Part shown: piece by piece, positions 1 to 53,406 of the stretch
Numbering within the stretch: the stretch's first letter is position 1
Layout of the letters: the number at the start of each line of letters is the position of its first letter
Origin: Pedosphaera sp.
Lineage (GTDB): Bacteria > Verrucomicrobiota > Verrucomicrobiia > Limisphaerales > UBA1096
NCBI GenBank assembly: GCA_022451065.1
Contig: JAKUOU010000025.1
Coordinates: 1 to 53,406 of the forward strand
Length of the DNA stretch: 53,406 nucleotides
Direction of reading: 5' to 3'
The notes under the pieces: model-generated
Database searches by the model: none
What the model saw: only the letters and a program-made list of their open reading frames with translations
What the model was told of the DNA's origin: nothing
Position numbers and translations under genes: made by a program

Positions 1-1452
1 CGTCTCAATCATCACCCCGATTTCAACGGCGTCGGCAAAGGCCATATCCTCAGCGCGAAGCTGCTCGCGGCATTCGTCTAGCAACTCGTTGGCGGCCTCG
101 AGTTCCCCCACACCTGAGACCATTGGGTACATGATTTTCAGGTCGCCAAAGGCACTCGCCCGCAGGATGGCGCGTAGCTGTGTTCTAAACAGGTCCTTTT
201 CCTCGAGGCACAGCCGGATGGCGCGCCAGCCGAGGAACGGATTCATCTCCGCCGCCACGTTTACGTGGGAGAGCAGCTTATCGCCGCCGAGATCGAGCGT
301 GCGGATGATCACCGGGTCAGGCGCGAGCGACTCGGTCACGTGGCGGTAGGCTGCAAACTGTTCCTCCTCGCTCGGCAGGTCGCTGCGGTTGATGAACAAA
401 AACTCGGTCCGGAACAGGCCGACGCCGGTCGCGCCGGATTGCAGGACGCTCTCGACATCGGCCGCACGCTCGATGTTGGACGAGAGGATGATCCGGTGGC
501 CGTCCCTCGTCTCGGCCGCGTCGTCGTGGATGACCTCGAGGCTCTCCTCGATCGATGTCTGCCGTTCGACCAGTTGGCCATACTCGAACAGCATCTGCTT
601 CGAGGGGTCTATGACGACAAATCCATTGAAGCCGTCGAGCAGCACCGACTGGCCTGTGTGCAACTCGCCGATCGCCTCGCCCAGCCCGAGTACCGCTGGG
701 ATGCGCAGCGACCGTGCGAGGATGGCGGTGTGTGACGTGCGGCTGCCGACTTCCGTGATGAATCCCAGCACCTTCGTCGGGTCTAACATTGCCGTGTCGG
801 AGGGCGTCAAATCGTGAGCCACCACAATGCACGGCTCGGTCAGGTCGGCGAGGCCGGCACATGGCGGCTGGCTCATCAGGTTGGCCAGCACACGCTGTGT
901 CACGTCGCGGATGTCGGCGGCCCGCTCGCTCAGGTAGGCGTCGTCCACCTTGCCCAGCGCCTCGGCGTACTTTTCCGAGGCCTCGTGAAATGCGAACTCA
1001 GCGGTAACCAAATTCTCCCGGATGAATTGCGACACCTCTTTGAGCAGCATCGGGTCCTCTAGCACCAGTAGGTGCGCTTCGAAAATCTGCGCTTCCTCAG
1101 CACCCATCGCCTCGCGCAGCCTCTCCTGCATGGCGAGGATTTGCCGGCGCGTCTCCGCCAGGGACGCTTGGAGCCGATTCTCCTCACCAGCCAATTCAGA
1201 CTCGAGGATGCCCGACTTTGCCGGGTCGATACGCGTGCGGTCTAACACCACGATCTGGCTGCGGCTCACCCCCTGTGACACGGGGATGCCTCGCAGCATT
1301 TTCTCGCCGGTTTTGCGCCGATCCAGCACGCGCGGGAGGTTAATCGAGGCTCCGAACTCGGGAAAGGCATTTACGGAGAACGGTTCACTGGCACCGCCGT
1401 TGGCATCCTCTCCGGCTTGATTGAGGTTGGTTTTCAGGGAAAACTGGGCCAT
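1..1452 (-). CDS. ptsI: Phosphoenolpyruvate-protein phosphotransferase (PTS Enzyme I), partial, runs off the left edge
   Basis: Reverse-strand translation from ATG at 1452 (MAQFSLKTNLNQAGED...) contains GVSRSQIVVLDR, AQIFEAHLLVLEDPML and the phosphohistidine-domain motif GSRTSHTAILARSLRIPAVLG; open to position 1. Confidence 0.9.
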   Translation of the reverse strand, partial: MAQFSLKTNLNQAGEDANGGASEPFSVNAFPEFGASINLPRVLDRRKTGEKMLRGIPVSQGVSRSQIVVLDRTRIDPAKSGILESELAGEENRLQASLAETRRQILAMQERLREAMGAEEAQIFEAHLLVLEDPMLLKEVSQFIRENLVTAEFAFHEASEKYAEALGKVDDAYLSERAADIRDVTQRVLANLMSQPPCAGLADLTEPCIVVAHDLTPSDTAMLDPTKVLGFITEVGSRTSHTAILARSLRIPAVLGLGEAIGELHTGQSVLLDGFNGFVVIDPSKQMLFEYGQLVERQTSIEESLEVIHDDAAETRDGHRIILSSNIERAADVESVLQSGATGVGLFRTEFLFINRSDLPSEEEQFAAYRHVTESLAPDPVIIRTLDLGGDKLLSHVNVAAEMNPFLGWRAIRLCLEEKDLFRTQLRAILRASAFGDLKIMYPMVSGVGELEAANELLDECREQLRAEDMAFADAVEIGVMIET

Positions 1453-1471
1453 CGGCCGATGCCGCCTCGCC

Positions 1472-2809
1472 ATGTCCGACACCTTCAACCCCTATGCCGA
1501 CAGTCTCAAGGCCGGCGCGCTCGGCTTGGCCAAGCGCTTGGTCAAGGCCGGGTTTGAGGCGTATTGGGTGGGCGGCTGCGTGCGGGACGCCCGACTTGGC
1601 CAAGCGCCGACCGACTACGACATCGCCACCGACGCCAAGCCGGACGAGATCGAGAGGTTGTTCCAAAGAACCATTCCGATTGGCAAACAGTTTGGCGTCA
1701 TGATGGTCCTTGAGGACGGTCACGAGTATCAGGTGGCTACCTTCCGTGCCGAGGGCGGTTACACCGATGGGCGGCGTCCGGGCAGCGTGCGCTTTACCGA
1801 CGCGCGAGAGGACGCCTTGCGGCGCGACTTTACCATCAACGGCCTGTTTTACGATCCACTCGCCGACGAACTGCACGACTGGGTCGGCGGCGAGGCCGAC
1901 CTCGAGTCCCGGCGCATACGCACCATCGGCGATCCGGCGGAGCGCTTTGGCGAGGACCGGCTGCGACTGCTCCGCACCGTGCGCTTGGCCGCGCAACTTG
2001 GGTTTGAGATCGAGCCGGGGACATTTGCCGCCGTACAGCAAAATGCAGCTGCTATAGGTGAAGTGAGTGCCGAGCGCATCCGTGACGAACTGCTGAAATT
2101 GTTCCGGCCACCGCACGCCGCATGTGGTCTCGACTTGTTGAACGAAAGCCGGTTGCTGCCAGAGGTGCTGCCTGAGCTGGCCGCTTTCGTCGGCTGCGAG
2201 CAGCCGACGAAATACCATCCCGAGGGTGATGTCTTCCGGCATATTCGGTTGATGCTTGGACATCTTCCCGCCGATGCCGGTACGACACTCATCTGGTCGG
2301 TGCTGATGCACGATATTGCAAAGCCGGCGACCTTTACCCGGGAAGCGGAGGGGCGCATCCGTTTTTTGGGTCATGAAAAAGTCGGAGCCGTCATGACACT
2401 GGAAATCATGAACCGCCTGTGCTTCCCAAAGGCCGAGAGCGCTACGGTGAGAACCTGTGTGCGACATCACATGCAGTTGAAGGCCGCGCAACAAATGCGG
2501 CCCGCCACGTTGCGAAAACTGTTCCTCCGACCGACCTTCCCGGTCGAGCTGGCGTTGCACCGGCTCGACAGTCTCGCCTCTACCGGCAAACTCGACAATT
2601 TTGAGTTTTTGGAGGCCAGGTTTGCCGAGTTCCAAGACCAGCCGGAGCTGCAAAAACCGCTGATCGACGGCGGCGACCTGATTGCGCTTGGCCAAGCGCC
2701 GGGATCGGAACTGGGCAAGCTGCTCAGCGACATCCGTAACCGCCAACTCGCTGGCGAACTCACCAGCCGCGAACAAGCCCTCGACTGGGCCCGCGATGTT
2801 CTGGGCTAG
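1472..2809 (+). CDS. cca: CCA-adding enzyme / poly(A) polymerase family tRNA nucleotidyltransferase with HD domain
   Basis: AYWVGGCVRDARLG, PTDYDIATDAKPDEI, RRDFTINGLFYDP and HD-type VLMHDIAKP; start chosen at MSDTFNPY. Confidence 0.9.
   Translation: MSDTFNPYADSLKAGALGLAKRLVKAGFEAYWVGGCVRDARLGQAPTDYDIATDAKPDEIERLFQRTIPIGKQFGVMMVLEDGHEYQVATFRAEGGYTDGRRPGSVRFTDAREDALRRDFTINGLFYDPLADELHDWVGGEADLESRRIRTIGDPAERFGEDRLRLLRTVRLAAQLGFEIEPGTFAAVQQNAAAIGEVSAERIRDELLKLFRPPHAACGLDLLNESRLLPEVLPELAAFVGCEQPTKYHPEGDVFRHIRLMLGHLPADAGTTLIWSVLMHDIAKPATFTREAEGRIRFLGHEKVGAVMTLEIMNRLCFPKAESATVRTCVRHHMQLKAAQQMRPATLRKLFLRPTFPVELALHRLDSLASTGKLDNFEFLEARFAEFQDQPELQKPLIDGGDLIALGQAPGSELGKLLSDIRNRQLAGELTSREQALDWARDVLG
1524..1546. 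repeat. Iterated palindrome plus adjacent degenerate copy (GCTTGGCCAAGC GCTTGGTCAAG)
   Basis: Direct reading; encodes LAKR-LVK in the tRNA nucleotidyltransferase gene. Confidence 0.85.
2684..2699. repeat. 16-bp perfect palindrome GCGCTTGGCCAAGCGC
   Basis: Direct reading; encodes part of IALGQAPG. Confidence 0.9.
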
Positions 2810-3198
2810 GCCGGCAGTGGTTTTTTCCAGATAGGAACCTTCTGCTTCATCTCTTCGATAAGGAATTGGCAGGCGGCGAACGCCTCCGCGCGGTGCGGTG
2901 CGATTACCTCCACCCACAACGATGGCTCGTTCACTGGCACCAAGCCGAGTCGATGAACCAGGCGCACCGAATCCACCGGCCATCGCTGTTCAATGGCTTC
3001 GAAAATCAGCCCGAACTGGTGGCGGGCCATTTCCTCGTGGGCCTCATAATCAATTGCGGTGATCGATGCATGTCCTTCTCTCCCGCGCACGACGCCCGAG
3101 AAGCAAACCACCGCTCCCATGCCATCTCCCATTTCGCGCCGCTTGACCAAAGCGGCCTCGTCAATTGGATCAATTGAAATGGTCAGTTGCGTCTTCAT
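2806..3198 (-). CDS. moaE: Molybdopterin synthase catalytic subunit MoaE
   Basis: GAVVCFSGVVRG, AIDYEAHEEMA, VHRLGLVPVNEPSLWVEVIAPHRAEAF, KQKVPIWKK. Confidence 0.92.
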   Translation of the reverse strand: MKTQLTISIDPIDEAALVKRREMGDGMGAVVCFSGVVRGREGHASITAIDYEAHEEMARHQFGLIFEAIEQRWPVDSVRLVHRLGLVPVNEPSLWVEVIAPHRAEAFAACQFLIEEMKQKVPIWKKPLPA

Positions 3199-3201
3199 CA
3201 G

Positions 3202-3462
3202 TCAACCACCCTGGACCGGCGGAAAAAAGGATACCTCATCGCCGTCACTAAGCATAAAATCATCATCCTGATAATTCACTCCGACAGCTTTGAGCGTGCT
3301 GTTTTTTGCCTCTGCAAGTTTCGGAAACTGTTCGCATACCCGTTCGTGCAGCTTGGCCAGTGTGGTTCCGTTTTCGGTTTCGATCTCCGTTTTTTTGCAG
3401 CCGGTATAGTCGGCGAAGTAAGACCAGAATTGAACGGTAATAATCATTTGCTCACTACTCAC
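3202..3462 (-). CDS. moaD: Molybdopterin converting factor small subunit MoaD
   Basis: Small ubiquitin-like protein ending in FFPPVQGG (C-terminal GG), adjacent to moaE. Confidence 0.88.
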   Translation of the reverse strand: MSSEQMIITVQFWSYFADYTGCKKTEIETENGTTLAKLHERVCEQFPKLAEAKNSTLKAVGVNYQDDDFMLSDGDEVSFFPPVQGG

Positions 3463-4010
3463 AGCTCGCCGCTCACCGCCATTTTTTTCAGTACGCCAAT
3501 ATGCGGGAGGTTGCGGTATTTTTCCGCGTAATCAAGGCCGTATCCGACAACAAACTTGTCCGGTATTTCGAAGCCAACGTAATCAGCAGGAATGTCATAT
3601 TTCCGACGCGCCTTTTTGGAGAGCAAGACACAGGTGCGGATCCGGCGCGGGGCCATTCCGGTGAGTTTGTCGATGACGGCGCGGAGGGTTTTGCCGGTGT
3701 CGAGGATGTCGTCCACGAGCAGTACGTCTCGCCCGGCGACGTCGAGTTTCAATTCCTTGGTGAACACCAGTTCACGCGACTCGGTACCGTCGCGATAGCT
3801 GGATACGCCGATGAAGTCGAGCTGCAGCGGCAGGTCGATTTCACGCACGAGGTCGGCCAGAAACATTAGTGTCCCGGTGAGCAACCCGACAACCACGAGG
3901 TCGCACCCGTTGAAGTCCGATTGCACTTGCGCCGCCAACTCTCCGACGCGCTGCCGAATTTCCTCCTCGGAAACCAGCACCTTGGCGATGTCTGTGCTGG
4001 GATCGCTCAT
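3459..4010 (-). CDS. hpt: Hypoxanthine phosphoribosyltransferase
   Basis: LDFIGVSSYRDGTESRE and the PRPP motif DVLLVDDILDTGKTL; YVGFEIPDKFVVGYGLDYAEKYRNLPHIGVL. Confidence 0.93.
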   Translation of the reverse strand: MSDPSTDIAKVLVSEEEIRQRVGELAAQVQSDFNGCDLVVVGLLTGTLMFLADLVREIDLPLQLDFIGVSSYRDGTESRELVFTKELKLDVAGRDVLLVDDILDTGKTLRAVIDKLTGMAPRRIRTCVLLSKKARRKYDIPADYVGFEIPDKFVVGYGLDYAEKYRNLPHIGVLKKMAVSGEL

Positions 4011-4026
4011 GGGGCGGGTGACGACC

Positions 4027-4443
4027 TTAAATGTGTCTCGAGTCGGCCTCGTTCTTCTCAGTGTAACCGCTGTCTTGTCGTTGGAAGTTGACCTCGTTTT
4101 TCTTCACGTATGCCGCGAAGACATCATCGGCGCTCATGCCGAGTACCTGGGCTAGGCTGATGAGGAAATGGAACAAATCGACAACCTCGACACGAGCGTT
4201 TTGCTCGTCAAGATTCTGGTATTTGGCCCACCACTTCCACGGCACGCTGTCGGTCAATTCGGCGATTTCCTGGCTCATGGCACGGCAGTAGTTAAGCACC
4301 CACTCGGTTTTCTGCTGGTCGCTCATCCCCTCGGTCTGCACGCCGATTCGCTCATTGAGTGACTTTTGCATTCGAAAGAGTTCACGTAATCGATCCGGCT
4401 GGTCCACGTGCCGACTTTCCGTGTTCAACACCAGACAAATCAA
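4027..4443 (-). CDS. Dimeric all-alpha dUTPase / MazG-like NTP pyrophosphohydrolase
   Basis: EIAELTDSVPWKWWAK...ARVEVVDLFHFLISLAQVLGMSADDVF resembles the dimeric dUTPase motifs (E-x-x-E/D ... E-x-x-D). Confidence 0.75.
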   Translation of the reverse strand: MICLVLNTESRHVDQPDRLRELFRMQKSLNERIGVQTEGMSDQQKTEWVLNYCRAMSQEIAELTDSVPWKWWAKYQNLDEQNARVEVVDLFHFLISLAQVLGMSADDVFAAYVKKNEVNFQRQDSGYTEKNEADSRHI

Positions 4444-4661
4444 GGTTTTTTGGAGAAATCTCGATGAGACGGCGCTTTACTTGACCAAGCGAGGTAGTCT
4501 ACCAAACTAATTGGAAGTCGCTGGTTGCCTTGGCGAAAACTGCATCGAGACATGCACCCGGCGATTTGTCTTGAAGGAACGGCGCTTCAAACGGACGATG
4601 CCGGTTATCCGGTGATCCGTTTTTTTCACGGCAACAGTAACTTAGCTCGTCCTTCGTCTGT

Positions 4662-7238
4662 ATGATCATGGTTGTCGATTCAATGTATCGCACATTTCGA
4701 TTTTTAGCGCTTACAACGCTGTTTTGCCTTGCGCTTGGCCAAGCGCAGGCAGGTACATTGAAAGAGGCGCGCCAACTGTATGCCACCGGTGAGTACGCCA
4801 AGGCCATTAAGGCTAGTGAGGAGGCTATCGCTGCCGACGAGAACGACAGCGGCTGGCGGTTATTGCTGCTACGGGCGCGGTTGGTCACCGGCCAGTACCC
4901 TGAAGCCAAGCAGTTTGCCACCCAATTACTGGAGGATTACCGTTACCGATACAATGCCGAGGCGCTTTGGCTGTTTCATCTCGCCTACGAGGCCACCGGC
5001 GATACCCAGCAGTCAGGCCAAATGCTGCAGATCATTATGCAGTTCCTCAATGGACAACGGGCCATCAGCGACGAGAACACGCTTGTCTTCATCGGGCGCG
5101 CGCTGCTCAAGGCCGCCGTTTCCGATCCCAAGCAAGTCAAGGAGAACCTGTTCGACCGTGTGCTCAAGTCGAGTCCCAACAATCGGGAAGCGTTGTTGGC
5201 CACAGGCGAACTGGCCTTGGCCAAGCGCGACTTCAAGTTGGCCGGCAGGACGTTTACGAGGGCGATCGGGCATTATCCCGAGGATGCGGACTTGTTGTAT
5301 GGCCTGGCTAAGGCCTACGCCGAGAGCGACCCGTCGCAAATGGAGGAACCGCTGCATACGGCGATGTTCACCAATCCCGACCATATCCCGTCGCTGCTGT
5401 TGCAGGCGCACAATCAGGTCGATGCCGAGCAGTATGAAACGGCCAAAGGCATCCTGAAGGCCATCTTCAAAATCAACCCACACCACGCTGGGAGTTGGGC
5501 GCTGCAGGCCGCCATCCATACCGTTCGCAATGAGCCAGACAAAGCCAGGTCGGCTCGCGAGAGCGGCTTGAAATATTGGAAGACCAACCCGCTGGTGGAT
5601 CATGAGATCGGAAAAAAGCTTTCGTCGAAATACCTCTTCACCGAAGGCGCAGCGCATCAGCGGCAGGCGCTGGCTTTCAGCAAGGATTATATACCTGCCA
5701 AGACGCAACTCGCGCAGGATTTACTGCGGCTTGGCCAGGACGAGGAAGGGTGGAAGCTGGCCGGCGAGGCGCACGATGCCGATGGCTACGATGTGACCAC
5801 GTTCAACCTTCTCACTCTTCACGAATCGCTGAAAAAGTACGTGACGATCGACCGTAACGGCTTTCTGCTACGGATGACCAGTGACGAGGCGGCGCTGTAC
5901 GGCGACGAGGCGATCGATCTGCTCACCGAGGCCCGTGGGTTGTTCTCAAAAAAATACGATACTCAGATTGAGGGCTCGGTGATTGTCGAGATTTTCCCCG
6001 AGAAAAAGGATTTTGCCGTGCGGACATTCGGTATCCCGGGTGGCGACGGCTACATGGGTGTCTGCTTCGGCAGACTCATCACTGCCAATAGCCCCAAGTC
6101 GCTCGTTGGCTTCCAGCAGAACTGGCAGTCGTTACTCTGGCACGAGTACTGCCACGTCATCACTCTGCAAAAGACGCGTAACAAAATGCCGCGCTGGTTC
6201 AGCGAGGGCATCTCCGTTTACGAGGAGCGGCTGAGACATAGCTCGTGGGGCGAGCAAATGACGCCGGAGTACCGCAACTTCATTCTCGACGGCGAGATGA
6301 CACCGATCGAGCGGCTAAGTATGGCCTTTCTTGTGCCCAAGAGCCCTGAGCATATTCAGTTCGCCTATTACCAGTCATCGCTCGTGGTTGAGTATCTCGT
6401 GAAAAATTTTGGTGAGACCTGCATCAGCAACATTCTGCGCGACCTTGGTCAGGGCGTGTTCATCAACATCGCCATCGAGCAGCACGCCGCCCCCTTGGCC
6501 AAGCTTCAGGAAGGGTTCACCGCGTTTGCCACCGGCTTAGCCGAGGCATTCGCCCCTGAGGCGGACTTGGTCAAGCCGAATCCGCTCGAGGTCAATCCGC
6601 TCGACAAAAATGCTATCGTCGATTGGCTCGAGGCCAACCCAAACAACATCTGGGCGCTCAACACCACCTGCGCGAACCTTGTCGAGGAGGAGGAATACCT
6701 CGAGGCAATCCCGCTGCTCGAGAGATCGATCAAGCTCCACCCGAGACAGCGCGGCGTTGGCTCGCCCTACGGCATGCTCGCCCGGGCGCACCGCGAGCTT
6801 GGCCAGGCGGAGGACGAGCTCGCTGTCCTCGAGCAATGGGCCGCCATTGAGGACGCAGCGACAAAACTTTACGGGCGGTTGATGGAGATCCACTCAGAGC
6901 GAGAAAACTGGTCGGCCGTCGATCGTCTAGCCAAGCGTTTCTTTTCGGCCAATCCACTCTCGCCAATCGCCCATCGTTTCATGGCGCTCACTGCACAGCA
7001 AACCGGTAGGCAAGCCGACACCATTCGGCCGCTTAGGCGTCTGCTATTGCTCGATCCAGCCGACCCGGTGGATCTGCATTTCCGTCTGGCCACGGCACTG
7101 GCTGATACGGCGAAGGAGGAGGCCAGGCGCCACGTGCTGCAGGCGCTCGAGGACGCGCCACGGTTTCGCGCCGCGCAGAAACTACTCATTCGCCTTGCCA
7201 AGCCGGATCCGACTGCCGTTGAAGCCAAGGCACAATGA
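4662..7238 (+). CDS. Secreted TPR protein with gluzincin-type (peptidase MA-like) metalloprotease domain
   Basis: N-terminal signal peptide ...FCLALGQAQA; TPR-like repeats on both sides; zinc motif LLWHEYCHVITLQKTRNKMPRWFSEGISVYEE. The actual start may be the Met at MYRTFRF. Confidence 0.8.
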   Translation: MIMVVDSMYRTFRFLALTTLFCLALGQAQAGTLKEARQLYATGEYAKAIKASEEAIAADENDSGWRLLLLRARLVTGQYPEAKQFATQLLEDYRYRYNAEALWLFHLAYEATGDTQQSGQMLQIIMQFLNGQRAISDENTLVFIGRALLKAAVSDPKQVKENLFDRVLKSSPNNREALLATGELALAKRDFKLAGRTFTRAIGHYPEDADLLYGLAKAYAESDPSQMEEPLHTAMFTNPDHIPSLLLQAHNQVDAEQYETAKGILKAIFKINPHHAGSWALQAAIHTVRNEPDKARSARESGLKYWKTNPLVDHEIGKKLSSKYLFTEGAAHQRQALAFSKDYIPAKTQLAQDLLRLGQDEEGWKLAGEAHDADGYDVTTFNLLTLHESLKKYVTIDRNGFLLRMTSDEAALYGDEAIDLLTEARGLFSKKYDTQIEGSVIVEIFPEKKDFAVRTFGIPGGDGYMGVCFGRLITANSPKSLVGFQQNWQSLLWHEYCHVITLQKTRNKMPRWFSEGISVYEERLRHSSWGEQMTPEYRNFILDGEMTPIERLSMAFLVPKSPEHIQFAYYQSSLVVEYLVKNFGETCISNILRDLGQGVFINIAIEQHAAPLAKLQEGFTAFATGLAEAFAPEADLVKPNPLEVNPLDKNAIVDWLEANPNNIWALNTTCANLVEEEEYLEAIPLLERSIKLHPRQRGVGSPYGMLARAHRELGQAEDELAVLEQWAAIEDAATKLYGRLMEIHSERENWSAVDRLAKRFFSANPLSPIAHRFMALTAQQTGRQADTIRPLRRLLLLDPADPVDLHFRLATALADTAKEEARRHVLQALEDAPRFRAAQKLLIRLAKPDPTAVEAKAQ
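4731..4746. repeat. 16-bp perfect palindrome GCGCTTGGCCAAGCGC
   Basis: Direct reading; identical to 2684-2699; encodes LALGQAQ of a signal peptide. Confidence 0.9.
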
Positions 7239-8080
7239 ATTCTTTTTGGAAACCCTCACGCAGGCTTGGCCTAGGCCTGGTGATTGCCGCACTAACACTG
7301 GCCACGCTCGTGGCGTGGAGCCAGCACGATTGGCGTCGAGGTGAACGCGATAAACGCGGCGGTGTGGAAAACTGGAGCCGCGATGATGAACTGCCCAACG
7401 ACACATTCACCTTCGCCCGCATCCAGTACGACTCGTGGGGAGGCAGTTGGCGTGGCCGAGGCAAGTGGTCAATCGATTATCCTGAGAGCGATCTGAACAT
7501 GTCATTTCGACTGCAGCAGCTCACCGCGCTCCAGGTCGATCCGGAAGGTACGGTGCTTAACCTGACCGAGGACAAGCTATTTCACTACCCGTTTATTTAC
7601 ATCATCGAGCCGGGCGAACTGACCTTCAGCGGCGACGAGGTCAAGGCGTTGCGAAAATACCTACTGACAGGCGGCTTTCTAATGGTGGATGATTTCTGGG
7701 GTGAGGAGGAGTGGCAAAATTTTGAGCGCGAGTTTCGGCGTGTGTTCCCGACGCGTGAAATTGTCGAGTTACCGCTTGAGCACGAGGTGTTCCAGAGCGT
7801 TTTTCCGCTCAAAGAAAAACCGCAGGTGCCCAATCCTCGTACGGCGATTCAGGGTGCGTCCTACGGAATCACTTGGGAGCGCAGGGACGCTGAGACGCCG
7901 CACTATCGCGGGGTTTACGACGACGACGGCCGGCTGATGGTCATCATCTGCCACAACACCGACCTCGGCGACGGCTGGGAGGAGGAGAGTCGTGCTGGCG
8001 AATGGTATTTCAAGGAATTCTCCGAGCCCAAGGCATACCCGATGGGCATCAACATCATCTTTTATTCAATGACCCACTAA
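7235..8080 (+). CDS. DUF4159 domain protein
   Basis: FTFARIQYDSWGG, LTALQVDPEGTVLNLTEDKLFHYPFIYIIEPGELTFSGDEVKALRKYLLTGGFLMVDDFWG; ATGA overlap with the preceding gene. Confidence 0.8.
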   Translation: MNSFWKPSRRLGLGLVIAALTLATLVAWSQHDWRRGERDKRGGVENWSRDDELPNDTFTFARIQYDSWGGSWRGRGKWSIDYPESDLNMSFRLQQLTALQVDPEGTVLNLTEDKLFHYPFIYIIEPGELTFSGDEVKALRKYLLTGGFLMVDDFWGEEEWQNFEREFRRVFPTREIVELPLEHEVFQSVFPLKEKPQVPNPRTAIQGASYGITWERRDAETPHYRGVYDDDGRLMVIICHNTDLGDGWEEESRAGEWYFKEFSEPKAYPMGINIIFYSMTH

Positions 8081-8082
8081 AC

Positions 8083-9087
8083 ATGGAATCCACTGAAACC
8101 ATACACGAGGAGGATCGGCAGGCGGTCGAGCAGATCGCCGCCAGCCGAGAAAAAATAGAACAGGAACTTGGCCGGGTCATCATCGGGCAGAAGGCGGCGG
8201 TCGAGGAGATTCTCGTTACGCTCTTCGCCGGTGGCAACTGCCTCATCACCGGCGTGCCCGGTTTGGCCAAGACGCTGATGGTGCGCGCTATCGCCGGGAT
8301 CTTTGACCTCGGTTTTCACCGCATCCAGTTCACGCCCGACCTCATGCCTGCGGACATCACCGGTACCGAGATTCTCACCGACGGCGATCAAGGGAGGGAG
8401 CTGCGTTTCGTGAAAGGCCCGGTGTTCACAAACGTCCTGTTGGCCGACGAGATCAACCGCACACCGCCCAAGACGCAGGCCGCCCTGCTCGAGGCGATGC
8501 AGGAAAAACAGGTGACCGTCGGCGGTATGAGCCGCGAGTTGCCTAAGCCGTTCTTCGTGCTCGCCACGCAGAACCCAATTGAGATGGAGGGCACCTACCC
8601 GTTGCCGGAGGCGCAGCTCGACCGCTTCATGCTCAACGTGTTCATCGACTATCTGCCGGAGGAGGACGAGGTACGCGTCGTCAGCGAGACCACCCAGCGC
8701 GACGACGTTCAGTCGAATCCCGTGTTCAGCGCCGAGGAGGTGCTGCGTATCCAGGGTGTCGTGCGCAAGGTGCCGGTGGCCGACTCGGTTGTGCGTTACG
8801 CAGTGCGCCTGGCTGCGAGTTCGCGTCCCGGCCAGATCGGCGCGCCGGACTTTGTCAACGAGTGGGTTAACTGGGGCGCCGGCCTTCGCGCCGGCCAGGC
8901 GCTCATCCTCGGGGCCAAGGCGCGCACCCTGTTGCAGGGTCGCTCCCACGTCACACCAGATGACATCAAGGCGCTCGCCGTGCCGGTGCTACGCCACCGT
9001 ATTTTGCCCAACTTCAAGGCCGAGGCTGAAGGCGTCGATGCCGATAAAGTCGTCGAGAAACTCCTCGAGACCGTCCCCGTACCGTGA
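8083..9087 (+). CDS. MoxR-family AAA+ ATPase
   Basis: VIIGQKAAVEEILVTLFAGGNCLITGVPGLAKTLMVRAIA (Walker A), NVLLADEINRTPPKTQAALLEAMQEKQVTVGG (Walker B), FVLATQNPIEMEGTYPLPEAQLDRFM. Confidence 0.95.
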   Translation: MESTETIHEEDRQAVEQIAASREKIEQELGRVIIGQKAAVEEILVTLFAGGNCLITGVPGLAKTLMVRAIAGIFDLGFHRIQFTPDLMPADITGTEILTDGDQGRELRFVKGPVFTNVLLADEINRTPPKTQAALLEAMQEKQVTVGGMSRELPKPFFVLATQNPIEMEGTYPLPEAQLDRFMLNVFIDYLPEEDEVRVVSETTQRDDVQSNPVFSAEEVLRIQGVVRKVPVADSVVRYAVRLAASSRPGQIGAPDFVNEWVNWGAGLRAGQALILGAKARTLLQGRSHVTPDDIKALAVPVLRHRILPNFKAEAEGVDADKVVEKLLETVPVP

Positions 9088-10031
9088 GTCGTCCCGCCAC
9101 AACGCACCGTTTTTTGGATCCGAAAGCCCTGATGGAAATCAGCAGCCTTTCGCTCCGGGCGCGTGCCGTGGTTGAGGGGTTCATGAGCGGGTTGCACCGC
9201 AGTCCGCGCACCGGTTTTTCCACCGAGTTCACCGAGTATCGCCAATACTCACCCGGCGACGACGTCCGGTTCCTCGACTGGAAGGTGATGGCGCGAACCG
9301 ACCGCGAGTTCATTAAGAAGTTTGAGGATGAGACCAACCTGCGGTGCACGTTCATGGTCGATTTTTCCAAGTCGATGGAGTTTGGCGGCGGCGATGCCGG
9401 CGTCAAGAAAAGCGACTACGGCCGCACGTTCGCCGCGTCGCTGGCGTGGTTCCTTACGCAGCAGCGCGATGCCGTTGGTCTGGCGACGTTCGACCGTGAC
9501 CTGCGCGAGTTCATCCCGCCGCGCTACCGGCAGGACCAGTTGAAAACGATCCTCGGCCGGCTCGAGACACAGCCGGCCGGCAACGCCACTGACCTTTGCC
9601 AGGCGCTGGAGAAACTCGCCTCGCTTGTCGGCAAGCGCGGCATGATCGTACTCGTGTCCGATTTCCTCTCGCCGCTTGACGAGATGGAGCGTTGCCTGAG
9701 CTTGTTCACCGCCGCCGGGCACGATGTCCGTGCCGTACAGGTGCTGCATCCACGCGAGGTCGATTTCAGTTTCGAGGATGCCGCGATTTTCGAGGACATG
9801 GAGAGCGGCCAAAATCTCATCCTCGACCCGGGAATGGCTCGGGAGGCGTATCAGCAAAAATACAACGCGCATAACGCTGCGCTCGACGCGATTTTCAGCG
9901 CGCAGGGTATCCCTGGGTTCCGCGTGACGACCACCGAGCCGCTCGAGCGGGTACTGCAACGTTTCCTCGAGGAACGTCCCGCGCGCGCCGTTGTCCGGCA
10001 ACGCCGCTCTCCCGGGAGGAGTGCCGCATGA
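9084..10031 (+). CDS. DUF58 domain protein
   Basis: GLHRSPRTGFSTEFTEYRQYSPGDDVRFLDWKVMARTDREFIKKFEDETNLRCTFMVDFSKSM; follows moxR with a GTG start overlapping the stop codon. Confidence 0.9.
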   Translation: MSRPATTHRFLDPKALMEISSLSLRARAVVEGFMSGLHRSPRTGFSTEFTEYRQYSPGDDVRFLDWKVMARTDREFIKKFEDETNLRCTFMVDFSKSMEFGGGDAGVKKSDYGRTFAASLAWFLTQQRDAVGLATFDRDLREFIPPRYRQDQLKTILGRLETQPAGNATDLCQALEKLASLVGKRGMIVLVSDFLSPLDEMERCLSLFTAAGHDVRAVQVLHPREVDFSFEDAAIFEDMESGQNLILDPGMAREAYQQKYNAHNAALDAIFSAQGIPGFRVTTTEPLERVLQRFLEERPARAVVRQRRSPGRSAA

Positions 10032-12109
10032 GTTTTCTTACACCGCTTTACCTGTTGGGCGTGCTTGGCCTGTCCATCCCGATTATCCTGCACCTGCTGC
10101 ATGACCGGCCGAAAAACAAGCAGGAATTTGGCAGCCTGATGTTCCTTGACAAGACCAAGCCGCCGGTGGACCGCAAGCGGCGGCCGACGCACCTGCTGCT
10201 GCTGTTGCTGCGCTGCCTTGCATTGTTGTTGCTGGCGTTCGTTTTTGCGCGGCCGTTCGTCACGGTCGATGACCCGGCTGATGCGGCGCGGCGCGACCGC
10301 CAATGGATCACCGTGCTGCTCGACCGCAGTGCCAGCATGCAGCGCGGCGATTTGTGGGAGCAAGCCAAGGCTAAAGTGCAAACTACGCTTGGTCTACTCG
10401 GCCCGGGCGACCGTTTCTCGCTAATAGCTTTCGATGACTCCACCGAGCCGTTGGCTGAGGTCAAGTCGTGGCTTGGGAGCTCGTCCGAGGCGGAGGCTAA
10501 CATCCCACTCGAGCGCCTGGCCAAGCCGGGCTTCGGCGGGAGCAACCTTGGCCAGGCGCTCGTGTTTGCCGGCGAGTCGATACAGGAGGCCGATCCGGGA
10601 GCGGACGAACAGCCTTTGGCTAGGCGCGAGATTATTGTCATCAGTGATTTGCAAAAGGGCAGCCGTCTTGGCGAGGTGCAGGGCTACGAATGGCCCACTG
10701 GCATCAAGGTGACACTCGAGCAAATCGGCGAGGACGATCAGGGCAATGCCGGCATCGAGCAGGTCGCCTCCCGCGCGCCATGGGCCGCAGCCGCAGCCGT
10801 GCCGTCATTCCGCATCAGCAACTCAGCCAATAGCATCGGTGATGAGCTTGAGTTTTTGGCACACACAACTGCCGGCGAGACTCTCAGCCAGAAGGTGCAC
10901 GTTCCGCCGGGCCGCAGCCGAGTGGTCGAGTTGCCGCGCGAATGGACAGGGCAAATCCTTGAGCGACTGGCCATTCGGGGCGACGCGGCGGAGTTCGACA
11001 ATCAGTTTCATTTTGCGCAAAACCGGCAGCAGACAGTGCGCATCGTTTACATTGGCGAGGACAAATCGAACGACGCCGAGGGCTCGCTGTTTTATCTTGC
11101 GAGTGCGTTTCAGCAGTTGAGTACTATTGATTTTCAGGTTGAGGCGGTCAGCGGCAAATCGCCCGGCCCGCTGCCTGAGGCCGATCTGTACGTCATCGGC
11201 GATGCCGTTGACGACCCGCTGGCCCAAACACTTGGCCAGGAGGTTGAGGGTGGTGCCACCGCGCTGATGGTTGTGCAGTCGACGGACCAGGCCGCGAATC
11301 TCGGACAGTGGCTTGGTGCGGACGGTGTTGTCATCCGCGATATCGCGTCGAGTGACTACGCGCTGCTTGAGTCGCTAAAGCTGGATGATCCGGTTTTGTC
11401 GGTGTTTCGGGACGCGCGATTCAGCGACTTCACGAACCTGCACTTCTGGAAACATCGCGAGCTGCAAAACTTGCCCGACGAGGGCATCGACGTGCTCGCC
11501 CGGTTTGACTCCGGCGCACCGGCCTGGCTGGCGGCGCGGCGCGGCATCGGCCGTCTGCTGGTGATGACCTCTGGCTGGACACCGGCCGACAGCCAACTGG
11601 CGCTTTCAACCAAGTTCATCCCGCTGCTCTACTCGGTCCTTCAACCGGTGCTTGAGCGCAAAACCCAGTCGCGGCAGTTTGTCGTCGGCAACCAAGTTGA
11701 CTTGACGCGATTGAACAACGGCCAGGCCGACGGCAGCGTCACTGTCATGCCACCCGGCGGCGGGGCGCCGGCGATTTCGGTCGACACGTTTTTTACGCCG
11801 GCCGCTCCCGGCCTGTACACAGCGAAGGGCAGTGGCTGGTCGGAGACGTTCGCGGTGAACCTCACGGCGGCGGAGAGCCGCACCGAGCCGATCGTTATGG
11901 ATCAATTTAAAAAACTAGGCCTGCCGATGACCGATCCGGTTGCCTTTTCCGGTGAGATTGCAGCCGCCGCTGACGCAGCGGAAAAGACCGAGGCGCACCG
12001 CCGGGAATACTGGCAATGGGCCTTGGCGGCGGTACTTTTGTTTGTCACTCTGGAGACCGTTCTGGCCGCCAGAGGCAGTCAGCCAGCAGAACCAGTCATG
12101 ATAACATGA
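10028..12109 (+). CDS. BatA N-terminal / VWA-domain membrane protein
   Basis: N-terminal MSFLTPLYLLGVLGLSIPIILHLLHDRPKN is BatA-like; ITVLLDRSASMQRGD is a MIDAS-like VWA motif; C-terminal TM. Confidence 0.85.
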   Translation: MSFLTPLYLLGVLGLSIPIILHLLHDRPKNKQEFGSLMFLDKTKPPVDRKRRPTHLLLLLLRCLALLLLAFVFARPFVTVDDPADAARRDRQWITVLLDRSASMQRGDLWEQAKAKVQTTLGLLGPGDRFSLIAFDDSTEPLAEVKSWLGSSSEAEANIPLERLAKPGFGGSNLGQALVFAGESIQEADPGADEQPLARREIIVISDLQKGSRLGEVQGYEWPTGIKVTLEQIGEDDQGNAGIEQVASRAPWAAAAAVPSFRISNSANSIGDELEFLAHTTAGETLSQKVHVPPGRSRVVELPREWTGQILERLAIRGDAAEFDNQFHFAQNRQQTVRIVYIGEDKSNDAEGSLFYLASAFQQLSTIDFQVEAVSGKSPGPLPEADLYVIGDAVDDPLAQTLGQEVEGGATALMVVQSTDQAANLGQWLGADGVVIRDIASSDYALLESLKLDDPVLSVFRDARFSDFTNLHFWKHRELQNLPDEGIDVLARFDSGAPAWLAARRGIGRLLVMTSGWTPADSQLALSTKFIPLLYSVLQPVLERKTQSRQFVVGNQVDLTRLNNGQADGSVTVMPPGGGAPAISVDTFFTPAAPGLYTAKGSGWSETFAVNLTAAESRTEPIVMDQFKKLGLPMTDPVAFSGEIAAAADAAEKTEAHRREYWQWALAAVLLFVTLETVLAARGSQPAEPVMIT

Positions 12110-15100
12110 ACCAACCGAACACACTCCAGGAACAGCTGACATTTTACCGCCACCAGCATCGGCGGCAGAAACTCTACTCCGGCTTGGCGAAGTGCTGGGC
12201 CGCCTGTGCCGTGGCCAGCTTGGCCGTGCTGGCGCTGGGCCAGGCGACGGGTTTCGCTTGGTCGCTAATCGGGGTATCAGCCGCCGCGCTGGCAACGTTA
12301 GTTTTCGTGAAAGTGCTGATGGTGGACTGGTTGACGCTGGCTGAGATCGTCCGGCTGATCGAGCGACATCATCCCGGCCTCAACAAGCTGCTCGAGACTG
12401 CCTCTGAGCAGATCGCGAAAAATGATCCCGACAAACTCGACTACTTGCAGCAGCGTGTGCTGACTGACGCCCTGAAGGCCAGCCGCGAGCAGGGCTGGGA
12501 ACTCGAGGCCAACGGTCGCCTGGCCTTGACGCATTTGTATCACGGCGCGGCGTTGTCCGTGTTCCTACTGGCTTTTTGGCAGATGTCCGACACCACCGGG
12601 TCGCAAACGGTTCGCTCAGCCAAGGGCAGTGTCATGGTGGAGCCGGGTGACGTGGAGGTGGAGCGTGGGACCAGTCTAATTGTCTCGGCCAAGTTCACCA
12701 GCAACAAGTCCGACGTGAAGTTGGTCGTAAAGGAACACGGCCGAGACCAACGCTGGATGACAATGGTGCAGAGTCTTGACGACCCCACGTACAGCTATCG
12801 CCTGGCCAATGTGCAGTCCAACGCTGTGTATAGTGTGGTGTCTGGCGGGCAGCAGAGTGACCTGTATCGGATGACTGTGTTCGAGTATCCGGAGCTCAAG
12901 TCGTCCCAGGCCAGGCTCGATTATCCCGAGTTCACCGGCCGTGAGGATAAAGTTATCAACAACACACGCCGTCTCACCGCCGTCGAGGGTACCGGCCTGA
13001 CGTTCGATTTTCAGTTCAACAAGCCGCTCAAGTCTGCGGTGCTCAAGGCCCGCGAAGGCGAGGGCGACGACATTCCACTGAAGCAACTCGCCGATGGCAG
13101 CCCGCAGTTCCAACATCTGCGCAACTTTAGTGAGCCGGGCGAGTTCCGCTACGAATTGCACCTTGAAGATGTCGAGGGACGGGTCAACCGGTTCCCATCC
13201 CGGTATGTTTTCAATGTTCTCGAGAACGCCGCTCCAGCGCTGAAGTTCGAGGCGCCCGCGGGCGACACCGAGGTGTCGGCCATCGAGGAGATGCGTCTGC
13301 AGGGCGTGGCGCGCGACGACTTCGGGCTGGCTGACGCTGGCTTTGGCTACCAGTTGGCTGGCGAGGAACCGCAGTATGTCTCCCTCACTGACGCCGGCTT
13401 GGCCACCAACAAACTTGACGTCGCCCATGTGCTTCGCATGGAGGACTTGGGCGTCGAGGTGGGGCAGGTGGTGAGTTATTTCCTGTGGGCCGACGACCGT
13501 GGTCCGGATGGCAGTTTGCGCCGGGGATTCAGCGACCTATTTTTCGCCACGGTGCGGCCATTCGAGGAAATTTTCCGCCAAAACCGATCCGCCACAGAGG
13601 GTATGCGCCAGCAGCAACAACAACAGGGAGAGGGTGGCGAACAGGGTGGCGAACAACAGCAGTCCATTGCCAACCTGCTAGACACACAAAAAGACATCAT
13701 TAGCGCCACATGGAATCTCAAGCGCCGCGACAGCGACGACGAAAAACTGGCCGAGGATATCCAAGTCGTGCTCGACTCGCAGGGCGAGTTACTTGGCATG
13801 CTCGAGCAGGCGTCGGCTCTACTGCAGGACTCCGAGTCCGGTGGTCAGGCGTATCAGGCCAATGAGGCGATGGAGGCTGCGGCAGACAGTCTCGCCAAGG
13901 CGAAAGACGCCAGCGGCGAAGCGGTTGGCCAAGCGCTCTCCGACGCGATCATCGACGAACAGACCGCCCTGCAGCATTTGCAGCAACTGCGCGAGAATGA
14001 GTTCCGCGTATCTCGCCAGCAAGCCCGTCAACAGCGCCAGCAGCAGCAGGGCCGCGGCAACAGTAACCGCGCCCAGCGTCAGCTTGACCAGCTCGAGATG
14101 CAGGACACGCGCAATAACTATGAGTTGGAGAGCAAGGCTGAGCGCCAGCAGCAACAGGCGCAGCAGCAGGGCGAACGTGCCGAGCAACGGCAGACCCTGA
14201 ATCGCCTCAAGGAACTCGCCCGGCGGCAATCGGACTTAAACAAGCGGCTGCAGGAACTGCAGATCGCGCTGCTTGATGCCGAGGATGAGGTCGAGCGCGA
14301 ACGCATCGAGCGCGAACTCAAGCGCCTGCAGGATGAGCAGCGCGACCTCATCGACGATCTCGATGAAGTTCAGCAGAGGATGGATAGCAGCCAGAATGAC
14401 GAGCTTGCCGAGTCGCGTCAGCAGCTCGAGGAGGCCCGCGAGCAGATGGAGGAGACCGCCCGAAACCTCCAACAGCAGCAGCTTTCGCAGGCTGCCAACT
14501 CCGGCTCACGTGCCAGTCGAAACCTCGACGAGGTCAGGGAGGATTATAAGGAACAGACCGCCAATGAATTCGCCGATGCCATGCGTGAGATGCGCCAGGA
14601 CGCGCGCGAGCTCGACAACAATCAAAACGAATTGGACAAGGCGATCGAGGAGGATCGGCAGAAAACATTCCGCTCCCTGAGCGATGAGGGCGACCTCAAG
14701 GAGGCACTCGACATGGCCGAGTCGCAGAAGGGGCAGCTCGATGAGTTGCTGCAGCAAATGGAGCAGGTCTCCCGCGAGGCCGAGGACTCGGAGAAGCTGC
14801 TATCACAGGAGCTGGAAGATGGCGTTCGTCGTGCCCGGCAGGAGAACATGGAGGAGTCGCTCGACCAGTTGTCGCTGCTCATGCGCAACAATCTCCCGAA
14901 CGAGACCGGTGACATTCAGCGTGAGTTGACCGAGAATATCTCCGAGCTACGCGGGACGGTTGAGGATGCCGCCGAGAAGATTATCGGCAGCGACGAGGAC
15001 GCCATGCGCTTCGCCGCCGACCGGCTCAATGAGTTGCGTGAGGAGGTCGAGCGCGAGATGGAGCAGGCCATGAACGAGCGCCCGGGCCAACAACGGGGTC

Positions 15101-15867
15101 GCGAGGGCGAACGTGATCAGGAAGGCGACGGGCAGAACCCTCGTGGCCAAGGGCAGCGCCCCCAGGAAGGCGAACCCCGCGAAGGTTCAGGCGGGCAACA
15201 GGACGCTGAACAGCAGGAGAATCAACAGCAGCAGGGTAGAGGCCAGCGCCAACCCGGCGGTGAGGCGCAGGAGAATCAACAACGCCAGGGCAGAGGCCAA
15301 GCGCAGGAGGAACAGCAAGACCGACCGGGTCAAGGCCAGGGGCGGCGTCCAAACGATCAGGATAATCCGCAAACAGCCCAAGGACGCGGTGGGCAACCGC
15401 GTGACCCAAATGACCTGCCCGACCGTCGCCCTGACGGTAACCGCGAGAACGGTGGCAGCAGCGGTGGCTCCGACCGGTTCCGGGACTTGGATAACTTCGA
15501 TTTTGACGGTCCGCTGACCGGGCTCGACTACCGCGACTGGGAGGATCGGCTCCGCGAAGTCGAGGAAGTTATCGAGATTCCCGAGCTACGCAACCAGGTC
15601 TCGGAGGTGCGTCAGCGCGCTCGCGACATCCGCCGCGAAAACAAGGAAAATGGCAAACCGCCGAAATGGGACTTGGTGGACATGCAAATTCTGCGCCCAA
15701 TGACCGAGATCAACAAGCGGCTCGAGCAGGAGCTTTCATTGCGCCAGCCCAAGCGCGAACTCGTCCCGGTCGATCACGACCCCGTGCCGGAGCAGTACTC
15801 CGAACTCGTTCGCCGCTACTACGAACGCCTCGGCGGCCGAAAGGAGAAGAACAGTACGGATAATTAA
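12106..15867 (+). CDS. Long coiled-coil DUF4175-like membrane protein with Q/R/G-rich low-complexity region
   Basis: ATG at 12106 overlaps the preceding stop; two N-terminal TM segments, Ig-like middle, long Gln/Glu/Arg coiled coil, low-complexity tail ~15080-15470. Confidence 0.75.
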   Translation: MNQPNTLQEQLTFYRHQHRRQKLYSGLAKCWAACAVASLAVLALGQATGFAWSLIGVSAAALATLVFVKVLMVDWLTLAEIVRLIERHHPGLNKLLETASEQIAKNDPDKLDYLQQRVLTDALKASREQGWELEANGRLALTHLYHGAALSVFLLAFWQMSDTTGSQTVRSAKGSVMVEPGDVEVERGTSLIVSAKFTSNKSDVKLVVKEHGRDQRWMTMVQSLDDPTYSYRLANVQSNAVYSVVSGGQQSDLYRMTVFEYPELKSSQARLDYPEFTGREDKVINNTRRLTAVEGTGLTFDFQFNKPLKSAVLKAREGEGDDIPLKQLADGSPQFQHLRNFSEPGEFRYELHLEDVEGRVNRFPSRYVFNVLENAAPALKFEAPAGDTEVSAIEEMRLQGVARDDFGLADAGFGYQLAGEEPQYVSLTDAGLATNKLDVAHVLRMEDLGVEVGQVVSYFLWADDRGPDGSLRRGFSDLFFATVRPFEEIFRQNRSATEGMRQQQQQQGEGGEQGGEQQQSIANLLDTQKDIISATWNLKRRDSDDEKLAEDIQVVLDSQGELLGMLEQASALLQDSESGGQAYQANEAMEAAADSLAKAKDASGEAVGQALSDAIIDEQTALQHLQQLRENEFRVSRQQARQQRQQQQGRGNSNRAQRQLDQLEMQDTRNNYELESKAERQQQQAQQQGERAEQRQTLNRLKELARRQSDLNKRLQELQIALLDAEDEVERERIERELKRLQDEQRDLIDDLDEVQQRMDSSQNDELAESRQQLEEAREQMEETARNLQQQQLSQAANSGSRASRNLDEVREDYKEQTANEFADAMREMRQDARELDNNQNELDKAIEEDRQKTFRSLSDEGDLKEALDMAESQKGQLDELLQQMEQVSREAEDSEKLLSQELEDGVRRARQENMEESLDQLSLLMRNNLPNETGDIQRELTENISELRGTVEDAAEKIIGSDEDAMRFAADRLNELREEVEREMEQAMNERPGQQRGREGERDQEGDGQNPRGQGQRPQEGEPREGSGGQQDAEQQENQQQQGRGQRQPGGEAQENQQRQGRGQAQEEQQDRPGQGQGRRPNDQDNPQTAQGRGGQPRDPNDLPDRRPDGNRENGGSSGGSDRFRDLDNFDFDGPLTGLDYRDWEDRLREVEEVIEIPELRNQVSEVRQRARDIRRENKENGKPPKWDLVDMQILRPMTEINKRLEQELSLRQPKRELVPVDHDPVPEQYSELVRRYYERLGGRKEKNSTDN
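15214..15321 (+). repeat. Two imperfect 54-bp tandem repeats (18 aa: QENQQQQGRGQRQPGGEA / QENQQRQGRGQAQEEQQD)
   Basis: caggagaatcaacagcagcagggtagaggccagcgc repeated as caggagaatcaacaacgccagggcagaggccaagcgc. Confidence 0.75.
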
Positions 15868-15904
15868 ACGCAGAGAACGAAGTAAAGGGTGTTGCGTTTA
15901 CTAA

Positions 15905-18262
15905 ATGTCTGAATACGATTCCATCGTTTTTAAGAGTCCCGAGTGGCTGCCAGTGGCGCTGGGGGTGTCGGCGTTGGTGATTCTCGTTTCGCTTTGGGGC
16001 TACGGACGTGCGCGGCTGCCGATGCGCCTCAAGGTCACCGGCATCACCCTAAAGACGTTAGGAATTGCGCTGCTATGCTTTTGCCTGCTCGAGCCGGAAT
16101 TGGTACAGGAGAAGGCCAAGCCGGGGGCAAACTTTATTGCTGTGTTGGCGGACAACAGTCAAGGCATGGCCATCCGGGATGCTGGCAGCACGACCTCGCG
16201 TGCGGAGGAATTGGCCAAGGCTCTCAAGCCGCAGCCGGGCGACTGGCAGGAGGCACTCGACGAGAATTTCCAGATCCGGCGCTATTCCTTCGACACTCGA
16301 CTGCGGACGACCGGCGACTTCGACTCGCTCGATTTCAAGGGCCGCGCCAGTTCGCTCATCGGATCGACGCGCAACATCGGCCAGCGCTTCAGTGGCCGGC
16401 CGCTCGCCGGCATCCTGGTTTTCAGCGATGGCAACGCCACCGACATCGAGAGCCTTAACGATGGCCTTGGCCCGCTGCCGCCGGTTTATCCGGTCGTCAT
16501 GGGCAAAGAATCAGACATCAAGGACATCTCGATCACCTCGGTGCAGGTGACGTCATCGACATTCGAGGATGCGCCGGTATCGATCCATTGCAATCTCGCG
16601 GCCACCGGGTTTCCGGACGACCAAATCGAGGTTCGGTTGCTTGACCCCGACGGCACGCTGCTCGACACACAGCTGCTCGACACACAGCCACCTGCGGCTG
16701 GCAAAGCGATGAAGATTGAATTTGAGGTGAAGCCGGAGGCGCTTGGTGTTTCGTTTTATACTGTCGAGGTTCGTCAGGCGGAACGGCCTGAAGGTCAAGC
16801 CGGCGAAGAGGAGGCCACGATGGCCAACAATCGTCTTGTCGTCGCGGTCGAGCGGCGCAAGGAGCCATACCGCATCCTTTATGTCGCCGGCCGGCCCAAC
16901 TGGGAATACAAGTTTCTCAAGCGAGCTCTCGACGACGATCCGCAGATCGACTTGGTTGGATTGATCCGCATTGCCAAGCGCGAACCGAAATTCGTTTTTC
17001 TTGGGCGCGAGGGCGAAAGCGGCAATCCACTTTTTAAAGGTTTTCGTGGTGACGAGGAGGAGGAGGGTAGTTATGACAAACCAAGACTCAAACGCCTCAA
17101 CGTGAAGGACGAAGACGAGTTGAAGGAGGGCTTCCCTAAGAGCGCCGGTGAGTTATTCGGCTATCACGCGATCATTCTGGACGACCTCGAGTCGGCGTTT
17201 TTCATGCCGCACCAGCGCGAGTTGATTCGCCGCTACGTCTCCGAGCGCGGCGCTGGTTTTATGATGCTCGGCGGTCAGGAGTCATTCACGCAGGGTAAAT
17301 ACGAAAACACCCCGATAGCCGAGCTGCTGCCGGTCTATCTGCAGCGTAGTGGCTCAGTTTCACCCCTAGACAATTTGGAATTTTCATTGACCCGCGAGGG
17401 TTGGCTCAGCCAGTGGGTCCGCATTCGAAAAACCGAGGCAAACGAGAAGGATCGCCTCGAGGACATGCCAAAGTTTCGCGTACTCAACCAGGTCGATCGG
17501 ATCAAGCCCGGTGCCAGTGTGATGGCTTCTATGCTTGATGAAAACGGCCGCAAATTGCCGGCGCTCGTGGTGCAGCGTTATGGCCACGGTAAGTCGGCGG
17601 CTCTTTTGGTTGGCGACATGTGGCGCTGGCAGATGGCGGGCGACGGCAAACGCGAGGATCTGCCGCGTGCCTGGCGGCAGATGATCCGCTGGCTCGTCGC
17701 TGATGTGCCCAACCGCGTGCAACTCGCAACCAAGGCCGACTCCGGCGCGGCGGGGCTCGGCCGCAAGTTGACCGTCCGCGCGCGCAACGAGGAATTTAAG
17801 CCGCTTGGCTTTGCCAATGTGGAGTTGAGTGTGTTGCCTTCCGGCGACGAATCGAAGGCAATCGACTTGTCGGTCGAGCCGGCCGGCACCGAGACCGGCG
17901 CATTCGAGTCGCTCTATATCCCGCGCGAGGAGGGCGGCTATGTGGCGCGGGCCAGGGTGCGCGACGAGGACGGCAAGGTGATCGGCGACGTCGAGGCCGG
18001 CTGGGCCAGCAACCCGGCAGCGGACGAGTTCCGCTCGCTGCAGCCTAACGTCGCGCTCATGGAGGACTTGGCCGAGCGCACCGGCGGCCGCGTGCTCGCT
18101 GTCAGCGATTTGGCCAAGTGGGCGAAAGAGCTGCCGAAGAAACAATCGCCCGTGATGGAATCGTTTCCAACCCCGCTGTGGCACCTGCCGTGGATGTTCG
18201 CTGCCGCGCTGCTGCTGTTGGTCACCGAGTGGTGGCTGCGAAGGAGGCACTGGCTGCCATGA
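15905..18262 (+). CDS. VWA / class I glutamine amidotransferase-like membrane protein
   Basis: FIAVLADNSQGM, LAGILVFSDGNATDIESL, YRILYVAGRPNWEYKFLKRALDDDPQIDLVGLIR, GAGFMMLGGQESFTQGKYENTPIAELLPVYL; two N-terminal TM and one C-terminal TM. Confidence 0.8.
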   Translation: MSEYDSIVFKSPEWLPVALGVSALVILVSLWGYGRARLPMRLKVTGITLKTLGIALLCFCLLEPELVQEKAKPGANFIAVLADNSQGMAIRDAGSTTSRAEELAKALKPQPGDWQEALDENFQIRRYSFDTRLRTTGDFDSLDFKGRASSLIGSTRNIGQRFSGRPLAGILVFSDGNATDIESLNDGLGPLPPVYPVVMGKESDIKDISITSVQVTSSTFEDAPVSIHCNLAATGFPDDQIEVRLLDPDGTLLDTQLLDTQPPAAGKAMKIEFEVKPEALGVSFYTVEVRQAERPEGQAGEEEATMANNRLVVAVERRKEPYRILYVAGRPNWEYKFLKRALDDDPQIDLVGLIRIAKREPKFVFLGREGESGNPLFKGFRGDEEEEGSYDKPRLKRLNVKDEDELKEGFPKSAGELFGYHAIILDDLESAFFMPHQRELIRRYVSERGAGFMMLGGQESFTQGKYENTPIAELLPVYLQRSGSVSPLDNLEFSLTREGWLSQWVRIRKTEANEKDRLEDMPKFRVLNQVDRIKPGASVMASMLDENGRKLPALVVQRYGHGKSAALLVGDMWRWQMAGDGKREDLPRAWRQMIRWLVADVPNRVQLATKADSGAAGLGRKLTVRARNEEFKPLGFANVELSVLPSGDESKAIDLSVEPAGTETGAFESLYIPREEGGYVARARVRDEDGKVIGDVEAGWASNPAADEFRSLQPNVALMEDLAERTGGRVLAVSDLAKWAKELPKKQSPVMESFPTPLWHLPWMFAAALLLLVTEWWLRRRHWLP

Positions 18263-19242
18263 GGTTATTGTTGCTGAGCCTGCTGCTGTTGCCCTTTGCC
18301 AAGTCGGCCGCGGAGATCGCGATTTTTAACGAGGTAAATGAGCGCCGCGTGATGATCATCACTGGGGCCGGTGGCGAGGAGGAATACACCGAGTTGTTCG
18401 CCGAGTGGGGGGAGAGCTTGGCCAAGGCGTTCGACGGTAACGCTGCCGAGATGGTGCATATCACCAACAAGCCGGAAGACATCGGCGCGCGAAAGACTAT
18501 CGAGTCGACACTTAAAAAATGGGTCGAAAAGTCGGACAGTGAAATTTGGATTCTGCTCGTCGGCCACGGCACGTTCGACGGCAAGGCTGCCAAGTTCAAC
18601 CTCGTTGGCAACGATGCCTCGGACGCGGATTTTAAGCATTGGCTCAAGCTGCATCGCGGGCCGCTTGTGTTCATCAATACCAGTTCCTGCAGCGCACCGT
18701 TCATCCGGTCACTCTCGGGCCTGAACCGCGTTATCGCCACCGCGACCAAGAGCGGCTATGAGCAAAACTTTTGCCGCTTCGGCGGCTATATGGCGGCTGC
18801 GCTTGGCCAGGCGGGGGCAGACCTCGACAAGGACGGCGCGGTGTCGGTGCTCGAGGCGTTCCTGATCGCCTCGCGCCAGGCTGGTGAATTCTACCGCGAA
18901 AATGATCGGTTGGTTTCCGAGAACGCACTGCTCGACGACAACGGCGATGGCATGGGCACTCCGGCCGACTGGTTTCGTGGCGTGCGCACGCAGAAGAAGG
19001 CCAAGGGCAAAAGCAGTGCCGACGGCAAGTTGTCGCGTCTGGTTTTTCCGGTGATTCCCCCGGCGGAAAAAGACATCCCAGCCCCGCTCCGCAAAAAGCG
19101 GCTCGCTGCCGAGGCTAAAATCGAAACCCTGCGTTCGCTTAAAAAAACACTCGAGGCCGAAATTTACTACCGCGACCTCGAAAAACTGTTCCTCGAGTTG
19201 GCTGCCACCAACGACGAGATTGAAACTGCCCAGCAGGAGTAA
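18259..19242 (+). CDS. Secreted caspase-like (clan CD, C13/legumain-like) putative peptidase
   Basis: Signal peptide MRLLLLSLLLLPFAKSAA; hydrophobic-HG block IWILLVGHGTFDG and hydrophobic-C block LVFINTSSCSAPF in caspase-fold order; ATGA overlap with the upstream gene. Confidence 0.65.
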   Translation: MRLLLLSLLLLPFAKSAAEIAIFNEVNERRVMIITGAGGEEEYTELFAEWGESLAKAFDGNAAEMVHITNKPEDIGARKTIESTLKKWVEKSDSEIWILLVGHGTFDGKAAKFNLVGNDASDADFKHWLKLHRGPLVFINTSSCSAPFIRSLSGLNRVIATATKSGYEQNFCRFGGYMAAALGQAGADLDKDGAVSVLEAFLIASRQAGEFYRENDRLVSENALLDDNGDGMGTPADWFRGVRTQKKAKGKSSADGKLSRLVFPVIPPAEKDIPAPLRKKRLAAEAKIETLRSLKKTLEAEIYYRDLEKLFLELAATNDEIETAQQE

Positions 19243-19314
19243 GTCTGCAGCCCTTCTTTATTGGCTCCAGTGCCTCGGCGTGGTATTCCCTCCGCCGCAA
19301 TTACTCGCGGTAGC

Positions 19315-20841
19315 ATGAGGGAATTAGTCATCGGCATCGATAGCGGCACACAATCCACCAAGGCATTGGTGGTGGATGCGAAAAGTGGCAAGTTACTAGG
19401 TGAAGGCTCTCGGGCTTATGGCCTCATCAGCGGTCTGCCAGCCGGTGCGAAGGAGCAGCATCCCGCCGACTGGATCGACGCCACCGAATCGAGCATCCGT
19501 GCCGCGCTGAAACAGGCCAAAGCCACCGCCGGCGAGGTGCGCGCCATCGGTGTCAGCGGCCAGCAACACGGTTTCGTGCCGCTCGACAAAAAGGGCGAGG
19601 TGATCCGCCCGGCCAAGCTGTGGTGCGACACGTCGACGGCGGATGAATGCGAGGAGATCATGGCCAAGCTCGGTGGCCTAAAAGGTTCTGTCAAGGAACT
19701 GGGCAACGCGGTCCTGCCAGGGTTCACCGCCGGCAAAATTCTTTGGCTCAAAAAAAATGAGCCAAAAAACTTCAGGCGCCTGGCCAAGGTTTTGTTGCCG
19801 CACGATTATTTGAATTTCTGGCTCACGGGAAATGCAGTGATGGAGTTCGGTGACGCCAGCGGCACCGCGCTGCTCAACGTCCGCACACGCAAGTGGTCCA
19901 AGAAAACGTTGAAGGCGATCGACGCTGGCTTGGAGGCGAAGCTGCCCAAGTTGATCTCGAGCGATCAACCGGCTGGCACATTACAGGCGGCCACAGCCAG
20001 GCGGCTTGGCCTACGTACCGATGTCCTCGTGAGCGCCGGAGGAGGTGATAATATGATGGGCGCGATCGGCACCGGCAATACCCGCCCAGGAGTCGTTACC
20101 GCTAGCTTCGGCACAAGCGGCACAATTTACGCCTGCGCGGGAAAACCGGTGGTCGATCCGAAAGGCGAGATTGCGGCATTCTGCGACTCGACCAACCGCT
20201 GGCTGCCGCTGCTCTGCACGATGAACGTCACGGTGGCGACCGAGTTGATCCGTAAGGATTTCAAGTGGACGCATGCCCAGTACGAGGCCGCCGCGCGCAA
20301 GGCTCCGGCTGGCTCCGACGGCTTGCTGCTGCTCCCGTATCTCGAGGGCGAGCGCACGCCGAACGTGCCGGACGGCACCGGCGTCTACTTCGGCGTGCGC
20401 GCCGGGACGTTTACCGAAAAACATTTTGCGCGCGCGACGATGGAGGGCGTCACGCTTGGCATGAACTACGGCCTGCGTCGACTCGAGAAACTCGGTGTCA
20501 AGCCCACGCAGATTCGTGCCACCGGCGGTGGGGCAAACTCCAAACTTTGGCGGCAGATCATGGCCGATATTTTCAACGCCCAGGTTGTCACGCTCAAGGT
20601 GGGCGAGGGGGCGGCTTACGGAGCGGCACTGCAGGGGTTGTGGAGTCTACGCAACAATCAGGGCGGCAACGTAAGCATCGAGGAAATCACCGATCGCTTT
20701 GTGAAATTGAACACCCGTGAAACCGCCGAGCCAAACGTCGAAAACGTTACTGCGTACCGCGAAGTGCAGGCCTTGCAGGATGACCTCTCCAGGTCCCTCC
20801 GCAAACCGTTTGCCCGACATCGAGCCTTGGTCGCCGGTTAG
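19315..20841 (+). CDS. xylB: Xylulokinase (FGGY family)
   Basis: MRELVIGIDSGTQSTKALVVDAKSG, AIGVSGQQHGFVPLD, PAKLWCDTSTADEC, RATGGGANSKLWRQIMADIFNAQV. Confidence 0.9.
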   Translation: MRELVIGIDSGTQSTKALVVDAKSGKLLGEGSRAYGLISGLPAGAKEQHPADWIDATESSIRAALKQAKATAGEVRAIGVSGQQHGFVPLDKKGEVIRPAKLWCDTSTADECEEIMAKLGGLKGSVKELGNAVLPGFTAGKILWLKKNEPKNFRRLAKVLLPHDYLNFWLTGNAVMEFGDASGTALLNVRTRKWSKKTLKAIDAGLEAKLPKLISSDQPAGTLQAATARRLGLRTDVLVSAGGGDNMMGAIGTGNTRPGVVTASFGTSGTIYACAGKPVVDPKGEIAAFCDSTNRWLPLLCTMNVTVATELIRKDFKWTHAQYEAAARKAPAGSDGLLLLPYLEGERTPNVPDGTGVYFGVRAGTFTEKHFARATMEGVTLGMNYGLRRLEKLGVKPTQIRATGGGANSKLWRQIMADIFNAQVVTLKVGEGAAYGAALQGLWSLRNNQGGNVSIEEITDRFVKLNTRETAEPNVENVTAYREVQALQDDLSRSLRKPFARHRALVAG

Positions 20842-20955
20842 GCAGCAACAGATTAGCTTGCCTATATCTGCTCCACCTCATCACTCTTCATTCCGAACGG
20901 TTTTCAGCTTCGATCGGGCAGTGGGGATTCTTATTCTAACAACGAATTGAACTCG

Positions 20956-22692
20956 CTAGGGTTGAACAGCTTTTTGTTTTTTGGCCTTTAGCAAGGACTT
21001 CATCGCTGTTGACGCAACTGGGTCTCCAGGCCTGAGCTTCAATGCTTCCTTTAGAAACCCTTCGGCCTCTTCAAGCTTCTTTTGTCTGTAAAGGGTGACT
21101 CCTAAAGCACCAAATGCTTCCGGATCATTCGGATCCAATCGAACGACCCTTCGAAAAACAACCGAGGCAGATTTACTCTGCCTGCTGTTCATCAGCAGGA
21201 TTCCCATATTGAACCATGCACTAACCCGATTTGGATCAAGTCGCACCACCTGGCTGTAAATTTCATATGCACCACGGAAATCCTGCTCCGCCAACCTGGC
21301 CTGCGCCGCCATTATCAGCAGATCCGGGTTCTTGCTATCAATCACAAAGCCCAAGCGACCAAACTCAAGCAGGGTCGCTTTTGTCTTTTCACGGCTTACA
21401 TTATCGAACAGCGGTCGGTCCCCTGGATTCTTCAGGACAAGTTGAAACCATAATTCAGCCATCTCATCAGATGATTGCGGTCCGTAAATCACCCTGGCGG
21501 GAGGAGAGTTTGGGTTGGCAATGTTATTCGTCGTGTTATCGAAGGTAAAATTCATCATGATCTTTGTGCCTTTCGGTAGAAAGATCGAATTCTGATATTG
21601 ATAATCGCCCTGCCAATTAAAGTCCCAATTCTTTATGAGCAATAGCCACTTCTTTGATCCATCTGGAAGGATGGCATATCCCTCCATTCGCCGGCATAAG
21701 TAATGGGCATGTGGCAAGACCCGGGTCACCTCGACATCACCCGGCAAGACAAACTCATCCTTGACCTCAAACTTTTGCTCATTTGGCGGGATATCAATGG
21801 CGAGTGACGTAAGTTTAATCTTGTAGGGTGTTGCCGCAGGCGGTTCATCTGAGAAATACAAGCCAACAGAACAGTGGAATGGTTCTGGTTTGCCGCTCGG
21901 GTTCATGTGCACCTGTATCACAAGATCTGAACCTGGTTCCAACAACCACGGAATGGTATCGGTTTTGTCTGAATAAAGAGTCCCGGGCTGCCAGCTCAGG
22001 AATTGTCCTTCTGGCATGGAGGCAGAACTTGGCACTCGCATTCCATCAAAGCCTGCGCTTGATGACGAACTTTGACGTCGCCGGGACTCTCGACTGGAAT
22101 CAACGTATATCAGCGCGTGATGTACGATTCCGGCGTTGCCCGGTCGAAATTCCAAGGTTCGTACATATCTGGCTTTTGTGGTTGGAATTGGGAGTACAAA
22201 ATTACGGTAAACATCTCTGCCTTCGGCTTTGAGCGTGTATTCCCCATCCATCCCTACAACCATGTCCGGCTTGCCTGATTGCCAGCCGGTTGGCCAGTCA
22301 GGTAAATTGGGGCGTAGTTTTTCTGGTCCCTTCTCGTGTCCCTCATCAACCCACTGCTTAATAAGAGCAATTTGTCCCTCCGTCAGTCGTCGAGACCCAT
22401 TAAAGTTACCGTGCCCCGGCTCTGGCAACCAAGGTGGCATGTATTTGGATTCTATGACCTCAGTGATTTGCTGCGAACGCTTTCGCACATCATCATAGGT
22501 CAATAGATTAAATGGAGCGGCCATCCCATCACGATGACAGGGCGCACAATGACTATAAATGATCGGGGCAATGTCTTTATAAAAGTTAACCCCCTCCTTT
22601 TTATTTTCAGCTTGTTCTTTTGCAACAGATTCAGTTGCGAATGGATTACTCCAAAAGCAAATGAAAATTATGATAATGACAAGTGTTCTCAT
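20956..22692 (-). CDS. Secreted cytochrome-c-like / Cu monooxygenase-like protein with C-terminal TPR repeats
   Basis: Start chosen at MRTLVIIIIF; YKDIAPIIYSHCAPCHRDGMAAPFNLLTYDDV (CxxCH), YMPPWLPEPGHGNF, VHHALIYVDSS, RVLPHAHYLCRRMEGYAILPDG; C-terminal TPR. Confidence 0.75.
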   Translation of the reverse strand: MRTLVIIIIFICFWSNPFATESVAKEQAENKKEGVNFYKDIAPIIYSHCAPCHRDGMAAPFNLLTYDDVRKRSQQITEVIESKYMPPWLPEPGHGNFNGSRRLTEGQIALIKQWVDEGHEKGPEKLRPNLPDWPTGWQSGKPDMVVGMDGEYTLKAEGRDVYRNFVLPIPTTKARYVRTLEFRPGNAGIVHHALIYVDSSRESRRRQSSSSSAGFDGMRVPSSASMPEGQFLSWQPGTLYSDKTDTIPWLLEPGSDLVIQVHMNPSGKPEPFHCSVGLYFSDEPPAATPYKIKLTSLAIDIPPNEQKFEVKDEFVLPGDVEVTRVLPHAHYLCRRMEGYAILPDGSKKWLLLIKNWDFNWQGDYQYQNSIFLPKGTKIMMNFTFDNTTNNIANPNSPPARVIYGPQSSDEMAELWFQLVLKNPGDRPLFDNVSREKTKATLLEFGRLGFVIDSKNPDLLIMAAQARLAEQDFRGAYEIYSQVVRLDPNRVSAWFNMGILLMNSRQSKSASVVFRRVVRLDPNDPEAFGALGVTLYRQKKLEEAEGFLKEALKLRPGDPVASTAMKSLLKAKKQKAVQP

Positions 22693-22994
22693 TAAAAAAA
22701 CCACCGAATAGTGAACTGACCAACTTAGTTCTGGTTTGCGCAAAGAAAGGTAAGAAAGGTTACAGACGTTGCAAAGAAAAAACCCACCAACGCAAAGCCG
22801 ATGGGATTTCCAAACCCGAACCCATCGAATGATGAGTCGCAAGCTCTCACAACGGATTCAATGGGCTTGATCTGAGATCTGCGCTCAAAAGCGCTTTGCG
22901 GAATGGCTTGTGTGTACGACATTTGAGGTCACAATTGGCGAGCGGCTTGTTAACTACGGGTGAGTTTTGATTATTTACATCAACTTTTTTTAGC

Positions 22995-24602
<1,608 letters not shown>

Positions 24603-24679
24603 AAATCGCGACCGGTCAATTACTGTTCACATTCCTGTAACCATTTCCGGCTCCAACCGTTTTTACTAAACCAACTGTC

Positions 24680-26638
24680 ATGATAAAACGAACCCTGACT
24701 CTCATTGTAGCCGTATTAATCAGTGCGATCACTTGTCCAGGCACCGCCACAGCGGCCAAGCGACCGAACGTGTTGTTTATCTTCACCGACGACCAGCGGC
24801 CGGATGCCTTTGGTGCGTTGGGCAATCCAGATATCAAGACCCCGAACATGGACCGCATCATTAACAGCGGCTTCGTCTTCAACCGGGCGTACATCCAGGG
24901 GTCAATGACATTTGCCACCTGCCTGCCCAGCCGTGCGATGATCATGAGCGGCAAGCCACTTTTTCGGGCACCCCTACAACTCGACTCCGGGGTGCTGATG
25001 CCACAGGTGTTTCAGAAATCCGGTTACCGGACGTTTGCCACCGGCAAGTGGCACAACGGTGAATCGTCTTTTGAAAAATGTTTTGATGAGGCTGAGGCGG
25101 TGTTCTTTGGCGGTGCAGCCCGAACACACATCAATGTGCCGGTCAATCGCATGATCGCCGGCTTGATGGTGCCGTACGACGCCGGCGAGACGTTTTCTAC
25201 AGACCTGTTCGCCGATGCGGCGATTGAGTTTATCGAAGGTCAGTCGGAAAAAGAGCAGCCGTTTTTCTGCTACATCCCGTTCACCGCACCGCACTCGCCG
25301 GTGACGCCTCCAGGCAAATGGGCGACAATGTATGATCCAGATAAAATCACGCTTCCTCCGAACCACGCTGCGCTTCGTCCGGACTTGGTCGATCAACAAC
25401 AAAGTACCAGTCGGCGTGGTGGCGGTCGCGGTGGCCGTGGTCGCCAAGGCGGTGATGTGTCGCCGGTGGATCGTGCCAAGCAACGCTATGCGGCGTACTA
25501 TGGGCTAATCTCACATCTGGATCATCATATCGGTCGCGTGCTCGATACACTCAAGAAAACCGGTCAGGCGGAAAACACCATTATCCTGTTTGCGACCGAT
25601 CACGGCATGTCGATGGACAGCCATGGGCAGTCCGGCAAACACAACGCCTACGAGCACACGTCGCGCGTGCAGATGGTCGCCAGTGGTGCCGGTGTCCCGA
25701 AAGGTTCCTCGGATGCGTTGGTTTATCTTTACGACATTTACCCGACACTATGCGGGTTGACCGGTCTTCCGATTCCCGACGAGGTTGAGGGCAAGAGCTT
25801 GGCCAAGGTCATTCACGGAAAACAGGCCAAGGTGCGTGACCATCTCTTTACCGCCTACATGGATGACCAGCGCACCATCCGCGACGATCGGTGGAAACTT
25901 TTTTACCGGTCGAAAGAGGATCGCGCCGCGCTGTATGACTTGAAGAACGATCCGCACGAGTTGAACGATCTTGCTGCCAAGCCGGAAAACAAGGATCGCA
26001 TTGCAAAGCTGAAAGTCGAATTGGCCAAGGCGCAACAGTTGTACGGTGACACGCCGGAGGTTACCGCGCGTCTCATGCGCAGTCGTGGCGGTCGTCCCGG
26101 TGGCGCTGGCGGTCGTCGCCCGGTTGGTGCCGGCGGAATTTCTCGACCGACTGTTGACGCGCCCGCCTTGGCCAAGCGCATCACCGAAAAATTCCTTGCC
26201 CACTCCAAGGCTGAGTCGGGCTTGGCCAATGCGAAGTTTCAGGAGATTTGGAAGCAATTGCATGCCGCGTGGGCCGTTGATAAAAAATCCATTGGTCGAC
26301 CAGACCTGATTCAAGGTTTTGCCAAGTTGCTCGGTGAACAGCCCGGCGAGCGTGGAGGCCGAGTCGGTGGCCAAGCGGAGCGTGGGGGCCAACGACGCCC
26401 AGCTAATCGCTTCGGTGGACCCATCGGCACGAGCGCTGTCATTGCCCGGGCCTTTAGTTACGCAACCGATTCCGACGGTGACCGGGAAATTACCGCTGTT
26501 GAAGTTCAAGTTGCCGCAAAAAAATGGTCAGCTGACGGCGACAAGGACAAAAATGGCGAACTAAATTCCAAGGAGATATCCGCCATCTTCGAGGGTTTTA
26601 TCAAATCCATGCCTGCATCCCGCGGTCGCCGTCGTTAG
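24680..26638 (+). CDS. Sulfatase with Arg/Gly-rich insertions and EF-hand-like C-terminus
   Basis: KRPNVLFIFTDDQRPDAFGALGNPDIKTPNMDR, CLPSRAMIMSG, ILFATDHGMSMDSHGQSGKHNAYEHT; C-terminal DSDGDREIT and DGDKDKNGELN loops. Confidence 0.92.
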   Translation: MIKRTLTLIVAVLISAITCPGTATAAKRPNVLFIFTDDQRPDAFGALGNPDIKTPNMDRIINSGFVFNRAYIQGSMTFATCLPSRAMIMSGKPLFRAPLQLDSGVLMPQVFQKSGYRTFATGKWHNGESSFEKCFDEAEAVFFGGAARTHINVPVNRMIAGLMVPYDAGETFSTDLFADAAIEFIEGQSEKEQPFFCYIPFTAPHSPVTPPGKWATMYDPDKITLPPNHAALRPDLVDQQQSTSRRGGGRGGRGRQGGDVSPVDRAKQRYAAYYGLISHLDHHIGRVLDTLKKTGQAENTIILFATDHGMSMDSHGQSGKHNAYEHTSRVQMVASGAGVPKGSSDALVYLYDIYPTLCGLTGLPIPDEVEGKSLAKVIHGKQAKVRDHLFTAYMDDQRTIRDDRWKLFYRSKEDRAALYDLKNDPHELNDLAAKPENKDRIAKLKVELAKAQQLYGDTPEVTARLMRSRGGRPGGAGGRRPVGAGGISRPTVDAPALAKRITEKFLAHSKAESGLANAKFQEIWKQLHAAWAVDKKSIGRPDLIQGFAKLLGEQPGERGGRVGGQAERGGQRRPANRFGGPIGTSAVIARAFSYATDSDGDREITAVEVQVAAKKWSADGDKDKNGELNSKEISAIFEGFIKSMPASRGRRR

Positions 26639-26845
26639 TCCCGACTGCGAACAGCTTTAAAAGGAATCGCCCATTTGCTGGAAGATATCGGTTATGGCAA
26701 AAACGGACGCAAAGCCGACATCGAGACGGTAGCAGATTTCCTCTATCGTATCCCGAAATACCAGGAAGTGCTCGAGTCTCACAAACCACAGGAGAACAGA
26801 GTTATCTTTGCCACGCTCGCGATCGGACCGGGGGAGATCGAATAA
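26639..26845 (+). other. ATG-less open frame directly continuing the sulfatase frame after its TAG stop (possible gene remnant or readthrough extension)
   Basis: Hand translation gives SRLRTALKGIAHLLEDIGYGKNGRKADIETVADFLYRIPKYQEVLESHKPQENRVIFATLAIGPGEIE*, with no ATG/GTG/TTG start before residue ~14. Confidence 0.35.
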
Positions 26846-26888
26846 AATGCTTGTTAACATTGGCCAAGCCAGCGATCGTCCGGCTGTT

Positions 26889-27641
26889 ATGAAGTTACGA
26901 TTAATCCTGTCAATTGCCGCCTTTTTGCTGGCTGGCATCGTCTTGCCACACGCGCAGACTGGGAACAAGCCGACCGCCTACAAAATAATCCCCGCCATTG
27001 ATTTATTGCAATTCACCCAAAAGCAGCAGGTTGCCATACTGAAACGAGCCAATGCGGAGAAGTGCGACTGTGGATGCAAAATGACCGTGGCCCAATGCCG
27101 CAACGATGATCAGACCTGCGGTACAAGCGTTCCTTTGATTAAGGCCATCATAAAGGATATCACCGGCAAAGATGTCAAGTTGGCCGCTGCCACGGCCGAG
27201 GCGGATAATCGCATTGGCAAACCTGTCGATATCCAATTTACCTCCATCGACGGCAAAAAAGTCGATGTGTCAAAAATGAAAGGGAAGGTGGTACTGATCG
27301 ATTTTTGGGCGACGTGGTGCGGTCCGTGTGTGGCTGAGTTGCCCAACGTAAAGCGGGCCTACGAGAAGTTGCACCCGAAAGGTTTCGAGATCGTTGGTAT
27401 CTCGCTCGACAGCAAGGAGAGTGCCCTTCGCCGGTTTGTCAAAAAAGAGGAAATGCCCTGGCCGCAATACTTCGATGGGAAGGGATGGAATAATAGCATC
27501 TCTAAAAAACATGGTATACGCAGCATCCCGGCCATGTGGCTGGTGGACAAGGAAGGCAATCTCGCCGACCTAAACGCCCGCTCTAATCTTGAGGGTAAGG
27601 TTGAGGAACTACTCGCCGCACCTTCGTCTGAGGCGAATTAA
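26889..27641 (+). CDS. TlpA/ResA-like thioredoxin-fold protein, exported
   Basis: Signal peptide MKLRLILSIAAFLLAG; VVLIDFWATWCGPCVAELPNVKRAYEKLHPKGFEIVGISLD. Confidence 0.9.
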   Translation: MKLRLILSIAAFLLAGIVLPHAQTGNKPTAYKIIPAIDLLQFTQKQQVAILKRANAEKCDCGCKMTVAQCRNDDQTCGTSVPLIKAIIKDITGKDVKLAAATAEADNRIGKPVDIQFTSIDGKKVDVSKMKGKVVLIDFWATWCGPCVAELPNVKRAYEKLHPKGFEIVGISLDSKESALRRFVKKEEMPWPQYFDGKGWNNSISKKHGIRSIPAMWLVDKEGNLADLNARSNLEGKVEELLAAPSSEAN

Positions 27642-27672
27642 CAATTAACCTGAATCTTTTTCTTCACGAGAG

Positions 27673-27706
27673 ACCGTTTGCCAACTGCTTGGGCAAGCGG
27701 TTTTTT
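27673..27706 (+). terminator. Probable intrinsic terminator between convergent genes
   Basis: accgtttgcc-aactgcttg-ggcaagcggt followed by T-run; 10-bp stem with one G:U-type position; right arm carries cttgggcaagcg, a variant of the iterated palindrome. Confidence 0.6.
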
Positions 27707-27711
27707 GTGAG

Positions 27712-30700
27712 CTACTTTACGACCATGACACCTTTCATGATGATCCAATGGCCGGGAAAGGTGCAGATGTAGGGGTAGTCGCCAGGCTCCATTGGCGCCG
27801 TGAAGCGTAGAGCTGTTGCGGAGAGCGGGGCGACCATTTGGGTGGCGTGAAGCACTTTTTTTGACTTGGGCACAAATTGGCCGCGCTGAGCTTCCTTGGG
27901 ATCCTTTGCCATTTCGTTGGCCGCCAGTCCAACCTCCTCGCTGGCACCCGGCATTATGATCACGATGTTGTGTGCCGTGGCGTCCGGGTTGGTGAAGTCT
28001 ATACGGACCGGTTGGCCGGCCAACACCTCGAACCGTGTGATGTCGTAAAGCATTCTTTCCTTCACCGCCGAGATTTTCACGACCTTCAAGTTTTTCTGTG
28101 TATCAAACTGCGCGTCTTTTGCGGAATAACGTTTATTGGGTGACATTTTTTGGCGCAGGTCGAATGCGGTCATGAACACGGCCAGTTCGGGATGTTCGGC
28201 GGTAAAGTCGGCATTGCCTTTCCACAATGGCTCGATCGTGCGCGAGCCAAGCGCGGTGCGGATGGCGTAGCTCAGGTGGCCGATGTTCGGATGCTTAATC
28301 GTGTCGAGCAAAGCGTCGAGTGCGGCGGGGGTGCCGACGTAGCTCGCAGCGATGGCGGCCTCCATGCGCACGAGGCCGCTAGGATCGTTGGCCAGCTTTC
28401 GGAGCAGTGCCGGGCCGTTGTCGAATTGGTCGTGCCAGTAGCGGAACTGGTGTGTCGCTGCGGCGCGAGCGCGGTGGTCGTCACACTCGAGCAACTCGCC
28501 GAGCAGTTGGGTGTTGGTGGCGTCGATGCCACGATAAGTCCATACGGCCTCGATCTGGTGGTGGCGATGGCGAGGGTCGGTTGGGTCGAGCTTGGCCACC
28601 CATGAGTCGATCGCGGCCTTGGCCATTGCCGGATCGCGCTCGCGCAGTTCACGCTTGGCCCAGTAGCGGTAGCGGTATTCGCGGCGCTTCAGGATGTCGA
28701 GCAGTTGGCCAATAGGCGCGCCGTCGATCTGCGGCATCTTCTGCGGCTTGGCTCCCTTGGGCATGATGCGGAAAATCCGGCCGCTTACACGGTCGCGCCG
28801 TTCGTCGCGTAATGAGTATTGGGCGTGGCCCTTGACCGGGTTGTACCAGTCGCAAACGTACATCGCGCCATCCGGCCCGTAGCGCAGATCGACCGGGATG
28901 AAGCTGAGGTTGCGTGAGAAAATGAGGTTGCTGACATACTCCTCGTCGTAACCAAACCCGGATTCGTGCCAGCGATGGAATTCGACGCGGTTGGTCGGCT
29001 TGTACCGTACCTTGACGAAGCCTCCCTGCATTTCCTCCGGCCAGTTGGGGAAATCAACAAACTCCTGGCCGCAGGTGCCGGAATAGGCCCGCAGGCCAAC
29101 CGGACGGGGATGCTGTGTAGGATAAGCCGGATCGAGCGAGTGGAAGGCCTGCGCGTAAATGGGGTAGCTTGCCATGTGCTGACCCCAGTCATCGAATGTC
29201 ACGCCCCACGGATTTGTGCTCTGGTGGGTGCCAAATGCGGTCAATCGGTGCTGCTTTGGCTCGAAGCGAAACCAGCCGCTGTTCTGCTGACGCACCGGGC
29301 CGTAAGGCGTCTCGACCTGGCTATGATGAAAAATCCCCTCGCGGAAAATCAGATCGCCGTCGGGCGTCCACGCGAAGTCATGCAGCGCGTGGTGCGAGTC
29401 TTCGCAGCCAAAACCGGTGAGTAGTTTTTCACGGGTGTCGGCTTTTCCGTCACCGTCAGTGTCCTTGATGAATATGAAATGCGGCTCCTCCGAGACATAC
29501 ACGCCGCCGTTACCCAACTCGAACGACAACGGGATTTGCAGGTCGTCGGCGAAGACGCTGGATTTGTCAGCACGCCCATCACCGTCGGTGTCCTCGATGA
29601 TGACGAGTTTGTCGTTGGGTTCGTTCCCGGGATAAACGTGCGGGTAGGTCGTCGAGCAGCTGACCCAAAGCCGGCCTTTGGCGTCCCAGCGCATTTGGAT
29701 TGGGCAGGCCAAGTCGGGGAACTCCTTTTCGGTGGCGAACAGGTTCACGTCAAACCGCGGATCGATTTCAAATGCTTCCAACTCGTCCTCTGGCGAGAGG
29801 AGTTGGTTCGCACCCCGGCTCTGCGTTGTCTGCGGCAGCGGCAGTATGTTCGAGTCGTCGATTTTCTTCGTCACCTGTTTGCCATTAGCCAAGTCCCAGA
29901 TGCGTTGGTCGCGGTTGGCTGTCATGAGGTCGAAGTTTCGCATCGCCGGCAGGAAGTCGAGATAGCCGTAGCTGCGGTTGCGTCCGCCGGTGTAATAAAA
30001 TGTGTTCACCGGCCGGAATCGGCGGAAGAACTGCTTGTTTTTCTCCAGCACCGCCGCACGGACCTCCTCGTTGAGAACCGGCATCTCAATGCCGAAGGCC
30101 GCCCTGAACACTGTCCGGGCAAACAGCCGGTAACCGTCGTCATTGAGGTGGCAGCCGTTGAACGTTAGGTCGTGCTGCGGTGGTGCCATCGCCTTATCGG
30201 TGACCGAATAAAGATCAACGAAACCGACCTGCTGCTTCGCTGCGATTTTGCGCATGGCGTCGGTGTAAAGTCGAAGGTTCGTATTGTTAACAGCGGCACT
30301 GACGCTTTCGGTGTTTTCGTTGGCGATCGGCGAGAGTAGCACGAGCTTCGGGCCGTTTTTGCCGTTGAACGCCTTGGACTTGGTCTCCGTGATGTAGTCG
30401 TTGAGGTTGTCCTGAAACTTGACCAAGCCGTCTGGTCCGGCGAACGACTCGTTGAAACCGTACGCTGCGAAGATAATGTCGGCCTTCACGAAAACGAGGT
30501 GCTGGTCGGTGTCGGCGAAGTTTGCGGGACGCGGTTGTAAGCCAAGCGCATCCGCCGACCAAGCGAGGTTGCGTACTGTCAGGTTGTGATTTGGGTGCGC
30601 CTGGTGCAGTAGCGTCTCGAGGTATCCAAAATCCTGCGAGCGGTCTAGCAGCGTGTTGCCGATGAAGGCAACGCTCATGCCCTGTTTGATTTTCAGCGGT

Positions 30701-31698
30701 AACTGGGTGTTTACAGGAGAGGTTACCGGAGGGCGAGGTGCCGTTTTCTCGAACAATGCGTACTGAGCCAACTCCGGACTTTTTGGCTCAGGTTTATTGC
30801 CGGTTTGCTCGTTGCGTGCATCGGTACCAGTCTCCGATTTTTTGCTCTTAGCCAAACGCGCCTTGAGCCTGGCTAAGGGAAGAATTTTTGTTTTTTTCGA
30901 CGGCACATTTTCACCTGCGGCCCAGCAAATTCCGTTGATGAAAAGCCGCATAAGGTTCCTGTCCTCGAAGCTATTCTTGTGTCCTAGTGTTGTGCAGAAC
31001 ACACGGCCGCCCCATTTGTTTTTCCAAGTCCAGGCGACATCCTGCGTCATGGTCGGCTTGATTTCGAATGTACCAAAGCGGTTGGTTTTTTTACCCGGCT
31101 TTTTGGATTTGCCAGTGCCGCGTAGCAATGGTTGTGCGCCTTGGGCAAGGTCGGCGAGGTATAATGTGCCAGCGGCGGCAATTGGCTTGGTCAGATTGAT
31201 ACCGGTGAGGATCGAGTGGCCTCCGGCGCCCTTGGCCAAGGTGACGGATGTGTCACCCTGTAGGTGTGCGAAATATTGGGTGCCAAGCGCGTCGTTGCCG
31301 AAGCCATTGTTCCATTTGGCCAAGCTGTTGTCTTTGGGGTAGTCGAATGCATGGGTGCTGGTCCGGAATCCCACGACCGGCTTGCCGGCCTCGAGGTAAA
31401 GCTGGATCAAACGAAACTGATCCGGTGGAAGAGTGAGAAAACGAGTGTAGAAAATTGCGACATCGGCCTCCTGCAATCGTTCAAGTCCGGCGATTCCTTT
31501 ACTGTTTTTTTCCGGATTGTAACTGGGGTTGAGCACAGAGGTCTTCCAGCCAAGCGCATCGAGTTGGCTGGCCAGAGCAGGCATTGTTTCGTGTGGACTA
31601 TAGTGGTGTGTGCCAACGACAAACAGTGCATGGGGTTTCGCTGCCTGTACTTGGGCAAGCGCGAGCAATGTCGCGAGAAACAAGCCTAAATTACGCAT
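27712..31698 (-). CDS. 1328-aa secreted mosaic: ThuA-like + SGNH hydrolase + membrane-bound dehydrogenase (TIGR02604-like) + HEAT + C-terminal cupredoxin-like domain
   Basis: HALFVVGTHHYSPHETMPAL (ThuA); MSVAFIGNTLLDRSQDFGYLETLL...FAAYGFNESFAG (SGNH); MRWDAKGRLWVSCSTTYPHVYPGNEPNDKLVIIEDTDGDGRADK (dehydrogenase/beta-propeller); HNIVIIMPG...YPYICTFPGHWIIMKGVMVV (blue-copper-like H..C..H..M). Confidence 0.85.
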   Translation of the reverse strand: MRNLGLFLATLLALAQVQAAKPHALFVVGTHHYSPHETMPALASQLDALGWKTSVLNPSYNPEKNSKGIAGLERLQEADVAIFYTRFLTLPPDQFRLIQLYLEAGKPVVGFRTSTHAFDYPKDNSLAKWNNGFGNDALGTQYFAHLQGDTSVTLAKGAGGHSILTGINLTKPIAAAGTLYLADLAQGAQPLLRGTGKSKKPGKKTNRFGTFEIKPTMTQDVAWTWKNKWGGRVFCTTLGHKNSFEDRNLMRLFINGICWAAGENVPSKKTKILPLARLKARLAKSKKSETGTDARNEQTGNKPEPKSPELAQYALFEKTAPRPPVTSPVNTQLPLKIKQGMSVAFIGNTLLDRSQDFGYLETLLHQAHPNHNLTVRNLAWSADALGLQPRPANFADTDQHLVFVKADIIFAAYGFNESFAGPDGLVKFQDNLNDYITETKSKAFNGKNGPKLVLLSPIANENTESVSAAVNNTNLRLYTDAMRKIAAKQQVGFVDLYSVTDKAMAPPQHDLTFNGCHLNDDGYRLFARTVFRAAFGIEMPVLNEEVRAAVLEKNKQFFRRFRPVNTFYYTGGRNRSYGYLDFLPAMRNFDLMTANRDQRIWDLANGKQVTKKIDDSNILPLPQTTQSRGANQLLSPEDELEAFEIDPRFDVNLFATEKEFPDLACPIQMRWDAKGRLWVSCSTTYPHVYPGNEPNDKLVIIEDTDGDGRADKSSVFADDLQIPLSFELGNGGVYVSEEPHFIFIKDTDGDGKADTREKLLTGFGCEDSHHALHDFAWTPDGDLIFREGIFHHSQVETPYGPVRQQNSGWFRFEPKQHRLTAFGTHQSTNPWGVTFDDWGQHMASYPIYAQAFHSLDPAYPTQHPRPVGLRAYSGTCGQEFVDFPNWPEEMQGGFVKVRYKPTNRVEFHRWHESGFGYDEEYVSNLIFSRNLSFIPVDLRYGPDGAMYVCDWYNPVKGHAQYSLRDERRDRVSGRIFRIMPKGAKPQKMPQIDGAPIGQLLDILKRREYRYRYWAKRELRERDPAMAKAAIDSWVAKLDPTDPRHRHHQIEAVWTYRGIDATNTQLLGELLECDDHRARAAATHQFRYWHDQFDNGPALLRKLANDPSGLVRMEAAIAASYVGTPAALDALLDTIKHPNIGHLSYAIRTALGSRTIEPLWKGNADFTAEHPELAVFMTAFDLRQKMSPNKRYSAKDAQFDTQKNLKVVKISAVKERMLYDITRFEVLAGQPVRIDFTNPDATAHNIVIIMPGASEEVGLAANEMAKDPKEAQRGQFVPKSKKVLHATQMVAPLSATALRFTAPMEPGDYPYICTFPGHWIIMKGVMVVK

Positions 31699-31868
31699 GA
31701 TTTAAGGCCGGAGATAAAACACGTAAAGAAGCAGTTCGTCGAGCGTTTGCTTCTGCGGAGTGGGTAGAACGAGGTCGGACAAATAGTTCTGCTAGATTTA
31801 TTTTGAGCTATTTTGGCATGTACAGGCTGGATTTAGTTTGGGACTATTCGCGCGGTTGCTTGAAAAAA

Positions 31869-32123
31869 ATGACAACAATTAGACATAGCTTATTGGTGGC
31901 GGTAGTGGCAGGGATGCTTGTTAGCGGTTGTGCCACGGATACGGGAAGAAAATCAGCCGTGGGAGCCGGAATCGGTGCAGCAGTTGGTGCCATCATCGGC
32001 AACCAGAGCGGCGAAGCTGGAAAGGGAGCCTTGCTTGGGGCTGGTGTTGGGGGGCTTGTTGGTGCCGGTGTCGGCAAGGCCAAAGAAGCCAAGGAAAGGG
32101 AAGCCACCAAGCCGAAGGAGTAG
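31869..32123 (+). CDS. Small glycine-zipper lipoprotein
   Basis: Lipobox-like VSGCATD after a hydrophobic stretch; SAVGAGIGAAVGAIIGNQSGEAGKGALLGAGVGGLVGAGVG. Confidence 0.8.
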   Translation: MTTIRHSLLVAVVAGMLVSGCATDTGRKSAVGAGIGAAVGAIIGNQSGEAGKGALLGAGVGGLVGAGVGKAKEAKEREATKPKE

Positions 32124-32147
32124 CCCTTTAGGTGAGTTGAATTTCTG

Positions 32148-32175
32148 GGAGAGCCGGTTTCGGCTCTCCTTTTTT
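32148..32175 (+). terminator. Intrinsic terminator
   Basis: ggagagccg-gttt-cggctctcc (perfect 9-bp stem) followed by TTTTTT. Confidence 0.85.
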
Positions 32176-32184
32176 CTGGTATCC

Positions 32185-33066
32185 ATGAAGGCACTGTTCG
32201 TTCACGCGCACTTTGACGATTATGAGTTTTCCACTGCCGGCACATTTGAAATGTGGCGGCGGCAACTGGGCGACGACTTTCGTGCCCGATTGATCATCTG
32301 CACCGATGGAGCGGCGGGACATCACCGGATGTCACGGGAGGAGACAGCACGGGTTCGATTGGCCGAGCAGTTGGAATCGGCGAAGCTGGCCCAGTGCGAA
32401 ATCGAGCCGCTGCTTTTGCCCAACGGCAAGGCGCCGCGTGAGGCCTGCCTGCAGGTTGACAGTGATTTGCTGGCGGCGCTTTGGAAGGCCATAAGGGATT
32501 TCGAGCCGGATTATCTGTTCGTCCCGCCGGTGCCGTCCGACTCCCTCGCCGGGCTGCACGTTGACCACGTCGCCGTGGCGGAGGCGGTTCGCAAGGTGGC
32601 CTACATGATCAATGTGCCGCATGCCTTTACGCCAGAATATCCATCCGACGAGCCCAAGCCCAAGTCGTGCAAGGTGCCGGTCATCCTCACCGCCTACGAC
32701 GGATACATGTTCGGGGCTAATTCATACGATCTAGCGGTGGATGTCAGCGCGGCGTTCGACCTGATGGTGGATATGACATGGTGCCACCAGTCGCAAGTGA
32801 CCGAGTGGTTGCCGTGGGTGGGCAGGCATGACATGGACGTGCCGAAGTCGAAGGATGAATGGCGGGTCACGCTCGAGCATCGCTATACCAAGCGTAATCG
32901 CGAGCTTGGCCTCGATGGCCAGCCGATGGTGGAGGTTTTTGGAGTTACCGCCTGGGGCGAAATCCCCACGCTTGATCAGATGAAAGCCGATCTGCCCAAC
33001 CTCATCACGCCGGCCGAAACCGAGGTCCGTTTGGCCAAGCGCCTGGCCCAGTGGCGCGGCGAATGA
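32185..33066 (+). CDS. PIG-L family (LmbE-like) deacetylase
   Basis: MKALFVHAHFDDYEFSTAGTFEMW (AHxDD motif), VDHVAVAEAVRKVAYM. Confidence 0.85.
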   Translation: MKALFVHAHFDDYEFSTAGTFEMWRRQLGDDFRARLIICTDGAAGHHRMSREETARVRLAEQLESAKLAQCEIEPLLLPNGKAPREACLQVDSDLLAALWKAIRDFEPDYLFVPPVPSDSLAGLHVDHVAVAEAVRKVAYMINVPHAFTPEYPSDEPKPKSCKVPVILTAYDGYMFGANSYDLAVDVSAAFDLMVDMTWCHQSQVTEWLPWVGRHDMDVPKSKDEWRVTLEHRYTKRNRELGLDGQPMVEVFGVTAWGEIPTLDQMKADLPNLITPAETEVRLAKRLAQWRGE

Positions 33067-33136
33067 CGTTAGCCAAGCGGGAGATTGCGGTATTCTGGCT
33101 TGAGGGTTTTATCACGTATTTTATTCTGCCGGTTGC

Positions 33137-33997
33137 ATGTCAACGCTAGATCGTTTCGAGAGTGTCTTTAACGCCGCGGCCCGGGAGGTGTTCGCGCAGC
33201 AGCCGATCGAGATCGGTAGGGTGTTGATCGTGCACGACTTGGCCAAGGCGTTGCAGGACGATTTTCTCTATATCGCCAAGGGCTTTCTTTCTGTGTTGGA
33301 GGCAAGGGACAAGCCGGAGTGGGAGTTGTTCGGTGGTGACAAACCGTTCTCGGTTCGGGAGGTGTTGAATGCGGTGGAGCAGTCCAAGCCGGATCTTGTG
33401 GTGACTTATCGCCATTTGCATAGCTCTGTCAGGGAGTGGCCACACAGCCTGGGCGAGCATGTGGATGTGCTGACGCAGGCGACCTCGACGCCGGTGCTGG
33501 TTCTACCTCATCCAGGGAGAAAGGATTTGCCTGGGCACGCGCTCGAGAACACCGACCGAGTCATGGCGGTGACGGATCACCTGGCCGGGGATCATCGCCT
33601 GGTCAGCCACGCGGCGCACTTTACGAAGGACGGCGGGACGCTGTACCTCGCGCACGTCGAGGACGACACTGTGTTTGAGCGCTACATTGCGGCGATCGGA
33701 AAAATCCCGGATCTGGACACCGACATCGCACGCGAGGAGATCAGGGCACGACTGATGGAGGATCCAACCGAGTATATTGAGTCGTGTCGTACCGGCCTGG
33801 CCAGGGGAAAGCAAACCCTCACCGTGGAGAGCCAGGTAAAGCTAGGGCATAAGCTCGCCGATTATCGGAGCCTAGTTGAGGAGAGCAAAATTGATCTGCT
33901 GGTCATGTACACCAAGGACGAGGAACAGTTGGCAATGCACGGGATTGCATATCCGCTAGCGGTTGAGTTACGAGCGACGCCGCTGCTGATGTTGTAG
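33137..33997 (+). CDS. Two-domain universal-stress-protein-like protein
   Basis: PDLVVTYRHLHSSVREWPHSLGEHVDVLTQATSTPVLVLPHP and C-terminal KIDLLVMYTKDEEQLAMHGIAYPLAVELRATPLLML resemble USP terminal motifs. Confidence 0.6.
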   Translation: MSTLDRFESVFNAAAREVFAQQPIEIGRVLIVHDLAKALQDDFLYIAKGFLSVLEARDKPEWELFGGDKPFSVREVLNAVEQSKPDLVVTYRHLHSSVREWPHSLGEHVDVLTQATSTPVLVLPHPGRKDLPGHALENTDRVMAVTDHLAGDHRLVSHAAHFTKDGGTLYLAHVEDDTVFERYIAAIGKIPDLDTDIAREEIRARLMEDPTEYIESCRTGLARGKQTLTVESQVKLGHKLADYRSLVEESKIDLLVMYTKDEEQLAMHGIAYPLAVELRATPLLML

Positions 33998-34008
33998 GAG
34001 GAGTCGGT

Positions 34009-35424
34009 ATGGATTTAATGATGTTCGCTGCTGCAGGTCACACCATCACAGAGGTGGCGCCTTGGATAACTTACCTTTTCACCGGGCTGCTGTTGGCGAT
34101 GGTGCTGTGTCTTGCGCTGGAGGAAAAGATTCACGCCAAGAAATCAGTGATCGTCGGCGTGACGGCGGTCGTTGCGCTGTTGCTGGGTGCGTTCACCGGT
34201 ATTATGCCATTCGGTGCGGTGCATTTGCCGAATGGCCACGAGATCAGGCTGCCGGTATTCATCCCGGGGATTGAGTGGGGAGTGATCACGATCATTCTCG
34301 GTTCGAGTTTGTTCGTCGATGTGACAAGCAAGTCGGGGTTATTCACCTATATCGCGATTCGGCTGACAAAAGCGTCGAGGGGTGATCCAAGGCGACTGCT
34401 TTGGTTTTACGGCGTGATGACGGTGGTGTTCAGTGCCGTGCTCAACAATGTGACTGCAATGATCATCGTCGGCTCTTTGAGTGCCGTGTCGTTGGGCAAG
34501 CTTGGCCAGCGCGATAAGTTGCTTGGCTTTTTACTGGTTGAGGGGTTGCTGACAAACATTGGCGGATTACTCACGCTGATTTCCTCCGTACCAAACATTA
34601 TTGTCGGTACAACGGCCGGGATTGGATTCGTGACGTTTTTCATCAAGGCAGCACCTTATGTCGTCGTGGCCACGGCGGCGACAATCGTGATGGGAGGGAA
34701 AGTCTTCGGCATCGAGCCGCTGAAAACAGACGAGGAACGGGCCACCGCGCTTGGCCAAGTTTCAAGTTTCGACGAGCGTGACGGCATCGAGAGCATGGGC
34801 TTCTTTTGGTTTGGCGTGGCGATGTTGGTGCTGTTCATCTGCTTCATTGCCACCGCGTCGTTCGACGGCTGGCCGATCGGCAAGCTGGGGATGGGGTTCG
34901 TAGCGATGATGTTTGCCGTGATCATGCTCTGTAAATTCAAGTCAAGCGTGGGTAAGTTTTACAGCGGCGTCGACTGGGATCTGCTGTTTTTTTTCGTGTA
35001 CCTGTTTGTCGCCATCTACGCGATGGAACAGGCCAAGGTGCTGGATTTGATTGGCGAGGGCATTGAGCCAATTATCAGTATGGGTCCCAAATTGGGTGGC
35101 GGCCTGCTGTTGGTTTCATCCGCCTTTGCCAGCAGCGTGACCGATAACATCCCGCTCGCCGCGGTGCTCTCGAACATCCTCAATTCGATGGGCATCGCCG
35201 ATGACTCCGGAATGTGGTGGTCGGTGATTTTTGGTGCGAACCTCGGAGGGAATCTGACGCCGATAGGCTCCGCCTCGACGCTTGTGGCGGTGACCATCAT
35301 GCACAAGCACGACCTGCGAATCTCGTTTATGGGCTTCGTCAAAAAAGCCTTGCCGTTCGCGGTGCTTCATATCGCCCTAGCCACGCTTTACGTCCTGTTC
35401 GTGCTAAGGCACCTGCCGGGCTGA
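34009..35424 (+). CDS. SLC13/NhaD/ArsB-type (ion transporter superfamily) membrane transporter
   Basis: Many TM segments; SLGKLGQRDKLLGFLLVEGLLTNIGGLLTLISSVPNIIVGTTAGIGFVTFF and SSVTDNIPLAAVLSNI...GANLGGNLTPIGSASTLVAV hairpin motifs. Confidence 0.85.
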   Translation: MDLMMFAAAGHTITEVAPWITYLFTGLLLAMVLCLALEEKIHAKKSVIVGVTAVVALLLGAFTGIMPFGAVHLPNGHEIRLPVFIPGIEWGVITIILGSSLFVDVTSKSGLFTYIAIRLTKASRGDPRRLLWFYGVMTVVFSAVLNNVTAMIIVGSLSAVSLGKLGQRDKLLGFLLVEGLLTNIGGLLTLISSVPNIIVGTTAGIGFVTFFIKAAPYVVVATAATIVMGGKVFGIEPLKTDEERATALGQVSSFDERDGIESMGFFWFGVAMLVLFICFIATASFDGWPIGKLGMGFVAMMFAVIMLCKFKSSVGKFYSGVDWDLLFFFVYLFVAIYAMEQAKVLDLIGEGIEPIISMGPKLGGGLLLVSSAFASSVTDNIPLAAVLSNILNSMGIADDSGMWWSVIFGANLGGNLTPIGSASTLVAVTIMHKHDLRISFMGFVKKALPFAVLHIALATLYVLFVLRHLPG

Positions 35425-35429
35425 GCCGG

Positions 35430-35948
35430 TTATTTTCCGGTATTGCGGGCGACTTGGAAGATGCCGAACAGCAGCAGGATGGCTCCGACTGGCAGGAGGA
35501 CGATGCCCAGCCCTGGCTCGGAGCCATGGGTGATCAGACCGCCTAGGATGAAGCCGCCAGGAACGAGCAGGGTGGCGGCGGCTAGGCAGCGGGAGGCCAG
35601 GGTGCGGGCGATGGCGGGTAGACTTAGCCGGGCCAGCGATGCGGCGAAAGCGATGTTGAGTACCGACAAGAGTGTGCCGTGTGCATGGCCAAGTCGGAGC
35701 ATCAGCCGGTGGGTCTCGTTGTCGCCGACGTCCATGTACCAACCGACTCGGAACGCGAGCATTCCTTCAAGCGTAATGCCAAGGCATACGAAGACGAACA
35801 ACGACCACCAGCCAAGCTTGAAGTGACGCCGTTCTTCAGGCGTGGTGCTGTTGTTGGTGGCGGGTGGTGCCGGGTTGGCCGGGCCGGTCCTGGCCAGTTG
35901 GGCGGCTTGGTCGCCACGCTCGCGTCGGGTTGATTTTTGCTTGCTCAT
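35430..35948 (-). CDS. Small multi-TM membrane protein of unknown function
   Basis: LGWWSLFVFVCLGITLEGMLAFRVGWYMD...RLGHAHGTLLSVLNIAFAASL; four hydrophobic segments; stop overlaps the region of the octaheme gene start side (GGAATGAG junction at 35945). Confidence 0.6.
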   Translation of the reverse strand: MSKQKSTRRERGDQAAQLARTGPANPAPPATNNSTTPEERRHFKLGWWSLFVFVCLGITLEGMLAFRVGWYMDVGDNETHRLMLRLGHAHGTLLSVLNIAFAASLARLSLPAIARTLASRCLAAATLLVPGGFILGGLITHGSEPGLGIVLLPVGAILLLFGIFQVARNTGK

Positions 35949-37942
35949 TCCTGGAGGGACATCGGGTGGTTGTTGCGTTGTCTGGTCAACCGATCGGCAA
36001 CATCTTCGAGCGGTTTACCCTGTGCGTCGAGTAGTAGTTCGAAGTGTTTCGCTTGGTCAAGTGGCCCGGCGCTGTGCCACCGCTCGCGGGCAGATTCTAT
36101 TTGACCAGTGCGCTTGGTCAAGGGGGCGGTGTAGTCAAACGGCGTGTCGGCGAACTCCGGATCGGCCATCAGAGCCTTGTGGGCGATATAACGAACGGCG
36201 GAGTAGGAGTCGTTCATCGTTCGGATCAGCCATGGCGCCTGCCAGTTGCCACCAGACACCTTGCGGGCTGGTTCCCAGCCCATGTGCCAGGCGGCGATGG
36301 CGCGCTGGCCGGCGTCACCCTTGAGCAACATCTTGAGAATGGAGGAGACAAGCTTGTCGTCTTTGTCAAACTGCGGCTGCTTGTGGCCGTACCATTTGGC
36401 CAAGTGCCGGCCGGTCCACTCGAGGGTCTGATCGAGGTGGCAAAGGTTGCAGGCGTTGGGGCGGCCGGTTTCCAAATGCGTCTCGACGCTGGGGGAATCG
36501 ATCTGGTGGCTACGGATGCCGCTGAGCAGGCCGTAGGTGGTGTGCGGCATGTGGCAGTTATAGCAAAGGCTGCCGGTGGATTCTGCAGTGTGATGGGTGT
36601 GTGCACTCAGGTTGTCACGGAAATCGTTGTGGCACTGCAGGCACGCCTCGTTGGTCTCCATGCGGGGTGCGAGTTGGTCGTTGTTGTCGAGGTAGCCGTG
36701 CATCGAGTGGCAGGAGAGACAGGACATTTTACCGTTCTGATAACAGGCGGTATCGAGCAGGCCATTATACTCGCGGCCGGTGACGCGTACCATGCCGTCC
36801 GGCCAGAAACGGTCTTTCAACCACCCGTCGCCGGGGTGTGGGTGACCGTGCTTGGAAATGAATGCCTTGGCTTCGCTCTGTTGTCTTGGTTTGGTGCCAG
36901 CAAATGCGCTGGCCTGCACGACTCTTGTGTTGGCTTTAAGTGTATTCCCGGGCAGAAAACGGGATCCATTTTTGAGCCAATCGACTTTGTCGGGGGTGTA
37001 TTGGTAGGAGTGGCATTGGCCGCAGACTTGCGCCGACAATTGGTGGTCAAAAGTCTCTTTACCAGGATTGAGGATCGCATGAACCGACTTGTCGGTGAGG
37101 TGTGTTGAATAGCGATTAGCTGGATTCTGGTAATGGGCAATGTGTTCCTTGGCCGGACCGTGGCAGGCTTCGCATGAGATACCGAGTTCTGCAATCTCAG
37201 AGTTGAAGGTGCGGTTGCGGTTGTCGTTCCCCGGCAGGCCTGCAACCGCGTGGCATTTGATGCAACTGTTGTTCCACTTGGCACCACCAATTGGAAGGTT
37301 CGGGTCGTGCAGAAATGTGTCCTGCACCGGTACCCATTTTTTGTCTGCAATCAACCAGCCGTAAGGGAATGGGTGTTGCATGTTACCATTTAAATCGGAT
37401 GTCCAATATACCTGCAAATGATGTGAGCCGGTGAGCATGCTGATGCGCTGTGAATCCGACTTGATGCCGTTGGCATCGATGGTGTCCTTCCAGAACTCGC
37501 CACCCTTTTGCTCAAGATGAAGCGTTGTTTGGCCAAGCGGCAGCTCTGTGCCATGCCACTTGGCCAGGACCGCCCCCGGCTTGGCCAACTGTGTCATCGT
37601 GCGGTGATAGCTGTTGTGCCAACTGTTGTACTCGGACGGGTGGCAGGCGCGGCAGGTTTGCGAGGAGGTGTACGCGTTACCCGGCGCGGTAATCGGTTCG
37701 ATCTTGGCCTGTGTCGGTGTGGAGGAGAGCAGGGCGAGGCGGGAAGCGTCCTTACTCGAGTCCACCGTGTACTTGACATAACCCAGACCGGCGGTCAGCG
37801 CCAGTGGCAATGCCACCAGGCCGACAACCTGCCGGCGGGTCGCTTGGCCAAGGAAAGGCAGCACCGCGATCATCAACAGGACGACCGGGACGATCACTTC
37901 CAGCCCGGGCGAGTCAATGGTTGACACCGCGCAACTCATCAT
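35945..37942 (-). CDS. Octaheme c-type cytochrome
   Basis: Eight CxxCH motifs: CRACH, CIKCH, CEACH, CGQCH, CLSCH, CLQCH, CYNCH, CNLCH; N-terminal TM anchor. Confidence 0.9.
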   Translation of the reverse strand: MMSCAVSTIDSPGLEVIVPVVLLMIAVLPFLGQATRRQVVGLVALPLALTAGLGYVKYTVDSSKDASRLALLSSTPTQAKIEPITAPGNAYTSSQTCRACHPSEYNSWHNSYHRTMTQLAKPGAVLAKWHGTELPLGQTTLHLEQKGGEFWKDTIDANGIKSDSQRISMLTGSHHLQVYWTSDLNGNMQHPFPYGWLIADKKWVPVQDTFLHDPNLPIGGAKWNNSCIKCHAVAGLPGNDNRNRTFNSEIAELGISCEACHGPAKEHIAHYQNPANRYSTHLTDKSVHAILNPGKETFDHQLSAQVCGQCHSYQYTPDKVDWLKNGSRFLPGNTLKANTRVVQASAFAGTKPRQQSEAKAFISKHGHPHPGDGWLKDRFWPDGMVRVTGREYNGLLDTACYQNGKMSCLSCHSMHGYLDNNDQLAPRMETNEACLQCHNDFRDNLSAHTHHTAESTGSLCYNCHMPHTTYGLLSGIRSHQIDSPSVETHLETGRPNACNLCHLDQTLEWTGRHLAKWYGHKQPQFDKDDKLVSSILKMLLKGDAGQRAIAAWHMGWEPARKVSGGNWQAPWLIRTMNDSYSAVRYIAHKALMADPEFADTPFDYTAPLTKRTGQIESARERWHSAGPLDQAKHFELLLDAQGKPLEDVADRLTRQRNNHPMSLQE

Positions 37943-37945
37943 TGG

Positions 37946-40900
37946 TTAGTCGTTTGTCGCCGGGATGGTGATCCGGTAATAGCCGCTGGGCAGCGGTAGA
38001 GGCTCATCGGGAATCCGGTAGGTGACCGTGCGCTTGCCGTCCTCAGCCGGGAAGGCTTGTACTTTGATCCACTCGTCGCCGGCAATGTCAGCGCTGTTCC
38101 ACAGCACATATGTGCGCCCGGACTGCGCCTCGAAAGAGACGACCATCCATCTCTTGTTTCGCTCATGCAGCGTCAGGTCCACTGCCAGCACACTGTTGGC
38201 AGCGTCAGGCCGGGTGCCGGCGAGATATTCCTCGAGATTGGTGTGGCCGTCATTGTCCGTGTCGATTGCGGCGTCGTTGGCGTCGTTGGGATTGAGCCCG
38301 TACTGGTTCTCCCAAAGGTTGGGTAGACCATCCTCGTCCGAATCGTCAAGGATCAGGTTCGCCCGGCCTGGCGTCGCGCTGTTCGGGAAAAAGACGATCG
38401 ACTTGGCACCGTCGGGGTAGCGTCCTTCGGAGGTGCCGCGGGTCTGCTCGCCGAACAGCACCGAGTCGATCACTTTGTCCTTGGTGTCGGTGAGCACGAT
38501 CTCCTCACCACTGCCGCTGAGGCGATAGCCCAGGTGGGTAGGCCCCTCGGAAGGTGAGTTGTCGGCGGTCAGGCGGAGGAACCCGCCGGGGCCGATGAAC
38601 GAGAGCGGCGGCATGATGGTCTTGTCCGTCTGGGCGGGATCATCGCTTAATTTCAATCCGGCGAGCGCGACCGGCAGGCTGGACTTGTTGAACAGTTCCA
38701 GCCAGTCGTCTCCGTTCTCGGGACGGGCCATCCATTCATTGATCACAAGTGACGATATGTTGCCGGTGTCCGCCCCGACGTTGGCCTGGCCGGGGGTGGG
38801 GTTGGTCGGTGACCAGAGGCCAAGGCCATCGGGGTTGCGTCCGATCGATAGGTCTCCGGCCTGAGGGCCAAAGCCGATGGCATCTTGAATCTTGAGTCCC
38901 GGAAAAGATGAATCGATTTCATCGCTTGGCCACCAAAGGGCGATATTTTGGCCGTCGGCGTCGAGCGCAAAGCCGGTGTGCAGCCCGGGCGCTTCCTGCT
39001 GGTCGTCGCACCAGACAATAAGGTGGCCCTTGGGCGGTAGGATGGTTTGTACGGGGAAAAAGAAGGTTGGCTCAAGTGCAACGCCGTCCCCGAGGCCGGC
39101 GCCGCCGAGGTTGATGGCGCGGTTGGTTGGGTTGTACAACTCGATCCAGTCGGGGTTGGTGTCGGCGTGAGTCACCGAGCCACGATTGGCGGCCATCAAC
39201 TCGTTTAGTATGACCCCGTCCGGCAAGCTCTCCACGGTGGCGTGCAGGCTGAGGCCGAAGGCGAGGTCCCGGTCGTTGGTTGAGTATTGGTGCACCTCAA
39301 CCGCGAGGATGTTTTCACCCTGCTTCAGTGATTTTCCGGGGAGAGTGATCTGACCGCTCAGTTCGGCATCGCTCACGGCGCTCAAGGCCCTCGTAGTGTA
39401 ACGGATACTGCCTCGCTCCTTCATGTTCGCTCGGTGGATCTGTTTGCCGTTGAGATAAAACACAGCGCCGTCGTCGATAAGGTAGCGGATTTGCAACTCG
39501 CCGCCCCCGGCCGGCTGGTCGAAGTCGAACACCTTGCGAAAGTAAAACGTGGTGGCCCCCATCTTGAGCGTGGTGGCCATCTTATATTTTTGCCGGCTAG
39601 TAGCGCGTCCAAGGTATGACTTGCCACTTGGCCAGGCAGAGTCGTCGTATTCAGCCTTGCGCCAGGTGGTGCCCAGGTTTTTGCCATCGGCGTTGTATTT
39701 CCACTCGGTGTCCTTTAGGGCAATGAGGTCCTCCGACCTGGAGTGGCCGCCATAGCGGAAACCAGCCTCCGTGTTGGGCAGCGATTTGCGTCCTTTCGAG
39801 TCGATATAGGTCGCCCGCCAATAGTAGGAGCGGCCGAATTTGAGTAGATCAAACGGCACCGGCAACTCGGTCAAGTTCTCCGTCGTCTCGGTCTTGAAGA
39901 CGGGGTAGGTGAACGAACCGTCGGCGGAGCGGATTTCCCAGAGCGTGCTGGCGTGAGTCACTGCCCCGTCACCGCTCTCGAATGCGGAAACCACCATCGA
40001 CGCCGGTGCATAAACAGAGCTTCCACCGGTCAGTTTACGGGCCGAGGGCTGTATGGGAATGCTCATCTTGCCGCATTGCTGGTTGACTTTGGGCTGGCGT
40101 CCTGTTGCGTAAGAAGTGTAGCCGCTCAACCCTATGCGCTTGAGGTTCTCCGGCGTAAGCAGCGTGTTGTTCAGGTAATAAAGGTGCTCCTTGTACTCGG
40201 TGCGGAACGCCTTGAAAAAGGCGTCCTTTACGGTGTGCGTGCCGTGGGTGGTGTTGGAGTTGCCGGCCTCGCCGATGAAGATGGATTTGGTGGTAAAACC
40301 GCTCTGCATGTCGTTGTCAAAGTCCCACGGCAGCATGGCCCACCGGCCATCGGCACGGCGCCAAAAGTAAAAGTTGTGTACCGTGTCATCCCAGGTGCCC
40401 ATCCAGTTGCGCACGGCGATGTAGCTCATCAGGGACTCCATGTCCCAGTTTTCCTCGAACCATTTCTTTAGGCGGGTGCGGTTGCTCCTGTTCTTGGCCA
40501 AGCCATCAATCATTTCCTGGAGTTCGGTATGACCTTTCCAGTCCTGATTCTTCGAGGAGTAAATCCACTCGTAACGTTGCAGCGACGACCATCCTGCACT
40601 GCTGCCCAGTTTGCCACCATCGCCCCGGCCGTACGGGCCGAGGTTTTGCAGGATGCCGCTCGACTTGAAGATATGCCCGTTGGGTTCAATCTCGGTTCCG
40701 GGGTTTCGGCGGGCCTGATCTTCGTGGTATTTTTCCAGCATTCGGTCGTTGTGATCCTCGATCATGAGTCGCCTCATTTTGCGCTTGTTGATGGCGACAT
40801 CGACCCACTCGGTGTGCGAGGTGGGCAGGCCAAGCTCGCGGTACAGCGTGTGACCGGCCACGGTCACGTTGTCTTTGTCCATGAACAACAAGTCGCTCTG

Positions 40901-43342
40901 GCCGTCAAACTGGTTGTAGCGCGGCAGCCGAACCTTCCACGAGTTGCGGCCGGAGTTACGGCGGAAGAAGCTGCCGTTCCAGCGACAGTAAACATCTCGC
41001 ACTTCACCATTGTACACCAGGATGCCGTGTACGGTGTCGTTCCAGGGGCCGCGCGGTTTGATGTTTTTGGCTGGTCGGTAGCCGCTGCGTGGATTGGCCG
41101 CCGCGTTCTTGGAAAGTTGGCTGATGCTTTTTCTTGAAACCATTAGTTCGAAATATTTTCTGGTGTCAGTAAACCTGGGCATCACGAAATAGAGATGCCA
41201 CTGGTAAGGATCGCTTTTACGTGGGGAGATCTTTTCTTGGCCCATGCCGAGGTCGGCCGAGATTCGGTAGCGCACCAGCGTCCGGTCCGGCTTCTTGGGC
41301 AGAGTATGCGTCCAGATGCCGTTCTCCAGTTTCATGTCGCGCTTGGCTACGGTTTCGCCCTCCTTCTCAAGGTGGTCGTAAAAGTATTCGAGTGTTACGT
41401 TGTTTAGCGTTTCGTTGTTGGAAAACCTGGCCTCGATTGTAACAGTGTCCAGTTTGCCGATCAGGGTGTTTCCTTTTTTGTTGACCGCGCGGATGGAGGT
41501 GACGATGGGCGCCGGCATCGCTCGCTCGCGCGCGATGTGGTTCGGTCGGCCCGGCGTGGCATTTTTCTCGAGCGGCGAGGCGACCCAGTTGGCAGGGTCG
41601 CCGCCTGGCAGCGAGAAGTTGATTCGCTCCAGTGACCTGCCGCGGTACTGGTACTGCATCGGGTCGATGCCGGTCCATTTTGGCCCTGCACCGATCGAGT
41701 CTGCGCCCATGGGCCAGGGAAACAGGGCAGAGTAACGGACGCTGTCCTCGGCGTTGCCACCGTCGTTTTCCACGCTGACCTGCTCGCCGTTATTGCTTAG
41801 AACGCCCTCGTATGGGCCCAGCACTGTCACGCCAGCTAGACGATACTCCTTGATGGAGGCTAGGCGCTTGGGATTCTTCGCCACGATCAAAAAGTCACCG
41901 CTCTCGACTTTCGTCCCCGCTGGGAAGGCGTAGTCGATGCCGCCGCTGATCCGCCAGTTGTCCAGCGCCACCGTTTCCCGGCTGAAGTTGTGCAACTCGA
42001 TGAACTCGTGAACATCCTCCGACAAGTCGAGCAGCGGTTGGCCGCTCCGGTTAAATTCAGGTTCCTCGACCGGGTGGTACATGATCTCGGAGATCACGAT
42101 ACGCGGCGGTGGAGGCGCATTGGCATTCACGTGGTAAAACCAGCCAAGTGGCAGGAATGTTTTCTTGAACGGATTTGTGCCTGTGATGTTGTGGTGTACG
42201 TCCCATGAGATTTTCACCTCGGCGCCCGGTGCTTGGCCAAGCACAAACCGATAGTGACTGTCACTGATCTTCGTCAGGCTTTTCGCTGGCGTGCCGTTAA
42301 TCAGAAGGTCATCTGCGTCCACCCCTCTGACCGGCATGCTGAACTCCACCTCGACCATGTCGAGTGACTTTACCGTCAACCCGGCCGGCGGGTTGGTTCG
42401 CCTCACGTACGGCGGATTGTTATCGGCATGCGTGTACGTCCAGCGATTGCCATTGGCGGTTTCTAGGAAGGTGTTGGGAGTCTGGGCCTGGTCGGTGATG
42501 CCGTGATTCTTCGCCCAGGTGAGGTTCACCTTGCCCTGGGGCAGGCCGGCGAGTTGAAACACCCACGTCCGGCCGTTGCCCTCGACCGACTGCGCCGACT
42601 GGCCGTTCGCCATTAGGTCGGTGGCATCAACGCCGTTCACCGGCTCGCTGAAGGTAACACTAATTTGACCCAGATTTGATGCCAGGCCGCTTGGCGGGTC
42701 AACCGCCTCCACTTTAGGCGGGACACTTTCGACTGAGATCGCCGTTAGGCGGGCATCGAACAACACGTCCGTGCTGGTGCGCCGCAGGTTGAGCACGATC
42801 ACCGCGATTGTGTTTTCGCCATCGACCAAAATCTCATCCAGGTTTTTCAGCGCGTAATTGCGAAAGCGCAACGGCTCGGACGCCGCCTTGGAGGCGGCCG
42901 AGTTGTACTTTGGCTTTTCTATATCGACATTGTGCCGCGCCACTTCGGTCCCGTTGATGTAGGCCACAAACCCGTCGTCCACCTTAGCACGCAGCGTCAT
43001 CGAGGTGATCGTGTCCGGGTCGGGGGCATCGAACGTGCGCCGGAGAAAAAACGAGGAGTAGCGGCTCTTCATGTCGTCCAGCACGGTCCCGCCTGTGACA
43101 TTCTCGCCGAAGAAAACCGGTGTTGGGGCGGACTCCCATTCCGAGTCGTCATGGTTGGGCTTGAGCCAGGCCCAGTAGTCCGGGCGGGTGGGAGTCTTAT
43201 TGCCGCGCCACATTTTCCACGTTGATTTGTAATCAATGAGCGTTACCGCCTGACCCAGTGGGGTAGCGAGCAACAGTGCCAGCGGTAATGCCCACAGGCG
43301 CACAAAGCATGGCCCAGAGCTCTGCTGTCGGATTGCATGCAT
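37946..43342 (-). CDS. Giant secreted CotH-kinase-family protein with lamin-tail and SbsA-type Ig-like domains
   Basis: Start chosen at MHAIRQQSSG; lamin-tail-like IVISEIMYHPVEE...FIELHNFS, VILNELMAANRG...DWIELYNPT, LVINEWMARPENGDDWLELFNKS; CotH-like CRWNGSFFRRNSGRNSWKVRLPRYNQF and RLMIEDHNDRML; SbsA-type VEAVDPPSGLASNLGQISVTFSEPVNGVDATDL. Confidence 0.85.
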   Translation of the reverse strand: MHAIRQQSSGPCFVRLWALPLALLLATPLGQAVTLIDYKSTWKMWRGNKTPTRPDYWAWLKPNHDDSEWESAPTPVFFGENVTGGTVLDDMKSRYSSFFLRRTFDAPDPDTITSMTLRAKVDDGFVAYINGTEVARHNVDIEKPKYNSAASKAASEPLRFRNYALKNLDEILVDGENTIAVIVLNLRRTSTDVLFDARLTAISVESVPPKVEAVDPPSGLASNLGQISVTFSEPVNGVDATDLMANGQSAQSVEGNGRTWVFQLAGLPQGKVNLTWAKNHGITDQAQTPNTFLETANGNRWTYTHADNNPPYVRRTNPPAGLTVKSLDMVEVEFSMPVRGVDADDLLINGTPAKSLTKISDSHYRFVLGQAPGAEVKISWDVHHNITGTNPFKKTFLPLGWFYHVNANAPPPPRIVISEIMYHPVEEPEFNRSGQPLLDLSEDVHEFIELHNFSRETVALDNWRISGGIDYAFPAGTKVESGDFLIVAKNPKRLASIKEYRLAGVTVLGPYEGVLSNNGEQVSVENDGGNAEDSVRYSALFPWPMGADSIGAGPKWTGIDPMQYQYRGRSLERINFSLPGGDPANWVASPLEKNATPGRPNHIARERAMPAPIVTSIRAVNKKGNTLIGKLDTVTIEARFSNNETLNNVTLEYFYDHLEKEGETVAKRDMKLENGIWTHTLPKKPDRTLVRYRISADLGMGQEKISPRKSDPYQWHLYFVMPRFTDTRKYFELMVSRKSISQLSKNAAANPRSGYRPAKNIKPRGPWNDTVHGILVYNGEVRDVYCRWNGSFFRRNSGRNSWKVRLPRYNQFDGQSDLLFMDKDNVTVAGHTLYRELGLPTSHTEWVDVAINKRKMRRLMIEDHNDRMLEKYHEDQARRNPGTEIEPNGHIFKSSGILQNLGPYGRGDGGKLGSSAGWSSLQRYEWIYSSKNQDWKGHTELQEMIDGLAKNRSNRTRLKKWFEENWDMESLMSYIAVRNWMGTWDDTVHNFYFWRRADGRWAMLPWDFDNDMQSGFTTKSIFIGEAGNSNTTHGTHTVKDAFFKAFRTEYKEHLYYLNNTLLTPENLKRIGLSGYTSYATGRQPKVNQQCGKMSIPIQPSARKLTGGSSVYAPASMVVSAFESGDGAVTHASTLWEIRSADGSFTYPVFKTETTENLTELPVPFDLLKFGRSYYWRATYIDSKGRKSLPNTEAGFRYGGHSRSEDLIALKDTEWKYNADGKNLGTTWRKAEYDDSAWPSGKSYLGRATSRQKYKMATTLKMGATTFYFRKVFDFDQPAGGGELQIRYLIDDGAVFYLNGKQIHRANMKERGSIRYTTRALSAVSDAELSGQITLPGKSLKQGENILAVEVHQYSTNDRDLAFGLSLHATVESLPDGVILNELMAANRGSVTHADTNPDWIELYNPTNRAINLGGAGLGDGVALEPTFFFPVQTILPPKGHLIVWCDDQQEAPGLHTGFALDADGQNIALWWPSDEIDSSFPGLKIQDAIGFGPQAGDLSIGRNPDGLGLWSPTNPTPGQANVGADTGNISSLVINEWMARPENGDDWLELFNKSSLPVALAGLKLSDDPAQTDKTIMPPLSFIGPGGFLRLTADNSPSEGPTHLGYRLSGSGEEIVLTDTKDKVIDSVLFGEQTRGTSEGRYPDGAKSIVFFPNSATPGRANLILDDSDEDGLPNLWENQYGLNPNDANDAAIDTDNDGHTNLEEYLAGTRPDAANSVLAVDLTLHERNKRWMVVSFEAQSGRTYVLWNSADIAGDEWIKVQAFPAEDGKRTVTYRIPDEPLPLPSGYYRITIPATND
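42229..42244. repeat. 16-bp perfect palindrome GTGCTTGGCCAAGCAC
   Basis: Direct reading; same core, compensating changes in both arms. Confidence 0.9.
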
Positions 43343-43407
43343 GTTGATCACGTGCAGGGAACGTACCCAAGATGGTTCAGTTTTCAATGCTGCAACTGTA
43401 TAACTGT

Positions 43408-43421
43408 ATGATTGCAATCAT
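43408..43421. promoter_or_regulatory. 14-bp palindrome in a divergent promoter region (candidate operator)
   Basis: ATGATTGCAATCAT, perfect inverted symmetry, between divergent CotH and DUF1549 genes. Confidence 0.4.
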
Positions 43422-43463
43422 GACCGAGCGCGCCTAGCTTTCGGTCAGGGGAGCGGACTGGAG

Positions 43464-46376
43464 ATGCGACTTGTAGCAACCATGGCGGCCTCGCTGTTGT
43501 CGGGCGTGCTTGGCCAAGCGGCACAGCCGGAACAGGGCGGGCGCTGGCCGTTTACGCCGGTTGGTCGTGTTGTTCCTCCGGAGGTCACGCGGACCAATTG
43601 GGTCAGCAATCCGGTGGATGCCTTTATTCTCTCTAAACTCGAGGCCAATGGGATTGCACCTGCGCGCTTGGCCAAGCGTCGTACGCTGGTTCGCCGGTTA
43701 TATTTTGATCTGCTTGGCTTGCCTCCGGAGTCGGACGTCGCCGACGCATTTATCGACGATCCCAGCCCGCTCGCCTATGAGCGCCTAGTCGATCGGCTGC
43801 TCAACGATCCGCGTTACGGCGAACGCTGGGCGCGCTACTGGCTCGACCTCGCACGTTACGCCGACACTGCCGGCTACGAGGGCGACCCTGACATGCCGCA
43901 TGCATGGCGCTACCGCGACTATGTCATCGACTCGCTCAACCGCGACAAGCCGTACGACCGGTTCATCCTTGAACAGATCGCGGGTGACGAGTTCAACGAG
44001 ATCATGGGCGCGGGAGAGCTGCCCGGCATGGATGCGGAGCGCACCGTCGCGCTGACGTTTTTGCGGCTCGCGCCGTTCACCGAGCCGCGCGGCGATCGGT
44101 CACGCCATGAACTGCTCAGCGAGATGACCTCGACGGTCAGCTCGGTTTTTCTCGGGCTCACCATGGGCTGCGCGCAGTGCCACGACCACAAGTATGACGC
44201 CATTCCGATTGACGACTTCTACCGCATGCAGGCGTTCTTCTCGACGGTGCAACTTCCACCTCCTGAGCGCGGCGACGGCTTCCAGATCGGCGGTCCGATG
44301 CCGGCCGGTTTTTATCGGTCGAACGAGTCGTCACTCATCGAGTCCACACGCAAAACATTGGAGAGCGAAGTTGGCGAAGCGAAGCAGCAGTTGGCTGACC
44401 TGACGAGGAAACTCGAGTCGCGCATCGGCAAACTCAACGCTGGTTTCGGTCTGCAGGCGTACGGTGGCGGTCTGGACAACGACTATGTTTTCGACACGGC
44501 AAATGTCAGTGACAGCAAACTACACTTCACGGTGGCGACGGCGAACGACCGAGAGTGGTCGTTCTTCACCGATGGCGTGCCGGCCAGGGAGTTGAACAAG
44601 AAAAGTGGCGGCAACAAAGGCAAATGGTACGCCGACATCCCGAAGCCGGAGTACATCAGTATCGGTGACTACACCGCGGGCACCGGCCAGCCCAGGGACG
44701 CGGGCCACAAGGGCGCATTTGCTGAGGTGCTGATTTACGATCGTCCCCTGGATGGGGGCGAAATCGCTGCACTCTCCGCCTACGTCAAGACCAAGTACAG
44801 TGGCCAGGGGAGCACGCCCGCGCCGCCGACCGATGGGCTGCGCTTCTGGCTCGACGCTGCAGACCTCGACGCCAACGCAGAGACCCCGAATCCTGGCGAT
44901 GGCTCCCGCGTCGGTGTCTGGGTTGATAAAGTGACGAAGACCGCGCTTGGCCAGGCGGAAGTCAGTCGGCAGCCCAGGCTCATGCGCCTTGGCCAAGCGC
45001 CGGCGCTGATGTTTGAAAAGAGTTTCCTCAAGGCCGGCATCGCGCGGGGTGGATCGGCGAAATTCCTCGAAGACCAGGCCGGTTCGATCGTCGTGGTTTT
45101 CTCTGCCGAGCACACCGGCGAAGGATACGGTTTCGAGGTTGGTGGCGGTGGCGCGATGCTCGCAACATTCATCAACCCCGCCGCGTCGAGCAGTCACAAA
45201 CTGCGCGACACCATTTACGACCACACCAACGATCTGTTCACCAAGAACGAACGTGATCTGTTTTACCGGCTGGAAAACCGCGAGCGCTTCGTGAAGCAGC
45301 ACCTCAAGCGGCTCAAGCCAGTCGCCATGTCGTTACGCCACTCGTTTGGGCCGCCGTATGAACCGGGTGTGCCGGTCACCACTGTCAAGTTGCGCGGCGA
45401 ATACGACAACCATGGCCCAGTGGTTAAGGCTGGTTTCCCGAGCATCGTCACCGGCCACAATAAACCGGCGGCCATCCGGCTCGACCCGTTCAAGCGCTGG
45501 CCGACTCGCAGCCGGCGAATGGCGCTGGCTAAGTGGATCGCCAGCCGGGACAACCCGCTCACCGCGCGTGTGATGATGAATCGCCTGTGGTACCGCCACT
45601 TCGGCCGCGGCATCGTCAGGACGCCGAGCGATTTTGGCAAACTCAGCGGTGGCGCGACGCATCCCCGGCTGCTTGACTGGCTGGCAGGGCGCTTTGTCGA
45701 CAGCGGCTGGAGCCTCAAGGCGATGCATCGGCTGCTCGTCACCTCCAGCACCTATCGCCAGTCGTCGTTGGTGGAAAATGCAGCGGCCGAGATGGTCGAT
45801 CCGTTGAACGATATGTGGTGGCGCTATGAACAACGGCGGCTCGACGCCGAGGCGATCCGCGACAGCGTGCTGGCGGTGAGCGGCCGGTTGAACCCGGAGC
45901 TATATGGCCTGCCGATCTTTCCTCCGTTACCGGGCGACATCGCCGAGACGGTGAAATATTCAGAGAACAAGTGGGACACGCAGCTAGACCAGGCTGGCCG
46001 TAAGCGCAGCATCTACATCTACCAGCAGCGCACTCTGAATATGCCGTTCATGCAGGCATTCGACTCGACCGTGTGCGACGAGTCGCGGCCGCGCCGCCGC
46101 ACCTCCGTCACGCCGCTTCAGGCGTTGTCGCTGTTCAACGGCGACTTCGTGAACGAGGAAGCTGCCGCTCTGGCCAAGCGCATTCGACGCGAGGCTGGCG
46201 ACAGTGTGCCGGAGCAGATCCGCCTGGCCTATCGATATACGCTGAGCCGTTCGCCCAGTGCGGAGGAAGCCAGCCGCTTTGGGAAAATTTTCGCCCAGGC
46301 AGACAATCCGGCCGATGCCATCAACGGCTTCTGCCGAGTCCTTTTCAACACCAACGAGTTCGTTTACATCGATTAA
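43464..46376 (+). CDS. DUF1549/DUF1553 planctomycete-type secreted protein with LamG-like insert
   Basis: NPVDAFILSKLEANGIAPA...LRRLYFDLLGLPP-type motif, DPRYGERWARYWLDLARYADT, ALAKWIASRDNPLTARVMMNRLWYRHFGRGIVRTPSDFGKLSGGATHPRLLDWLA. Confidence 0.92.
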   Translation: MRLVATMAASLLSGVLGQAAQPEQGGRWPFTPVGRVVPPEVTRTNWVSNPVDAFILSKLEANGIAPARLAKRRTLVRRLYFDLLGLPPESDVADAFIDDPSPLAYERLVDRLLNDPRYGERWARYWLDLARYADTAGYEGDPDMPHAWRYRDYVIDSLNRDKPYDRFILEQIAGDEFNEIMGAGELPGMDAERTVALTFLRLAPFTEPRGDRSRHELLSEMTSTVSSVFLGLTMGCAQCHDHKYDAIPIDDFYRMQAFFSTVQLPPPERGDGFQIGGPMPAGFYRSNESSLIESTRKTLESEVGEAKQQLADLTRKLESRIGKLNAGFGLQAYGGGLDNDYVFDTANVSDSKLHFTVATANDREWSFFTDGVPARELNKKSGGNKGKWYADIPKPEYISIGDYTAGTGQPRDAGHKGAFAEVLIYDRPLDGGEIAALSAYVKTKYSGQGSTPAPPTDGLRFWLDAADLDANAETPNPGDGSRVGVWVDKVTKTALGQAEVSRQPRLMRLGQAPALMFEKSFLKAGIARGGSAKFLEDQAGSIVVVFSAEHTGEGYGFEVGGGGAMLATFINPAASSSHKLRDTIYDHTNDLFTKNERDLFYRLENRERFVKQHLKRLKPVAMSLRHSFGPPYEPGVPVTTVKLRGEYDNHGPVVKAGFPSIVTGHNKPAAIRLDPFKRWPTRSRRMALAKWIASRDNPLTARVMMNRLWYRHFGRGIVRTPSDFGKLSGGATHPRLLDWLAGRFVDSGWSLKAMHRLLVTSSTYRQSSLVENAAAEMVDPLNDMWWRYEQRRLDAEAIRDSVLAVSGRLNPELYGLPIFPPLPGDIAETVKYSENKWDTQLDQAGRKRSIYIYQQRTLNMPFMQAFDSTVCDESRPRRRTSVTPLQALSLFNGDFVNEEAAALAKRIRREAGDSVPEQIRLAYRYTLSRSPSAEEASRFGKIFAQADNPADAINGFCRVLFNTNEFVYID
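43665..43678. repeat. 14-bp perfect palindrome CGCTTGGCCAAGCG
   Basis: Direct reading; encodes LAKR in the DUF1549 gene. Confidence 0.9.
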
Positions 46377-46471
46377 CGGCTTGGGCAAAGGGAAGGGTAA
46401 AGTGATAATGAGACCCGTTCGCAATCCTAAATGATTGCTTGTTGGGAATTCAAAAGCAATCCAAACTTCGC

Positions 46472-46517
46472 GCTTTGGCGTAGCCATCGTTAAAGCTTTG
46501 GTGCAGCCATTGTTAAG
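46472..46517 (+). repeat. Two tandem imperfect 23-bp repeats upstream of the ferredoxin gene
   Basis: GCTTTGGCGTAGCCATCGTTAAA / GCTTTGGTGCAGCCATTGTTAAG. Confidence 0.8.
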
Positions 46518-46531
46518 GAAGAAAGAATATC

Positions 46532-46831
46532 ATGGCATTTATAGTAACAGGAGCATGCGTTGATTGTGTTTACACCAGTTGCGTGGATGTGTGCCCGGTG
46601 GAGGCCTTCCACGAGGCGCCGGATCGTTTGTTGATCAATCCCGACACTTGCATTGATTGCGATGCCTGCGTCCCTGAGTGCCCGGTGGAAGCCATTTTCT
46701 CCGAGGACAATGTACCGGACGACCAGCAGGAGTGGATAGACATCAACAAGGAAGCCGAGAACCACCCAGTCATTCCCAACGCCAAGGACCCGCTTAAGGG
46801 GCCAAAGTGCGTGGACCCCAATGCCGCCTGA
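46532..46831 (+). CDS. fdxA: FdxA-type 3Fe-4S/4Fe-4S ferredoxin
   Basis: ACVDCVYTSCVDVCPVEAFHEAPDRLLINPDTCIDCDACVPECPVEAIF. Confidence 0.92.
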   Translation: MAFIVTGACVDCVYTSCVDVCPVEAFHEAPDRLLINPDTCIDCDACVPECPVEAIFSEDNVPDDQQEWIDINKEAENHPVIPNAKDPLKGPKCVDPNAA

Positions 46832-46947
46832 GTCCGGCCCTGTTCCCCCACCAAAAATTCTCCACTGACTCTAGGGGAGCGAGCCCTGTGATTTCCGTGA
46901 TTATCCCTCGCATTAGCGCGGTCGGGTGCTAGATTTCTGTCGTTCGG

Positions 46948-48390
46948 ATGAATTTGAGCTCTTGGCAAAATCGCAGGGAGTTCCTGTCCCGTGCTTGGAA
47001 TGGCATCGGCGCCATGGCGCTAGGAGGCGTCGTGATCGACGACCTCCATGCCGGCATAGGTGAGGCTAATCCATTTGCCGCTCAGCGGACGCATTTCTTG
47101 CGCAAGGCCAAGAACTGCATCTTCCTGTTCATGCAGGGTGGGGTGAGTCAGATGGACTCGTTCGAGTACAAGCCGCGGCTGCGAGAACTGCACGGCAAAC
47201 CGCTCTCCCATATCCCCGAGATTTCTGGTGAACTGCAGGGTCGCCTCTCGTTTCCGCACGTTACCATCGGCAGCCCATTTGAGTTCGCGCAGCACGGCCA
47301 GAGTGGCCGCTGGATGTCGGACCGCTTCCCGCACCTAGCCGGGCAAGCTGACGACCTGGCGTTCATCCACGGCATCAAGACCGACAACCAGAACCACGGG
47401 CCATCGACGCTGCACGTTAACACCGGCAGCCAGTTCCCCGGCAGCCCGTCGGTCGGCTCGTGGTTGAGCTACGGCCTGGGCAGCGGCAACCGCAACATGC
47501 CCGGCTACGTGGTGATACAGGATCCGCGCGGCGCACCAGTCAACGGCGCGGCGATCTGGAGCAACGGCTATCTGCCGGCGACGTACCAGGGCACACTACT
47601 GCGGCCAAGCGGCACGCCGATTTTAAACCTTGATTCGCCAAAGGGCATTGGGCGCATCCGGCAGCGCCGCGAGATGGATGCTCTGCAGTGGCTCAATCGC
47701 CGCCACCTGGCCAAGCGCGGCGGCGACAGCGAACTCGAGGCGCGCATCAGCGCGTACGAACTGGCGTTTCGCATGCAGACAGAGGCGCCGGATTTGATGA
47801 ACATCAGCGGTGAGCCGCAGCACATTCGTGATCTTTACGGGCTGGACAACGGCACCACGGCTGGCTTTGGCCGCCAATGCCTGCTGGCGCGGCGCATGGT
47901 CGAGAGCGGCGTGCGCCACACGCTGCTCGTGCACGGCGTGCAGATTACGAACATGAGCTGGGATGACCATGGCGACGTGAAGGGTGGCATGATCCGCCAC
48001 TGCTCCGAGGTGGATCGCCCCGTCGCCGGCTTGCTGGCCGACCTCAAGCAGCGTGGGCTGCTCGACGAGACGCTGGTCGTGTGGGCCTCCGAGATGGGCC
48101 GCACACCTTTCAGGAACGGCGGCATGTCAGGGAACCCCGGCCGCGAGCACAACTCGTGGGCGCTGACCATGTGGATGGCCGGTGGCGATGTGAAAGGCGG
48201 CACCACCGTCGGCGCAACCGACGAGTTTAGCCTGCGCGGCATCGGCGACACCATTCATGTTCGAGACGTGCACGCGACGATCCTCGACCTCATGGGTCTC
48301 GACCAGGAGGCGGTCAACTATCAGCACGCCGGCCGCATCCGCAAGTTGACCGACATTGGCGGCCGGGTCCTCAAGGATATCGTCGGCTGA
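46948..48390 (+). CDS. DUF1501 family protein (sulfatase-fold, planctomycete/verrucomicrobial type)
   Basis: RREFLSRAWNGIGAMALGG leader; KNCIFLFMQGGVSQMDSFEYKP; VWASEMGRTPFRNGGMSGNPGREHNSWALTMWMAGGDVKGG. Confidence 0.93.
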   Translation: MNLSSWQNRREFLSRAWNGIGAMALGGVVIDDLHAGIGEANPFAAQRTHFLRKAKNCIFLFMQGGVSQMDSFEYKPRLRELHGKPLSHIPEISGELQGRLSFPHVTIGSPFEFAQHGQSGRWMSDRFPHLAGQADDLAFIHGIKTDNQNHGPSTLHVNTGSQFPGSPSVGSWLSYGLGSGNRNMPGYVVIQDPRGAPVNGAAIWSNGYLPATYQGTLLRPSGTPILNLDSPKGIGRIRQRREMDALQWLNRRHLAKRGGDSELEARISAYELAFRMQTEAPDLMNISGEPQHIRDLYGLDNGTTAGFGRQCLLARRMVESGVRHTLLVHGVQITNMSWDDHGDVKGGMIRHCSEVDRPVAGLLADLKQRGLLDETLVVWASEMGRTPFRNGGMSGNPGREHNSWALTMWMAGGDVKGGTTVGATDEFSLRGIGDTIHVRDVHATILDLMGLDQEAVNYQHAGRIRKLTDIGGRVLKDIVG

Positions 48391-48440
48391 AGCGACGCGG
48401 CTTTCAGGGGAATAACAGTGTGTCGGTCATCTCGAAAACT

Positions 48441-48468
48441 GGTCCCTGGTGCTTGGGCCCTTTTTTTT
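48441..48468 (+). terminator. Possible intrinsic terminator after the DUF1501 gene
   Basis: ggtccc-tggtgctt-gggccc (one mismatch) followed by eight T. Confidence 0.45.
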
Positions 48469-48596
48469 GCGCTTGGCCAATGTTATTTTCACGCAAGAAC
48501 CCGGTTAAGCGAACTATAATTTCTTCGTTCATAATTATAATTGCCTAGTTATCTAAACGATGCTAGTCTCCTCAAAAGCAGTTGTTATTTTTAGAA

Positions 48597-50432
48597 ATGA
48601 AAGCACATAAATCAATCATAGTGGGGTTGGCGCTTAGCGTGTTAGTGGCCGCCGCCACGGCACAGACCAAGTTGTTTTCTGAATTGGTCGGGCCGGGTTC
48701 GGTTGGCTCGGTGAAGGCTGGTGGAGCATTGCAAGTCCCGTTCATTATCTGGGGCGGCGATATGGCGACGTTCCATGCGAACGGTGGTCTTAAAACCAAA
48801 TCAGGTACTATTTTCGAGAAACAGGGTTTGAATCTGAATCTGACTCCCGGCGACGATTTCGTTCAGCAAGTGCGCGATTATCGCTCCGGCAAGTCAGCGT
48901 TCTTGCGCGGCACCTTCCGTATGATGGGGCAGGCGTCGGAGGTGATCGGTTCCGATCCTCGCACCAAGGGCGTGGTGATTATGCAGATGACCTGGTCGGC
49001 CGGCGATCACTTGATCTCCCGTGAAGCCATCAAAACGGTTACAGATTTAAAGGGCAAAACTATAGCGGTGCAGCAAGGTGGGCCGCACATCGGCATGCTC
49101 GATGATGTGCTCAAGACCGCCCAGTTAGGATGGGACGATATTACCGTGAAATTTTATGATGCACTCACAGGGCCGGGCTCGCCGCCAGAGGCGTTTAAGG
49201 ATGACCTGAGCATTTCAGCCTGCTTCGCGGTGACGCCGGACATGATCGGCCTTTGCACTGACCTGAACAGCGTGGGTACTGGAGCGGAGGGTACTGTAAA
49301 GGGTGCGCACGTGCTGGTGTCCACGGCGGAGTTGTCGCGTTCGATTGCTGACGTGTACGTTTGTCGAAAGGATTTCTACGACGCCAACCGTCCGCTAGTG
49401 AGGAAGTTTGTCGCCGGGTATTTGAAGGCTACGGAAGAACTGGTGGATAAGAGGGCAGCACACGATGCCGGCACACGGGATCAAAGCTACATCAATTTGC
49501 TCAACCAGACGGTGCAGATTTACACCGAGGAAGTACTACCGAACGCCGACGAGGCGCACGGACTGCTGCTTGACTGCACGTTCGCTGGTTACCCGGGCAA
49601 CGTGAGTTTTTTCGAGAAGCAGGGCAACCTGCACGGCTTTGAGGCGTTCCAGACTGCGTCGTTGGAACTGGCTACCAGCCGCGGGTATGCGAAACAAAAG
49701 ATGGGACTGTTCCCCTCCGGCTTGAATTACAAGAACGACGATTTCTTGAAGTACCTTAATAAAACCGAAGCGAAACAGGGCGAGCGTTTCCGGGCCGAGG
49801 CGGTGCTGTCAGAGATTGAGGAACTGAGCTCCGGCGGACTGCTGGATGACCGGACCATTTTGTCGTTCACCATCAATTTCAATCCCAACCAGACCGATTT
49901 CAGCGCAGTGCGTTATGCCGCCGAGTTTACCCGTGTGATCGAGATGGCGGACAAGTTCGGTAACGCTGTGGTTGCCATCCGGGGGCATTCGGATCCGAGC
50001 AAGACGCTCATCGACCTGATCAAGGCTGGCAATGCCAAGGGGACGCTGCGGCGCAGCGGCACCCAGGGCAATTACCGCTACTCACTCAATGGCCGGGCAC
50101 TCGACCTGAACGACACCAGCCAGCTGGTTGATGCCATCGCGGCCGGTGATTTCGATGGGGTGGAGAACTACAACCCTCGCCGGACGATGCAGGCGGCACT
50201 CAACCTCTCGCGTAATCGTGCCGGGGCGGTAAAAAATTCAGTCGCGGAGTACGCAAAGGCCCAGGGCATCACGATGGACTTGTCGCAGATCCAGCCGCAG
50301 GGAGTCGGGATCGCCGAGCCGTTCATTGCCAAACCGCGCTCGATGGATGAGGCGAAGCAAAACATGCGGGTGGAGTTCCGGCTACTTCGTGTGTCAGCTG
50401 AGGTGACGCAGGAATCGGACTTTGACTTTTGA
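48597..50432 (+). CDS. Substrate-binding (NMT1/TauT-like) protein with C-terminal OmpA-like domain
   Basis: Signal peptide; VTDLKGKTIAVQQGGPHIGMLDDVLKTAQLGWDDITVKFYD; C-terminal FNPNQTDFSAVRYAAEFTRVIEMADKFGNAVVAIRGHSDPSK ... ALNLSRNRAGAVKNSVAEYAKAQGI. Confidence 0.82.
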   Translation: MKAHKSIIVGLALSVLVAAATAQTKLFSELVGPGSVGSVKAGGALQVPFIIWGGDMATFHANGGLKTKSGTIFEKQGLNLNLTPGDDFVQQVRDYRSGKSAFLRGTFRMMGQASEVIGSDPRTKGVVIMQMTWSAGDHLISREAIKTVTDLKGKTIAVQQGGPHIGMLDDVLKTAQLGWDDITVKFYDALTGPGSPPEAFKDDLSISACFAVTPDMIGLCTDLNSVGTGAEGTVKGAHVLVSTAELSRSIADVYVCRKDFYDANRPLVRKFVAGYLKATEELVDKRAAHDAGTRDQSYINLLNQTVQIYTEEVLPNADEAHGLLLDCTFAGYPGNVSFFEKQGNLHGFEAFQTASLELATSRGYAKQKMGLFPSGLNYKNDDFLKYLNKTEAKQGERFRAEAVLSEIEELSSGGLLDDRTILSFTINFNPNQTDFSAVRYAAEFTRVIEMADKFGNAVVAIRGHSDPSKTLIDLIKAGNAKGTLRRSGTQGNYRYSLNGRALDLNDTSQLVDAIAAGDFDGVENYNPRRTMQAALNLSRNRAGAVKNSVAEYAKAQGITMDLSQIQPQGVGIAEPFIAKPRSMDEAKQNMRVEFRLLRVSAEVTQESDFDF

Positions 50433-50453
50433 TGCGTAATGAGGGGCCACGCT

Positions 50454-51389
50454 ATGAGACTTAAATTAAATCAATTGGGCGCCTGGCTAGGCGCGGTGTC
50501 GACCTCTCTATGTGCCGTGCCGCTTGGTCAAGCTCAGGTACAGGTAACCGACAGTGTTGTTGTTGTGGTGGATGCCTCCGGCTCGATGGGCGCGGATATG
50601 GCCGGCACAGGTCGTGACCGTATGTCCGTAGCCAAGGACGCGCTTAAGCAGGTGCTTGACCAGATCCCGGACACGACCCATGTCGGTATCCTGGTGTTCC
50701 CACAGGGCGACTGGGTTTACCCGCTTGGCCCACGCAAGGAGAGCATGTTGGCTGGGGCGATCGACAGCATCCAGTCCGGGGGCGGGACGCCGCTGGGGAA
50801 TTATATGAAACGGGGTGCGGATGTGTTACTGGACGCGCGTAGGAAACAGTTTGGCTACGGCACCTACCGCCTGCTCGTCGTGACCGACGGCGAAGCCGGC
50901 GATGCGCGACTGGTCGAGGCCTACACGCCGGACATCATATCGCGCGGAATCACAATTGATTGTATCGGGGTGGAGATGGCATCGCGCCACACTCTGGCCA
51001 CGAAGGTGCATTCCTACCGCAATGCCAACGATCCTGAGTCGCTCAAGCAGGCGATCTCGGAGGTGTTCGCCGAGGTGGCCTCGGTGGATGCCGGGCAGAC
51101 GGGGGAGGATGCGTTTGAGCTGATCGCCGACCTGCCGGAAGCCACCGCCTCGGCCATGCTCAAGTCGCTTTCCACCTCGGGGAACCAGCCGATCGGCGAG
51201 TCGCCGAGCATGCGCTCTGTCGAGTCGCCATCGCCCAGTCCAGCGCCATCCTATTCGGGTGGGACGACAAGTTCACAGTCAACTTCAGGAGCGGAGGACG
51301 ACCCGCTTGTGCTTCTATGTGCTGCTCTTTGCGTGTTGGGTGTTCCTGGCCTAGTGATTTTCGCCATTGTCAAAGGTAAGAAGAAGTAA
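50454..51389 (+). CDS. Exported VWA-domain protein with C-terminal TM
   Basis: VQVTDSVVVVVDASGSMGADMAGTGRDRMSVAKDALKQVLDQIPDTTHVGILVFPQ (DxSxS MIDAS), VVTDGEAGD; C-terminal hydrophobic anchor followed by KGKKK. Confidence 0.9.
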   Translation: MRLKLNQLGAWLGAVSTSLCAVPLGQAQVQVTDSVVVVVDASGSMGADMAGTGRDRMSVAKDALKQVLDQIPDTTHVGILVFPQGDWVYPLGPRKESMLAGAIDSIQSGGGTPLGNYMKRGADVLLDARRKQFGYGTYRLLVVTDGEAGDARLVEAYTPDIISRGITIDCIGVEMASRHTLATKVHSYRNANDPESLKQAISEVFAEVASVDAGQTGEDAFELIADLPEATASAMLKSLSTSGNQPIGESPSMRSVESPSPSPAPSYSGGTTSSQSTSGAEDDPLVLLCAALCVLGVPGLVIFAIVKGKKK

Positions 51390-52954
51390 TGTCAGAGGGT
51401 AACGGTTCCAAGGGATGCATCATTGCCGTGGTGTGGCTGGTCATACTGGCCGTTCTCGCCGGGGCCGTCTGGTTTTTCTACACGAAGCCAAAGAGCGAGC
51501 AACTCAACCAGGCCACCGGTTCCTCCAGCCAATACACCCACGAGGTCACCATCGCCGCCGATTTGTTCAGCGGCTACGCCGTGCTGCGTTCCGCGCAGAT
51601 GCGAGACAACCTGAAGTTGGAGGGCATTCGGTTGACGATGGTGGACGACGGTGCCGACTACGGTGCCCGGCTCGAGGCACTGGAGGAGGGCGACGTGCAA
51701 ATGGCGGTGTACACGATTGATTCACTGTTGATGGCCGGGGCCAAAGCCGGCGGTTTTCCGGCGTCGATCGTGATGGTGATCGACGAAACCAAGGGGGCGG
51801 ATGCAGTGCTGGCCTATAAGAGTGCCGTTGCCTCGCTTCAGGATTTGGACGATCCCCAAGCCCGCTTCGTGCTGACACCCAGTTCGCCGAGCGAGTTTTT
51901 GGCCCGCGTCGTGAAGTCTCACTTCAAGCTACCCAACCTGTCCGGCAACTGGATGATCGAGGCCGACGGTGCTGCCGATGTGCTCAAAAAAATGAGAGCC
52001 GCCAAGCAGTCTGACAAGACGGCGTATGTCATGTGGGAGCCGCAGGTTTCCCAGGCCAAGAAGTTGCCCGGCGTCGATGTGATTCTGGACAGTTCCAGGA
52101 TCAAGGGTCTGATTGTCGATGTGCTCGTGGCGCGCCGCGAGTATCTGCGCGATCATCCGGACAAGGTTCGCGCCGTGGTTGAGGCCTATTCCCGTGCCGC
52201 GCACCATTACAGGAGCCAGCCAGACGGCTTTATCAAGCTGGTCAAGTCGGACGACCCGAATCTGTCCGACACCGAGGCTAAGAGTCTGGTGGCCGGCATT
52301 CAGTGGAAAAACACCCTCGAAAACTACGCACACTTTGGTTTGGTACGTGGCGTGGCAGCGGGCGGCCAGCCCAACCTCGAGGACATAATTGCCAATGTCA
52401 CCGATGTCCTCATCAAGACCGATGCGATTGGGAGCGACCCGCTCGGTGGCCGGCATTCGTCGCTCTACTTCGATCAGATTCTGACTGACTTGAAGGCCGA
52501 CAATTTCCATCCAGGCAACCGGATGAATCTCATCGAGGGGCTTGGCCAGGGGACGGGCGATCTACAGGGTGTGCGCACCAATGCCAACCTCGGGGCAATT
52601 AGCGATGACCAGTGGAAAACGCTCCAATCGGTCGGCGACCTCGACGTGCCGTCGATCGGTTTCCGGCGTGGTTCTGCCACCATCTCGCTCTCCGGCGAGC
52701 ATGAGTTGAAACGGCTCAAAAAGATGCTGGATAGTTTCCCGAGCTTTTACCTCCGCGTCGTTGGCCAGGCGCGTGCCGTGGGAGATCCCGAGGCCAACCG
52801 TCGATTGGCCCGTTCGCGCGCCGAGTCTGTCGTCAATTTCCTCAATACCGAGGGGGTCAATGCGGATCGAATCCGTACCGAGGCCGCCCCGGCTGCCTCC
52901 CGTTCCGGATCGGCCCAGAGCGTTCGTTTCGAACTGGGCCAGGTGCCGTATTAA
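51389..52954 (+). CDS. Membrane-anchored substrate-binding protein with C-terminal OmpA-like domain
   Basis: N-terminal TM IIAVVWLVILAVLAGAVWFFY; SBP region HEVTIAADLFSGYAVLRSAQMRDNLKLEGIRLTMVDDG; C-terminal LRVVGQARAVGDPEANRRLARSRAESVVNFLNTEGV. Confidence 0.8.
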   Translation: MSEGNGSKGCIIAVVWLVILAVLAGAVWFFYTKPKSEQLNQATGSSSQYTHEVTIAADLFSGYAVLRSAQMRDNLKLEGIRLTMVDDGADYGARLEALEEGDVQMAVYTIDSLLMAGAKAGGFPASIVMVIDETKGADAVLAYKSAVASLQDLDDPQARFVLTPSSPSEFLARVVKSHFKLPNLSGNWMIEADGAADVLKKMRAAKQSDKTAYVMWEPQVSQAKKLPGVDVILDSSRIKGLIVDVLVARREYLRDHPDKVRAVVEAYSRAAHHYRSQPDGFIKLVKSDDPNLSDTEAKSLVAGIQWKNTLENYAHFGLVRGVAAGGQPNLEDIIANVTDVLIKTDAIGSDPLGGRHSSLYFDQILTDLKADNFHPGNRMNLIEGLGQGTGDLQGVRTNANLGAISDDQWKTLQSVGDLDVPSIGFRRGSATISLSGEHELKRLKKMLDSFPSFYLRVVGQARAVGDPEANRRLARSRAESVVNFLNTEGVNADRIRTEAAPAASRSGSAQSVRFELGQVPY

Positions 52955-52970
52955 GGGAGCGCTGCAAAAC

Positions 52971-52996
52971 CTGGCCAAGCCTCTTGGCCAAGCGCA
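52971..52996. repeat. Two closely spaced iterated-palindrome copies in an intergenic region (CTGGCCAAGC CTCTTGGCCAAGCGC)
   Basis: Direct reading; lies between the stop at 52954 and the GTG at 53061. Confidence 0.85.
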
Positions 52997-53060
52997 GCGT
53001 TGACGCCCCACCCATTTCTGCCGACCTTTTCCTGTCCCCACTACGGGGCAGTGCATTGCG

Positions 53061-53406
53061 GTGAGCGAGAACAAAAACATAGCCAAGCGTGTGATGAAGG
53101 ACATCCTCGGCAGTCCGCTCGTGCTGGTGCCGTTCATGGTCGGCACGGCGGCGTTCGCGTCGTTCTTCGCGCTGGGTCTCAAAGGGACGGCGGCGGTGGG
53201 CGCGGTGCTCGTCGGCTTCGCCGGCACGCTCGCCTCGGCCGGCACGTTTTTGACCAAGTTTATCCTTGGCAAGGACGATCGCGTCAAGCAGATCGTCGAG
53301 GCATCACGCAGTAAGGCCAAACTCGACAAACGGAAGGTGCTCGACCATTTCCACCACCGCCTCACGATGGATGGCGACAAACGCACTGAGACTGCGATGC
53401 AGGATC
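53061..53406 (+). CDS. Membrane protein, partial, runs off the right edge
   Basis: GTG start: VSENKNIAKRVMKDILGSPLVLVPFMVGTAAFASFFALGLKGTAAVGAVLVGFAGTLASAGTFLTKFILGKDDRVKQIVEASRSKAKLDKRKVLDHFHHRL; no stop before the window end. Confidence 0.6.
   Translation, partial: MSENKNIAKRVMKDILGSPLVLVPFMVGTAAFASFFALGLKGTAAVGAVLVGFAGTLASAGTFLTKFILGKDDRVKQIVEASRSKAKLDKRKVLDHFHHRLTMDGDKRTETAMQD

What the first reader, a model, noticed from the sequence alone, without database searches (positions are those of the whole stretch)
1525..52992. Highly iterated palindrome CTTGGCCAAG (best form GCGCTTGGCCAAGCGC) scattered across the window: a HIP1-like element with a different sequence
By eye I count at least 19 exact copies of CTTGGCCAAG, starting at 1525, 1595, 2687, 4734, 5216, 6494, 18417, 25798, 26167, 31231, 33238, 34750, 37843, 40493, 42232, 43509, 43667, 44988 and 52983. 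There are many one-mismatch relatives (TTGGCCAAGCGC at 13925 and 33031, TTGGCCAAGCG at 37529, CTTGGTCAAG at 1537, 6559, 36052, 36113 and 50523, CTTGGCCAGGCG at ~10550, 18801 and 44945). For a 10-mer of this composition at roughly 57% GC (assumed), simple base-frequency expectation is about 0.06 in 53 kb. Copies sit in genes of unrelated families on both strands, so they are not paralogy. Several extend to 14-16 bp with matched arms, including a compensated variant GTGCTTGGCCAAGCAC. Established parallel: cyanobacterial HIP1 (GCGATCGC), an over-represented palindrome of debated function linked to DNA methylation. I do not know of a described element with this sequence. Possible roles: methyltransferase or nucleoid-protein site, uptake or repair signal, or a self-propagating palindrome.
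Basis: partly seen in the sequence, partly recalled or inferred. Interest (0 to 1): 0.88.

Follow-up and report, generated by a model that had tools for sequence, protein, structure and literature searches.

The report
Genus-wide repeated palindrome in marine Verrucomicrobiota
One genus of uncultured marine Verrucomicrobiota carries up to one copy per 1.2 kb of a 10-letter DNA palindrome, CTTGGCCAAG, which is kept at the DNA level strongly enough to reshape proteins; it behaves like the cyanobacterial HIP1 element, but without the DNA methyltransferase thought to go with HIP1.

Summary
In detail: 19 exact CTTGGCCAAG in the window (about 0.05 expected), 982 in the genome (reversed control 11). 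The element is restricted to one genus of uncultured, mostly marine Verrucomicrobiota. Most of its 21 species carry 280-830 copies/Mb; three low-GC species and one other have eroded to 15-133/Mb. All 299 other genomes of the order have at most 59 copies. It is a DNA-level signal. Synonymous-codon shuffles give 4.9 in-gene copies against 74 observed; all three reading phases are used; intergenic density is 2.6-4 times coding density; synonymous bases are kept (CTT codon 90% inside sites, 44% outside). It writes LGQA, RLAK and AWPS peptides 20-26-fold over composition. Enrichment needs both arms, as for a dimeric recogniser. Flanking arms do not covary, so it is not a hairpin. Copies arise by point substitution. 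The HIP1 explanation (an orphan DNA methyltransferase) fails: four methyltransferase families are absent from essentially all 21 species. ComEC, the DNA-uptake channel, is found in 9 of 21 species and in none of the six with the lowest density, which hints at a DNA-uptake or recombination self-marker but does not prove it. Class: HIP-like, new variant (new phylum, new sequence, no methyltransferase). The reading protein is not identified.

The parts
1525..1534 (.). exact palindrome, phase 2 in ORF 1427-2809 (+)
   Evidence: exact also in G014, G008, G020, G003, G015
1537..1546 (.). near-cognate CTTGGTCAAG, 12 bp after 1525 (tandem register)
   Evidence: exact palindrome in G003 and G015
1595..1604 (.). 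exact palindrome, phase 0 (LGQA)
2687..2696 (.). exact palindrome with 16-bp form GCGCTTGGCCAAGCGC (2684-2699)
   Evidence: exact in seven other species
4480..4489 (.). near-cognate CTTGACCAAG
4734..4743 (.). exact palindrome with 16-bp form (4731-4746), phase 0
5216..5225 (.). exact palindrome, phase 2
5730..5739 (.). near-cognate CTTGGCCAGG
   Evidence: exact in G001
6494..6503 (.). exact palindrome, phase 2
6566..6575 (.). near-cognate CTTGGTCAAG (reader gave 6559)
   Evidence: exact in G008, G006, G013, G018, G014
6798..6807 (.). near-cognate CTTGGCCAGG
   Evidence: exact in G003, G015
10516..10525 (.). near-cognate CCTGGCCAAG
   Evidence: exact in 9 relatives
10547..10556 (.). near-cognate CTTGGCCAGG
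   Evidence: exact in 10 relatives
11231..11240 (.). near-cognate CTTGGCCAGG
   Evidence: exact in G008
13925..13936 (.). core TTGGCCAAGCGC
   Evidence: full palindrome in G008 and G006
18417..18426 (.). exact palindrome
   Evidence: exact in G008, G020, G018, G014, G011
18802..18811 (.). near-cognate CTTGGCCAGG
   Evidence: exact in G009, G015, G011
19779..19788 (.). near-cognate CCTGGCCAAG
25798..25807 (.). exact palindrome, phase 2 in sulfatase gene
26167..26176 (.). exact palindrome, phase 2 in sulfatase gene
30418..30427 (.). near-cognate CTTGACCAAG
31231..31240 (.). exact palindrome in ORF 27712-31698 (-)
33031..33042 (.). core TTGGCCAAGCGC
33238..33247 (.). exact palindrome in Usp-domain gene
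34750..34759 (.). exact palindrome in CitMHS-family transporter gene, phase 0
36052..36061 (.). near-cognate CTTGGTCAAG
36113..36122 (.). near-cognate CTTGGTCAAG
37529..37539 (.). core TTGGCCAAGCG
37559..37568 (.). near-cognate CTTGGCCAGG
37843..37852 (.). exact palindrome in multihaem cytochrome gene (-)
39627..39636 (.). near-cognate CTTGGCCAGG
40493..40502 (.). exact palindrome in ORF 37946-43351 (-)
42232..42241 (.). exact palindrome, flanks GTG...CAC (42229-42244)
43509..43518 (.). exact palindrome in PSD1/PSCyt2 gene, phase 0
43667..43676 (.). exact palindrome, 14-bp form (43665-43678)
44946..44955 (.). near-cognate CTTGGCCAGG
44988..44997 (.). exact palindrome, phase 0
47706..47715 (.). 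near-cognate CCTGGCCAAG
50523..50532 (.). near-cognate CTTGGTCAAG
52541..52550 (.). near-cognate CTTGGCCAGG
52970..52979 (.). near-cognate CCTGGCCAAG beside the intergenic copy
52983..52992 (.). exact palindrome, intergenic (the only one of the 19 outside a called gene)

Best explanation
CTTGGCCAAG is a HIP-class element: a short double-stranded-DNA recognition site driven to about one copy per 1.2 kb in one Verrucomicrobiota genus. SHOWN: copies are made and lost by point substitution in place; they are held at the DNA level (synonymous bases, all three reading phases, denser between genes); enrichment needs both half-sites, with a strict core TGGCCA, a tolerant position 2/9 (T>C) and a preferred CG flank; the extension is a sequence preference, not a hairpin; four major DNA methyltransferase families are not conserved in the genus. 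INFERRED: a dimeric, sequence-specific, non-methylating DNA-binding protein reads the site genome-wide, and DNA bearing better sites is preferentially kept. My confidence is about 0.55 for a DNA-level dimeric non-methyltransferase site and about 0.3 for the self-marker role.
For: Counts: 982 in the genome; 41-3274 across the genus against at most 59 in 299 other genomes of the order. Codon-preserving shuffles: 74 against 4.9 (G000), 113 against 3.9 (G008), all three phases. Of LGQ tripeptides in G008, 69 of 99 are CTTGGCCAA, 2.25 expected. Synonymous codon kept inside/outside sites: CTT 0.90/0.44, TTG 0.67/0.46, CAA 0.67/0.56. Sites shared at orthologous places above control 10-mers: G018 to G008 81% against 23%, G014 to G008 89% against 20%, G008 with G006 75% against 27-28%; 18-species syntenic matrix. 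Intergenic 2.69/kb against coding 0.68/kb in G008, 0.71 against 0.27 in G000, similar in co-directional, convergent and divergent gaps. Half-site with 5/5 second-arm matches 182-fold, 4/5 10-fold, one or none 0.7-0.9-fold in G008. No arm covariation. Methyltransferase families. ComEC 9/21, none of the six lowest densities, Mann-Whitney p = 0.02.
Against: No reading protein was identified. The ComEC link is not corrected for phylogeny and is confounded by MAG completeness (83% with, 75% without). Dense genomes without a detected ComEC exist (G006, G011, G009, G017, G004); G006 lacks it at 88% completeness. Known uptake sequences are asymmetric, whereas this is dyad-symmetric. In G020 the few intergenic bases examined show no intergenic excess. 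Methyltransferase classes outside the four families tested, and non-methyl DNA modifications such as phosphorothioation, were not searched.
Confidence: 0.5

Rival explanations
1. Nucleoid-architecture or segregation site: a dimeric nucleoid-associated protein binds thousands of copies to organise the chromosome, and selection keeps density near 1/kb.
For: Dyad symmetry, genome-wide spread, density plateau near 0.8/kb, intergenic preference.
Against: Spacing is not even: pairs 30-200 bp apart are in excess in G008 (46 against 30 expected) and pairs 200-1000 bp apart are deficient (55 against 85). No candidate protein seen.
Confidence: 0.22
2. Neutral mutational or repair drive: a biased mismatch-repair or gene-conversion process creates CTTGGCCAAG from near-cognates with no benefit to the cell.
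For: Sites arise by substitution, one-off forms are abundant, protein sequence is distorted (LGQA, RLAK, AWPS 20-26-fold) and intergenic density is higher. MutS1 is present in 20 of 21 species.
Against: MutS1 is also present in the eroded species G001, G005 and G019, so its presence does not set site density. Such a process still needs a sequence-specific reader.
Confidence: 0.17
3. HIP1-type methylation model: an orphan methyltransferase acting on GGCC/TGGCCA plus methyl-directed mismatch repair builds the sites (Elhai 2015, PMC4390886).
For: Close numerical likeness to HIP1: 300-2700 copies/Mb in most cyanobacteria against 280-830/Mb here in all but four species.
Against: PF00145 in 1 of 21 genomes, PF01555 0, PF02086 0, PF02384 only three 20-bit fragments, with positive controls working. 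MAG gaps cannot explain this, as MutS1 is found in 20 of 21. Excess of closely spaced sites contradicts saturation at one site per kb.
Confidence: 0.06
4. Transcription terminators or RNA hairpins.
For: The 14-16-mer could fold; some copies lie just after stop codons.
Against: Most copies are inside genes; no clear excess in convergent gaps; arms do not covary.
Confidence: 0.02
5. Protein-level artefact: conserved LGQA or LAKR motifs or codon usage make the word.
For: Most in-gene copies encode LGQA or xLAK.
Against: Synonymous shuffles, three phases, intergenic excess, use of the minor codon CTT (86% of LGQ leucines against 11% background), 90% conservation of the synonymous base.
Confidence: 0.01

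Closest known systems
HIP1 (GCGATCGC) and alternate HIPs of cyanobacteria (Elhai 2015, PMC4390886)
   Same: Short palindrome, tens- to hundred-fold over-represented, hundreds of copies per Mb, in and between genes, outer positions deviate most, scarce in some relatives.
   Different: Different sequence and phylum (Verrucomicrobiota, one genus); no conserved DNA methyltransferase of the four families tested; longer core (10 bp with 14-16 bp preference).
DNA uptake sequences: DUS of Neisseriaceae and USS of Pasteurellaceae (Bakkali 2007, PMC1939737)
   Same: Similar density (about 1/kb, from general knowledge), more in non-coding DNA than expected, gradual accumulation of near-matches.
   Different: DUS and USS are not palindromes; competence and sequence-biased uptake are unknown here and ComEC is patchy.
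REP/BIME extragenic palindromes
   Same: Many dispersed palindromes.
   Different: REPs are longer and mostly extragenic; here most copies are inside genes and arise by point substitution.

Membership tests
HIP (highly iterated palindrome) class | Short palindrome, hundreds of copies per Mb, strong observed/expected excess | tested here: met
   282/Mb in the own genome, up to 828/Mb; O/E 49-93 with Markov order 3 in G000 and G008
HIP (highly iterated palindrome) class | Dispersed in and between genes; arises by substitution, not insertion | tested here: met
   Coding and intergenic copies; orthologous near-cognates at the same length; indels inside sites 3.4% against 2.0% background
HIP (highly iterated palindrome) class | Matching orphan DNA methyltransferase, generally present | tested here: not met
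HIP1 itself | Sequence GCGATCGC in cyanobacteria | tested here: not met
   Sequence CTTGGCCAAG in Verrucomicrobiota MAGs
DNA uptake sequence (DUS/USS) | Asymmetric motif | tested here: not met
   Enrichment requires both arms of a palindrome
DNA uptake sequence (DUS/USS) | Competence machinery present and lost where motif erodes | tested here: inconclusive
   ComEC 9/21, none of the six lowest; some dense genomes also lack it
DNA uptake sequence (DUS/USS) | Motif enhances uptake of DNA | not testable with these tools
   Needs experiment
Restriction-modification recognition site | Cognate methyltransferase in the genome | tested here: not met
REP/BIME | Extragenic, long imperfect palindrome | tested here: not met
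   18 of 19 window copies inside called genes

The most novel reading that the evidence does not exclude
The first palindromic self-recognition or uptake sequence: a methyltransferase-free HIP in Verrucomicrobiota, read by a dimeric protein of the transformation/recombination machinery, whose loss together with ComEC lets the sites erode. This would link HIP1 and DUS/USS as one phenomenon.
Probability: 0.25. Interest if true: 0.9.

Novelty: new variant of a known kind. Interest (0 to 1): 0.76.

Why it matters
HIP1 has been unexplained since 1995, and the leading model ties it to DNA methylation. An independent HIP in another phylum without a conserved DNA methyltransferase suggests that methylation is not required, and it offers a 21-species series (15 to 828 copies per Mb) with independent erosions in which the responsible gene can be sought by presence and absence. 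It is also a clear case of a DNA-level signal writing amino-acid motifs across a proteome, which matters for reading conservation in these MAGs.

Tried and rejected
I first took the host for a planctomycete from its sulfatases and DUF1501; one search showed Verrucomicrobiota.
Full report
Observation. All 19 CTTGGCCAAG copies are at the stated places; shuffles give 0.05 expected and a third-order Markov model 0.34. The assembly that holds the window (3.48 Mb, 86% complete) has 982 copies against 11 of the reversed word. Near-cognates are mostly as listed, with small slips.

Where it occurs. In 320 genomes of the order, the 21 species of the window's genus (the only genus held of its family) have 41 to 3274 copies, and the other 299 genomes at most 59. 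Fifteen of those MAGs have copy counts identical to genus members (for example NIOZ-UU28 3274, SB9160_S9_bin_9 2731, ARS81 2619, UBA6775 2311, MED711 1552), so I take them to be the same genomes; the chance-hit genomes have 1-11 copies. Two outgroup families fetched (200 kb each) have none. Several of the MAG names are of marine samples; the GTDB genus name was not established.

It is a DNA-level signal. With a purpose-made gene caller, shuffling synonymous codons leaves 4.9 (G000), 3.9 (G008) and 2.0 (G020) in-gene copies, against 74, 113 and 27 observed; all three phases occur. Density between genes is 2.6 times (G000) and 4 times (G008) that inside genes, with no clear preference for convergent or divergent gaps. 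Among aligned orthologs, a CTT codon inside a site is kept as CTT in 90% of same-residue cases, against 44% outside; TTG 67% against 46%; CAA 67% against 56% (pairs of species are not independent). The weaker hold on CAA and TTG matches position 2/9, which tolerates T>C; the strict hold on CTT is position 3. The element thereby writes peptides: LGQA 26-fold, RLAK 22-fold and AWPS 20-fold over composition in G008, with rearranged or reversed control peptides between 0 and 1.7.

Anatomy. The strict core is TGGCCA. One-off forms in G000 are mostly transitions, CCTGGCCAAG being commonest (46 against 2.6 expected). Flanks prefer G at -1 and C at -2. Enrichment requires both half-sites: in G008, GCTTGG followed by a full second arm is 182-fold in excess, with four of five matches 10-fold, and with none or one 0.7-0.9-fold. 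Beyond the core the arms do not covary, so this points to symmetric protein-DNA recognition, not a hairpin. Sites can abut in a 12-bp register: CCAAGCGCTTGG is 18 against 0.13 expected in G008.

Evolution. The first 20 kb of the window is syntenic in 17 relatives. The 34 places where any species has an exact copy carry exact, one-off or eroded forms in the others. In dense species sites are shared well above control 10-mers, for example G014 to G008 8 of 9 against 20%. Fitch parsimony gives 49 gains and 28 losses, the losses most frequent on the branches to G001+G005, G020 and G013. The low-GC species G001, G005 and G019 (40-43% GC) have 15-23 copies per Mb but still show a 3.5-3.7-fold excess of YTTRGCYAAR words; G001 retains LGQA 4-fold and RLAK 5-fold. 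I read these as fossils of a formerly dense state, which is an inference.

Mechanism. The HIP1 literature links the palindrome to an orphan methyltransferase and proposes methyl-directed mismatch repair (Elhai 2015, PMC4390886). Here the m5C family PF00145 is found in 1 of 21 species (a G008-only gene with an HTH domain), PF01555 in none, PF02086 in none, and PF02384 only as three fragments near 20 bits, while the same searches ring in control genomes. MutS1 is found in 20 of 21, so assembly gaps do not explain the absences. The saturation model also predicts no excess of close neighbours; an excess is seen. What remains most likely is a dimeric, non-methylating reader. One lead: ComEC is found in 9 of 21 species, in none of the six with the lowest density, and is missing from more species than incompleteness allows (12 against 4.6 expected, P = 0.0003); density is higher with ComEC (p = 0.02, one-sided, no phylogenetic correction). 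Dense species without detected ComEC (G006, G011) and the dyad symmetry count against a simple uptake sequence of the DUS/USS kind (for their properties).

Verdict. The element is real, strong and lineage-restricted, and belongs to the HIP class by behaviour; it differs from HIP1 by sequence, phylum and the lack of a conserved methyltransferase. Its reader is unknown. I found no earlier description in the literature library, which does not cover most subscription journals.

Noticed in passing
L016:358-1899 (G008): The only C5-cytosine methyltransferase of the genus, in the species with the most palindromes, has an N-terminal HTH_17 domain; probably a recent acquisition.
   Followed up: partly
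L394 (G020), L396 and L397 (G013): mutS1 is split over two separate open frames in G020 and G013, two lower-density, lower-GC species; either real breakage or assembly frameshifts.
   Followed up: no
G001 fetched stretches (L037-L056, L133): In the 40% GC species G001 TTTAGCTAAA (12 against 1.6) and TTTAGCCAAA (20 against 3.7) are over-represented, perhaps an AT-shifted descendant of the palindrome.
   Followed up: partly
window 1427-2809: The copy at 1595 encodes LGQA inside CVRDARLGQAPTDYDIATD, which resembles the conserved nucleotidyltransferase motif of CCA-adding/poly(A) polymerases (from memory), so the palindrome may change residues in a catalytic motif.
   Followed up: no
L404:2-3509: comEC lies between ffh (SRP M domain) and a vanZ-like gene in G008; a useful anchor for checking its loss in relatives.
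   Followed up: partly
window 37946-43351 (-): An open frame of about 1800 residues, not scanned against any family library.
   Followed up: no
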